From Amphibalanus amphitrite (Eukaryota; Arthropoda; Thecostraca; Balanomorpha; Balanidae), in contig NW_024882187.1 of the NCBI RefSeq assembly GCF_019059575.1, positions 1 through 64,000 on the forward strand: a stretch of DNA of 64,000 bases, written 5' to 3'. Numbering within the stretch: the first letter of the stretch is position 1; each line of letters starts with the position of its first letter. The position numbers were made by a program, and so were the translations under genes. The notes below the pieces were generated by a model, which saw only the letters and a program-made list of their open reading frames with translations, searched no databases and was not told where the DNA came from. Below, piece after piece: positions 1 through 64,000 of this stretch.

Positions 1-879
1 TCCGCAGATATTATGTCATTTTTAAGAAGCGACAGAATACAGTATGCGCTGATTGGGCAAAGTGCGAGGCAGACTTGGTACACCTCCAGCTGAAATGCAT
101 ATGGACACTGGGGTGTATAAATAGACTAGAGTGAGGCGGTCTGGTTGTTGACTGTGTCTGGAAACACTGGAAAGTCAAGAACTACCCTCATAAAACCACC
201 GGGACGCTCAATTAATTCCTCTCATCCAATGAGGGTTCAGTTCCACATGGACCAGACGGGCGTCCATCTGCCGTCCCATAGCGTCCCTCTCCGTTTAGTG
301 GGGCAGTTACTACTTGGCGGGCTGAAGGTGAGGACGTAACGCTGCAGTGTACGCACTGAAAGAAAAAAATTACTCACGTACCACCCCAAACTGAGTTGTC
401 AAAACTCACGACGGCAACTACTCAGGTTCCCTTGGTAACTACTCTTTGGTACTCAGGAGATACTCATGTTAACACTAACGTGATCATACATAACGTGAGT
501 ATTCCGGGTGAGTTGTCAAAACTCACCACCTGAGTACTCAGGTTTGAGCTTCTACTAAGACGCTACCCACAGTATTACCAAGGTGGACCACACACTTACT
601 CAGGCTAATACTAACGATAACCAACTCTGAATAATGATAATACTAACCCATTTAAGATGGGTCTTACTAACGCGGATGCCAACGCACAGTGGCGGTCGCA
701 GGGGGGGGGGGCCATCAGGGCCATGGCCCCCCCCCCCCCCAAAGGCAAATCAGGGGGGGGGCCATCATATCATTTGGCCCCCCCCAAACAACCGATGGGC
801 CCCCCTGGGCGTATGGGGCCCTGGCCCGTATTCGATTGTCACGAGGCTCGAGAAACCCACGCCAGCTATTAACAGCTCC

Positions 880-2545
880 CACACCGGTCTTTGAGGGTTC
901 TACACTGACCTCTGAGGGCCCTTCAGTGGCGGTCAAGCGCCCAGGTTGACTGCTGAGGACCCACGTTGACCTCTGAGGGCCCTCCACTGGCCTTTGAGGG
1001 CCCCTAAACCGGTCTCAGGGGCCCAACCGGCGGCTGAGGGCCTCACACAGGCTCTGGTGGCCTCATTTCTGTCTCAAGACTAGCCTTTAATTGCCTCTGA
1101 GGGCCCGCACCGGATTCTGAAGACCCGATGTCGGCCACTAAGAGCCCGGATCGACCTCTTAGGGCCCCTCTTGGTCTTTGAGCGCCCTCCGCTGGTCTCT
1201 GGGGTCCAACGCCGGCCTATGCCGGTCTTTTAGGGCCCCACACTGACCTCGAAGGGCCCCATGCTAGCCTGTAAGGACCCACATTAGCCTCTGAGGCCCC
1301 CCGCACTGGATTCTGAAGACCCAATGCTAGCCTCCAAGGGCCCGCATCGGCCTCTGAGGGCCCATCTTGGCCTTTAAGGGCCCTCCGCTGGCCTCTGGGG
1401 TCCAACGCCAGCCCATGCTGGTCTTTCAGGGCCCGACACGGACCTCTGAGGGCCCTATGCTGGCTTGTAAGGACACATATTAGCCTCTATGGGCCCCGCA
1501 CTGGATTTTGAAGACCCGATGCCGGCCTCTGAGGGCCCATCTTGCCCTTTAAGGGCCCTCCGCTGGCCTCTGGGGTCCAACGCCAGCCCATGCCGGTCTT
1601 TTAGGGTCCCACACTGACCTCTGAGGGCCCTATGCTGGCTTGTAAGGACACATATTAGCCTCTATGGGCCCCGCACTGGATTTTGAAGACCCGACGCCGG
1701 CCTCTAAGGGCCCGCATCGGCCTCTGAGGGCCAATCTTGGCCTTTGAGGGCCCTCTGCTGGCCTCTGGGGTTCAACGCCGGCCCATGCCAGTCTTTCAGG
1801 GCCTCATTCTGACCTCTGAGGGCCCCATGCTGGGCTGTAAGGGCGCACATTAGCCTCTGAGGGCCCCGCACTGGATTCGGAACACCCGATGCTGGCCTCT
1901 TAGGGCCCGCATCACCTTTGAGGGCCCATCTTTGGCCTTTGAGGCTGGCCTCTGGGGTCCAACGCCGACCCATGTCGGTCTTTTACGACCCCACGCTAAC
2001 CTCTGAGGGCCCATGCTGGCCTGTAAGGACCCACATTAGCATCTGATTGCCCAAGTCGGTCTCTGATGGTCTCAAACTGCCCTTTGCAGGCCCTGTACTG
2101 GTCTCTGAGGGCCCTAAACTGGCCTCTAAGGGCCCAAACCGGCCTCTTAAGGTTCCACACCGGCCTCTGATGGTCCCATTTCTGTCTCTGGGATCCAAAC
2201 TGACCCTTATGTGCCTCTGAGGGCCCCGTACTGGCTTCTGAAGGATCGATGCCGGCTTCTGAGGACCCATACCGGTCTTTAAGGGCCTCACACCGACATC
2301 TGAGGTGCCCCAAACTGGCCTCTATATGCCCCCAACTAGCCTATGAGGTCTCTACACCGGCCACTGATGGCCCTATTATGTTCTATGGGGCCCAAGACTT
2401 ACCTTTGGGCGTCACGCACTTGTCTCTGAGGGCCCACATCAGCCTCTGGGGCCCCATCTGGTGCCTTTGAGGCCCTTCGCTGACCCTTGGGTCCAACGCC
2501 GGCCTCTGGGGGTCTGACACTATACTCTAAGGGCCACATTGCAGC
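880..2545. repeat. Satellite-like array, ~33-bp units in ~175-195-bp higher order
   Basis: About 50 degenerate units of the form CCTCTGAGGGCCC(N)~20. A higher-order unit marked by GGGGTCCAACGCC(A/G)(G/A)CC recurs near 1203, 1399, 1573, 1769 and 1955. Minus-strand open frames with 11-residue repeats are a by-product of the 33-bp period. The array decays toward 2540. Confidence 0.88.
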
Positions 2546-4973
2546 CTCTATGCGATAGGTATCGCCGAAGCGTTATCCATGGACCTATAAGTGTAGGAAC
2601 CATGGGTGCAGTGGGTGCAGTTGCACCAACAATAATTATCCAGTGGGTGCAGGCAATGTATTGTGCACCCACAATAATCTGGAATAAAAACCCCTTTTCT
2701 CATCAACACTACTTTCGATACAGCACGACAAATTCAGGATAAGTACTATCCATCTTTCGATGCATTTGCTACTGTGATGGTCTTCAAAACTTACATTTGT
2801 GCTCGAGTAAAAATAAGAAACGAAACACATCTGATTGAACACATACCGATGACCCACTGTCAAAAGTTTTCGCACGGTATCTTCGAAAATGGCTAAGTTA
2901 GCCGGTTTTACTTTTTGCGGTAGTCAATTCACAGTTGCGTGAATTATTGACATTACCAATGCTTCAAAATGAACTTACCTTTTCGACATGGTACACCCTC
3001 AAAGCTGGCAATGAGCCTCCGCTCGGGTGCCGCTCCCTACCCCCCCCCCCCCCCCCCCCCCGCTTCACCGGCCATGGCTGGATTTCTCCACCCATGCACT
3101 ACGCCCGTGGGCCCCTTTAAGCTAGCACCGGGCCCCCCCGGGTCAGTGCAGGGGCCCCTTAGCCAAGTTGGCCCCCCCCAAACGCCAAGTCTGCGACCGC
3201 CCCTGCCAACGCATAAAACCAAAAATGCGTTCGTTAACCTTACGCCTTGCAAACGTGACAAACATGAGTAAAAACACTGAAGTTTATTACAAAAACCCAT
3301 CATACGACATCTCTGCCAACATGCAATTCAAGAGCCGGGTACGGGGCGCAATCCGTTAAACACAACACTAAAAGAGGTCCTTAAAAAAAAAAACAATGAA
3401 ACACTCCCATAGATCGCAAACACTGCGCGAGATCGCTTAGTTTTTGAACCGCTTCCTACCGCGAGATCGGCGCACTGCAGCTCGAAGGGTGCTGGCTGCT
3501 GGTATTCTGGCTCAGTAGCGCGAGGGCATGGAAAAGCATGGGCGCACTTTCTCCGTCGCCATCCTTGAGACTGCAGTTTCCAGAAGACGCACCAGTGTCT
3601 CCGAAACTTTACCTATGGACCGAAAACAATAAGCTGTTAAGAAATAAAGCGAAAACTTCAGAAGACATCGGCGAGGTGTGTTAAAGGGAATAGTTCACTT
3701 TCACGAAATTAGTTTTTTCAATGGATTTATGATTTTTATGCTCAAAATGATCAGCAAAAAATAAAACCATTTTATTAAAATATATAATTTCCATATTTTA
3801 ATGAAGAAATACGATCGGCTTTGTATCGGATTTGGTGACAATCAGCGCAGCGCTTCTGGAGATAGGTATATCGAAAAAACTCGTCGTGAAATAACCCGTC
3901 GTGAAAACGGCTAGTGTTTTTCTTTTTGCAAAGTATGCCGCGGTAAATTATGCAGATGGCATAATTATATTTTATATACTGACACTGTGATCGCAAGATA
4001 CAGAAAGAAGTAAAAAAATCTGGTAACTTTTTAGTAACCTGTTAAGATGAGCTATAGATCTCCGTACCTATCGAACAGGAGCAGGCAGACTTCACATTCT
4101 GAAGCCACCCGGCGGCGAGCATCCGGCGTCGATCGGGGCGAGCGTCTGCACCGGCACCAGCCCCGGCAGCAGTGCGGTGGTATATATCCAAAAGAAACTG
4201 TGAAAGGAGACATACAGTCGGTATATTTTAATGACACATTTTTGAAGAAAAAAAACTACTTCCCTACCTTAATATATCCAACACAACCCGGAGGAACCCA
4301 GCGGAAAAAAATATTTTCATAATATTTTCACGTATTTAATCATCAAAACTTTTCATAGAACAAAAGCATTGACTATCGTCAAATACGCATTCCATTGCCA
4401 TTATTAAAATAACACCTACAAAGCACAAATCTTCACTAATTACCTATCATTATCACATCTCTTCGGAGATGTGCTCTCACATCTCCCTCATCTCTCACGG
4501 TACCTTATATGCCTATTTCCTCGCGACACACAATTGCGCTTGTGGTCATTGATCAATAATAAATATTAATAAGGTAAGTATATGAACATACTTACTATTG
4601 GCCTCGGAATCCGAGTTTCAGTTTCTGCACACCAAGTCCATAAAATGCTGCACACGCGAACGACGCACTTTCACCACCAAGCAACGGAATTCAACTGAAA
4701 TAATGGCAGACGCGCGCGAAACGTGCGCGGCGGTGCCACATCGGCTCAACCAATCAGCGAGCTGGAAGCCTACTCACGGCTAGATTACTAACCACATACT
4801 CATGATCCTGAGCATAAATACCAAGCATCGATGAGTACTGCCTCATATCATCGCAGGAGTTACGAACGAACTAAGGCATCGTTGGTAAATACGTTAGTTT
4901 ACCTGAGTATGGCATGAGTCTTATCCTGAATAAAAGGGTTAGTTTCCATAGGGTGGTAAATTTTTTTCTCAGT
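2546..4973. other. Non-coding stretch
   Basis: No gene seen. It holds GGGTGCAGT repeats near 2600-2660, a run of about 20 C at 3041-3060, C/G-rich hairpin sequence to 3200, a copy of the CCGTCGTGAAAACGGCTA MITE end at 3894-3913, and AT-rich sequence. Confidence 0.6.
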
Positions 4974-4974
4974 G

Positions 4975-6488
4975 CGGTGCACATCTGTGTTTCTGTTTAG
5001 GAATATGAAACTTTAAGGAGTGTGTAACAAGTTTTTTCCTGGATCAACATTACTTCATTTAGGTAAGAAAACATTATTTGAGGACGATTTTGCAATATTT
5101 GCTAATGGGACGAAGCCCATTAAATTGCTATGGAATATCTATCATATTGAGGACCACAAACGTTCAGAAAACGTTTTGACTGTAGGCTTTAAGAAGCGGC
5201 TTTAAATCCTTTTATAATCCATCGCTGACTACATCTAGGTATGCTGCAATCTATACACATTTCACGTGCATCGCTAATCTCTTCGCTAATACAGATCCTG
5301 GTCTATTTTTTCTTGCTTAGCAAACCTCAGCTGTCTTGTAAAATTTTCACGACGCATTCATACATTACAGTTTAGAGGCAGATAAATCCGATATTCCTGT
5401 TTTCTGAGTGGCTCTGTGAGGTCGGTCCCTGCCATGGATGGTGTGAGACCATCCATGCTGCCGATCGTTCGACGCGCTAGTTTTATTGGGGGTTATATGA
5501 CCGTAGGACATCGACGGCCGACGGAACTGCCTCGCCTGGCGGGGTCACCAATGTGAAACACGCTGCCGGTTTTTTCCGAAGTAAAACTGGAGATTTGCTA
5601 GACAAAGTTAGACTAAGTGAAATTAATGTACTTAGCCATATGAAAGCAAATGTTTGACAGAAAGTAAGCGGCCACTTTGTGGCTGCTGGAGACAACTGCC
5701 GGGAAAACTAACTGCATTCCCGCAACATCCAATTACTCATCGATACGTATCAAATGAAGCAGGGCAGATTACCACATTATTTTTCTTAGGATGTCGGAAT
5801 ATAACAACATGTTAAAATACCAAAAAGGTGCAATATCCTTGTTTATAACACAGCCTTTGTTCCGAGTCTGTGCCTTTGGATGGATCTCATGTGCTTAAAA
5901 TCTTAAGAAAAATGCACTAAGTATCCAATTGAATTATTACTTATGCCAACATGAATGGTAGAAGAATAATCAATTGTAATTTGTTGTCAAGTCTAGATGT
6001 GTTTTCTCCACTGTCAATGACTGATTTCTTCTTGCTGAGTAATGTTTTGCAACCTATTAATTTCTATGCCAGTGGTGGCTCAAATATTGCTGTTATAGTT
6101 ATGCAATGTGTAATCTTATACAGGGTTACTTTTACAGGAAAAGTTGAGAGGGGGAATAAAGTTCGGGGCAAAGGCGGATCCAGGGGCATCTGAAAGGGGG
6201 GTGGGCGGCAATACCATTAGGTTTTTCGTTAGGATGGAGCCCGCAGAACCTTACCTACCCCCAAATCCTATTCTTTCCTCGGGTTTCAGCCACTTTATTT
6301 TGGAAGGTTGCCAAAAAATAATTTTGCTAAAAAATATACGCACCTACCTTGGCTGTAAGGGGCGGGGAGGTCCCAACTTGACTGCGCCCTTGCAAATGCC
6401 AATCAGTAGTATCAACCTATCAGTGGTATCAATAACTAGTAGGTATACCCCGGCCAAACATTAAGTAACGCCTTTCTAAAGAGAGAGG
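4975..6488. other. Non-coding stretch
   Basis: Moderately AT-rich with short random ORFs only. Nothing recognised apart from an AGGCGGATCCAGGGGC motif near 6170-6187 that resembles a decayed transposon end. Confidence 0.55.
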
Positions 6489-6760
6489 TTAATCCGCGCC
6501 CTGATTGGAGGTCATTTTGGCCCCCATGTGGGTTTTCTTGAAAAGCGAAAAACGGCGGCGCGCAGCGCCGCCAAATTTTTAGTACCTTACCGGGCATCAA
6601 TTTGAAACCTTCGCACAAAATTTCAAGTCTTAGGTCACCTTAGGTCAGGAGTAATTGATGTCAAACTGTTCGAGCAAAAATGAGCAAAAAACATGAAATT
6701 CTTAAACGCTCACAAAAGCTACAGTTAAGCAATTCCAAAGTTCTTTGTGTGGTCGTGTAT
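6489..6760. mobile_element. Partial TTAA-type element
   Basis: It starts TTAATCCGCGCCCTGATTGG, with GGCGGCGCGCAGCGCCGCC and AAGTCTTAGGTCACCTTAGG shared, in inverted orientation, with 19640-19907. The other end is missing or too diverged to place. Confidence 0.65.
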
Positions 6761-9700
6761 GTAGAGAAACGACGGCGCTACAAAACTGCAACCTCTACAA
6801 CTACAAGGTGGGCAGTGATATCCGAACAAAAACTAATGAAGCACAAAACTTGAATTATTATTATTAGTAGGTATTAGTGAGCAGTGAAAGTTCCATTGGG
6901 AAAGCCGGCTGTGATGAGGTACATTTTTTTGCGCCCTGCTCTGCATGCAAAGCAGATGAACGTGAATGCTGCATAAAGAGAAAAGTCATTTATTACTCAA
7001 AGCTTTGATGCCTATGGGACAAAAATAACGTTGTTTTTCCTTCAATGATTCCGGTTTGGAGGATGGTTAAACACGGCCATTGTGATATTGGGACAAAAAT
7101 TTTAGATGTCTGGCCTTGGCGTCGATGAAAAAGTGAAAATAATCGTGAATAAATGGGTCGTTTCTGAGAAAGAACACAGAATATAAAAGGGGGTCCAAAA
7201 GGGGGTCACCTTCTTTTTGCGTCAAAGGAGGGGCCATGGCCCATTGCCCCCCTCCCCCTGTATCCACCCTTGGTTCGGAGAGGTAATCCCGTCCCCCGCC
7301 GGTTTCTACGCCGACGCCTGTACCGATATGTCAGTGATTGCGAAAAGACGGAAGAGACAAGACAAGAGACGGTCCCACCGACTATCCGATCGGTATCGGG
7401 TCAAATCTGGAGTTCCTGCTGCACTGAACGTAAAATGGTTGGATGGAACCGAAAATTGAAAATTAATAATTATCTTAACGCCAGCAACGTTGATTGATGA
7501 CGAGAATCTGATTAACGATGACTATAGAATCTGAATAGCGAATTGATTGAAAATGGGCTCCAAAATAAATTTGAAAGGGGGAAATTCCCCCTTCCCTCCC
7601 TAGCCGTTCAGACACGATTTGAAAGGGGAGCGGAATTTTCGAAGGGGGGAAATTCCCCTCTTCCCCCCCTTTAAAAGTAACCCTGAATTCTTATATTGCT
7701 TAAATAAAGTTAGGCAAATTCAACTGAAATCATGACTGTAATATTTGAAATATGTCATCTGATTGACCTTCATCATACCAACATATAGCCTGGGCAAGGA
7801 TTATGTCAAAAATGGCAAGGCAAGAGGAAAATAGAACAAGTCAGATTGTATTGCCACTCCTTAGTCAGAGAATGAGGACAAGTTATAAGCAAAAAGCACA
7901 GATCACCTTGAAATCTTGAAATCAATGTCAAAGCCTACCTGCCTGACAACTTGTAGGTATGGTCTCCCTCTTTTTGAAGTAATGCAATGCATTAGGTAGG
8001 TACATTGCTAGGTGTGAAATTTATGGAGAACTTCACAAACCCCATTACAAATCAGTTTTATAAGCAAAAGCATATGCTTCAAATTGCTATGCTTCCCACA
8101 CTAACTGAAAGGTTTTTGAGCAAACTCATGAGCAAACTCCATGCCAGCATATCTTGTTATTGATTAAACATGTTGACTACTTAACCGACCATTCCTTTTT
8201 CTATAATCATATTAATTACAATTCTACACAGACCTGTAGACAATTCATGACACATTTTCCACCCACAAAATTATTATATACACGACTGAACACAAAGCCT
8301 ATGTCGAAAATAAGCACATATCTCTGTTGCATTTTTGCTGTATAGGTACCTGTCTATAAAACATGAATAATTTGATGTTACAACAAGGAAATTGAAAATT
8401 TGTCATGCAGTTTATGGAAGTTATACCTAGGCAATGTTCAAAATGAAGTGAGATGCCTTCAATTACTAAATCTCCAGTACATTGAAGAGCCATATATTTT
8501 TTTTTGAAGGAAATTATTAGGTACCTATTTACATTAGAGCTAGGTAGGTAGTTACTTGCATGTTAGCATCTTTCAATGTTGTTCTTTATGAATCAAAATG
8601 AATGGAAAATTAAAAAAAAAAAAATAAGTAGAAGTGATCAGATAGGATAGGTAAAGCAATTTCACAATTCATTTGACTTTCAGTTTCAGTTCTCATCAAG
8701 CCAATTAGGTTGGGTACCTACCATAATCGCTCCCCAAAATGCCCCCTGCCACGAACCTCTTATGAAGAGTTTATAGAAGTGCAGGCTGCAGATTTCCGGC
8801 CCATGCAGAGTTTTCATTTCTTTGGCAATTCCTTAACTCCACTTGGAGCTCACAACCTTCTATTACCACACCATCACAAAATATAATGTGAAAGTCCTTA
8901 TACACTTTGCTTACACTGCACAAGACACATATCCACAGCACAGTACAGCAACTGAAGCGAGCTGTTCACTGTTACAATTATCTTTCAAATTCAACTGACA
9001 CCGATAGCTGGTTACCACGCAACGCGCTAGCAAATGGCGTCAGCTTGTCCCACGAATGGCGGTTGCTATGGAAACCAGCTGACGAAACTTTACCAGAACC
9101 CATTTTCGAACAGGAGTTTTGTTTTAACTGATAGGCGCCCCAAGAATTTGTGCGCCGTTTTTCGGAACATGCCCACCACTTTCGCAGTTTTTCATCCTAC
9201 ATTTTACCTACACGGTGTCTCATGAGACACAATGTTAATCCAATGGGAACTGTCTCGTGGGTGTCTCATGGAGGAGATTTGTAGGAACTGTTTTTGAAGA
9301 CACGTAAAGAAATGTAATGACCAAATGCCGTTGACAGCTGATTGTACCGACCAATTGCTACCAGTTAGCTGTTTTTAAAGTCATTTTTGTACAGAAAACA
9401 CAAACTGAAATCTGTCTCGCGGCTACCCTCTTCGGCTCTTTCCTGTCTCCTACATTGTAGGCAAGTAGGAAGGTTTGTGCACCTCTGGGTTCATGACTAC
9501 TGACTGTGACAATCAGGTCACTTTTCAGAATAATATTTCAAGGTCAAATTTTAGTTCATTCGACGCATCCTCGACGAGAAGAACGTCGAACACGATACCG
9601 GCAAAACAATGTTGTGCCTTTATTTAGTGAGTCACACATTATTACAGAAGAACGTCTTTCGTAAAAACGGCTATTTGAAGTTTTTGCCCTGTGGAGGCTA

Positions 9701-11510
9701 AACTGTTGATCTCAAGGTAACAAATGATATCTTACCGCAGAAAGAGCGTTAAAAGAGCTATTGACGGCGTTTTTTTTCACGGCGCTGTAGCTCTATTTGT
9801 TCCCGAGTTATATGCGTCCATTAGTGAAAAAAAAATTGTCGAAATGAGCGAAATTTGACCTTTGAAGACTTCTGGTGACCTGACTTTTGACTTCACATAA
9901 AAATTGACCGAAGCACTTTCGTAATCATTTTTCACAAACTTTCGAATGCTGCTCACCGCATGTCGATACCTACGTGGCCTAAGAGCTAAGTCAAACGGCC
10001 CCCAGCACTCGATGGAAAACTCAGACCACCAGCACGACGCGGGTTAGCATGCAACCTTTCGAGGTAAAATCAATCATGGGAAAGTAGCTCCAAGTTCATT
10101 AAAAGTCGTTCGGTGCCAATATGAAGCGTTTTAGCTCGGGCTGGAGATTTAGGGGGTTTGAGGCTGATCGAGCACCCATCACTGTCAAAAGCATCACCTG
10201 AAATTGGAAAGTTCACATAGGATAATGATCCTAATTTCTGTGGATACCTCCTGTTTAAAGTGATGCACAGTCGTGCAAACAGCAGAGCTGTTGGGAAGCG
10301 TGTGTTTTGTGTAAGTTCTTAACTATTCAGGAATTTCACGTTACCTTTCGGTCAGCGCCGCCGAAAAGCACCCCCTAGCATTTTCACAATCATCCACGCA
10401 TGGTTTTAGCACTACTGGGTGGGCCACAACATTCTGTGCGAATTTAGGGCTCGTGACCTTTGTTGACCTCTCTAGGTCAAACGACGAACAGTCCCACCGA
10501 ATGGAGTTTGTGTCACGTTTTCCTCACTACAAGACCTCTATTGTGTGTGAGTAAATACAGGTCGATCTGAGGTGTACCGATGTGAGCCCGGGCGGGATCC
10601 GGGATGACTGCATGGACTGAAGATCTGCTGTTTTGACGGACATTTTTTTTCCATTTCACTGCCAAGTGCCAATATTTTGATGGTTTGCACTGCCGAGGAT
10701 ATGGAGAAGAGTCTCCCGAAGGGCCGGCTCAGCCCAGCTGCCCCCCCCCCCCCCCAGTGCGCTACAGAAGGTCGGCACTTTGTTTATGGTTTACCATTGA
10801 CGTGTAGCCAACGTTTCATTTCCGCTCAGAAACCCGGTCTGTATGATTCAGTTCATCAGAAGGCCTGCAGGTAATGTCGGCTATATGCTTCCGGTCTAAC
10901 TATGTATTATGTAATGTAAGCACCCACTTCAACAAAACTATTCGCCATTGCTGCCTCGCAGATCGGTGTAAGAGCGAGTATGGTCATTAGCTACCTGCCG
11001 TTTAATAGATGCGTCATTTTCACATGCATTAGCCATGAACTCTATAAGCGGCTAATATGACAAGTGTCTGGGAAATACACGAGAAGGTCAGGGAACCAAC
11101 GACCCGGGAAACCTCGACGAGGGTCGGCCATGTGCAGCTTCTGGAGCCTAATGCATTTTATCCGTTCCTGTCGGTACTCGTTTTAGAAATTTGAGAAATT
11201 TGAGCGCTGTCAAGATGTGTCAAAATGGGATTCGAATAAAATTTCACGTTTAACTTAATCAAATCAGGATCGAAGTTCATTACATTAGCCATGCGAAATA
11301 TTATACTTTTGAAAGAAGCTAATTGGAAAAAAGATAAAAGACGCAGTCTGTCATTGGTGTTCAGTTCAGGTCAGATGTATCCTGGTTGGTGTGCGGTACC
11401 AGACACCAGTACGTCCTGATGTGACCTTCCACCCGGCTGTGGTTGGTCGATGACGGGATTGACACGGTTCCCAGACCGGAGTCCTGCAGGGCAGACTACT
11501 ATCCGCGTGG
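6761..11510. other. AT-rich non-coding stretch
   Basis: No ORF with recognisable features. It contains G-run/C-run hairpins at 7190-7265 and 7570-7680, a 16-bp perfect palindrome GTGTCTCATGAGACAC at 9215-9230, and a region (9700-10600) with AGGTCA/TGACCT motifs like those inside the TTAA elements, perhaps a decayed copy. Confidence 0.55.
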
Positions 11511-11514
11511 TGTA

Positions 11515-11675
11515 AGTCGGTAGCGTTTGGTATTTTATCCGCAGTGTGGCGGGTAGCGTTTGGTATATTATCCGCAGTGTGGCGGGTAGCGTTTGGTATA
11601 TTATCCGCAGTGTGGCGGGTAGCGTTTGGTATATTATCCGCAGTGTGGCGGGTAGCGTTTAGTATGCAATCCGAA
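11515..11675. repeat. 33-bp tandem repeat (about 4.5 copies)
   Basis: The unit GTGGCGGGTAGCGTTTGGTA plus TATTATCCGCAGT is nearly identical in the central copies and open in frame (VAFGILSAVWR). No gene context. Confidence 0.9.
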
Positions 11676-12215
11676 GGCCATTCATCAAATGCTTATGCCA
11701 GTACCTATCCGCAACCAACTGTCACTATAAAGTGGTGGGAAGGATGAGCGCCAGGCGCTATGCCTAACTTTATCAAGTGATACCATTCCTTGTGGGCTGA
11801 ATCTATAAGGCATATCACATAGCAATCACAAAATAAATAAGAAATCATATCACTCGGTGCGAGCAAGAAAAGAGAGCAGCAGATGCCAACTCAAGTATCA
11901 GTTTCTCAAGGCTCTATGTTAGTTTTCACTTCTAAATGAAAGCTGCCATGGATATAAATTTAAGATGCCTACCAATGCTAGAATAATAAGCTACTCAGCC
12001 ATACCAGAGTATGTATTGCCAATTTCTATGGTGAAGCGGGGAGGGCAATGCGGTCGGGTGCGGGGTCCGTGGTGCTACGGATCAAACGCTTCTTACCGGG
12101 CGTCCTGGAGCCTTAGCCACCCCAAGGCTGAAAAAAGTGTTTCGGTGGTTGTCGTCCGAAGGAAAACGGGCTTATTTGGTTGTCGACCAAAGATGTCTAA
12201 CCCGCACCCCGTTGA

Positions 12216-12500
12216 GGGTCCTTGATTTCCACGCCCTGCTGGGCGGAGGGGGTCCAACACCCCGCTCTTTCAACCCTGATCCCGGGTCAAGTAGTGACAA
12301 GCAGAAAACGGCATTCGAAAGAACGTCCAAAATAAGGACGAAAATGTGTCATTCATTTTTTAGGTCAAGTCAAAGGTCAGGTCACCAGATGCCATTAAAT
12401 GAAAAAGGTTGCCTATTTAAACTTTTTTTCGAAACACCGGCACACAACTCGGAAACCAACACGAAAAATCTTAGAAGCGGCTCACATATCTGCACGTAAT
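12216..12500. mobile_element. Probable decayed TTAA-type element fragment
   Basis: CTAACCCGCACCCCGTTGAG followed by GACAAGCAGAAAACGGCATT and repeated AGGTCA resembles the left part of the 18727 element (GACAAGCGGTAAACGGCGTT). The TTAA is not preserved. Confidence 0.45.
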
Positions 12501-13286
12501 ACCATCAATACTAGAACTGGATTTATAACTTTAGCAACATGCGCTGTGAACTTAGTGGCAGGACCCCGATAGCTAATCTCGTGACTGTGATATATTTTTC
12601 GAGTGCTATTTTATATTTGCGTACAAGCTGCCGGTGATCATTTCTGTCCTCATTTCTGTAACACAGTGATCAAGGTATTTTCGTACCGAAAGCTTTGTGT
12701 GTCTAAATATACATTTGACTTGTTATTGTTATCATTTATCCTATAGTGCTACGGCGCCGCGGAAAAGATTCGATAGCCCTTTTGACCCTTTCCCGGGTCG
12801 ACTTCCACTCACCTTTGAACAAAACGTGCTCAAGTTAGTAGGTCTTTAGTCGTGCAGACGCCACGGACCTTGCGTGCGAATACATTCTAATTCCTCTCCT
12901 TCTTGAAGCTTAGGGCGCTCAGCTGTCAGGCTCAAATGTCCGACGATGTTTATTCCTCGACCTCAGAAGTCCCTAGCCACCATATCCTCGTGGGCATGAC
13001 ATGGCGTGCCCTCCCCGCATCAAAATATTACCGGCGCGGTCCCACTGCGGACCTACCCCCAGGCGCCGCCGGGGGTGGGTATGACGTCACAAAAGGAGCC
13101 CCGGCGGATTGGAGGGGACGCTAACTGACAGCCGGCCGGGGGCGGCGCTGAAGGTTGCGGGCAGGGGCCGGCCGAGTCCTGGAAGGTACTATGTAGATTT
13201 GCCAGACACGTGCATGCCAGTGGACAACCACGGCGACCACTTGGTATGCCATTGGTCGCCTTTATGAGGGTCGCCGGTCGGCCGTC

Positions 13287-13665
13287 CACTGAGAAAAATC
13301 CTGACTCCGCATGACACCTCTAGGGGGAGTTCACCAAAACGACACCCCAAAACTCCCAGGTGGTACTCCTCATTACACCCCCTCCAAAACTCTCCATTAC
13401 ACCCCAAAACTTCCCTCGAGAAACTCTCTGTAACTCTCCCTACCGTTTTAGAAAACTCTTCATAACTCTCCTTTACCCTATCAAAACAAACAACATACTC
13501 CCTGAAACTCCCTTCCATTACTCTCAATGACTCTCTTACTGGCTCATAATTACTCCCGATTACTCCATTCCATTATTCCCCAAAACTCCGTTTACAGCTT
13601 CATGGTATACCTCTAGTTACTCCCCATCAAACTCACCCAAACTTCCCATCACTCCACTCCAGCCC
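13287..13665. mobile_element. Possible CACTG terminus with degenerate ACTCC repeats
   Basis: CACTGAGAAAAATCC resembles the terminus at 354 and 4974. It is followed by ~350 bp of irregular repeats such as CCATTACTCTC and CCAAAACTCC, analogous to subterminal repeats. No matching right end was found. Confidence 0.35.
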
Positions 13666-14156
13666 CCCCCGAAAATAAATATTGGACGAATAGCATAACC
13701 ACCCAAAGCTCGTGTACCGAAGCATAGATAAAAAAAATATTTCAAGAAATGTGTATGTATTCATAGTATTCATAGGTGGGAGGCTTAAAAAATTGACAAA
13801 CGCTTTCGACATCCCTCGCGGCACGCTCTCCGGAGATCTCACTCCATATGCTTCACGGTCGCGAGTTTTGATGTTAAAAATCCAAAAGGCGGCCTACCAC
13901 AGCAGGAATGCTTGGTCTGGTGGTGCCGCTACCACCTCCTGGGCCTCGACGAATACTGCGTCTTCTTCGTCCGGCTCCCCTTTCACGATGGTGGGATGGA
14001 TATTTTGCGGGCCTCCGTTGGCATCCGACGTGTCTTGCGGGATGCGCTGCAGGCTCTCCAGCTAATATCCTGCAAAATGTTAATAACCATGAAATTATAG
14101 GTACACTTAACATTGCGTGGGAGGAAATGGAAGAGAAAGAAAAAAGAGAAGGAGGG

Positions 14157-14340
14157 AAATGATGAAGGAGGGAGGGAGGGAAGGAGGGGAGGGATGAAGG
14201 AAGGAAGGAAGGAAGGAAGGAAGGAAGGAAGAAAGAAAGAAAGGAAGGAAGGAAGGAAGGGAGGGAGGGAGAGAGGGAGAAAGAAAGGGAGAGAGAGGGA
14301 AGGGGAAGGAAGGAGTGAGGAAGGAAGCGAGGAAAGATGG
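14157..14340. repeat. GGAA/GGGA microsatellite
   Basis: A purine-rich run of GGAAGGAAGG and GGGAGGGAGA, about 180 bp. It creates spurious long ORFs on both strands (poly Lys/Glu/Arg or Ser/Pro/Phe/Leu). Confidence 0.95.
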
Positions 14341-15242
14341 AAGGAAGAAATGAGGGAGGAGACTGAGAGATAGGCAGATGAGACAAGATGGACGAGACGA
14401 GACACACGCGCCTGACGTGTTGGCACTGATACTGCATTTCGGCACATGATGTCAAAATAATTAAAGCAAGAGATTGCAAAGTTGGCATACTTTTTATGCA
14501 CTACAATTTTGATAAAGTTAAGTTTCAGTGAAAGTCTAAAGGGCAAGTTAACAGCCTCCATCTTAGTTGCAGACACAGTAGGGAAATGCTTTAAAACGTT
14601 CTTGAGCGCTCAAAAAGTTGAGCAGGTCGCTAAGAATAAGCTAAGGACGTTATACGCTGCATAGGTAGCCATGTTAACATTAAAGAATGAAATTCAAATA
14701 TGGACACTTTCTAAAAAAACATACAACAATTTAGACAAAATTTATCTAAACATGCTGGTTTGTCGGTCGTTTTCATCATTGCGGCAGTGACAGTGGTAGG
14801 TAACTGATTTTTCTATGTATAGGGGCTAGGAAAATCAAGGCTTTTATGCCAAGATAGTTTAATTTTCTGGCTCTGCTTTGAAAGCCCTTCTGCCTTCAAA
14901 TTTGATATTTGTCATTGACATGGATATTAAAACAATTGGGCAATAACAGTAGGATCCATGTCGTGTAAGCTTGTGCAATCCTAACTTTCCAATTTATTCG
15001 AGGGAAATAATGTATGATATTTGCCAATGCCTAGAAACTAAGAGCATGCTGTTTCCGATCTTTATCTCACTCAGGAACGAGACAAATCAATTACCCTTAC
15101 AGAAACCATTCCAGCCTATCAAGAACATGGGGTTACCATATGTTCTCATCACAGCATTATAACACTTTGCACTATAAAAGCATGATGAGAAATACAGCTA
15201 AGCTTACCTTTAAATCCAAAGAAAGGTCCAATTATCCGTCAC
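14341..15242. other. Non-coding stretch
   Basis: AT-rich sequence with no recognisable gene, RNA or repeat. Confidence 0.5.
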
Positions 15243-15461
15243 TGTACAGTCTGTCTTAAAAGTACCGCGCAAAGTGACAGTGGATCCATCAAGCCTGACC
15301 GAGGAATGGTCTACTATAATTTGAAAGTCACCGAACCATTCGACCTGGGGAATGGACGAGGATGTCCATTGCTTCGGTGACTCAAATTTAGCAGTCCTTT
15401 ATCGGTCAGGCTTGATGGATCCACCGTCACTTTGCGCGGTACTTTTAAGACAGACTGTACA
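15243..15461. repeat. Near-perfect inverted repeat (60-bp arms, 219 bp overall)
   Basis: TGTACAGTCTGTCTTAAAAG at 15243 begins an arm that runs to TCAAGCCTGACCGA (15302) and is repeated in inverse at 15402-15461 with a single difference. The ~99-bp loop contains a second, imperfect inversion (AAAGTCACCGAA / TTCGGTGACTC). It could be a compact MITE or a hairpin-RNA source. Confidence 0.88.
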
Positions 15462-15979
15462 TATAGGTCAGGTCCGTCTAAGTCAGCACGCTCTTCACTA
15501 ATACCTCGCCCGCCGCCCCGCACAACGTGCTGTATACTGCGCGCAAAAGATGGCGGCCAGCGGCAGCCTCGCGACGTAGGTATACGAGCGATGGTCGAAC
15601 GACGCAGTATATACTAAATAGCTAAGGGAGTTGGAATATGTCTGTAGCTACTAGGAAATTTTCCACTGGGATGCCGCCGCGTAGGGTGGAACGCCGGACT
15701 CGAGAACTGCGAGTCGATTTGATGGGGGAGGGAGGGGCAGAGAATGGTTTGAACTTGGGCAGAGGCGAATCGGTAGGGTGGGCAGAGACGAATGGATTGC
15801 GCGCTTCTAACCGCACTAAGCGGGAGGTCTAAATCAGTTCAGGCGCTGCGCGTGGTCGCCATAAGATCGTCTTCTCGGTTGTCGTCGACAACGACAAACT
15901 AACGATACAATTTTTCACCCCTGAGCCACCCATTCAGCCATTGCTGGGACTAAATTGGAAAGTCAGTAATGGGCAGACA

Positions 15980-16475
15980 TGTGTATGGATCCGAGAAAAT
16001 TTATCTGGGATCTGCTCCCACGGATATCCTGAACTCGGATCCGACGGAATCATAGATTTGATTATCTAATTTATCGAGAGATCCGTAGGGATCATAGATC
16101 CGAGTCTAATTTTTTTGCTGAGATCCAGTGAGATCACAGATCCTCATTTATTTGTGAACACAAGTCCCCCCCCCCCAAAAAAAAATACTGGTACAACTCA
16201 TAAACGTTCTGTTTTAGTGATTTTATGTGATAGCACGTCACAATCCATAGTTTTGTGGCACTTTTTGACATCGGAACACTTCCAAACGTGGTTTTAAATG
16301 TTGAGTATGGTGGGATCCACTCAGATCATAGATCCATGTTCTTGGTTTATTGTCAGATCCCATGAGATCACAAATCCATACTAAATTTTTACATGCCGGA
16401 TCCGGTGGGATCATAGACCCTAACCTGCAATTTGCCTCAAGATCCACTGAGATCATAGATCCATCACTCGGATCC
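15980..16475. repeat. Dispersed GGATCC/ATCATAGATCC repeat cluster
   Basis: The motif GATCCACTGAGATCATAGAT(CC), largely self-complementary, recurs with variation near 16079, 16122, 16315, 16356, 16400 and 16441 at 40-60 bp steps. It is interrupted near 16160-16300 by unrelated sequence. I recognise no known family. Confidence 0.6.
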
Positions 16476-16639
16476 TCTGGCAATGGGTGTGCTACCTGCA
16501 TTGATAACCACTCCCTGTCCACCCTCCTTTTCTCCGAGCGTTGACGGCAGCTCAGTCATGTGACCACGCTGCGCAGAGCCGCCAGTTAACCGCTCCCAAT
16601 TACCCTGTCCTGAGCCCTGTCTAACGGCCGTTCACTAGT

Positions 16640-17060
16640 GCCAGGTGCCCGGTGCCCGGTGTTGAGGGAGGGGTGGGGTCAGGTTACTACGAGCCCAGCA
16701 CCGGGAACCTGAGCGAAGGGTGGGGGCAGGTTACTACGAGCCGAACAACGGGAACCTGAGGGAGGGGTGGGGGCAGGTTAATACGAGCCCGGCACCGGGC
16801 TCCGGCGGCGGAAGTCGGGTGTAGGGGCGGCGGTCGGCGCGCGGCGGCGGCGGGGGGGGGGGGGGGGTGGCAGGTGGGGAGGGACTCCGCCGCCGGAGTC
16901 ACGTCGCTCCTCAGTGAGTGCCCGAGTGCCGCGGGCGGCGGGCGCGGGACGGTCAGTGGCGGTGCAGTGGGGGCGGGCTGGTACAGGACCTGGGTCGGAG
17001 GATCCTGAGGACGGGACGTTATAGAGATACACAACTGAGCTCTGAAGGTGAGTCATCAAC
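16640..17060. other. GC-rich island with a ~50-bp repeat and a donor-like site
   Basis: Three copies of GGTTACTACGAGCCCAGCAC...GGGAACCTGAG(C/G) lie at about 16680-16800, followed by a run of 15 or more G near 16853. At 17046 the sequence GAAGGTGAGTCA is identical to the exon 1 donor of Cad99C. This could be an upstream non-coding exon, but there is no direct support. Confidence 0.4.
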
Positions 17061-17329
17061 AATCTGTCACACCTAATGATACCTTGTAAGCAGATAGCTT
17101 ATTATCATCCATGTAATTCGATGTCTCGCTGTAGGTAGCATGTAATTGGACGAATACCTGATCAAATTGAATCTATAGGCCATTGCGCTTTTATTGATTG
17201 GGTAATCAGGCGAAACAAGTGCGTACATAGGTATAGTGCGCAATAGTACTTTATTCTTTTCGGTAAAAATTGCATCGTTCGATGAAACATCGTAGGTGAA
17301 ACGGTCTGGTCAGCACAGTTCAAGATTTA

Positions 17330-17373
17330 GTTTGTATTTATTTATTTATTTATTTATTTATTCATTTATTTAC

Positions 17374-17408
<35 letters not shown>

Positions 17409-17415
17409 TTCATTT
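17330..17415. repeat. (TTTA)n microsatellite
   Basis: About 20 units of TTTA with a few TTCA and TTAC variants. Confidence 0.95.
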
Positions 17416-17989
17416 GTTTAATTATTTATCTGCTTACTTATTTAACATATCACCAACCGGGACTCTCAATTACATAAAGCCGAAGTCATCAGATATGTTC
17501 ACTGATTCACTTCAGCTTAGCAACTTAAACACCCTTGACTTTTCACGCGGCACGTGCCACGACGGTTACATATGTAGATGCATCAAGAGTAGTCAATCAC
17601 GGGTAGAAGGGATGGATCCACTAAACAAAAGGCGGCAGGCCATTCGGTTGAGCGGTTGCAGAGATAGAAGCCTCTCAAAAGCGTTACAGGCCGGGCCGCT
17701 CATCGGTGCTAAGCTTTTTTCATTCAGGGTACGTGTTTCGGCTATTCAGGGGTGTCGTTTTCTGAAAATGATTAGTAGGGCCCAAAAACCGGCGGACGGC
17801 CATTTATGACGTGCCTACAAAGGTAAGGTAACCCCAAATTTGCCTTTCTCGTCGAATTTCGGTCACTTATTTCTCCGCTTTGGTACCTAATTGATTAAAT
17901 TTGATAATCAAAACTAAAGCAATAAACTTATGTGAAGTCTGAGTACTACTAAGCCCGATGCACAAAACGTACATTTATGGAGGCCTTAG

Positions 17990-18055
17990 TGTCCGAGGAC
18001 ACGCTCGTTTTTATCCGCGAAGCTCTAGCTCGATCAGGGACCGAACGGTTCATAA
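17990..18055. mobile_element. Fragment of TTAA-type element tail
   Basis: ACACGCTCGTTTTTATCCGC...AGCTCTAGCTCGATCAGGGA matches the right-end region of the elements at 49525-49570 and 42960-43000. Confidence 0.55.
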
Positions 18056-18726
18056 TTGCCCTTTTCATCAAGTGATGTCAGACGAAAGATTAGTAGGGCT
18101 CACGGAACATTGTAGGGTCCATATAAACATTGGTAGGGCTCGGGCCCTACCAGGCCCATACAAAACGACGTCCCTGCGGCTATTAGTTGTTTGTTGTTCT
18201 TGTTTCGGATTTTCGAACTTCACGTTGAGTTCGTTGTAAAAAAAAAACTTTAAAAGACCCGTTCGGGCTTGGCACTCGCTCGTAACTTTTGTAACATCTT
18301 TGCATGTTTTTGAATTTAAAATAAGACACGGTCCTACCAGCTCATGACAAGTTAACCAAAGGCAAATAATAATTTGTGTTAAACACGGTATCAGATGAGA
18401 ACAGAATATATGATGCCATTTCTCTTTTACCTCGGAATTTTCCTTTTTGAATCTGTCAACGTCGTGACTCATAGAGTCCCATCACAAGCTGCCACCCCCT
18501 CATCCTCCCCTCCCCCTGCGATACCTGACAGCCCCTGTCCCCTGCAGGCGACCACGAACAATACCAATCGATTTTTCGGGGGAGCGGTTATTGAGCGGGC
18601 CCGCGTCCCCCCGGCCTTGCAGCGCGTGCGAGCCCCCAAATGGAGTCCCGTGTGATGACATCGGGAGGGGAGGGAAGGGGAGGGGAGCCAGGTGAGAAAG
18701 GACAAACGGTGTCTGGCTCTTCAATG

Positions 18727-19907
18727 TTAACCCGCGCCCCGTTGGGCTCTGCCGAGCAACGCGCCCGGTTGGGGGGGCCATTTTGGCCCCCCCCCTAAGA
18801 TCTCGAGAACCACGCAACATAGCGACAAGCGGTAAACGGCGTTGGATAGCCCCAACGGGGAACTACCTTGTGACCCAATTTTATTGACCTAGGTCAAACC
18901 GATGACGTCACAGGTCAGGTCAAAGGTCCAATTTTCACCGTTTACAGGCACTTCAAGAAATGCGTTGTAAAATCGAGTAAAATGCATTTCATTGAAAATC
19001 ATCGATGGGGAAATGTTCTTCAAACACATATTTTGCTATTTGAGGTCACTGATACCAGGTCAGGTCACAGAGGTCAGGTCACGGGGGGGTCAAAATATGA
19101 AAGTGTCGTGTGATACATGTTTTATGGTCCATTTTACATGACAAATGCGATTATATGGGTCAGGCAGCCTTTGGGGCCAGCTTAGATCACGTTTTGGTCA
19201 AGGTCAGGTCAAGGTCAGGTCAAGGTCAGGTCAAATTAGGTCAAATTTCAAAGTTAATATTTTTGCATAAAATGGGTATCGAATCGATGCAGCTCGTCAC
19301 GGGGAGTTCAATGGTGGTCTTTGTTTTGCCGTACGTGGTCTAGAATCGCTAAAAATTGAGTTCAAAGATTTGACGTCATCATTTTTGAACAGTTTTTTTT
19401 GCTATAACTTGGCCAAAAAACGAGATATCGATCTGAAATTTGGTATGTATATAGAAGAGCGCTGGGACTATCACATATATTCCGGTTTTTTCGAAATTCG
19501 GAAAATTTTTGGATTTTTTCAAAGTTTTTCTAAAAAAATCAATTTTTTGATTTTTTTTGGTCGAAAACCAAAAAGTTTGAAAATCCGAGATAGCAGTTTT
19601 GTAGCGCCGCTTTTTTTCTACTAGACCATATAAAGAACTTTGAAATTACTTGATAACTGTAGATTTGGTGAGCGTTTCAAGATTGCATGTTTTTTGCTCA
19701 TTTTTGCTCGAACATGACCTCAGTTTGACCTCAATAACTCCTGACCTAAGGTGACCTAAGACTTGAAATTTGGTGTGAAGGTGTCAAATTGATGCCCGGG
19801 AAGGTACTGAAAATTTGGCGGCGCTGCGCGCCGCCGTTTTCTTGCTATTCAGGAAAAACCACAGGGGGGGGGCCAAAATGGCCCCCCCCCAACGGGGCGA
19901 GGGTTAA
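18727..19907. mobile_element. TTAA-flanked non-autonomous element (1181 bp)
   Basis: Left end TTAACCCGCGCCCCGTTGGG, right end CCAACGGGGCGAGGGTTAA. Both have a subterminal GGGGGCCATTTTGGCCCCC-type palindrome. Interior: CAAGGTCAGGTCAAGGTCAG tandem repeats at 19198-19245 and an AT-rich half. Same family as the elements in introns 2, 3 and 7, without an ORF. Confidence 0.88.
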
Positions 19908-22900
19908 TAAAACAAGCAATTAATGCTGTTTTACAGAACGGGACAAACACGGTATCAAGTGAGAGAAACGGGACGGAGTATTTAGAATAGACTCGGCCTG
20001 GACGAGAATATAACCATTGCCAATCAATGAATGAGGCAGTCTTTGACTGCATCCAAATTCCAATCATCAGTAGCGGTGGAACACCTTCAGTTAAGGGGGG
20101 GGGGGCACTGCCGACTTTTGGTCCCATTCTTTACATGCAACGCCCATAGGGCTAATGTTGAAATGCCAAAATCAAAGAGGGGCACGGTGCCCCGGTGCCC
20201 TTTCCGTTCCGCCGCCTATGCCAATCATCATGCTTGACAACAACAAAACGAAGTTAGAGCGATAGTGTGGTAGTCATTATTCTTAAAATTGATATTTACA
20301 TACATAGCAGGTAAATCAGTGGCATGATTTTCTTGATGGATAAAAATATTTTTGGTTGCATTTGGCATCCCCGTAGTCAGCTCTGCCAGCTCTGTCCTCG
20401 GCCAGCTCTGCCTCTGCCATCGCCCTCGTCAACAGCATTCTCCGTGTCACGGACGCTGTCTGATTCCGGCCACGCATCCGGCGGGAACCACCCCGCGCGT
20501 CCGGCGGGCACCACCCCGCGCGTCCGGCGGGCCCTGACCGCGGCCCGGCCGTTCCCTCCAGCTCCCCTCGTAAATGCCCTCCCGAGACACCCAACTTCCT
20601 CCGGCGCCACCGCTGAACGGGCTGCTAGGCACCCCACCCCTCCTGAACGGGCGGCTAGGCACCCCACCCCTCCTAAATGGGCTGCTGGCCACCCCAGCCC
20701 TCCTGAACGGCCGACTAGGCACCTCAGCCCTCCTGAGCGGCCGGCTGGAGACGCTGCACTTCCTCTGGGGAGGGAAGGGGCGGTCACACCTACCCGACTC
20801 CGGTGGCAAACAAAAACAGGCCGGACGCGCGTCGTCAGGCATGACACTTTGGAGAAAAGCGATTGATCTTTGAGTGATGACATTGTTGCTCGGCCTGTAA
20901 ATGGGAGGCTGGCTTGGTCGTCGGGAAAGGTTTAGCTGTGAGGCGCTTGAAACTGACTTTAAAAGTTGGCAACTTAAAACTTTCGATAGCAACTTGAAAG
21001 TAGAGCGAAGCGAAATTTTACTTTGAATATATAAAAGATAATTTGGAAATACATGTGCAGGTTCTTCATTGCATGATCCATGTACCGTAAAGAAGGCGAT
21101 CATTTGTCATAGCATGCGGGAAGATGGTTTATGTAGATAATTCGACAATCACGCTTGTTCCAAGAAGCTTGTTCCATTCGTGTCAATGACTGACGCTGCT
21201 GGCATGAACTGCAAAAACAATAGAGGCCCGGTGACCACTAACATTACCGGCACTGATCTGAAACGAACACTGCTCGTTAGGTGGCGGCGGCGTGTCTTCA
21301 TTTCCGCCGCGCCGGTCGGCCCGCCGCCGGCCACCTGCCCTCCCCTCCCTCCCCCCACGCCGACCACCCCGCAGTATGCCGATAACGCCCTGTCGCTGTC
21401 ACATACCGTATCATTGTCCCGCATAAAAACTCTCCGCTCTGCCACCCAGCCGCGGAAAGACGCCGGAGTCGGGACCCTTCCCCGGCCGGGACGGTGGCAT
21501 ACCGTCCCAGTGACGTCACCACCCTTCCCCAGTGACGTCACCGGCGGCTGCGGGCCGGGCCGGGGAAGTGCGTGTGGCTCGTCCCGCCCCGTCCGCTCCA
21601 TTCAGGACCGGAGCGGGATTGAGACAGGGCGCCGAACGGCTGTCAGCTTTCTCCCTCTATTGTAGCCGTGGGAGATAGGTGCTACAGAGACAAATAGATG
21701 AGACTGGTATACAGCGGGACTTATGATGGGCGCTAACACACTGTCACTCTCACTATCACTGTCACCAGCACAGCGATTAGTCGCACGCAGTAGGTACGTA
21801 GGTACTCCTAATGGTGCACTGACATCAACCATTTGCCGGATCTCAGCTGTTCGTAACGAAAATCAGCATACACATTGCCGGCAGATTATTGCTTAATGGG
21901 TTGTTTTCATTGCATTTATCTGTTTACTAGACGGATGAGATAGTTGGAGGAGTACGATTATGATGATGATAAACAGTATAAAAAGTTTCCGAACAGCCTC
22001 CCAGCCATGCAACCTTATCGAAGATGAAAGTCCGAATAATGCAGTTGGACTATGGCCCCCTATTCCCTCTGTTCCTACGCCTATGCCAGTAACCGATCAA
22101 CTAATGCAAGGCCGCCTAACATAAATTGTTAGTTTACGCCGTTTACGCATTCTGCTGCGCCAGTATTGTCTCTCTTTGCACCGCGCGCTGCCCCTAAGCT
22201 GCCACTTATTGCTTCTGACAAAATTTCCTTTCATTGGGTGGAGGAAAATTGCACTCAATAACGATGAAGCACAAATGGAAATCGTCATGGAAGGGCAGGC
22301 CGGAGAACCGTCAAGTTTGTTCTTCGGGGTGGTACCTACAAATACATTAATGTTCGGCAAAAAGTGGGGGGGGGGGGGCAGTTAACATTACTGGCCCCCC
22401 ACTATGAAAAGTGGGGGGGGGCCACCGCCCCCCGTCCCCCTGTTCCTACACCTATATGACTCAAGCAGGCGCATGGAAGCAGTGTAACAGTATTTCTGCA
22501 ATATGAGGCGACTGTCATTCAAACAGTGAGCAATGCTCGTTCAAATATATTCAACAGAATATGAGCACATCGCTAATTTTCAACACATGTCACAGAGCAC
22601 TGCGATCTCTGATGACACATTGCCTAAAACAATGACCGTTTTGTTTCGTGATGGCTGTGAGTGTGACGCCACATCAGCAAACAAAGGCCGTGTCGATATG
22701 ATTTATCTTTTCACCGCTGTTGATAACAGTTGGATTGCGGTACATGCAGTTACCGAAAAGGAATGTCATCGGCTAAGAATGAAAAGGTACTTGTCAACTT
22801 AAGCTACAACAATAAAATCACGTTACATTAAACACAGCTCATGAGTATCAAATAGTTGAAGCCAAGGTTTAAGTTATTATACTACTGTCCCTATCCATTG

Positions 22901-24001
22901 TCGATATAGTTTCATCAATTATTTCAAGCATGATCTCTGGCGGATCAAGAAAGGTGGTGTTGGACGCTGCAGGGGATTACCCCTCCAAAAAAAGTTTCTC
23001 CGACTTAAAACAAAAATCATCGGATATCTATGTCTTACGCGTTGCTGGGCACTTTAAAAGACTTTTTAGTCATAAAACTTGTTTAATATTCGTTTTATTC
23101 TCGAAAAACTGCAAATTTTCGTCAAATTTGGGCGCTGCGGGGGGGCGGGCACTTGCCCCAAATGCTCCTCCTGGCCCTATCTTACCAATGCCGTAAGTAG
23201 GCGAAATGTCGTGAATGGAGCCTATTCAAGTATTTACGGTTGGCCTATTCACGGTTGGTTGGCATCTACGGCATTTGTATTTACGGCATTGGTTGGGCCC
23301 TGGATCTGTCAGTGAGCATAATCCGTTATCATTTATGTCAAGTAGGTAAAATGCAACTGTTAAACATATTTACGATAATACTCAAGTTGTTTCCATATGG
23401 AGATGGTTAAGAGTTGAGGCGATTGCTGCGTGAGGTACAATGTGTTGCAGGCCAGGGAAGATTTCATCGGATTCTGGATGTTTTGAAATCATAACACCGT
23501 TTTTGCTCGGGCCTGAAGTTCTGATAGCTCAGTCTACGTTACGGGACAGAATAATAGGCTGTGCCGTTTCCATAACATTGTTTGAATGACACACTCTGAC
23601 AAAAACGGCATTCCTTCAGTGGGTCCTCAGCTGTGCCCGGCTACTGTGCAAAACATGCTGCGCTATAGATGCGCTGTCCAATCGGACGTATAAAATGGGG
23701 ATTCCGCATTGTGTGCTGAAAGGAGACTTCAGCAAATAATGACTTGTGGTATTCCCGTACATACGCTATTTATCACGCGGGGCATATCCACGCAGTGATG
23801 TTGGTTTAACTCAATATTTGTCAGCTTTTAAACGGTTTAGAGCCATTTTCACCTGCTGCAGCTCATTTGTCGCGACAGCCACAAGATGCAACGATCTGTA
23901 ACGTTAGGTTGACCTGGCTCATTGTGTTATTGTTGCGTTCAGTCTCTGTTTGTTGCACTATCATACGCCATACGTCACACTTCCGTCACGTGTTTCAGGT
24001 A
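19908..24001. other. Non-coding stretch with GC-rich islands
   Basis: No supported gene. Two GC islands (about 20.38-20.85 and 21.28-21.61 kb) carry open frames on both strands without recognisable domains. 20475-20530 has CGTCCGGCGGGCACCACCCC repeats. 20600-20760 has five ~30-bp units of CTGAACGGGCGGCTAGGCAC plus CCCACCCCTC. 22365-22440 has G-run/C-run repeats. The rest is unremarkable. Confidence 0.5.
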
Positions 24002-24009
24002 TGACGTCA
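24002..24009. promoter_or_regulatory. CRE-like palindrome TGACGTCA upstream of exon 1
   Basis: A perfect cAMP-response-element octamer about 690 bp before the Cad99C start codon. The same octamer recurs elsewhere in this GC-rich window (near 13083, 21514, 27752 and 61487), so its placement here is weak evidence. No TATA box is obvious before exon 1. Confidence 0.25.
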
Positions 24010-24094
24010 TCCCCGCCCTGACGCCGGGACTCCCCGAGACGTCGGACGGCTCCGGAGGAGACTGTGACGCCGGTACCGGTCTGAGGAAGATAAC

Positions 24095-24420
24095 ACCGGA
24101 GACTGCAGTGCGGCTGTAGCGCTAACTCGAAGACTGCAGTAGCGGCTGTATCGCTAACTCGGAGACTGCAGTAATGGCTGTAGCGCTAACTCGGAGACTG
24201 CAGTAATGGCTGTAGCGCTAACTCGAAGACTGCAGAAGCGGCTGTAGCGCTAACTCGAAGACTGCAGTAGCGGCTGTAGCGCTAACTCGAAGACTGCAGT
24301 AGCGGCAGGGGCGTTAACTCGGAGACTGCAGAAGCGGCTGTATCGCTAAATCGGAGACTGCAATAGCGGCTGGAGCGATAGCACCGAAGCCTGCAACAGC
24401 GGCTGGGGCGCTAACGCTGC
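24095..24420. repeat. 32-bp tandem array upstream of exon 1
   Basis: About ten copies of a unit like GACTGCAGTAGCGGCTGTAG followed by CGCTAACTCG(G/A)A, ending about 270 bp before the Cad99C ATG. Copies differ at a few positions (GTAGCGG, GTAATGG, GAAGCGG). It lies in the likely promoter or 5' UTR. Confidence 0.85.
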
Positions 24421-24691
24421 CACAGCGGGCCTCGGGCCGAGGCGAACGGCCAGCGAAAGACCAAACCAAAGGTGCAGATCCGTCCCAGACAGGATCCAAA
24501 CGCGGCGTGGGACAGAGTGGAACGGAGTGCTCCCGCGATACGCCGGTGACACACGGAAGTCGTCTCTGTGCCGGGAGCCGGGGCGGGGGGCGGGGAAAGT
24601 GGTATCGGCGGCGCATCGCCGCCCGGTGATGAGGTGTGTGTCTCGGTGCGGTGAATTGACGGACGGTGAATAGCGGCACAGAGCGCGGACG

Positions 24692-24764
24692 ATGGCGGCG
24701 CCGAGGGCGGCGCTGGCCGCCGCGCTGGCGACATTGTTCTCCGCAGCGGCAGTCAGCGGTGAAG
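24692..24764 (+). CDS. Cad99C: Cad99C exon 1: signal peptide
   Basis: The ATG opens a 24-residue Ala/Leu-rich hydrophobic leader (MAAPRAALAAAL...AVSGE) that looks like a secretory signal peptide. It ends GAAG|GTGAGT in phase 1. The spare G joins exon 2 to give Gly-Cys-Arg-Leu, which matches the start of mature PCDH15 EC1. No upstream in-frame start was needed. The surrounding 24.3-24.8 kb is GC-rich, as expected near a promoter. Confidence 0.75.
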
Positions 24765-27700
24765 GTGAGTCAAAGACTCCGGTCGCGGAGGACCGGCGAA
24801 TGAAAGTGGTCCTCGCTGCCGTGAGAGTGTTTCTTTGACTAGAATCGAACAGCGTGAAGCAAGGAAGTTTCACTGCCATATCCGCTATCGCATAATCAAT
24901 AATTTGAGAGTAATCTTCTTATCTATATCTATATCTATTCTTAGCTGACGTTTAATGCATAACATCATTGCTCTATCAGGTTATTTTCTGTAACAGGTGA
25001 TCACCATGTCACTCTATACTTCATACTGCGCTCAAGTATCGAGGAAATTCTCGTAACTCCCATCCCAATCGCTGCCCCAGTCAGCTGGGGCATTCCACGT
25101 CAAATCGAACAAAAATCGGCTGTTTTGCACCTTACCATCAGCGATTTCATTATAAATTTGTGAGCGAGTTCCTGTGTGGCCCCGGACATTACATTGATGT
25201 TTTTTGCACATTCTGGCCACAGGTCTTCTAAATATAGGGCATCAAATTTTTACAAAATGTTGAATCTTTATATTTTTGAACGACCATAACTTTGGTTGTA
25301 CTTGTTTGATTTGAATGAAATAAACCTTACTGTTTAGGTAATTTCTTAAGCATTTGTTTAGAATTGCACCTACTTAAATATATGACCTTGAAATTTGCTT
25401 AACTCTGTTCTTAAGCACAAATATTGAAATAGCAAAAAACACGTCACCTTCGATTTGGCTCATTTTCATATATTTTATTGCCTACCATATTCTTAACAAG
25501 CTGTGAAAAAATTAGAGTGGGCCATTCATAAGTTTTGAAGAAAATTGCACATATGCAAACGTATGTTAGCACGCGCAGTGGAGGGGGAAGAGCGAATTTC
25601 GCCCACCCCTCCTGTTTTTCGCCAATATCTCATAAGATTAATGCGAAATTAATTATGGCTACCTGTCAAGAATTGAACTGGACATCTCATCGTGCAAGCA
25701 ATAAGAAAATCGGTTCACAACTGTTCTAGTAATAGCGGTGTAAAGTGAACATCCTGTCGCCGCAGCGACGCGGCGACTCGGCAACCGCCGCCGACCGCTA
25801 CGCGCCGCCTGAATTGTAGACTGTGCCGGGACGGAACGGAACGGTTCCGTCTTTACATCGCGCTCCCTACCGCTGATTACGTTCGATTCGCGTCAAATTT
25901 TGTGAGAAGACTAAGAAATGTACAGGCAATCTTATGGTGAAAGAATTTTGAAAATCGGTTGGTAAACAATTGAAATATGAACGTGTAAACACAAAATTGT
26001 GATTGCTGCGTTTCCCGCATCGGCCGAGCCCGCCTCAGCCGGCGACATTTTACTCTTAGCAGGCCTCTTACTGCCATATTTATTATTGGATTAACTAGAA
26101 ATTCCCCATAAATACTAAAAAAATGTATGTTCTTTCGTATAGTGAAGATCAAAAGACGTGAAGATATCGTTGGGTGATAATGTTTTCGTTGAATTTACTT
26201 CATGATGCATTTCCACACGGCTCAAAATTCACCGCAAAATACCGTTTGCCTGAGACACTTTTACTATGGTTTGACTACGATGAATGCTTGCCTTGAATGC
26301 TTGACTACGATGACTATGCATTTCCATTCTCGCAGAGTTTGGGATATCACTTATCAGCAATCATTCATTTCAGAAAGTGTACACAAGCAAGCATGTCTTG
26401 ACTCTGTCTTTCAAGGTCACGCGCGGTTGCGTGATGTTGATGCATGAAAACGGCGTTTGCCGCGAAAGTTATGAATGGCCCACTCCAATTTTTTCACAGA
26501 TGGTTAGGAACATTGTGACGGACATAATATGTAAAAATTACTCAAATCGAAGGTGACGTGTTTTTTGCTATTTAAATTTTTCTGTTTTAATTCAAGGTCA
26601 ATTGCATTTCAAGGTCACTTCAATTTAATTTTATAATTAAAAATCAAAGCCTTATCAATTGCCTATAAGACCCTGTTAATATCATTTTGATACCAGAAAA
26701 GGAACCAGAGTTATAGCCATTTAAAAAATTGATGTGTGGCATTTTTCGCTATATTCGATGACCTATATCTCAGCGATACGTTATCAAATTTCGAAAATAT
26801 TATACTTAACTCAGTTTTGAACCATGCCCAGTCTGCCTACAAATTTTCAGAAAAATCGAAGGGGATGACGGATTTCGGTGTTTGATTTGACGTGGAATGC
26901 CCCAGCTGTTCGCTCCACGCTCCGCCTGGCCGCGGCTGGTCGGCGGTATTGGCTGTCACTGTGCCGTATTAGTGGCTGATGTAGCGCCGGCTGGCGGCCG
27001 CTCGCGGCGGTCGCTCGCGGTGCCTGTAACACCTCCGGGGCTCTGAACTACACCCCCCAGCCGGGGCCCGGCGGCGGGCGGACAGACCAGGCCGCCCCCG
27101 GGCAGGGACATCAGCGGAAACCGGCCATCACGGCCAATCAATGTGTCAGCAGCGGCGGCACTGACAAATGGAGACAGGGCACTGACGAAACACCTCATCG
27201 TTCGCCAGAATGTAAAGACATTTTACCTGTCTTGTTTTGCTTTGATTAATGATGGGAGGCTTAATGGCGCAATCAGAAGAAACTGAAATTAAAATAAAGC
27301 CATATCACACTACTTAAAAAAAATCCGTTAATGCAGAGTCGTATCATGGAAGCCACAGCAAGGAAACGATTAACGATTTTTCTTTTGACATTATGGGAGT
27401 TTCTCGCTTATTCAGCTTTTTTACAGGACCAATATCGCTATGTAATATTTGCTCCATTTTGCTTGCTCACATGTTTCCTTCACTTGATGTAACTTCTTTC
27501 CACCTATCACCATCAGAGCCACAAGGCCAATTGATCCCTCTCGTCTACCGAGTAACACCGGTACTCCCCAGTGACGCCGTTTAGTTATACCCCTCTGCAG
27601 GCTGTCGGCTGGGCAGTGTTACCCAGTGAAGTTGTATCACCCAGTGACGCGGTGTTCCCCAGTGACACCGTACCATCTCCCGGCAGGTTGTCGACTGGGC

Positions 27701-30700
27701 AGTGTTCCCCAGCGAAGGTATATCACCCAGTGACGCGGTGCTTCCCAGTGACGTCATACCCATCTCTCTCTGCAGGCTGTCGACTGGGCAGTCCGGCAGA
27801 GCCGTCGCGGTTCGAGAGAGTCCCCGAGAACCTCCAGCCGGGCACCCACGTGCTGGTGTTCGAGGCAGAGGGAGCCGCCGAGCTACAGCTGAGGCCCGTC
27901 AACAAGGTAAGGTGGTGATATCCAGCTGGGTGGGGTAAACAGCGCAAAAAATAGTGTCACATCAACATCGTCAACCACGCCGTTTGCCACCTTCCCCGTC
28001 CAGCAATAAACTATTAACTGTTATCTATTAACTGATTTATGAAAAAACGTCTTCATACCTATCTAAAGCCCTTTTCCCCCGTCCCCTCCAATTTCCTCGG
28101 TTCCGTTCCGCCGCAGCCCCGGTGACCGTCACAGTATGGTGCGCGCCCTATCGCCGGAGGGGGGGGGGGGGTGTTTTTGTTTGTCTCATTGCGCAGTCTC
28201 TCGGAGCGACCTCAGGTATTCACCGTCTGTGGCAGTGGCCGTCTCTTCCTCTCGGCACCAGCGGCCATGACCGGCACAAAGCACAGACTCGGCACAGAGC
28301 TCAGAGCGGCCGGGATGTGTGGCAATCGGCACTGTTTGTGGCAGGCAGATAGGTATTTTGAGGCATTTTTCTTAATGAGCGCTTCATTATTGTAGAAATA
28401 CCGACTACCGTGCATGCTACCTGACATTGATCATGCTCTTAACCCGCGCACCGACGGGGGGGGGGGGGCGGATATCCGCCCCCCCCCTGAGGTTTTTCGC
28501 GAATAGCGGGAAACCGCAGCGCGTAGCGCCGCGAAATTTGGTATGACTATTCCCTCATCAATTTTACACATGGTGTGCAATTTTGAACCTCCTACCTTTT
28601 AAGGTCAGGTCACCAGGTCACTTTGAATGACCCAACCTCAAGTCACTTTTTTGCAACTTTGTCACCGTGCCAGAGCTACAGTAGATGTCGGAGGCCTTTG
28701 AAAGTCGCAGGATGTTATTAGGTCATTAGTAGCTACAATTTGTATATCTCGGAATTTTGATATCGGTGACCTAAGGTCAGGTCAATTTCGCGACCTCCCC
28801 ATTATAAGTCAATGGGGGAAAAATCAACTCCCTGCTTTTACCACTAAAACGGGTCGGAATGGCCACATATACCATTCATGACTTCATATACGATCGACCG
28901 ACACTACCTTGAGGTCTGTTTTGCTGTTGGACAGCTGTGAGGTCATGTGACGTCATCAAAGGTCACCAAAGGTTTTTGGCCAATAACTCCGTACAGGAAC
29001 AAGATACAGCCGCGTGGATGGTCTCATTGTGTTCAGCTCGTCAAGACGCATCGAATGGTATACATGATGAACCTCGAGGTCACGTGACCTGAGGTCAACC
29101 TTTGACCTTGACCTTTCGAGGTCAACATATATATCATTCGATGCGGATTGACGCCATTTTGATTGATGCCATTTTGACTTTTTCGACCCCTGTGACGTCA
29201 TCTTTGACCTGACCTGAAAATGACCTTAGTAAAAATTGTAGATCTTGACCGTGCGTATCCGATGCCGTTTACCGCTTGTCGCTATCTTGCTTCGTTCTCG
29301 AGATCTCAGGGGGGGGGGGCGGTCATCCGCCCCCCCGTCGGTGCGAAGTTGGCGCAGACCCCCGTCGGTGCGCGGGTTAATTGATCCACCATAGCGCATA
29401 ACATTCGCACTCATTTAGCGAGACGCGTGGCTGAAGAAACGCACGTATTTTTCATAATCAGAAAGCTGCATTGGTGTTGTGTGATCGTTTGAGTGCCTTC
29501 TGCAGAGGTGTCCTACCGAGCTCCCCTCACGGCGTGCGTTCGTTTCAGGACGAGGACTACACGGACTATTTCCGGCCGGTGCTGCTGACCAACGACACGG
29601 CCGGTCTGGTGGTCTCCCAGCCGCTGACGTCACTGGTCCGGAGGCAGCAGCCCGTCTCCGTGGCCAGGTTCCGGGTGTTCTGCGCCAGCCGGCCACCGTT
29701 CACGGTGAGCAGAGAGGAGTGTCAGAGGGGTCTCCCAGCCGGCAGACAGTAGTGTTAGAGGGATCTCCCAGCCGGCAGACAGTAGTGTTAGAGGGATCTC
29801 CCAGCCGGCAGAGAGAAGTGTCAGTGTGGTCTCCCAGCCGGCAGACAGTAGTGTTAGAGGGATCTCCCAGCCGGCAGACAGTAGTGTTAGAGGGATCTCC
29901 CAGCCGGCAGACAGTAGTGTTAGAGGGGTCTCCCAGCCGGCAGACAGCAGTGTTGTGTCAGGGGGATCTCCCAGCCGGCAGACAGTAGTGTCAGTGTGGT
30001 CTCCCAGCCGGCAGACAGTAGTGTCAGAGGGGTCTCCCAGCCGGCAGACAGTAGTGTTGTGTCAGGGGAATCTCCCAGCCGGCAGACAGTAGTGTCAGTG
30101 TGGTCTCCCAGCCGGCAGACAGTAGTGTCAGAGGGGTCTCCCAGCCGGCAGACAGTAGTGTCAGTGTGGTCTCCCAGCCGGCAGACAGTAGTGTCAGAGG
30201 GGTCTCCCAGCCGGCAGACAGTAGTGTTAGAGGGGCCTCCCAGCTGGCAGACAGTAGTGTTAGAGGGGTCTCCCAGCCGGCAGACAGTAGTGTTACAGGG
30301 GTCTCCCAGCCGGCAGACAGTAGTGTCAGAGGGGTCTCCCAGCCGGCAGACAGTAGTGTTACAGGGGTCTCCCAGCCGGCAGACAGTAGTGTTAGAGGGA
30401 TCTCCCAGCCGGCAGAGAGAAGTGTCAGTGTGGTCTCCCAGCCGGCAGACAGTAGTGTTAGAGGGATCTCCCAGCCGGCAGACAGTAGTGTTAGAGGGAT
30501 CTCCCAGCCGGCAGACAGTAGTGTTAGAGGGATCTCCCAGCCGGCAGACAGTAGTGTTGTGTCAGGGGGATCTCCCAGCCGGCAGACAGTAGTGTCAGTG
30601 TGGTCTCCCAGCCGGCAGACAGTAGTGTCAGAGGGGTCTCCCAGCCGGCAGACAGTAGTGTTGTGTCAGGGGAATCTCCCAGCCGGCAGACAGTAGTGTC

Positions 30701-33700
30701 AGTGTGGTCTCCCAGCCGGCAGACAGTAGTGTCAGAGGGGTCTCCCAGCCGGCAGACAGTAGTGTTAGAGGGGTCTCCCAGCCGGCAGACAGTAGTGTTA
30801 CAGGGGTCTCCCAGCCGGCAGACAGTAGTGTCAGAGGGGTCTCCCAGCCGGCAGACAGTAGTGTTACAGGGGTCTCCCAGACGGCAGACAGTAGTGTCAG
30901 AGGGGTCTCCCAGCCGGCAGACAGTAGTGTTAGAGGGGTCTCCCAGCCGGTAGACAGTAGTGTTAGAGGGGTCTCCCAGCCGGCAGTATATAGTGTCAGA
31001 GTGTTCTGCGCCAGCTGGCCCCCGTTCACGGTGAGCAGAGACTATATAGTGGCATCAGTATTTATATCGATTCGGTAGACTTCATGAGGATAGTATGTTT
31101 TCAGAACTTGTTTCTCAAAACGGTTTTCAGTATTTTTTTACCACAGTAATTGTCAGCGACACTAGACACTAATGAAATATTGCTTTTACTTTATATGCAG
31201 TTGCGTAGCACGACTTCTTACTTTTGTTTGCTTAGAATAGAATGCAAAGGTAAGAAAAAATAGTGAAAGTAAGACGTCATGCATGAAGGACTGTTTTCTG
31301 TGAATGGTTATCATGGTCAGCAGCTAATCGTGAGTGCGAGAAATGAGCTGATCGTCTCGCATTTCGAAATGTCACACGACAATCTACTAAACACTTTTTC
31401 CCACCTCAGTATTTAAACAGTCATCAACATTCGAGTTTACAAGATGGGATAATAAGGGAAATTCGTTCCGAGCTGAAGCAGACCCGATAATGGAAAGTGA
31501 GGTCGTTATTATAGTCGCGCCTTACAGCAGCGTTCATGAATATCTACAGAAGATGCCAAGCCTCACTGAAAACTCCTCATTAAAGGAGTTACGCAATAAT
31601 GCTGCAAATATGCGTAAAAGTCGCACATTACCACTGAACTGCGCGTATCACGTAACTCCGCGCCCTGAAATTTGACCGTCGTCGTTTCCTTCTCATGGGA
31701 AACTGAGCCTGTCAACTTAGTAGGTAAATTGGGTGGCCACCAGGGTGGTTTCAACACATCCCTGGATTGGAAGATTGCGAAAAGACTTTCGATGAAAAGT
31801 GGGACTGTCGGCTGATATTTTGTTAAAGACCGCATAGCCCCTCATGCTATTGTCGTATAAAGACACAACAGGGTGGTGTTGTAAGTCATATATCAATATG
31901 GTGTGTCATGCAGGGACTGCATCCATTTTCAAAAGAAGAGAAAAAACATTAGGTAATGCCATTAAACTGCCTAAGCAATACCATTTCGCAAAACCCACAT
32001 AGCGGCACGATCAAAATATTATACATAAAGATGATGTGATGCTCAAAGTTCAATCTGTACCTAAGTTACTCCCGTCATTAATCTTATCAGATCAACCAAT
32101 GGCTCCAGTACGGTAAACTTTTGATGTCAATGTTTGAACAAGCAGAAGGGAACTCAGCGTGTCTTTCGATCACTGTCTTGTGTCAGTTTTATGCAACCGT
32201 CTATATCAGAGGCTGTGTCATAGGCGAGGTACGCCACGGGCTGTGTCACCGGCTGTGTCAGAGGTGCACTGTGTCACCGGCTGTGTCAGAGGCGCGCTGT
32301 GTCACCCGGGCTGTGTCACTGACTGTGTCACAGGCTGTGTCACCGACTGTGTCAGAGGCGCGCTGTGTCAGTATGTCACGGCTCGTGCTCCGTATCTGTC
32401 CATCTCGTCCTTGGCCCCATCCTGCGCCTCTGCTCCCCCCGGCTGCAGATAGCGCCAAGGTCCCCGGTGTCGTCCCTCACAAACACTCCCGATCCATTTC
32501 TAACGACCGTCTGACGTGTGCCGGGGTCCCCCCGCCGTACCCCGGGTCACGGGACCGGGGGGGGGGGGGGCAGATAGCGGCGTCCGCCCGGCGACCCTCA
32601 CCGCCGCCCCAGGGTGAAAGTGACCATCGGGGTGCTAATGTGACCGTCACACGCCCTCCCCGGCTAATGTGCTGTGACATAACGCGATACACGGCGCCCG
32701 CCAGCGTGTCATCTAATACTCCGGCGAGACGAAAGGAAAACAACTTTCATTGTGTTTCACGGAGGTGTGAAGTCGAAAAGGAAAATCCTCTGATAAGACG
32801 GCATCGACTGTAATAGCCGTTTTCCCGACGGCCATCTGGTACACCTTTGGTGCACATCTGGTACAGATTAGGTGCAGATTTGGTCAAATCAGGTTCAGTG
32901 TGTCTCTTAGCAGCTATCAGCTAGGGTTGCACTAATTGCTTATATGCCTGCTTTGTCATATTATCAGAGAGCATCATCGATTAAAACACTGAAATAAATT
33001 CAGAAAATGAAGATATTTGCTGTAAAAGAAATTAGGTGCAGATTTGGTCAAATCAGGTGCATTCACCGGATAGCCCGTCGTGAAAACGGCTAATATGTGT
33101 TTTAGCATTGAATTATTTTGAGTATGGATGTTTCGAGTCGGCCAATTTCAAAGAAACCCATATGAGCAGTTACTTAAAAAATCGCAAAATTCACAAGCTT
33201 GATAACAGCTTGGCGCTTACGCTATGCAAACCGTGCTACTCTCACTCAATGAATAACAAAGCCCGCATCGCTGGTCTTCTCGCTGGACATGGTAGAACAT
33301 TCGTGCTAAATTCAGATTGAAATGACGGCACGTCTTGCGCTCTGATGGTGACGTCTCTATCGCAACACTCGGTAAATAGGAGCGTCATTGGCGCGGACTC
33401 AGTCCCACGCTGCTCCGATAGCTCAGTAGGGAGTAGCGTGTGGGCGCGTGTGAGCTGCACCGCTGGCTGCCTGAGGCCTGGCGTGTGATCGTTCGGCCTG
33501 AGCACAGTGCACAGCCGCCCGACAGCCCCGCCGGGTCTGTACCCGGGGCTGCCGCCGGCGCCGGGGGCTGGGGTTTGCATCAGCAGCGCGCGTGCTCCAT
33601 CACTGAAGCCCGCTTCATATCAGGATTGTTGCAGTCGCTGTGGGCTGCACACGCTCGGTGTCGTTTGAGTGCCCTCCGGACAATGTGGAGCAGGCGGCGT

Positions 33701-36700
33701 GGGGAAACGGTGGACATAATGGAGAATAGTGCGCAAATGGACTGCAATCCAGCCGTTGTGATGTTGCAGCCTGACCTTGCGGACGCTGAGCAGTGGACAG
33801 TCCACAATGGCAACAGGAGGCGCTGCTCTATGGACGCAACTCTTCTATGTCGCGACAGAAACGAAGTTGCCTATAGGTGCTCAGTTGCAACTTGCAAGGG
33901 TCTTGGGTCAGCGTAATCATCATCGGCAGGCAACGCTGTTGACATTCACTGCTTTCTGCATTGTGATGGATTCGCTGACACATTGCAATTTTGAAACAAA
34001 TAGTTGATCTCAATTGGATGTCAAATACCTACACCCATGGTTTTCATCAGTGGATTGCCATTTGTTAAATAGCCGAAGTTATGTAGGCTGCAATAATCTT
34101 TTTTACATATTTTACCTAGCATGCATTGTGCTTCCAGCTTTGTAAAGGTATTAAAACAGTATCAGGAGAAAGCTGCCGAAATTACTAAATTTAACTGTTG
34201 ACGCCAAATTTTTCCTGTGATTTTTTTCATCTAAATTTCCCTTTGAATGTCTGTAGCCTTTTCTGTCCCTGCACATCTGTCATCTCTGTCTGTCTCTTCC
34301 TGTCTCTACCTCTGTCTGTGCATCTGTCTCTGTATCTATCTGTCAGTGTCTGTCTGTATTTCCTCTGTTTGTCTATCTCTGTCTGTCTCTGTCTGCCCTT
34401 GTCTCCCTCTGCCTGTACTCGGCCAGCCTGGCCGGGTGCTCGCCGCTCGGTCACGAACAGCCCGCACTCTGCACCTGCCGACCCGCGCGGCGCATCTGCC
34501 CACCGGTTGATCGTTAGCGCGTCACGGCCGCGCGCAGCATCACGCTCGTCACGGACTGCGTCACGGTCCGTGAGCGCCGCCGTCACGGCCGGCGCCGTGC
34601 ACGGAGCGCAGAGTGCACCGTGTGCATGGCCGCTGCCCGGGAGCACTGACTTCAGCGGGGCACGGCCGGCCGGGCATGGTGATGGTGACAGAATGGCTGC
34701 GGTGTGAGGATGGTTTAGTGCCCTGGGAGGGAGGTAGTCGGCGGGGGTACGCACCGTACGGAACGGTCAGATCTGAGCTGAACTTTGGGCGGAGGACGGG
34801 ACACTGGACAGGGAGACACGAGACTTTGCGGTGACTTGGATGGACCCTGTTGGTGCTGTTACCGCTAGATGACAGATGTTTAACACCAACTGTACAATCA
34901 ATGCCAACTTTCATGTATTGCAATCAGTTAGAAACACAACTGACAAAAAGCATACGAAGTATGCAAACATAAAACTCAGCAATATATTTTACATGCGATT
35001 TAATGACTTGTTTTGTTGATCAAAGTGATTCTAAAAGCGACTGTTTGACCCAATCCGCGAATACTTGCTGATCGAGATTTTATGCTGCTGGGTACCTACC
35101 GATTTTGATAAGTCAATTTTCATATAAAGTGCACCTGGGCAAGACGGTTTCGTGGGAATATCCTGGTATGTGTGACTGAACAGCAGTGCTCGCCGAAATG
35201 TGCATTGTTCACACAACAGAGTACCGCTGCGCCAGTAAAACTCTCTGCGGAGGTCGCTGCACTGCCAGCGGATGTCACTGCCTGTCAGTGAGATCAAACT
35301 TAGACCATACGGGAATGGAGCTAGGAAGGTCGCAAAAATCGACCGAGGAATGATAATTTAAATATTTAACGCTGATTCAACAGTGACGATTACGTATTTG
35401 AGTGGGGCGTTCCTTTCAATCGTTCCAGTCCATTTGAAACGAGCCATCATTTCCTCGCAAAATATTTTATGATTGAGAAGCTGGTAGGAATGACCAAGAA
35501 GACTTCGATTTTGAATTATATTGGCCCGTTACTCTTATCTGCAACTACTCTCCCATGCCTGATGCACGCTCACATGGAGGCTCCTGCCGAATTGTCTGTT
35601 TATATTTACCACACATGAGATGCACATCGGGTAACTTTAAGCGGCTTACATCTTCCAAAATAAACTGTTTACCACACTTCACAGAGCCGCCGCTGCGTTG
35701 CGGTCTGATCCGCGTGACAACAGCCTCAGAGACAATAGCGAGTCTTCTGCGCCGGGTTCACTGCATTGTGCCGATCTCCCTCAGAGGAGAGAAAGACAAT
35801 CCGCACCGGAGGTGCTCCTTCTCCCTGAAGCCGAACTGAAGCGTTTCCGGGCCAGCGAAGATGAAAGTGCGCCTGCTCATTGGGCTGCGCATTAGTAGGT
35901 GTTTGGCAGACTCCGGCTTCAGCTAATGGTCTTCAGACGGTCGCTTTCGCTGCCAGAATGAGTTGGGCATAGAAGTGCAATGGCTGACAAGCTCAACTAT
36001 AGTCAAACAACGGCGAAAGTACTTTCTCATGATCGCGCTACGTTTCAGTGCTGTTCTGTCCTTTGAGCTTTATCTTTTATTTCACCCTCAATGTTTCGTA
36101 TGGCATGTTCATAGTTAACCAAATTATTAGGTCTTGGTAAACCACCAATGGCAGAACGTGTAAACTCACGTGAGACCTGAATATCTGACCACATAACTCA
36201 TTGATATGCTTGCTAGAGAACACTCCCACAATTAATTATGCTTGTAAAAGGAGACGGGCCGTAAATTGTGACACTCAGCTCCCGTCACACATTGCAGGGA
36301 AATGTAGTCCAGAGACTCGCATTTCCTCTGATTGGGCAACAGCCTTCGCACTGTGCACATTCATTCAATGCAAAGAAGTGTACGGATGCGTCTGATCCAT
36401 TATTGGGTGGTCCAATATTGATTCATTATGGATTCAAATAAATTTAAGCAGTAGAAAGCTGCTATCAATATGTAATTTAGGTTTTTATCTTTTGACTGTT
36501 CATCTGCCTCTGATGACAGCAGTTCCCTCCATCTCAACCTTCTCACCTCAACATGACACGACTCCAAGCTATCCGCGAGGAAACTGTCTTTTTTCCCCGC
36601 AGCGCAGCTCGTCGCCTGCCCTCAGTCTGTCAGTGCTCTCGTGCCGCCGCCGTGACTGGCCGTGAAAACCCTCCGTGAGCCACCCACATAAATCTCCAGC

Positions 36701-39700
36701 TTCCCGGGAACATCCCGCCACAAAACCCTGCACAACTCCTGAGCAGCGTAACCCTGTGTCAGCTGTGAAGGCGAATTCAACGATCACGTAAACGCGCTGC
36801 AAATCACTCAGTTTTCGTGTGTCTTATTTGTTCATGGTAAGAACTATCTAATGTTCTATTCGCACGGTCTCAACAACAAAAATGAGCGTATACCTATGTA
36901 GAGAAAAGGAAATTAAAATCGACTCTCACTTTTAATTAGCATACGAGTACATTCTTTTATGTCCCAGTGATCGAATAGAGATGTTTTGGTGAACAATAGG
37001 ACAAACAAGCTAAGCCAAAGTTTATTCGGCCTTTGGAGAACATCACGATTTTTAATTTAGGTGTGGTTGTTATGTAGATATGTGATACCTGATCTCATGG
37101 GCACAAGGTCAACTTTTCTGCCAATGCCACCTAAACATTTTTAAGGAAGGTTCTTTTTCACCACCTTAAGCTACAAAGCCAAGCGTGATACCCACCAAAA
37201 ATTTAAAAGCCACTTTCATGCATCGTCTAAACCAGCTTTAATCCGGTCTGGAGCAGACCAGCGACCCCTCCTCCGTCAGCTGCGTGCGGAGCGTGTTCAG
37301 AGCCGACCGAGGAGCGGTGACGCTGCTCACGAACGTCACGTGACCTGACGTCACGAGTGGTCAGTCAGCTGAGCTCCGTGAGAGGAGGGCGGGTCACCGG
37401 GCTGCACCGAGCACGAGCTGACCATCGCTCGAGTTTCACAGCGGCAGGCCGAGCTCACACGGCCGCACAGCAGCGACGGAGAAAGAAAGAACGTTCTACG
37501 GACCTAATTATCCGCACCTGCCTGCTAATGAAAATTACACTTCACATAGCCATTTCAAGGCATCCTCGATTACAACATTGTGCAAGTGTGTTAGTTAATC
37601 TCATCAATATGACGACGATACTATATCATTCCCACTGTTGTCCTCGGCCACCGCTCCGCTGTCCGCCGCCCGCTACCCGCCGTCTATGGCCCTCGGCTTC
37701 TCACCAATGCACAGTGGGGATTTTTCTGATCTAGCGCCTATTAATTCAAAAAATATTTTTTGGATTTTTGTTTATTATTTGTGTCAGTAGGGCTAAGAAA
37801 TGTCTGAATTTTTAATATATGGCATTGTTTTATCTGTATGTCCACAGCAAAACTAGGAAAAATGCGCCCAAAGTTCACACTCATGCGTGATTACTCAATG
37901 GGCTCAGCAAGGCCCGAAAGTATAGCTCAATTTCATTGTCCTGTCCTGTTGGTTTTAATCTTGCGAGGTCTTAAAGTTGCATATCGTCTGAAAGGCACCT
38001 TTATTAGGAATGGAATGGCAAACAGAAAGTATGCCACAACCTTACTAAGGTCACAAAAATGCCCTTTACAAAAAACCCTTACAGACACCATATTGAAGGA
38101 ATGGTATTCTAAATAAATGTAGGAAATCAACAATGTTCTCCACACTTTTCCACTCCGAAATATATCCTATCGAATTCGCCACTTTCTTCTGCACACGACA
38201 ACGCCTAGTTTGGCTGCCGAAACTTGCCTGAACACGGAATATTCACATTAGAGTATCTTAACACCCCACTCGAGGAGCGCTAGGGCAAACAGTACGATAT
38301 AGGTATGTTCCGGACATAGGCGAATAATTTTACTTCGTGATTTATATGATGCATATTTTCTGAGACACATTCATTAGGAATAGGATGACAAGCGTAAATT
38401 ATACATACCGTAACCTTATTAACCATCGAACTTGTGGGGAGGCGGAGGGGGAAGGGGTCGGATAAAACCCCATGGTTTTCCGAAAATTACTCGCGCAAAA
38501 AGCGGCCGATCGCGCCGAAACTTTCGGTACCCTCGAGTTCATCAATTTTACATCTAACCTAAAAATTTCATGACTCTGACCCAACTGACCTTTGACCTGT
38601 GGCATATTTCTCAAGACCATGTTTGGCCGGAATCGCGATTCGGCGTATGGCAGCTCACATTATCCGCGGTTTCCAGTCTTTTTGTGGTTTTAAACGTTCA
38701 AATATGTGAAATGATGTTGGTTCCATGCATTATGGTGATTGTCAAGGTCACGTGAAGGTCAAGTCAAGGTCATTGACCTTTTGATGACCTTGGTTCACTT
38801 TTTCGAGTTTTACTTGTTTCTAGGGTAGTTTTTGGTGCTGATTTCGATTTTAGGAGCCATTTGAATATTTACGAAGTAGTTCTAGTGCCTTCGTTCCATG
38901 TTACGAAGCTATCAGTAGTAGGTGACACTTCTATGGATGGCCGGCAGGACGCCTACTAATTGATCTAACCTGACCTGACCCGACCTGGCCTAAATGCATA
39001 AAGACATCGTCTGTGATCAAAACTAACATGAAATTCGTGATCAGCACCCCAAAATACCCCGTATCACCCTAACTTTGCGAAGTTTCAAGAGGTCTCGATT
39101 TCCCAACTTTAGTTGGGTCATTAAACAGTCTTCAGTCTTCGCTGCGCGGCGCCAGCGGTCAGCCAGAAGTCAGCCAGAAGTCAGCAGTCTTCGCTGCGCG
39201 GCGCCAGCGGCCGGACGCGCGCGGAGACGCTCCTACCTGCTCTCCCCGGCTGCCGCGCACGCATCTGTGTGGCAGCCGGCTGTGTGTTTGATACCTCATC
39301 CGAGCGAGTGATTGAGAGAGTGTCTATGAACGTGTCTGTGAATCGTGAAACTGGGAGTGTGAATGAGAGCGTGTGAGTGGCGCTGCAGAAGGACTGGACC
39401 GAGGACTTACCTGTGACCTGCTAGGCTCGAGGTGTGCTCCGGTCTGTGGCGTCGGCGTCTGCGTGGTGGTGGAGCGACCCTGAAGCGACACTGCACATCG
39501 TGATCGCCGCTGCACCCATCCGGAATGCACCAGGACCTGCTCCGCTGCCTGACTGTGCTGGCGGTGGTCCGCCTGCTGACGCTCGCCGCGGTACCGGCCC
39601 CGGCCCCGGCACGTGCGGCGCGGGCGGGACGCGCCCACAGCGGGCATGACCCGGGGCACGTTCAGCTGACGGAGCAGGTGACGGCCACCCGGCCGCCCCG

Positions 39701-42700
39701 ACCGCGACCCTGCTCCGCGGCCGCGGTTTCTGCGCCGCCGGCGCCGTCCCGGGCCGCCTCTGACCCTGTCAGGCCACCCGCCGCAAACAGGGGCGCGCCC
39801 AGGCCCACCCGGCGAGGGGTGCGCAGTCGCCGGCGCGGCACCAGGGGCGGTCGAATCTGGAGAGTCGGAGAGCGGCCTGACCAGCTCTACATTGCTCAGC
39901 TGAACGTCCAATCCATCAAACCGAAACTGCTGGAGTTACGACATGACATCGCACAGCACGGCTACGACGTAGTGGTGCTGAGCGAGACCTGGCTGAAACC
40001 GACAACGCCCAACAGACTTTTGCCTGTACCCGGCTACCAGCTGCTGCGGAGAGACAGAGCTGACGGCAGGGGTTACGGCGGCGTCGCTGTTCTGGTTAGA
40101 GAGACGCTTGCGGCAACTGTGATGGACGGACCTGATCAGGTCACAGCGGGTTCCAAGCTGGAGTCGCTGTGGGTCCAGATCCGCGCAGGCCCCCAGAAGG
40201 TGACGCTGTGCTCGCTGTACCGCCCGCCGGTTCAGACACAGGCCCGCGTCACCGCGGACCTTGACGAGCTGGAGCAGCAGCTGCAGCGCGCCATCACCCA
40301 GAACAGCGGACCCATCATAGTGGCCGGCGACGTCAATATCAACACCATAAATGGCGGCACCGCGGCCACCCGACTGAGGGAGCTGCTCACCACCTACTCC
40401 ATGCAGCAGCACATAAGCGAGCCGACATTCAGATCATCGGGCTCAACCATCGACATGATTTCCTCGAATCGTGATGTTTTACGTGCCGGCACCCTGTTCT
40501 GTGACTACAGCCCACACAACTGGTCACGTGTGCTCGTGCCCATCGTCAGCCATCGCCCGGTGCGCTGCACACTGACCGGAAGGGGCTGGCGCAGACTGGA
40601 CGTGACAGAGGCGAACCGCCGCCTCCTCGATAGTGACTGGAGCCCAGTGTACCGCAGTGATGACCCAGGGGAGCAGTGGAACTCGTTCTTAACAGTGACC
40701 ATACCCATTTTAAACAGTCTTATCCCTGCGAGACGCATGCACATTCGGAACCCCACGGCGCCCCCGGTGTCCGAGGCCACTAAGGACCTGATGGCGCGGC
40801 GGCGTGCGGCGCTCCGTGCCTCCGACCGGGACCGGTACAAGGAGCTGAACCGGCAGGTCAGGTCGGCTGTCCGCAGTGACACGCGCGAGGAGATCGGCCG
40901 GCGCATACGGGAGGGCGGGCCGAGCTCTATGTGGCGCAGTGTCAGGCCTGTTATATCGGGCAAACGGCCGACCAGACCGTCACCCGACGCAGACGCAGAT
41001 ACCATCAACCAATACTTCGTCAGTATTGGTGAAACCACCGCTCGACAGGTGAACTCTGCGGGCCCGGAGCTGGCGGTACGCTTGCCGCGTGTGGCCACCG
41101 GCCGCTTCCAGGTGACACCTGTCACACCGGAGCATCTACGGCGAGTTGTCGGCCGGATGGCTAACAGTACATCGTGTGGTGCCGACGGATTGTGTGTGCG
41201 TTTTATAAAGCAGTGTGTAGACTCGATTTGCCCCGTCATCACCCATATTGTCAACACCAGCCTCACCAGTCATACTGTTCCGGACTCCTGGAAACTAGCA
41301 CTGGTTCACCCCATTCAGAAAACCCCTAAATCCACCGACGTTTCAAACTTCCGACCCATCTCCATCCTTCCGACCATCGCCAAAATCACGGAACGTGTTG
41401 TTTACGAGCAGCTTTTTAACTACTTCACAAGTCACCATTTATTTTCAACTAGTCAACATGGATTTAGAGCAAATCACGCAACCGACACTGCACTTGTTAC
41501 TGTAACCGACAGAGTGTTTGAAGCAATGGATCGCAAAGATATAACTCTACTGTGCCTTTTAGATTTGTCCAAATGTTTTGACGTTGTACCGCACTCCGGG
41601 CTGCTCAAGAAACTCGAACTATATAACGTGGACACGCGCTGGTTTGTTAGCTACCTGGCCGGTCACTATCAGCAGGTTGTTACACGGGACACCCGTGGCG
41701 CTGACGCCTTGTCTGCGCCGCTACCGAACCCTATCGGTACGTACCAGGGGTCAGCGCTCGGCCCGCTGTTGTACAGCATTTACGCGAATGATATGCCGCT
41801 GTACGCTGATGAGGACGCGGCTATAGTACAGTATGCGGACGACACTCAGGTTCTTGTTAGCGGGAGACCCGGAGACATTGACGCCCTGACCGGATCCATG
41901 GAACGTAATTTGGCACAGCTGTCAAACTGGTTTGGCAAGAATGGGATGAAAATCAATGCTAAAAAAACACAACTCATAGCTCTCGGCACCCGTCAAAATC
42001 TTCGGCAGCTCTCAACAGTTAGCATCAAATTTATGGGCGCCACTGTCTCCGGCTCTCCCGAGGTGCGGAACCTGGGTGTCATATTTGATCCATGCATGAC
42101 GTTCTCTGCCCACATTGATGATGTTGTCCGTCGATGTACTGGCATTTTAACGGGTCTGAGTCACAGCAAACATAGTTTACCTCATTCGACACTCATCACT
42201 CTAGTCCAGGGTCTAGTCATTTCACTCATTCGTTACTGTATTAGTGTTTACGGAACGTGCAATGTCACCCAAACCTCACGGCTACAGAGAGTGTTGAATT
42301 TTGCTGCACGTGTTATATCGGGGCGACGGAAGTTTGACCATGTGAGTGACGTGTTGCGTGACTTAGAGTGGCTATCAGCGCACAACATGTATACGTACCA
42401 TGTGCTGACGCTCTTAAAACGCACGCTGGTTACGGCTCAGCCCGAGTTGCTCTCGGAGAATCTTGTGCGAAGACGGCATGTACACCAAAGAGCTACGAGG
42501 CAGGACGACATGTTACATGTTCCCATGATAAAGTCTGAGTCCGGGAGGAGACGATTCCTTTTCGCTGCAGCAACGGCTTTTAATCGACTGCCTCCAAGCA
42601 TGCGTGATCTGGACATGAGAGCTTTTAAAAGAGAACTTCGTCGGCATTTGCTGCAGCAACAAAGGAACGATCGTTAGCGGCGCCTAGTGACGACACTTAT

Positions 42701-45700
42701 GTGATAGTGTGGTTGTGAGATTGGTGGGGGAACGAGGGCGTATGTATGTATGTATGTATGTATGTATGAATGTTATGTATGTGTGTCATCCCAACAACCA
42801 CTATTTTATTATTTGACTCTGGCACTAGAATAGCCACACAAGTGTGGAGTGAGCCAATGACGTGAAATAAATAAATAAATAAATAAACTGACTTGGAAAG
42901 TCAGCTTATGACCTTGGACTTTGAAATTGGATATATTCGGCCTAATTTCGTCATAGGCAGCACGCTTGACTTTTCCGCGAAGCTCTAGCTTGATCAGGGG
43001 CCAAACGGCTGAGCGGGGGGTCCAATTGAACCCCCTATACTATGTTGATTATGCACATTTACAGGTAAAATTCTCACCAGGACACACCAGCCAACATCTG
43101 TGCACAATCTGGCTACAATTCTACCTATGGTTTGCCCTCTACGAATAAATACGTGCTAGATCGGAAAAATCCCCACTGTGCAATGCAATGCCGACCCCGA
43201 ACAAGCCGACCGAGACGTGCTGGACCGGAGTACGCTCACGTTCTGGCTGATTGCGACTGGAGGCTGGTGTTGGAGAGGGTAGGGAGGGAGGGTGGGGCAG
43301 GGGGCTAGCGGAGGGGAGGGGAGGGGACCGTGTCAGAGGCCGCCCATCACCCGGAACAGGGCACTTCCTGTGCTCCAGTGGAGCGTGCCGCTCTGCTAAC
43401 GGGCAGCTAATGGACAGCGAAATGCCTCGGGCACGGCTAGTGGACTGGTAACTGGTCATCAGAAATTCGGTGGTTCCTAGCGATGGATGACCAAAGCCTC
43501 TGCAACATATGTGTCCAAACATTCTGCGTGTTCCCATCAAGGAAGTTTCGAGGACGGTCTGTAATGACCAATGGTTTGTGCATTAGTGAACATTTACCGC
43601 TGACCTGTTCTGTTGGACACTGCCGAACTACTCAGTCCGGTCCCCGGTATGTCGCGGAGCAGGTGCTCCACTTCCCCCGCGGCACGACGCCGGCTCGGTA
43701 TAGTGGCCAGCGCAGGACCGCCGGCTGAGGGCTCGGTATAGTGGCCATCACAGGACCACCGGCTGCGGGCTCGGTATAGTGGCCAGCGCAGGACCGCTGG
43801 CTGCGGGCTCGAGTCGGCTCATTAACCGCCGGCTGCGGGCTCGCAATCAGCCCATTCCCCGCCCGGTGCATGTGTAGTACCCAGCGGTGTCGCTGTCCGG
43901 CGGTCGGACCGCGCGGCGCGGCGTGGACCGTGGGAAGCAGTCGGTGCCGGCGGCGGCGGACGGTTTCACCGCGCGGGGACGTAGCACGCGCAGGCCGACC
44001 TCCAAAGCCGCTCGTGCCTGACACTGGTCCGGTGGGGAGCGGGTCAGATCCCCCGCCCCCGGGGAGGCTGCGCTCTCACCGTGGGAGAGCGGATAGCGCG
44101 CTACCGGGTCAGGGGTGATGGCCAGCTAACAGGGGCGGGACGACGGGCCGGATACACTGGGTGGGGCGCGTGCAGGAATGCAAGGACTTTGAAATGGCTC
44201 TTTGAAGTCTGAGGAAGGTAGTTGCGATTATCTTTTCTGGTAAGATAGATTTCGATAATTTCAAGTGACCGTACCCAGGAACAAAAAACATCCCAACATT
44301 TTTGCGATTTGAGAGCAAAACAAAGGTTTCCGTAAGCCAGCCATCGTTCACCGTTCCAATTAAGTTGTTAGCTGTGCTGACGAATCTCCTTCCCATTTTT
44401 CCCAGCACCTCAGGCAGGTGCTCCAATGCAGTGATTTATGCGCTAACAGTGACTCGGTAATCACGTGCGCGAGTGACTCGAACATCCTGTGCGCCAATGA
44501 CTCGACCGGATCCTATCCTGTGCGCGAGTTTGTGATGTGTTGACGGCTGCCGTGGGCCCCACCACTTACTCTCATAAGGGAGGGCTTCAGAACTTCTTGT
44601 CTGGACGGGTCCCTTTTATCGGGAGTAGGTGCCGACCACGTGCTGCCATGGGATTCTCGTGTTCAGGTGCAGCGGGTGGTGACAGAACCCTCGTGTTCAG
44701 GTGCAGCGGATACTGATAGGACTCTGCTCACGGACCCTTGTTTAGGACCTTATGGTGGTTACGGCATTTTCGTAACGAGGGGCGACTGGTCGTGACGGGA
44801 CTCTCGTGCCGGGGGATGACTCGTGGTGACGGGACTCTCGCGCTGGGGGGGGGGGGGTGACTCGTGGTGACGGGACTCTCGTGCCGGGGGGTGACTCGTG
44901 GTGACTGGACTCTCGTGCCGTGGAGTCACTGGTGGTCGGTTCGTTCCACTCCGCCGGCCGGCCGCAGTGGCTCACTCACCGGCCGCTCGTGCGTCCGTCG
45001 ATCCAAGAAGTGCGGCGGGTACGACCGCACGTTTCACCGTGCGAGTCGCCGGCGCTCCGAAATGCTATTCAGCGCATGTGGGGTGGGATCACTGCACTCC
45101 GGAACAAACGGCTGATGAATTGGCAACGGTAGAATTCGATGCTCTCAAGCTTAGTTTTGAATATTTGCTACCCTAAATTTCGAATGCAACGCAAATGCCT
45201 TTCGACTTTTTACGTAAGTGCCTTGAATGATTCTTTCCTAAACCATAAGAAAAGCAAAGCACTTTTGAGGTGGGATAACCATTGAGCATAGCAGCTATAC
45301 CACAGGTTCACCTTTCCCATATAATCTTCAATGATGACTATGTTCCGAGAGGTTTGGTCAAGGCCATATCGGACTACGTTATTCGGTCCGGTGCGTTGGA
45401 ACTTGGGAGGCTTGTGACCTGCTTCACGCCGTGATAGTTCTTGCGACGGTCCTCTTACACAGTATACACAAGAACTACCACACAGCAGCCACAACATCTC
45501 GTGGTTATGTCAGGGCCTCATGTGGTGTCATGCATCATTAACCAGCACCCAACGTGCCTTCGGATGAACCGCAGCCAATGTTCACACCATCACGGAGTGG
45601 TGGGAAAGGACAAGATGCCACAAAACACGATGGTGAAGTTCATGAAGCGCTGGCAGAGCTCACTGGTGTTTGTGCGTTTGTCGCAAAACTCAGTAGTGCT

Positions 45701-48700
45701 TGTGTTTTTTCCAAGATTCACGGGTGTTTGTATGTTTGTTGCAGGGCTCATTGGTATGTTTGTTGCAGGTTTCACTGGTGTTTGTGTGTTATTGCAGAAA
45801 GTACTGGTGCTTGTGTATTATTGCAGAGGTCACTGGTGTTTGCGTGTTTGTTGCAGGGCTCTGACTCACTGCTGGTGTCGCTGTACATTGAGGACGTCAA
45901 TGACCACCCGCCGGTGTTTGTCGGGGCGCCCTATCAGGTCACTGTGGACGAGCTCACCCCGCCAGGTCAGAGGTCAACGGGGTCACACGGGGTCACATGG
46001 GGTCACAGGTCACTGTGGACGAGCTCATCCCGCCAGGTCGGAGGTCAGCGGAGTCACACGGGTCAGAGGTCACCTGCAGGGGTCACACAGCCAGTAAGGT
46101 CTGGGGTCAAGAGATCACTTTATCAGAAGTGGTTACGCAGTTACTGAAATAATAGATTCAGTTTTTCAGATGCCAAAAGGAAAATAACTCAAAATAATAT
46201 TGGCTCAAAATGCAAAAGTTTCATCAGTCAGTAGGCTCAGTTTATACAAAGTCGGTACCGGATTAGACGAGCGCACGGTAGGCACCTATAAATTACGAGA
46301 CACAGGTCGCTTCGCTCTAAACACTTTTCTTGGGCATGGCATGACTTGAAAAAAACCGTAGATGCCTTCTGGCTCCCACGGCAGCATTTCACTGTGCACA
46401 TCTGAAAGAAAGGGCATAGGAAATTAAATGTGACGTGGGTACCGCTCAGGTATTTTTAAATGTTTGCTCTTTCCAATTTCCATTTTTTAACAATGTTCTT
46501 TTGAAGGGAAACACCTAGAGCAGGTATTTAATTGTGCAATGTCCATTGCCTGCGCAGTAGTTAGATAGTTAATTTCTCTTTTCTCGCCCACAGGAATCGT
46601 CGTATTCGACGGCATCATCGCCGAAGATAACGATAAGCCGAACACAGCGAACAGCGACATCTACTACTGGATATCGCGAGGAAACGAGAACCTCAAGCTC
46701 AGTCTGTCGCCGCTGCCGAACGGCGGCGCTGCTGTCGTGCTGGAAAAGCCGCTCGATTTCGAGTACGGAGACCGGGAGCTCAATCTGACCGTCACAGCCT
46801 CGGTAAGCCGACATTGCAAAGCGCAAAACACACATGACGATATAAAAACTGTTATTGTGTAGGCACCCAAAAGAAACGCTAAAGCAAAGACTGCAGCAGT
46901 GCACACAACAGTAAACACCACAGAATGGAGAATACAGGAGTAGCAGTAACGCCGCGGTATGGAGACTGCAACGTTACACACAACATGAACACCACGGTAT
47001 GGAGACTGCATTAGTACACACAACAATAGCACCATAGCATGGAGACTGCAATAGTACACACAACAGTAGCACCACGGTATGGAGACTGCAACAGTGCACA
47101 CAACAGTAGCACCACGGTATGGAGACTGCAACAGTGCACATAACAGTAACACCGCGGTATGGAGACTGCAACAGGGCACACAACAGTAGCACCACGTATG
47201 GGGATTGCAACAGCACACTCAACAGTAGCACCACGGGACTACAACAGTGCACACAAAGGTATCACCATTCACCACTATGAAGACTGCAACAGTGCACACA
47301 ACAGTAGCCAACACGGTATGGAGACTGCTATAGTACACAAAATAGCCGGCAGTGTCCTTCAAACAGTATCCCCTTGGCTATATACCTGTGTCCCTCTGAC
47401 AGCATCCCCCTGACAGTATACCTGTGTCTCCCTGACAGTGTCCTCCCTCTGACAGAGTCCCTGTGACAGTGTCCCCCTGACGGTATCTCCCTGACAGCGT
47501 CCCTCTGTTGTCCGTAGGACCGCGGAGCGCCGGCCCGACTCAGTCGCGCCCAGCTGACAGTGTCGGTCAGAGACAGCGACGATCAGCCGCCCGTGTTCAC
47601 GGCTCCAGTGTACCGCGCCAGCGTCACAGAGTACCCCGGGACGCAGGTGAGAACATAGAGTACAGAGTACAGGGTACACAGAGTACAGACTACAGAGTAC
47701 CCCGGGACGGCGCCCCTGTACCGCGCCAGCGTCACAGAGTACCCCGGGACGCAGGTGAGAGGAACATAGAGTACAGAGTACAGAGTACAGAGTACCCCGG
47801 GACGGCGCCCCTGTACCGCGCCAGCGTCACAGAGTACCCCGGACAGCAGGTAAATTGAGAGTACAGAGTACAGGGTACAGAGTACCCCGGTACGGCTCTC
47901 GTGTACCGCGCCAGCGTCACAGAGTACCCCGGGACGCAGGTGAGAGGATCAGAGAGTACAGAGTACAGGGTGCAAAGTACCCCGGGCCGCGGGTAAATAG
48001 AGAGTACAGAGTACAGGGTACAGCAGACACACTGAGCACACCGATTACCCCGGGCCTCAGGTGAGAACATATAGAGGGTACGTAGTGCACAGAGTACCTC
48101 GGGCAGCAGGAAAGAGTACGGGGTACAGAGTATGGGGTACAGAGTACGGGGTACAGAGTAACCAATGACATGGGTGAGAACATATAGTACAGAATACAGG
48201 GTACAGAGGACCCCGGACCGTAGGTAACAGCTGATTGAACTGAACTTTTATGCAGCTTTGCCCGCTAAGTAAGACTTGCCTTGTGGAGTAGCCGCTAAGA
48301 AGCCTTGTACTGATATAATCTGGAGATAAGCTTTCAAGAGCAGATAAAAAGCGAGTCCCCCCCCCCCCCCAGATGCGGACCCTGGATCTGCCTCTGCGCA
48401 CCGAACCGGTCATCCTGGCCTACGACGCCGACCTGGCGATAGACCAGCCTCTCCAGTACGGCATCGTGTCCGGCAACTCGGGCGGCCACTTCAGCATCGA
48501 CAGGGAGACGGGCCGGCTGACCTTGGTCAGGACTTTCGACCGCGAGCGGCTCGATCAGGTGAGCGGGGCGCGCCGGCAGGACGGGGAGACGGGAGTGGAG
48601 GGACGGTGAACTTCAGATGGAATTATCCTGTGATTTCACTACTCGACATGTCGTTTGAGTGTAGACGTTTAAACTAGCTACTCTGTGAATCTCTAAACTA

Positions 48701-51700
48701 GTTACCCTGTGAAGCTCTTTCCTTTTGCTGCTAAAAATGCTACTAACATAAAGTGAAATGTTAACCCTCGCCGGTTGATGCAACCCCGCCTAAGGTTTTT
48801 CGCGAATAACTCACGTAAAAAGCGGCCGATTGCGACGAAACTTTCAGTACCCTCGCATTGCTCAATTTTACACCTACCCTGAAAATTTCATGACCCTGAC
48901 CTCAATGACCTTTGACCTGTGACCTCTTTTCTGTGACCATGTTTGGCCGAAATCGCGATTCGGCGTATGTCGGCTCGCATTAGCCGCGCGTTTGCAAGCT
49001 TTTCGTGGTTTCAAACGTTCAAACATGTGATTTGATGTTGCTCCCATGCATTAGGGTGGGTGTCAAGGTCACCTGAAGGTCAGGTCAGGTCATTGACCTT
49101 TGGTGACCTCGGGTGACCTCGGTTCACTTTTTCGAGTTGTACATGTTTCTAGGCTAGTTTTTGGAGCTGAATTCGAATTTAGCAACCATTTGAACATTTA
49201 CGAAGTAGTTTTGGAGCCTTCGTAACATGTTACGAAGCTGTCCGAGGCGGTTGACACGTATTACGAATACTCGTCACAACCCCTACCGGTTGACCTGACC
49301 TGACCTGACCCGACCTGGTCTAAATGCTTAAAGACATCATCTCTGATCAAAACTAACACGATATTCGTGATCAGAGCCCCGGAAAACCACATAGCAGCCA
49401 CACTTTACGACTTTCTAACCGGTCCCGATTTTCCCGGTTTTCGGGTCATTGACCTGACCTGGAAGGTCACCCGATGACCTAGGGCCTTAAAATTGGGTAT
49501 CATCGACTTCCTCTTGTGACGGGCAACACGCTCGTTTTTTCCGCGAAGCTCTAGCTTGATCAGGGGCCAAACGCGAGGGGGGGGGGTCGTATCAACCCCC
49601 CCCCCCCTTGTGCCGTCGAAGGACTCAAAATGGCCTGTGCCGGCGAGGGTTAAGGTGGCTTTCATCCAGCCGTTTGCTTGTGGCAAAAATATGCGAGATG
49701 AAGAAACGACTGAATTGAATATCTGACAAGCTCTGCACGAATTTATGAAAGTCCATTCGCATCTAACCATAAAGTTACCGATATCATGACGTTTTCAGGA
49801 CGAGGTATCGCTGATGATCGAGGCCTGGCAGACGGACGACCGGTCCAGGTCAGCCCGAGCAGAGGTTAAGGTCAAGGTCACGGACCTAAACGACAACCGT
49901 CCTGACTTTGCGGTGGACCGATACAACATCAGTATTATCGAGAACCTGCTGCGGGGCTTCAGCATCGTCCAGGTGCAGGCCACCGACCCGGACGAGGTGA
50001 GGGGGCGGAGTAACGGTGGGAAGGTGGTGTAAGTGATATGAGGATAGAAGGGTTGGATCGGACTGGTTCGAGGAGAAGCTGGTATGCAGCAATGCAGCAT
50101 CGCATTTTTGTTCCACTTTTTCTCTGCATACCCATTGCGCCAAATGTTGCTGCATCGCAGCAGGGAGCGATAAGTCTGTCAATCACCACTGCTAGAGTGA
50201 GTACTTTTTTATCGGTTTAACTTAATAACACCCAGGGCAGACACGCAAATGTAATAACAATCAGCCATCAGTTGGAACCTTCAGAAAAGGTGCACCATTC
50301 GCTACTTTTACGTCCTACCCAATGTAACTAACCCTTCAACAGTGTGTTAGCGGCCGTTTCACACTAACTCTTACAGGGCGAAAACGCCCGGTTCACACTG
50401 ACCGTTTCGCAGGGCGATAACGCCCGGCTCACACTGACCTTTACAGGGCGACAACGCCCAGTTCACATTAACCTTTACAGGGCGATAACGCCCTTTTCAC
50501 ATTGACCGTTTCGCAGGGCGATAACGCCCGTTTGACACTGACCGTTCGGCAGGGCGACAACGCCCGGTTCACGTACCGGCTGGAGGACCGGTCGGGCGCG
50601 TTCGGCCTGGACCCGACCTCCGGCTGGCTGACGGTGGTCGACCAGACCCGGCTGGACCGCGAGACCCGGCCGCTGCTCCAGCTGGACATCTTCGCCGACG
50701 AGCTGCGGCCCAACGTTCTGGACGAACGGTGGGAAGGGAGGGAGGACGAATGGTGGGAAGGGAGGGAAGACGAACGGTGGGAAGGGAGGGGGACGAACGG
50801 TGGGAAGGGAGGGGGGACGAACGGTGGGAAGGGAGGGGGGACGAACGGTGGGAAGGGAGGGAGGGAGGACGAACGGTGGGAAGGGAGGGAGGGAGGACGA
50901 ACGGTGGGAAGGGAGGGAGGGAGGACGGTGGAAAGGGGGGACGAACGGTGGGAAGGGAAGGAGGATTTCGCGTTTTACCGACAAAGGGAGTCAAGATAAT
51001 CTCGATGGAAGTGTGAAAAGGGTAGGGTATGGTAATAATACGGGAGTCAGACTCTATCCTTAAATTGGTTTACCAGCATTAGTTTGCTCATAAGCGACGT
51101 AATTATAATAAATCACATCTGTTTTGCGGTTTCAGTGGCGAGGTGAAGTCGATGACGAGTGTGATGATTAACCTTCTGGATTCGAACGATAACAACCCGC
51201 AGTTCGAGCCGACCAACACGTACCAGTTCGTGGTGGAGGGAAACAGCTCCGTGGGGAGCGTCATCGGACAGGTGAGGAGAGTGAAAACGACTTCACCAGC
51301 TGGGGCAGCGACTAAATCAAATTAAAATACACAGAGGTGGACACTATAATAACTGATTAGACCGGCCAAAAGGGTTGTCTCTTGATAATCATAATTTCCA
51401 GCATTGAAGTTGATTTTCAGAGGAGTATTGCATTTTCCTTCCATCTGACATGCCCAATGTCAATGAACATCTTTGCTTGAAAAGATGCTTTTAAGTCCAT
51501 CGTCTGCTCTGCTCTGCTCTCATCGTTCACATTCGATATCTTGCAAGATGACGTGATCGTCCCCTCCGCCAATTTTACAGGTGTCTGCCACCGATCCGGA
51601 CGAGGCAGGTAACGGCCGGGTGCGGTTCTCCTTTGAGAACAGTACTCTGGCGGACGGCGGGGCGGCGTTCTCTGTCTCGGCGGAGAGCGGGGAGCTGCTC

Positions 51701-54700
51701 CAGCGGCGCGCCCTGCCGGCCGGCCCGTACGTGCTGTTTGTGCGCGCCGAGGACTCGCCCGAGAGCCGGGGACAGACGCGCAGTGCGCTGGCTGTCGTCA
51801 CGGTGCTGGTGCGGCCCCGGAATGTTCGGCCGCCCAGGTGGGTAGCGGGGAGAGACCGGGAGGGTAGGGAACGTCAGACCTCCCAGGAAGGGGAGAGGGA
51901 GCGTCCAGCCCCCAGGTAGGCGGGAAAGAGAGAACAAGAGAGAACAGGAGGGACAGGAGGGATAAAAGGGGACCGCAAAGGACGAGAGAGGAATAGAACG
52001 GGAAAGGACGTGAGGACAGGGACGGGAAGGACAGGAGTAAGGATTGAAAGGAAAACAGGACTAGTGAATCGGAGACAGGAAACACGATCATATTTGAAAG
52101 ATAATTAGCTTATTTAGTCACTTGTTAGTGATACTCATATGAAATATTCATTGTTCGTTTGAGTGTGGTTTACTCAGTGATTTCAAACAGAGCATTTTAA
52201 TTAATTTTGCGTACGATGATTTATCGTCCGGTGTATCAGCGCCCGTCATTGACCTCTTTTCTTCTTCTGGTCGGTTACACCGTCCCCCAGAATTTATCTC
52301 CCAGCTGTTTGATTATTGCGTTTCTCATTGATTACGTTCCCCGCCGCTCCGTTTCAGCGTGTCTGCCGGCCAGCGACTGTGGGTGGGGAAGGATGTCGCC
52401 CCGGGGTCGCGGCTGGGTCAGCTGACAGCCGGAGACCCGGACGGGGACAGCCTCACCTTCCGACTCCGAAACGGCACCGGTACGTGGGGGAGCGGGAGGG
52501 GAGAGGGAGACACCGGTAGTTGGGGCACTTGCTAGATTAAAGTCGAAGGCGCTTGCTATTTTTTCCCTGTAAATGCGAAGCTCATTCAAATACCACTAAA
52601 TGCAAAAAAAAAAATATATTGTTTATCAACTGTTAAAAAAAAAACATTTTTTTTTAACGGCGCTATCATCAGCCTTGCATTCTTTCTATTATGATAAAAA
52701 ATATTCTTAGAACAAAGTAAGTTGCTGTTTAGTGTTTATATTTGTTTGGCTGATGTGAAGTTCTCAATTTCATAGTTACGAATAATGTTGCCTGCTCCCC
52801 CAGAGCTGTTTGAAATAGAGGAGGGCACGGGAGTAATCCGGGTCGTTTCGCCTCTGAACGACACGGCTCAGACCAAGTACACCCTGGGAGTGGACGTCAC
52901 GGACGGCACGCATCTGACGGCCGCCACCATTGACATCATCATCGTACCGGAAAACGCCGAGGAGGCCTTCGAGAGCGCCTCGTACAGCTTCGAGGTCGAG
53001 GTGAGGTGGCAGGCAGACTCAGGGGATGTCTAGTTGACAAGCACAACATCACACCAGCCGAGCATCACTGTCCTACCTTGGTTGCACTGCTAAAAAAGCC
53101 CATTTATTTTTAATCTAACACCGCTGAGAATGGTTAATGCTTGTCCATAGACGGTTAAGTGCAACATCAGCTACGCTCGTATTGTCAGTTGTTTCATACT
53201 TTCTTCTCATGTTGCGACTTTTGTAGTTGTAACGATGCATGATGCGCAACAACTACTTGATGATAGTAACTGTAACCGTCTCTTTTCAGGAGAACTTGAG
53301 CAATCTTACCATCGGTTCACTTCTAAATGGCACTTCTGCTACTGACGACTTACTTGAAGCCAAGATTCTGAACCCGTCTCTGAACGAGACCTTCGAGGTG
53401 ACGAAGAAAGGAGAGCTTCGCCTTTTGAAACCGTTAGACTTCGAGGTAAGTCAGACTGAGACACGTATGGAACTTTGACATGATCGACCAGCGTGGCAGC
53501 GATTAACTTTAGAATGATCGGTAACGCTTATGCAAGGAACGCGTTTTCGTTGAAGAACTACATAAATTAAATTATTCCGTAAAGGACTAGGCGTGTTTTC
53601 ACGAGTTGCATGATGTTCGACTGTGCTGCTACGTACACATTCACAGACTGGAGACTCCGTGTCCGTACCCTAGCTCAGTACCTCCACACATCTCTGCCCG
53701 CCCCCACTGAGTCCCTCCCCTGTCCGTTCCAGTCGGACCGTCAGCTCTCGTTCACGGCCGTCCTGCAGTACCGCCGCCGGGGGCAGCGGTACGTGCGCGC
53801 CGCCGGCGTCACTATCCGGGTCCGCGACACCAACGACAACGGTCCGCGGTTCAGCAGCCGGCGCTACCGCGGCACCGTGCCGGCCGGCGCCATCGCGGGC
53901 ACCCTGCTGGCGCTGACTCCTGAGGTCAGGGTCAGCGACCCGGACCGGGTGCGCAGCCGGCTCCGGTTCCGGCTGAACGGCTGCGGGCAGACCTTCCACG
54001 TCAGCGCTCTGGCGCTGGTCAGCGTCGGCGAGCAGCGGTTCGACCGGTCGCGCTACGACTGCGAGCTGGAGGTGCTGGACGAGGAGGGCAGGCGCGACAA
54101 CAGTTCGCTGGAGGTGCGGGTGATCGGCTGGGGCGCGGCCGGCGAGACGAGCAGCGCGCTCACTGGCCGCTCTACCTCCGGCGCCTCGGAGGGCGCTGAC
54201 TCGGGGTCCTCGACCTTCAGCACACAGTCTGATCCCTCAGAAGGTGACCCGCTGCGTCTGGACAGCATCGTGGAGCGCGAGGACTTCCAGTCGCGGGCTC
54301 TGACGGGACCGGACCGGGTGCTCACCCAGCTACTCGGTTCCACCTTCGAGGTCAATGCCTCCTTCGTGCCGAGAGCGACCATCAGAATTCCTGCCGGGCT
54401 ACCAGTGGGATCAAGAATATACCACATCCCTGCGTCAATCCTACCCCAAAGCCAGCGACGTATCGACCTCATAGAGGTATGGCCGGGGAAAACAAAAACT
54501 TCTGAACCTGAACGGTCGAACACGGGAGAGAAGCACTTCGCCGTTCAGTGGTCCTCAGACGGAGCCACCCTACTGCTGAGTAAGCCGCTGACTGCGCCCG
54601 GTCCGGTGGTTCTGAGGCTGCGGACTGAGGAGAAGGGGGTATCCAAGGACCTCCTGGCCCTGTTGGTAGACGTGGTGGCCGTCCCACGGCCGCGGCTGCG

Positions 54701-57700
54701 GCAGGCCGAGGTCGCGGTGTCCCTGGACGAGGGCGAGTACACGGACGAGGAGGTGGGGACCATCCAGCTGGCGGGGTCACCCCAGGACCGCGGCAGCGTC
54801 AGATTCAGCATCGCCGACGGGAACACGGCCCACCGCGTCTCCCAGGAGGGAGTCGTGTTCGTCTCGGGCAGCCTGGACTTCGAGCGGCGGCGCCGGATGC
54901 CGGTGGCGGTGCTTGTCTGCCCGCAGCTCTGCACCGACCTGGCCTCGGCGCTGCCGCTGACCGACAGCGTCCAGGAGGCCTGCCGGCACACCTGTGCCGA
55001 GGGCGCCGTCATCATCTCCCTGCGCGATGTCAATGATAACCCGCCGCGGTTCCTCTTCGTCAGCGAGATAGTGACGGCCAAACGCGGAATCCAGAACGAG
55101 CCGGAGCTGCCGTACGCGGCGTACAAGCTGCGCACCCCAGCCGTACTGGAGGAAGGTACCGTGGTTCTGAACACGACCACCTACGACGCAGACACATCCA
55201 GCGGAGAGGTACGGTTCCAGATGATCACCCCAGACGAGAGTTTCACCATTGACAGCGAGTCGGGTGTGTTGAGGACCACCAAACGCACTTCGTTCGGCGC
55301 CCGCACCCCCCGGCAGCTGGTGATTGCCGCCTACGACCCGGCGCGGCCCGGTCTGCGCAGCATGGCGCTGCTGGAGCTGGCGCCCGCAGACGTGGAGGAC
55401 GTGCGGCCGGCGCGCGCGCTCGACAGCACGGTGTACTCTGTCGAGGTGCCCGAGAACTCCGTGGTGGCCCGGCTGCCCGTGCCGTGGACGCTGACCGAGT
55501 CGGCCCCCCGGCCGCCCCACCGCTGGACCCTGCGGACGGTGGGGGATCCCGCCCCGGGGTTCTCCGCTGCCGTGGATGATGACATGCTGGAGCTGACCGG
55601 AGCCATCGACTTCGAGGAGCGGCAGCAGGTGTGGCTGCTGGTGACGCTGGAGTCGGGCGACCAGCCACAGCTGGACCGGAGCCCCGCAGAGGGTCCGACA
55701 GCCAACTCCAGCTGGGCGGCGGTCCCGGACCTGGGGTACCGGACCGCCCGCCGGCTGGGGTCCCCGCCGCTCCCGCCGCGCGTCCCCGCCCCCAGCCCGG
55801 AGACGCTGCTGTACAACCAGGCGCTGCTCCGGGTGGACGTGACGGACGTCAATGACAACTCCCCGCGGCTCAACGTCTCCAGACTGGCCGGCGTGGTGGG
55901 GGTGCCGTACGACGCCGGCTACGGCTTCACCCTCGTCACACTGCAGGTGGGGAGCAGGTTCATATCGGAGGAAAGTAGCACGCGCTCAGGGTTATTCACG
56001 CTTATCACACTGCAGGTCAATCCACATCTAGTGTGGAATAATTTTCGCTATTCGTGTGTAACAGTGTTCAGTAATCACCAAATAAGCTAGCACTTCCATG
56101 CTTCATTTTCGATATTTGCGCTCTAAGCGTAGGCGCTGAGTTGTCTGTGTGACAGAAATTTGCTGTTTTCAGGCCAGTGACCAGGACCACGGCGACAACG
56201 TCACGTTCCACCTCAACTCCAGCAGCAGCGACGTGCAGACGACGTTCAGCGTGGAGCCGCTAACCGGGGAGGTGAGGGACAGGCGCAAACGGTCATCTGT
56301 CGTCTTCTGCAAGGCCATAGATAGGGTCTTCGGATGGTTATCGGAAACGACCCGATAGGAACTACTGTTCCAATGTATAATGTATCAATGTGTAATGTAT
56401 GTATAATGTATAAGGTATGGTTGAGTTGCAATAAGTGATACCTACAACTTTCGCAAAGTGTAAACCGACAATCGTATTAGCTTGAAGGCCTATAGAACAT
56501 CCCTGTACTGATAACGCGACTCGGGGGCTCTTCACGTTACATCCAGCTTTAATGTATGACTGAATACTTGTATCATTAAGCAGCTGAAGCGGTAATGAGA
56601 TAATATTTCTCTCCTGGACCTCGCCACATGCTATGTTAATTATTGCTAACCTAGTTACGTCCACCGCAGGTGCGCCTGTTGCGTCGTGCCGACGTCTCCT
56701 CCCAGCGACTGCACCGTCTGGGACTGGTGGCCCGGGACGCCGCCAACCACACCGACGCAGTCACTCTGCTGGTGAGTACGGACTCTACTGGTGGCCCGGG
56801 ACGCCGCCAACCACACCGACTCCGTCACTCTGCTGGTAAGTACGGACTCTACTGGTGGCCCGGGACGCCGCCAACCACACCGACTCCGTCACTCTGCTGG
56901 TAAGTACGGACTCTACTGGTGGCCCGGGACGCCGCCAACCACACCGACGCAGTCACTCTGCTGGTGAGTACGGACTCTACTGGTGGCCCGGGACGCCGCC
57001 AACCACACCGACTCCGTCACTCTGCTGGTGAGTACGGACTCCGTCACTCTGCTGGTAAGTACGGACTCTGCTGGTAAGTACGGACTCTACTGGTGGCCCG
57101 GGACGCCGCCAACCACACAGACGCCGTCACTCTGCTGGTGAGTACGGACTCCGTCACTCTGCTGGTAAGTACGGACTCTACTGGTGGCCCGGGACGCCGC
57201 CAACCACACAGACGCCGTCACTCTGCTGGTAAGTGCGGACTCTGTCACTCTGCTGGTAAGTACAGACTCTACTGGTGGCCCGGGGCGCCGCCAACCACAC
57301 ACACTCTGTCACTCTACTAGTAAGTACGGACTCTACTGGTAAGTGCTGACTCAGTCACTCTGCTGGTGAGTACGGACTCCGTCACTTTGCTGGTAAGTAC
57401 GGACTCTGCTGGTAAGTTTTGACTCCGTCACTGTGCTGGCAAGTGCGGGCTTCGTCACTCTGCTGGTGAGTATGGACTCCGTCACTCTGCTGGTAGGTCG
57501 TCATCGTCGTCATCATCATCGTCAGGTGGAGGTGGTCTGCTGCGGGCGTGGGCGTTGGTGTAGGGGCTAGATCGTCAACTTAATCGTGAAAACCGTAAAA
57601 CGAACCGGCTTATTTATCGTGGCTGATTGATCCGAGGTGTTATAGAATGGAGGATTTATGCATTTTTAGGCTGTCTAGCGTTCACAAGTCACACAAGAGC

Positions 57701-60700
57701 CTTCAAACGAACAAAATGAATTGAAATTACGATCGTGTGTGCTCTCTTCTTTGTCATGCATTTCATTTCACGTTCGTGTGAGATCACTGTTTATTTATAC
57801 GTTGTTACGTTTCACGTTTTTGTACGCTCAGGTGTACGTGCTGGACTCGCGGGACATGCTGGTGGTGAAGCTGAACAGGACGGCCGCGCACGTGCAGCAG
57901 CACCGGCACTCCATAGCCAGGTGGGCCACTTTGACGGTGACGTCGTAATCTGCGTGACGTGACAGGCTGCGGCCGTTAGGTACCATCCGCTCAAGCCTCA
58001 AAGTTGGGAGTTTGAGTCACTGCCATTAGAGGATGGTGCTGACTGAAACAAACCAATGCTGACGAAAATATCCGCCCAATAGTTTGTGTGTTCTGCACGC
58101 AGCACGGCGACGTCGGCGTGCTGCGTGTGTCTCTTCACTGTCTGTATATAACTGTATGTATCTCCTGTACAGAGGCCTGAGCGCGCTGGCCGCCGCCGAT
58201 GTCCGCGTGCTGCGCGTCTCGCCCCACTGTCTGTATCTAACTGTAGGTATCTCCTGTACAGAGGCCTGAGCGCGCTGGCCGCCGCCGATGTCCGCGTGCT
58301 GCGCGTCTCGCCCCACTGTCTGTATCTAACTGTAGGTATCTCCTGTACAGAGGCCTGAGCGCGCTGGCCGCCGCCGATGTCCGCGTGCTGCGCGTCTCGC
58401 CCCACTGTCTGTATCTAACTGTAGGTATCTCCTGTACAGAGGCCTGAGCGCGCTGGCCGCCGCCGATGTCCGCGTGCTGCGCGTCTCGCCCCACTGTCTG
58501 TATCTAACTGTAGGTATCTCCTGTACAGAGGTCTGAGTACACTGGCCGCCGCCGACGTCCGCGTGCTGCGCGTCTCGCCCCACTGTCTGTATCTAACTGT
58601 AGGTATCTCCTGTACAGAGGCCTGAGCGCGCTGGCCGCCGCCGATGTCCGCGTGCTGCGCGTCTCGCCCCACTGTCTGTATCTAACTGTAGGTATCTCCT
58701 GTACAGAGGCCTGAGCGCGCTGGCCGCCGCCGACGTCCGCGTGCTGCGCGTCTCGCCCCACTGTCTGTATCTAACTGTAGGTATCTCCTGTACAGAGGCC
58801 TGAGCGCGCTGGCCGCCGCCGATGTCCGCGTGCTGCGCGTCTCGCCCCACTGTCTGTATCTAACTGTAGGTATCTCCTGTACAGAGGCCTGAGCGCGCTG
58901 GCCGCCGCCGATGTCCGCGTGCTGCGCGTCTCGTCCCACTGTCTGTATCTAACTGTAGGTATCTCCTGTACAGAGGCCTGAGCGCGCTGGCCGCCGCCGA
59001 TGTCCGCGTGCTGCGCGTCTCGCCCCACTGTCTGTATCTAACTGTAGGTATCTCCTGTACAGAGGCCTGAGCGCGCTGGCCGCCGCCGATGTCCGCGTGC
59101 TGCGCGTCTCGCCCCACTGTCTGTATCTAACTGTAGGTATCTCCTGTACAGAGGTCTGAGTACACTGGCCGCCGCCGATGTCCGCGTGCTGCGCGTCTCG
59201 CCCCACTGTCTGTATCTAACTGTAGGTATCTCCTGTACAGAGGTCTCAGTACATTAGCGGCCGCCGACGTCCGCGTGCTGCGCGTGTCTCCCCACTGTCT
59301 GTATCTAACTGTATGTATCTCCTGTACAGAGGTCTGAGTACACTGGCCGCCGCCGATGTCCGCGTGCTGCGCGTCTCGCCCCACTGTCTGTATCTAACTG
59401 TAGGTATCTCCTGTACAGAGGTCTCAGTACACTGGCCGCCGCCGACGTCCGCGTGCTGCGCGTCTCGCCCCACTGTCTGTATCTAACTGTAGGTATCTCC
59501 TGTACAGAGGCCTGAGCGCGCTGGCCGCCGCCGATGTCCGCGTGCTGCGCGTCTCGCCCCACTGTCTGTATCTAACTGTAGGTATCTCCTGTACAGAGGC
59601 CTGAGCGCGCTGGCCGCCGCCGATGTCCGCGTGCTGCGCGTCTCGCCCCACTGTCTGTATCTAACTGTAGGTATCTCCTGTACAGAGGTCTCAGTACATT
59701 AGCGGCCGCCGACGTCCGCGTGCTGCGCGTCTCGCCCCACTGTCTGTATCTAACTGTAGGTATCTCCTGTACAGAGGTCTCAGTACATTAGCGGCCGCCG
59801 ACGTCCGCGTGCTGCGCGTCTCGCCCCACTGTCTGTATCTAACTGTAGGTATCTCCTGTACAGAGGCCTGAGCGCGCTGGCCGCCGCCGATGTCCGCGTG
59901 CTGCGCGTCTCGCCCCACTGTCTGTATCTAACTGTAGGTATCTCCTGTACAGAGGTCTGAGTACACTGGCCGCCGCCGACGTCCGCGTGCTGCGCGTCTC
60001 GCCCCACTGTCTGTATCTAACTGTAGGTATCTCCTGTACAGAGGCCTGAGCGCGCTGGCCGCCGCCGATGTCCGCGTGCTGCGCGTCTCGCCCCACTGTC
60101 TGTATCTAACTGTAGGTATCTCCTGTACAGAGGCCTGAGCGCGCTGGCCGCCGCCGACGTCCGCGTGCTGCGCGTCTCGCCCCACTGTCTGTATCTAACT
60201 GTAGGTATCTCCTGTACAGAGGCCTGAGCGCGCTGGCCGCCGCCGATGTCCGCGTGCTGCGCGTCTCGCCCCACTCGGACGGAGAGCTGGTGGACGACTC
60301 TCACTCCGACGTCTGGCTGTACGCGCTCGAGCCGGCCACCAGCACACTGCTGAGCGCACAGCAACTCATGGCGTGAGTACTGTACCTACTGCTGCTGACA
60401 GTACACTGACACTACTGACAGTATACACTGCTGACGGTATACTGCTGACAGTACACTGCTGGAGCGAGCCACGAGTACACTACTGAGTGTCCAGCGACTG
60501 ATGGCGTGAGTACTGTACTGCTGCTGACAGTATACTGGCACTGCTGACACTATACTGCTGACAGTACACTGCTGCCGGTACACTGCTGACAATACACTGC
60601 TGACGATACACTGCTGACAATACACTGCTGACAACACTGCTGACAATTCACTGCTGATAATTCACTGCTGACAATACACTGCTGACAATACACTGCTGAC

Positions 60701-63008
60701 AATACACTGCTGACAGAACACTGCTGGGCGCCCAGCAACTGATATCGCGAGTTAACACTGGTCAGTGGTCACGGCTGATTTTTATTACAGTGCTGAGCTT
60801 CAGAATCGTTCCCCGTCGCCCCCGTCTGTCGCCCCCGTCCCCCACTGACCCCGCCCCCGCCGGTTGCAGCCGCCTGGAGAGCGCCGCGCCGGGGCTGTCG
60901 GGCGGCCCCCAGCCGGGGGTGCACGTGGCAGGGATGTGGCCCGCCACCGAACCGCCGCGAGGCTTCTTCACCAGCCTCAAGTTCATCATCGTGGGCCTGT
61001 CGCTGGCTATCTTCCTGCTGATGGTGGCTACTCTGGCGGTGCTCTGCTCCAAGAGCTGCAAACGGTCAGTGGTGCACAGTTACACATAGTGGGTGTGTGG
61101 AGATATCGCACTGGCAGTGCCCTGCTGCAGGGGCTGCCAGCGGTCAGTGGTGCCGATAAGTTTCATGTGCTGCAATATCGTGTGCTGGCGTACTTAGGAT
61201 CTGTTCACTGATGCCGTGCTCGTGATGCCATGCGTTCAGCTTCATCGAATAAGCCTGCTTGTCATTAATGCATATTAAACACGCATTGTCTCTCGCGCCC
61301 TTTGTCACCCGTTGCCGCGTCTCTGAAGGACTCGCGGTCACTCTCGGTCCCGTTTCTGTCGGTTTCTCTGTCTCTGACGGTCCATGTGATCCGTGTCCGC
61401 TCCAGGGACCGCAAGACGTCGCCGTACCCGCCGCTGACGCTGACGCCGGCCGCCAGCGGCTACAGCGGCACCCCGCCGCCCAGTGACGTCACTCAGATGA
61501 CGTCACACCAGCCGAGGGAGATGGTCGAGCGGCGCCGCAGTCCGCCGGCCGAGCGGGCGCCCGGAGCCCCCCTGGGTCTGGTCCTGGAGCCGCCCCTGTA
61601 CAGGTCAGTGACAGGTCACAGCAGACAGACCCCCTGGGACTGGTCCTGGAGCCGTCCCTGTGCACTGTGCAGTCAGTGACAGGTCACAGGTCACAGACAG
61701 ACCCCCTGGGTCTGGTCCTGGAGCCGCCCCTGTACAGGTCAGTGACAGGTCACAGGTCACAGATAGACCCCCTGGGTCGGGTCCTGGAGCCGCCCCTGTA
61801 CAGGTCAGTCACAGGTCACAGTAGACAGACCCCTTGGGACTGGTGCTGGAGCCGCCTCTGTACAGGTCATTGCAATCGAAGTGCCAAAGTCTTCTTCTGA
61901 TGCATAATTGCGGTGGTGCAACGGAAAGAGCCTAGGTATGAGGTAAAACGATTAATAAACTGAAACGAAGAAAATGTTGTAAAAGAGAGCATCTGCCGAC
62001 TGATGCATCATTTCATTCGAAGAAATCGACCCTCGTAAGTCGTAACTCGATGTAAACTACCTGTGGCCACCACGTTTAGGTTTCTGACGTGGCCCCGTCG
62101 CCCGTTTTCAGCAAGCCGTCGCGCCGGCTGGCCGCCACCCAGGTCTCGCCGGGCCACTATGTGGCCGACCCCAAGCAGATGTCGCAGACCGTGGCGCGCC
62201 GGCGCCGTGACCCCGGCCAGGGTCAAGGTCAGGGCGTCTCGCACGTGCGCTACGGCAGCCTCAACTACCCGCGCGCCGGCCGGGCGGCCAATCAGCTGGC
62301 GGCCCTGCTGACGCCCGAGCGGCCATTGGCCGGCGCCAACGTGCGCCGCCAGTCGGTGACCAATAGCATGGGCGACGGCACCGAGGTGGGCGTGGCCACG
62401 ATGAGCTTCTACAGCGAGTCGCCGTCCGACATGCCGCCCGTCGACTTCGGCCCCGGGTGAGAGCGGCGGGGCGGGACAGAGGGGAGGGAGTAGGTGAGGG
62501 CGGCGGAGCGGGACGGATGGGAGGAAGTGGGACATTCATGGGACAAGAGCGAGGCACGGCCTATCTGGCTCCATGGGACTAATTTTCTGGGCCTATTTTC
62601 CGGTGTGTTTCGGGAAGCTGGAGTCTATTTCCGAGCTATCCTATGTCGTCGAACCAGATTTCGTCAAATAAGTCCTCCCAGGCTCTCGAACTAAACAATG
62701 TGCAAGTAACCATCCCCCTATAGACTTTGGAGTTTGGGGTCAGTCTATGAGTATTTGATGCGGCGCGGCTAAATAGCAGTGCCCCCTGTGACCCGTTTCT
62801 ATGCGTCAGGTTCCGGCTGCGGGTGGACCCCTCTGTGACGTCACCGCCGCGACCCGGCGACGAGCGGCGCTTCGCCGACCCGTCGGCCGCGCACCCAGAG
62901 ACATCTACCGGCCACCTGCGAACTAACAGTTCGGACGCCCGCGGAGAGGAGTTTCTGGACTCTCTGGAGCCGGGGCAGTTCCCGCGCACCTGGTCCGTCA
63001 AACAGTGA
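24692..63008 (+). CDS. Cad99C: Cadherin-99C / protocadherin-15-like gene (23 coding exons, 1942 aa)
   Basis: Single-pass cadherin of the Cad99C/PCDH15 family. In Drosophila, Cad99C controls apical microvillus length and works with myosin VIIA; vertebrate PCDH15 forms hair-cell tip links (family knowledge). Exons: 24692-24764, 27776-27906, 29549-29704, 45857-45965, 46594-46802, 47518-47646, 48373-48558, 49799-49996, 50553-50728, 51136-51271, 51581-51837, 52358-52479, 52804-53000, 53290-53445, 53733-55946, 56173-56271, 56670-56771, 57832-57920, 60220-60372, 60870-61064, 61406-61603, 62112-62456, 62810-63008. They sum to 5829 nt; all phases match and all introns are GT-AG. Calcium-linker motifs: DVND near 133, DSDD 245, DLND 360, DSND 471, DTND 777, DVND 1177 and 1450. 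A PCDH15/CDH23-type membrane-adjacent domain spans about 1551-1655 and the transmembrane helix about 1669-1690. EC1 begins Cys26-Arg-Leu and has Cys113, like the paired cysteines of PCDH15 EC1. Counting degenerate linkers I get 11-13 EC repeats; the family usually has 11. Splice choices are mine, not from transcripts. Confidence 0.87.
25081..26909. mobile_element. Inverted-repeat (foldback-type) element, 1.83 kb, intron 1
   Basis: CAGCTGGGGCATTCCACGTC at the left end is repeated in inverse at 26890-26909. Beyond the ~25 identical terminal bases, two arms of about 450 bp remain recognisably homologous in inverse (GCAAAAAACACGTCACCTTC near 25432 and its complement near 26555; AGTGGGCCATTCATAA near 25516 and its complement near 26470). 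They enclose about 900 bp of unrelated sequence. No ORF is convincing and no target-site duplication is clear. Confidence 0.82.
27549..27790 (+). repeat. Exon 2 acceptor-edge repeat (3 copies, about 86-89 bp)
   Basis: The block GCAG|G(C/T)TGTCG(A/G)CTGGGCAGT occurs with exon-side starts at 27601, 27687 and 27776. Spacer units carry CCCAGTGACGCGGTG motifs. Only the third leads into exon 2; the first two are intronic copies of the acceptor and first ~17 exon bases. Confidence 0.85.
27776..27906 (+). CDS. Cad99C: Cad99C exon 2: EC1, first half (aa 25-68)
   Basis: Acceptor CTCTGCAG, donor AAG|GTAAGG, exit phase 0. It encodes the EC1 start, with Cys26 and the strand VPENLQPGTHVLVFEAEG. The acceptor and first exon bases also occur twice upstream (see the repeat at 27549-27790). 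This third copy is chosen because only it continues into a long cadherin-like reading frame with a good donor. Confidence 0.83.
28439..29380. mobile_element. TTAA-flanked non-autonomous element (942 bp, intron 2)
   Basis: TTAACCCGCGCACCGACGGG at the left and CCGTCGGTGCGCGGGTTAA at the right form inverted repeats with TTAA on both sides. Subterminal G-run/C-run hairpins lie at 28456-28487 and 29310-29338. The interior is rich in AGGTCA and TGACCT. No coding capacity. Confidence 0.88.
29549..29704 (+). CDS. Cad99C: Cad99C exon 3: EC1, second half (aa 69-120)
   Basis: Acceptor CGTTTCAG, donor CACG|GTGAGC, phase 0 at both ends. It encodes a DEDYTDYFRPVLL... segment that aligns by eye with the 'NVDYWVLLDP' part of PCDH15 EC1, and Cys113 (RVFCAS), the expected disulfide partner of Cys26. 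The exon's last ~40 nt and its donor are repeated at about 30991-31040, after a 1.3-kb minisatellite. Reading past the first donor meets a stop at 29748-29750. Confidence 0.83.
29716..31010 (+). repeat. 33-bp minisatellite in intron 3 (about 39 copies)
   Basis: The unit is GTCTCCCAGCCGGCAGACAG plus TAGTGT(C/T)AGAGGG, exactly 33 bp, so long open frames with 11-residue repeats appear on both strands (VSQPADSSVRG, LLSAGWETPLT). These are not genes. Subtypes (GTGTGG, GTTGTGTCAGGG) recur in blocks, showing higher-order duplication. The core GGTCTCCCAGCCG also lies inside exon 3 (29611-29623), so the unit may have come from the exon. Confidence 0.93.
30985..31045 (+). repeat. Second copy of the exon 3 3' edge with donor
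   Basis: GTGTTCTGCGCCAGCTGGCC...TTCACG|GTGAGCAGAGA matches 29678-29715 with two mismatches. The 33-bp array therefore lies between two copies of the exon 3 donor about 1.32 kb apart. Use of the second donor would retain the array, whose frame is closed by a stop at 29748. Confidence 0.88.
31046..38418. other. Intron 3, middle part
   Basis: No exon recognised. It holds about 12 units of GGCTGTGTCACCG at 32205-32380, a run of 12 G at about 32560, the MITE at 32814-33092, CTGTCTCTG-rich sequence at 34260-34410 and GC islands at 33.4-33.7, 34.4-34.8 and 37.2-37.5 kb. Confidence 0.55.
32814..33092. mobile_element. Short TA-flanked MITE (279 bp), intron 3
   Basis: TAGCCGTTTTCCCGACGG at the left and CCGTCGTGAAAACGGCTA at the right form inverted repeats ending in TA, as in Tc1/mariner-type MITEs. 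The interior repeats GGTGCAGATTTGGTCAAATC twice (about 32870 and 33036). A lone copy of the same terminus lies at 3894-3913. Confidence 0.65.
38419..39127. mobile_element. TTAA-flanked non-autonomous element, left part (interrupted)
   Basis: It begins TTAACCATCG and shares AAAGCGGCCGAT, TTTGACCTGTGG and CCATGTTTGGCCG blocks with the complete element at 48761-49653. It stops at GGGTCATTAAAC where the retrotransposon begins. Its continuation is at 42889. Confidence 0.8.
39128..42888 (+). mobile_element. Non-LTR retrotransposon, apparently full length
   Basis: It has a 5' untranslated part of about 400 nt (with a duplicated TCTTCGCTGCGCGGCGCCAG block at about 39136 and 39186), one long ORF, a TATG microsatellite near 42740, and a 3' (AAAT)n tail ending at about 42888. 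There are no terminal repeats. It sits in sense orientation in Cad99C intron 3 and splits an older TTAA-flanked element. No target-site duplication longer than a few bases is visible. ORF architecture and tail suggest the CR1/L2/Daphne/Jockey side of non-LTR elements; I cannot fix the clade. Confidence 0.85.
39525..42677 (+). CDS. Retrotransposon endonuclease-reverse transcriptase (1050 aa)
   Basis: One intact ORF. A Pro/Arg-rich N-terminus (about 1-118) is followed by an exonuclease-endonuclease-phosphatase domain at about 121-345: QLNVQS with N127, LSETWL with E154, GDVNIN with D269 and N271, STID with D310, and VSHRP with H343. The Asp usually before that His is Ser here. The reverse transcriptase spans about 585-860: NFRPISILPTIAKITE, HGFRANHATDTAL, LLDLSKCFD with D680, GSALGPLLY, and catalytic YADD at 770-773. 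It nicks target DNA and copies element RNA by target-primed reverse transcription (family knowledge). There is no separate ORF1. The lack of stops suggests recent activity. The 5'-most Met is used; an upstream start is not excluded. Confidence 0.92.
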   Translation: MHQDLLRCLTVLAVVRLLTLAAVPAPAPARAARAGRAHSGHDPGHVQLTEQVTATRPPRPRPCSAAAVSAPPAPSRAASDPVRPPAANRGAPRPTRRGVRSRRRGTRGGRIWRVGERPDQLYIAQLNVQSIKPKLLELRHDIAQHGYDVVVLSETWLKPTTPNRLLPVPGYQLLRRDRADGRGYGGVAVLVRETLAATVMDGPDQVTAGSKLESLWVQIRAGPQKVTLCSLYRPPVQTQARVTADLDELEQQLQRAITQNSGPIIVAGDVNINTINGGTAATRLRELLTTYSMQQHISEPTFRSSGSTIDMISSNRDVLRAGTLFCDYSPHNWSRVLVPIVSHRPVRCTLTGRGWRRLDVTEANRRLLDSDWSPVYRSDDPGEQWNSFLTVTIPILNSLIPARRMHIRNPTAPPVSEATKDLMARRRAALRASDRDRYKELNRQVRSAVRSDTREEIGRRIREGGPSSMWRSVRPVISGKRPTRPSPDADADTINQYFVSIGETTARQVNSAGPELAVRLPRVATGRFQVTPVTPEHLRRVVGRMANSTSCGADGLCVRFIKQCVDSICPVITHIVNTSLTSHTVPDSWKLALVHPIQKTPKSTDVSNFRPISILPTIAKITERVVYEQLFNYFTSHHLFSTSQHGFRANHATDTALVTVTDRVFEAMDRKDITLLCLLDLSKCFDVVPHSGLLKKLELYNVDTRWFVSYLAGHYQQVVTRDTRGADALSAPLPNPIGTYQGSALGPLLYSIYANDMPLYADEDAAIVQYADDTQVLVSGRPGDIDALTGSMERNLAQLSNWFGKNGMKINAKKTQLIALGTRQNLRQLSTVSIKFMGATVSGSPEVRNLGVIFDPCMTFSAHIDDVVRRCTGILTGLSHSKHSLPHSTLITLVQGLVISLIRYCISVYGTCNVTQTSRLQRVLNFAARVISGRRKFDHVSDVLRDLEWLSAHNMYTYHVLTLLKRTLVTAQPELLSENLVRRRHVHQRATRQDDMLHVPMIKSESGRRRFLFAAATAFNRLPPSMRDLDMRAFKRELRRHLLQQQRNDR
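42889..43045. mobile_element. TTAA-flanked non-autonomous element, right part (interrupted)
   Basis: It resumes with CTGACTTGGAAAGTCAGC, matching CTGACCTGGAAGGTCACC of the intact copy at 49453. It continues through CCGCGAAGCTCTAGCTTGAT and ends in a G-run/C-run near 43015-43035. The terminal TTAA is missing, so this end is truncated. Confidence 0.75.
43046..45651. other. Intron 3, 3' part
   Basis: No exon recognised. Tandem repeats: 43690-43850, four ~38-bp units of GGCTCGGTATAGTGGCCAGC plus GCAGGACCGCCGGCTGCG; 44790-44940, five ~34-bp units of GACTCGTGGTGACGGGACTC plus TCGTGCCGGGGG(T). The rest is GC-rich non-coding sequence. Confidence 0.6.
45652..45862 (+). repeat. Exon 4 acceptor-edge repeat (about 8 units)
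   Basis: Units of 24-30 bp of the form TTGCAGGGCTCACTGGTGTT(TGTGTGTTTG) end with the real acceptor at 45856. Five units keep TTGCAG preceded by a T/G-rich tract. The exon itself starts GGCTCTGACTCACTGCTGGTGT, so the repeat covers the acceptor and the exon start. Confidence 0.8.
45857..45965 (+). CDS. Cad99C: Cad99C exon 4: EC1/EC2 linker (aa 121-157)
   Basis: Acceptor TGTTGCAG, donor GCCAG|GTCAGA, enters in phase 0 and leaves in phase 1. It carries the calcium linker DVNDHPPVF and the next EC start VTVDELTPPG, close to PCDH15 'VNELTPVG'. Joining it directly to exon 3 keeps the spacing from Cys113 to the DxND motif seen in PCDH15, so no exon seems to be missing from the 16.2-kb intron 3. Both edges are repeated in the flanking introns. 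Confidence 0.87.
45938..46090 (+). repeat. Exon 4 donor-edge duplication plus GGTCAC repeats
   Basis: GGTCACTGTGGACGAGCTCA(C/T)CCCGCCAGGTC occurs at the exon end (donor GT at 45966) and again with GT at 46036, 70 bp later. The spacer is a series of GGGGTCACACGG repeats. Confidence 0.85.
46594..46802 (+). CDS. Cad99C: Cad99C exon 5: EC2 (aa 157-226)
   Basis: Acceptor CGCCCACAG, donor CCTCG|GTAAGC. It starts by completing Gly157 and encodes an EC2 body (IVVFDGIIAEDND...LEKPLDFEYGDRELNLTVTAS) with the usual xDFE/D-R motif of a cadherin repeat. It leaves in phase 0. Confidence 0.88.
46940..47345. repeat. 40-bp minisatellite in intron 5 (about 10 copies)
   Basis: The unit reads ACCACGGTATGGAGACTGCA followed by ACAGTGCACACAACAGTAGC, with point differences and one short unit near 47240. 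It fills most of intron 5. The open frames in it on the minus strand are repeat artefacts. Confidence 0.9.
47518..47646 (+). CDS. Cad99C: Cad99C exon 6: EC2/EC3 linker (aa 227-269)
   Basis: Acceptor GTCCGTAG, donor ACGCAG|GTGAGA, phase 0 at both ends. It encodes the linker DSDDQPPVF; the middle Asp-Asp replaces the common Asn-Asp, and PCDH15 also has a DGDD variant at its EC2/EC3 linker. The last ~60 nt with the donor recur several times in the following intron. Confidence 0.87.
47590..48240 (+). repeat. Exon 6 donor-edge repeat (about 8 degenerate copies)
   Basis: The exon end TACCGCGCCAGCGTCACAGA...ACGCAG|GTGAGA is copied with donor-like GT at 47755, 47850 and 47940. Shorter copies end near 47992, 48061, 48172 and 48225. 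Between them lie runs of AGAGTACAG. The first copy is 108 bp after the real donor (in phase), but intronic TAG codons intervene. Confidence 0.87.
48373..48558 (+). CDS. Cad99C: Cad99C exon 7: EC3 (aa 270-331)
   Basis: The acceptor is preceded by a run of about 14 C. Donor ATCAG|GTGAGC, phase 0 at both ends. It encodes EC3 with ILAYDADL, FSIDRETGRLTLV and FDRERLDQ, a textbook cadherin core. The leading ATG is an ordinary internal Met codon, not a start. Confidence 0.88.
48761..49653. mobile_element. TTAA-flanked non-autonomous element, complete (893 bp, intron 7)
   Basis: Ends are TTAACCCTCGCCGG and CCGGCGAGGGTTAA: inverted repeats with TTAA on both sides, as in piggyBac-type insertions. It has no ORF. 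The interior holds many AGGTCA motifs (e.g. GGTCACCTGAAGGTCAGGTC) and, near the right end, a G-run/C-run hairpin. Confidence 0.85.
49799..49996 (+). CDS. Cad99C: Cad99C exon 8: EC3/EC4 linker (aa 332-397)
   Basis: Acceptor GTTTTCAG, donor GACGAG|GTGAGG, phase 0 at both ends. It encodes the calcium linker DLNDNRPDF followed by the EC4 start with VQATDPDE. The preceding intron holds a complete TTAA-flanked non-autonomous transposon. Confidence 0.9.
50370..50560 (+). repeat. Exon 9 acceptor-edge repeat (6 copies, 34-36 bp)
   Basis: (T/G)CAG|GGCGA(T/C)AACGCCCGGTTCACACTGACC(T/G)TT units have exon-side starts at 50377, 50413, 50447, 50481, 50517 and 50553. Only the last is the functional acceptor I infer. 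Each copy keeps a pyrimidine tract and AG. Confidence 0.9.
50553..50728 (+). CDS. Cad99C: Cad99C exon 9: EC4 (aa 398-455)
   Basis: Acceptor TTCGGCAG, donor GACGAACG|GTGGGA. It enters in phase 0 and leaves in phase 2. It encodes GDNARFTYRLEDRSGAFGLD...LDRETRPLLQLDIFADELRPNVLDE, the EC4 body. Both ends sit inside tandem arrays of themselves: five acceptor-edge copies upstream and about nine donor-edge copies downstream. The acceptor chosen is the last copy, which alone continues into the domain. The donor chosen is the first. Confidence 0.83.
50721..50965 (+). repeat. Exon 9 donor-edge repeat (about 10 copies, 23-28 bp)
   Basis: The unit GACGAACG|GTGGGAAGGGAG(GGAG) starts at 50721, 50745, 50769, 50792, 50816, 50840, 50868 and 50896, with two shorter ones after. 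The exon frame stays open through the whole array to 50999 (ERWEGREDEWWEGRED...), so alternative donors at +24, +48 and +147 would insert short charged modules into EC4. Confidence 0.9.
51136..51271 (+). CDS. Cad99C: Cad99C exon 10: EC4/EC5 linker (aa 456-501)
   Basis: Acceptor GGTTTCAG, donor GGACAG|GTGAGG. The first T completes Arg456 with CG from exon 9. It encodes the linker DSNDNNPQF and the EC5 start (FVVEGNSSVGSVIGQ), leaving in phase 0. Confidence 0.88.
51581..51837 (+). CDS. Cad99C: Cad99C exon 11: EC5 (aa 502-586)
   Basis: Acceptor ATTTTACAG, donor CCCAG|GTGGGT, leaving in phase 2. It encodes SATDPDEAGNGRVRFSF and the EC5 body, ending in VLVRPRNVRPP where a DxNDN linker would be expected. 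PCDH15 is likewise degenerate at its EC4/EC5 linker (PPNNQSPP). This joint probably lacks full calcium binding. Confidence 0.87.
51825..51925 (+). repeat. Possible exon 11 donor-edge repeat (3 weak copies)
   Basis: CCGCCCAG|GTGGGTAGCGG is followed by ACCTCCCAG|GAAGGGG and GCCCCCAG|GTAGGCGGG at about 50- and 30-bp steps. The similarity is short and purine-rich, so chance is possible. Confidence 0.4.
52358..52479 (+). CDS. Cad99C: Cad99C exon 12: EC6, first half (aa 587-627)
   Basis: Acceptor CCGTTTCAG, donor GCACCG|GTACGT, entering with one base to finish Ser587 and leaving in phase 1. It encodes WVGKDVAPGSRLGQLTAGDPDGDSLTFRLRNGT, a compact EC start with a DPDGD motif, comparable to 'TDREGDSITYAIENGD' of PCDH15. 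Confidence 0.87.
52804..53000 (+). CDS. Cad99C: Cad99C exon 13: EC6, second half (aa 628-693)
   Basis: Acceptor CTCCCCCAG, donor GTCGAG|GTGAGG, phase 0 exit. It encodes LFEIEEGTGVIRVVSPLND...GVDVTDGTHL, the second half of EC6. The following linker reads VPENAEEAF and lacks the DxND acidic residues, so this is another likely calcium-poor joint. Confidence 0.87.
53290..53445 (+). CDS. Cad99C: Cad99C exon 14: EC7, first half (aa 694-745)
   Basis: Acceptor CTTTTCAG, donor TTCGAG|GTAAGT (a strong consensus), phase 0 at both ends. It encodes LTIGSLLNGTS...NETFEVTKKGELRLLKPLDFE. Several NxT/S sequons suggest N-glycosylation. Base composition is less GC-rich than in neighbouring exons. Confidence 0.85.
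53733..55946 (+). CDS. Cad99C: Cad99C exon 15: large exon, about EC7 to EC12 (aa 746-1483)
   Basis: Acceptor GTTCCAG, donor CTGCAG|GTGGGG. There are 738 uninterrupted codons, phase 0 at both ends. Calcium linkers: DTNDNGPRF about 777, DVNDNPPRF about 1177, DVNDNSPRL about 1450. Degenerate joints lie near 879 (VIGWGAAG), 1057 (VAVPRP) and 1300 (DVEDVRP). A Ser/Gly-rich, probably flexible segment lies at about 885-905. A cysteine insert with two CxxxC motifs (CPQLC, CRHTC) lies at about 1142-1165, just before the DVND at 1177. The sequence is very GC-rich. A second donor at 56016 would add 23 in-frame residues. Confidence 0.9.
55920..56020 (+). repeat. Exon 15 donor-edge duplication, in frame
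   Basis: TTCACCCTCGTCACACTGCAG|GTGGGG is followed 69 bp later by TTCACGCTTATCACACTGCAG|GTCAAT (GT at 56016). The frame is open between them, so the second donor would add exactly 23 residues before exon 16. Confidence 0.8.
56173..56271 (+). CDS. Cad99C: Cad99C exon 16: last EC repeat (aa 1484-1516)
   Basis: Acceptor TGTTTTCAG, donor GGGGAG|GTGAGG, phase 0. It encodes ASDQDHGDNVTFHLNSSSSD...FSVEPLTGE, the middle of the last EC repeat, comparable to EC11 of PCDH15. Confidence 0.87.
56670..56771 (+). CDS. Cad99C: Cad99C exon 17: end of last EC repeat (aa 1517-1550)
   Basis: Acceptor CCACCGCAG, donor CTGCTG|GTGAGT, phase 0. It encodes VRLLRRADVSSQRLHRLGLVARDAANHTDAVTLL, the last strands before the membrane-adjacent domain. 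The 3' part and donor are tandemly repeated from here to about 57.5 kb. The first donor is preferred because later ones shift frame or follow a stop (frame closes at 56903). Confidence 0.86.
56728..57500 (+). repeat. Exon 17 donor-edge array (about 8 long units, 64 bp)
   Basis: The exon tail CTGGTGGCCCGGGACGCCGC...CACTCTGCTG|GT(G/A)AGTACGG recurs every 64 bp, with GT at 56772, 56836, 56900 and 56964. After that come mixed long units and shorter CTCTGCTGGTAAGTACGGA units to 57.5 kb. Nearly every unit keeps a consensus donor. Confidence 0.92.
57832..57920 (+). CDS. Cad99C: Cad99C exon 18: start of membrane-adjacent domain (aa 1551-1579)
   Basis: Acceptor TACGCTCAG, donor ATAGCCAG|GTGGGC, exit phase 2. 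The VYVLDSRDMLVVKLNRTAAHVQQHRHSIA segment resembles the 'IYILRDDQRVKIVIN' and 'QLDMQVIVSNVPPTLVEKK' starts of the CDH23 and PCDH15 membrane-adjacent domains. This resemblance is the main reason to place the gene in this family. Confidence 0.85.
58095..60285 (+). repeat. Exon 19 acceptor-edge array (24 copies, 89 bp)
   Basis: Exon-side starts run from 58173 to 60220, exactly 23 x 89 bp apart, plus a partial unit before. Each unit holds TATCTCCTGTACAG|AGGCCTGAGC, the first ~50 exon bases and ~30 bp of intron (CTGTCTGTATCTAACTGTAG). Subtypes (GGTCTGAGTACACTGG, GGTCTCAGTACATTAGCGG) alternate. Minus-strand 85-residue open frames in it are artefacts. Confidence 0.96.
60220..60372 (+). CDS. Cad99C: Cad99C exon 19: membrane-adjacent domain (aa 1580-1630)
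   Basis: Acceptor CTCCTGTACAG, donor ATGGC|GTGAGT. It encodes RGLSALAAADVRVLRVSPHSDGELVDD...DVWLYALEPATSTLLSAQQLMA; the VYA/LYA strand and 'LxAQQL' helix fit the PCDH15 domain. This acceptor is the last of 24 near-identical acceptors spaced by 89 bp. Only this copy continues past 'VSPH' into the domain; the others run into intronic sequence and a stop. Confidence 0.84.
60325..60760 (+). repeat. Exon 19 donor-edge copies and CACTGCTGACA repeats
   Basis: The exon end CACTGCTGAGCGCACAGCAA...ATGGC|GTGAGTACTG is copied at about 60456-60525 (CAGCGACTGATGGCGTGAGT) and in decayed form at about 60716-60758 (CCCAGCAACTGATATCGCGA). Between them about 20 units of 12-14 bp (ACACTGCTGACAAT) fill the intron. 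Confidence 0.85.
60870..61064 (+). CDS. Cad99C: Cad99C exon 20: transmembrane segment (aa 1631-1695)
   Basis: Acceptor GGTTGCAG, donor AAACG|GTCAGT. It encodes an extracellular Gly/Pro-rich stalk and then the hydrophobic segment FIIVGLSLAIFLLMVATLAV (about aa 1669-1688), followed by Cys-Ser-Lys-Ser-Cys-Lys-Arg. The basic stop-transfer puts the C-terminus in the cytoplasm. Membrane-proximal cysteines could be palmitoylated (inference). Confidence 0.9.
61040..61160 (+). repeat. Exon 20 donor-edge duplication
   Basis: CTCTGGCGGTGCTCTGCTCC...AAACG|GTCAGTGGTGC at the exon end is repeated in diverged form at about 61112-61155 (ACTGGCAGTGCCCTGCTGCA...CAGCG|GTCAGTGGTGC), 78 bp later. Confidence 0.75.
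61406..61603 (+). CDS. Cad99C: Cad99C exon 21: cytoplasmic tail, part 1 (aa 1696-1761)
   Basis: Acceptor CGCTCCAG, donor TACAG|GTCAGT. It encodes a Pro/Ser/Thr-rich, probably disordered tail (KTSPYPPLTLTPAAS..., ERRRSPPAERAPGAP, LGLVLEPPLY). The last ~35 nt and donor recur four times downstream to 61.87 kb. Confidence 0.83.
61575..61870 (+). repeat. Exon 21 donor-edge array (5 copies, about 63-68 bp)
   Basis: CCCCTGGGTCTGGTCCTGGA...TGTACAG|GTCAGTGACAGG occurs with GT at 61604, 61738, 61804 and 61867. One further copy near 61670 has lost its donor (TGCAGTCAGTG). The intronic part of each unit is a CAGGTCACAGGTCACAGACAG motif. Confidence 0.92.
62112..62456 (+). CDS. Cad99C: Cad99C exon 22: cytoplasmic tail, part 2 (aa 1762-1876)
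   Basis: Acceptor CCGTTTTCAG, donor CCCCGG|GTGAGA. It encodes KPSRRLAATQVSPGHYVADP..., a basic ARRRRDPGQGQGQG stretch, and FYSESPSDMPPVDFGPG. Potential phospho-Ser and Tyr sites are visible, but I recognise no named domain. The tail probably recruits actin-linked partners, as in Drosophila Cad99C (inference). Confidence 0.84.
62810..63008 (+). CDS. Cad99C: Cad99C exon 23: C-terminus and stop (aa 1877-1942)
   Basis: Acceptor TATGCGTCAG. G completes Gly1877, then 65 codons and TGA at 63006-63008. It encodes FRLRVDPSVTSPPRPGDERRF...EEFLDSLEPGQFPRTWSVKQ. The terminal residues are not a classical class I PDZ ligand. The motif around the stop codon (AAACAGTGACC) is repeated about a dozen times just after it. 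Confidence 0.82.
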
Positions 63009-63125
63009 CCGAAACAGGGACCGAACAGGGACCGAACAGTGACGGAAACAGTGAGCGAAACAATGACGGAAACAGTGACGAAAACAGTAACCGAAATAGT
63101 GGCCGAAACAGAGTGACCGATGCGG
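62995..63125 (+). repeat. Stop-codon-edge tandem repeat
   Basis: The CDS end AAACAGTGACC is followed by about 12 degenerate 10-13 bp units (GAAACAGGGACC, GAACAGTGACG, GAAACAGTGAGC, GAAACAGTGACG and similar). The repeated motif includes the CAG-TGA of the real stop, so the coding/UTR boundary has been copied outward. Confidence 0.8.
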
Positions 63126-63490
63126 GGGCCGAAACGGACCGAACAGTGAGCGAGACAGAAGGGAGTGCTGGGACACGGACAGTGCCAGTGATATGCGGTC
63201 AAACTGCAGTGAACCTGTGACCGGCCGTCTGTTCCAGCGAGCTATGCCTGCGTGTCGGTGTGAGAGAACCTTTATTGTGTGGTAGAGATGTAACATTTGT
63301 AAAAAAAAAACGTGCACAAAGCTACCCCACGCCGAACCAAAGTGCTCACAAAGCGAAGGATGCATAACACAGCGATGTAAAGACGGTAACTGTGACGCCG
63401 TGGGCAAATACTGGTGCGACGTCCAATGCTTGGACATCGAGATGAGCGGGCACAAAGTCATGTGTAAATAAATAAAGTGTTTTACTTGCA
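63009..63490 (+). other. Cad99C: Cad99C 3' UTR
   Basis: It starts after the TGA at 63006-63008 and probably ends just after AATAAA at 63471-63476, giving about 480 nt. The first ~120 nt are a degenerate tandem repeat of the stop-codon motif. A run of 10 A lies near 63300-63310. Confidence 0.65.
63471..63476 (+). promoter_or_regulatory. Polyadenylation signal AATAAA
   Basis: Canonical hexamer in the context TAAATAAATAAAG, 463 nt after the stop codon, followed within 40 nt by a T/G-rich stretch (TGTTTTACTTGC and TTTCGTCTGTT). Confidence 0.7.
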
Positions 63491-64000
63491 AACTGATGAT
63501 ATCGTTTCGTCTGTTACATCAAGCGCAAATGAAGCCTGGATGACAGTTCAATAACACCAGGCACCGGCTGAAGACGAAAAACATTTATAGTTTTCAACAC
63601 TCATTAGCAGACAGTAGTGTTTCCATAAGCCAAGGCCCAAGCGATACCATTGGTACGCGATCGACTGATCCGTTTACATCAACTGAAACGAGTGGCTTTG
63701 GATGAGCAGAATAGGTTGGTGGGGGCGTTGCCGTGTGGCGTGATTCTCACTTCTCTGAGTCACGGCTCGGTCTAGAATTAGATCGATGTTCGTGCGGTCA
63801 ATCACCCACTACAGGCGTAAATACAGCCGCCGACTCTCGGCGCTACTGGGTGGGTAGACTGCGCCGCAATACACCGGGTGGCGGCGGCACAGCCTACCTA
63901 CCGCCATCGCGCCGGATCTGAGCGTAACTGACGCCTCAGCCTGTATCGCACCGGCACAGACATTGCTTTGGGAAAACATTCGCTCGGACCAGACATGACA
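63491..64000. other. Downstream intergenic sequence
   Basis: No gene start, RNA or repeat seen after the Cad99C polyadenylation signal. Confidence 0.5.

Follow-up and report, generated by a model that had tools for sequence, protein, structure and literature searches.

Boundary-spanning repeats in lancelets and in a barnacle cadherin gene

Tandem repeats that span exon-intron boundaries have been described in amphioxus under the name of mirages. According to the accessible text of two papers (PMC3087553, PMC3902484), they are present in Adh3, the globin genes BflGb6 and BflGb9, and TnC, and PGBD5 is likened to them. They lie on the 5' or the 3' side, their unit lengths vary by locus, and many copies carry AG or GT. 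Haplotypes differ in copy number, and the data on Adh3 and the globins suggest that splicing is undisturbed. New introns may arise from mirages, as PMC3087553 suggests, citing the Rogers model, in which introns are gained by tandem genomic duplication. All mirage cases found in these sources are from lancelets. No crustacean mirage was found in a literature search that included the accessible text of PMC8270832 and PMC8917513 and was thin on subscription journals.

The window is a stretch of 64,000 nucleotides, positions 1 to 64,000 of contig NW_024882187.1 (C690 below) of the barnacle Amphibalanus amphitrite. An earlier note on this DNA, which described exon edges repeatedly copied into introns, knew of no named system like it; the mirages are such a system. 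The features match wherever they can be tested, and it is probable, jointly with the account of their origin given below, that the barnacle arrays are mirage-type minisatellites. They differ from the amphioxus cases in being in a crustacean, in affecting at least 10 edges of one gene, and in having a measured excess in placement. Somatic instability is a further trait of mirages. Mirages in a crustacean would mean either a repeated origin or a general tendency hidden by short-read assemblies.

The gene in the window is a cadherin gene with 22 coding exons (E2 to E23) in a hand-made exon model. The model reads open for 1917 residues up to one stop at the end, and its splice signals are AG at 22/22 acceptors and GT at 21/21 donors. 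The first 853 residues of the predicted protein match Pfam Cadherin (E 3e-62), and one transmembrane stretch is recognized by eye. Among the 120 relatives listed, for which candidates had to be 0.55-1.75 times as long as the query, the best is a protein from the goose barnacle Pollicipes pollicipes (P0001) that resembles protocadherin-16, with 58% identity over 92% of the predicted protein. The only protein under the name of A. amphitrite among these 120 is one dachsous-like protein, which is not the window gene; edge copies may trouble gene predictors. There were no Rfam matches at the gathering threshold, and a known structured RNA was rejected. The coding part and the arrays are as follows.

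27776..63008, + strand: coding part, exons 2-23 (open frame, Pfam Cadherin match, Pollicipes alignment)
27557..27797, + strand: array at the exon 2 acceptor; unit length about 86 bp; exonic part 22 nt
29705..31040, + strand: array after exon 3; 33-bp unit, 38.6 copies; far end is a copy of the exon 3 end with its donor
45648..45864, + strand: array at the acceptor of exon 4 (weak); 8 nt into the exon
45928..46065, + strand: array at the exon 4 donor; offset 71 bp; exonic part 38 nt
47596..48229, + strand: array at the exon 6 donor; unit length about 95 bp; exonic part 51 nt; 5 additional copies, 5/5 with GT
50354..50577, + strand: array at the exon 9 acceptor; unit length 36 bp; exonic part 25 nt
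50714..50969, + strand: array at the exon 9 donor; unit length 24 bp; exonic part 15 nt; 8 additional copies, 8/8 with GT
56718..57503, + strand: array at the exon 17 donor; unit length 64 bp, with shorter variants; exonic part 54 nt; 16 additional copies, 15/16 with GT
58102..60280, + strand: array at the exon 19 acceptor; unit length 89 bp, 24.4 copies; exonic part 61 nt
60325..60752, + strand: array at the exon 19 donor; offset 133 bp, and a 14-bp array
61033..61157, + strand: two-copy duplication at the donor of exon 20; offset 78 bp
61560..61876, + strand: array at the exon 21 donor; unit length about 66 bp; 3 additional copies of the donor
62453..62532, + strand: 37-bp two-copy repeat at exon 22 (weak); start 4 nt inside the exon
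62997..63160, + strand: 12-bp array at the stop codon, from the stop codon into the 3' flank

Copied exon edges

An edge was counted as copied when the 24-mer at its junction was matched at 19 or more of 24 positions on the intron side, within 600 bp. Copies are present by this measure at 10 of the 43 splice edges: the acceptors of exons 2, 9, and 19, and the donors of exons 4, 6, 9, 17, 19, 20, and 21. An eleventh edge, the 3' edge of exon 3, is copied once at a distance of 1326 bp, outside the 600-bp limit. Weaker cases are the exon 4 acceptor (16/24, a single AG copy), the exon 22 donor, and the stop codon, which lies inside its 12-bp array and has a best junction match of 17/24. The 3' edges of exon 15 (14/24) and exon 11 (13/24) score no higher than the remaining edges. 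The earlier observation on this gene is largely right: the claimed duplications are seen at ten edges and at exon 3, weakly at the exon 4 acceptor and the stop codon, and at background level for exons 11 and 15.

The 12 segments at splice edges enter the exons by 4-61 nt, and, as in mirages, the repeats span the exon-intron boundary on both 5' and 3' sides. Units or offsets range from 12 to 133 bp, each different. The consensus units are all unlike one another, without one sequence family common to the sites. This rules out a single dispersed transposon, as the earlier note had concluded from the differing lengths and sequences, and units particular to each locus are a further likeness to mirages. 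Among copies with up to 6 mismatches in 22, at the 12 edges examined, GT is present in 35/37 donor copies and AG in 29/29 acceptor copies. The offsets of the donor copies fall in mixed reading frames, and therefore the use of many of the copies would break the frame.

Protein conservation in Pollicipes extends over a large share of the exonic portion of the arrays, for example in exons 17, 19, and 21, as read by eye from an alignment that covers exons 2 and 3 poorly. Because of this conservation, the exon is probably the source of the copies and the intron the recipient.

A second contig, C163, carries exons 16 to 23, with matches of 80-97% identity except for exon 17 (51%), where the match extends into the array. 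C163 is taken here as the other haplotype; a close paralogue is the alternative. The distances between exon starts, window minus C163, are 73, 151, 1994, 188, 141, -258, and -20 bp. If C163 is the haplotype, the exon-start distances of the two differ by -258 to +1994 bp, a length instability as between haplotypes with mirages. The largest difference is between exons 18 and 19, which are 394 bp apart on C163 and 2388 bp apart in the window. The 24-copy array of the 89-bp unit before exon 19 is missing on C163, where there is space for at most one unit, and no copy of the unit on C163 was found among the 53 matches listed. The spacing differences indicate that the arrays behave as unstable minisatellites. 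At C163:223995-226087, exon 23 is split, with query residues 394-428 and 426-459 1.9 kb apart; this is an insertion, or an intron in one copy only, and the window has no such split. Two other contig pairs, C96/C1146 and C151/C597, are 93-96% identical over the stretches compared and look like separated haplotypes.

Boundary-spanning repeats are a real feature of the barnacle, are present in more than one gene, and are of a known kind. In the ankyrin gene next door on the same contig, copies are present at 3/7 acceptors, a count that leaves aside the acceptor of the fourth exon, and at 0/8 donors. In a 4.9-kb stretch of this gene, 3/3 segments span an exon start. The gene, recognized by eye from its ankyrin repeats, lies on the minus strand at C690:64001-84000, and three of its exon starts are repeated upstream. 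In L002, a part of this region, tandem repeats with a period of at least 7 make up 53%. The best-scoring match in the homologue search for this gene is 35% identical over 53%.

An exon end of dachsous on C134 is present threefold, in units of about 40 bp. A. amphitrite protein P0007 matches C134 at 99-100%, and its annotation places the join at the exon-side copy. On C96 and C1146, the paralogous junction is accompanied in each contig by a duplicate that is shorter and of another kind. The intact open frame of the window gene and the annotated join of P0007 bear on splicing only indirectly.

Placement of the arrays relative to exon ends

The tests of whether exon edges are affected more than by chance disagree. 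Base by base, edges are no richer than introns in the window gene: 19-20% of the intron positions are also copied, against 10/43 edges. Over two measurements, copies were counted at 19-23% of this gene's intron positions, and the mean in random pieces is 4.8%.

Tests on whole arrays give a different picture. Among TRF arrays with a score of at least 100, 10/17 contact an edge, against 4.5 expected (P 0.0015). In the 45.0-63.2 kb part alone, 9/12 do so against 5.9 expected (P 0.04; 0.03-0.13 across the settings tried). The number of edges contacted is not raised under free placement of the TRF arrays (11/44 against 8.5 expected, P 0.28). Of the self-copy segments in 45.0-63.2 kb, 12/16 contact an exon edge against 4.87 expected (P 5e-5), where the null is placement in introns or entering an exon by at most 100 bp, segments wholly inside or swallowing an exon are omitted, and one of the contacted edges is the stop codon. 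P is at most 3e-4 in 16 settings.

The segment test was extended to five stretches not chosen for the pattern, located in dachsous, in further cadherin loci, and in the neighboring ankyrin gene; additional cadherin stretches that had been located did not enter it. There, 6/13 segments contact edges against 2.68 expected (P 0.014; 0.003-0.13 across settings), with some exon ends approximate; the six include a paralogous junction pair (C134, C96) and one low-complexity case (the second donor on C134). In 18 random 10-kb pieces, 100 segments were counted, or 0.56 per kb (102 with a cut looser by one base). Nine exon-like frames from these pieces, picked by eye among 60 listed of 98 and possibly including non-exons, have an array at the edge in 0/9 cases.

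The pairing of splice motifs was counted genome-wide. The donor motif MAGGTRAGT occurs 24170 times as singles and its backward form 26346 times. Pairs 15-45 bases apart number 492 for the donor motif and 229 for the backward form, 2.3 times as many per single, although pairs inside one array are not independent. As clusters, among the matches listed up to contig C133, there are 47 against 22 backward (P 5e-4). Without seven likely mutual copies the count is 40 against 22 (ratio 2.0, P 0.006), with the backward control list kept unthinned. Mutual copies were recognized by near-identical letters on C1/C16, and also on C13/C59 and C14/C55; four further places have the same 34-base length as the C1/C16 pair. 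The factor at true donors may exceed 2.0-2.3, because real donors are only part of the matched motifs. Acceptor motif pairs show no excess genome-wide, with 191 against 248 backward in raw counts unscaled by singles. Many acceptor-motif pairs on different contigs have one common length near 57 bp, and some donor-motif pairs share a common 34-base form; both suggest dispersed repeats.

Ordinary minisatellites also consist of head-to-tail units, here of 12-133 bp, and the intron lengths differ between the two contigs as expected of them. The barnacle arrays differ in being tied to exon ends beyond random placement of segments. An association with exon edges, which randomly placed minisatellites would lack, is found in the segment tests and the donor clusters; the base-wise test, the TRF edge count, and the acceptor motif pairs are contrary to it. 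The earlier note had expected a link to exon boundaries beyond that of ordinary minisatellites and had proposed testing the placement of tandem repeats against splice junctions over all genes of the genome; placement was tested here for the window gene and the five other stretches. The link is borne out for the arrays that contact edges, and not for the number of edges contacted or base by base. The over-representation of exon ends, donors at least, among duplication sites is a new quantitative hint.

Profile of the copies and origin of the arrays

On the donor side, the fraction of positions with a copy is 0.29-0.32 within 100 bp of intron and 0.295 in the last 10 nt of the exon. Deeper in the exon it falls to 0.22 at 10-30 nt, 0.04 at 30-60 nt, and 0 beyond, and farther into the intron it climbs, reaching 0.60 at 200-800 bp. 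Around acceptors the fraction is 0.13-0.16 up to 100 bp from the edge. The profile does not peak at the junction.

What can be seen at the locus is the copies and how their number varies; the following steps are inferred. A local tandem duplication would happen to span an exon end, leaving the exon and its own splice site whole. The spare copy would thereby land in the intron, where it should be near neutral. Slippage or unequal exchange would multiply the copies on the intron side, so that haplotype lengths diverge, and duplications within exons would mostly be removed. Compared with intron interiors, exon ends, or at least donors, would also see more such duplications arise or survive. As the cause of the excess we favor a higher duplication rate on exonic sequence generally, of which only edge-spanning events would survive. 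This explanation as a whole, mirage-type minisatellites formed by near-neutral edge duplications and raised at exon ends, is the likely one. Selection against repeats inside exons, offered earlier as one of two causes, is consistent with the absence of copies beyond 60 nt in the exon on the donor side, but alone it cannot lift edges above introns. For the excess, the chief competitor of a higher duplication rate is that arrays persist longer when they are anchored on a conserved exon.

A bolder form of the favored explanation is possible, though we consider it doubtful: exon ends would be a true mutational hotspot for tandem duplication, several-fold above introns. Splice sites would then keep being duplicated, and the exon edges would drive the length of introns and perhaps also their birth. 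If exon ends duplicate more than introns, they would provide a natural test case for how the spliceosome passes over decoy sites identical to the real ones, and a stock of sequence from which new introns could be made.

An unlikely source of the arrays is random placement of ordinary minisatellites in a gene that is simply rich in arrays, with selection against those inside exons. The window gene is indeed rich in copies relative to random pieces, its edges equal its introns base-wise, and the edges contacted are not above free placement; the segment tests and the genome-wide excess of donor pairs argue against this reading.

A mechanism at the splice junction itself, such as breaks or template switching at donors, or the splice motif as a seed of microhomology, is more unlikely still. 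The excess of donor motif pairs, not shared by acceptor motif pairs, would fit it. The exon share of the unit, in contrast, ranges from 0.11 to 1.0 and is compatible with a uniform distribution (KS P 0.74, 13 arrays), which indicates that units fall anywhere across the edge and that the junction is not the cut site; the ankyrin gene is affected at acceptors only. A junction-specific cut was rejected on the register of the units, and a duplication mechanism aimed at the junction, as the earlier note suggested, is not supported. Slippage driven by a GC-rich edge, from the same note, found no support either: array ends in random genome sequence are nearly independent of GC, at 0.9-1.5 per kb across GC classes, and the GC explanation was rejected.

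It is very improbable that the arrays are relics of new introns, created by duplication of an exon segment bearing AGGT as in the Rogers model. The duplications do carry splice signals as that model has it, PMC3087553 suggests that new introns may come from mirages, and exon 23 is split on C163 and unsplit in the window. As read from the sequence, however, the copies adjoin their own exon edge and carry the intron flank of that edge; an existing edge is copied into its own intron, and no new intron is shown in the window. An assembly artefact, which the earlier note would have seen in copies lacking from another individual, is the least credible reading of the whole pattern: the 24-copy array is missing from C163, but the many unrelated units have diverged copies, spacings on C163 differ at several introns, and the same structure is present in other genes, with an annotated protein crossing one such site.

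Other candidate elements lie in the window. Intron 3 contains an open frame of 1057 codons at 39504-42677 on the + strand, in which a reverse transcriptase with an endonuclease part is recognized by eye, perhaps from a non-LTR element. The segments at 28449-29380 and 48760-49655 look similar to each other by eye, with TTAA-like ends and runs of G or C, and are perhaps a non-autonomous element. Elsewhere in the genome, contigs C640, C1366, C1447, C868, and C1044 show repeated myosin matches near positions 376-435, spaced by several hundred to about 2,500 bases, as expected of alternative exons.
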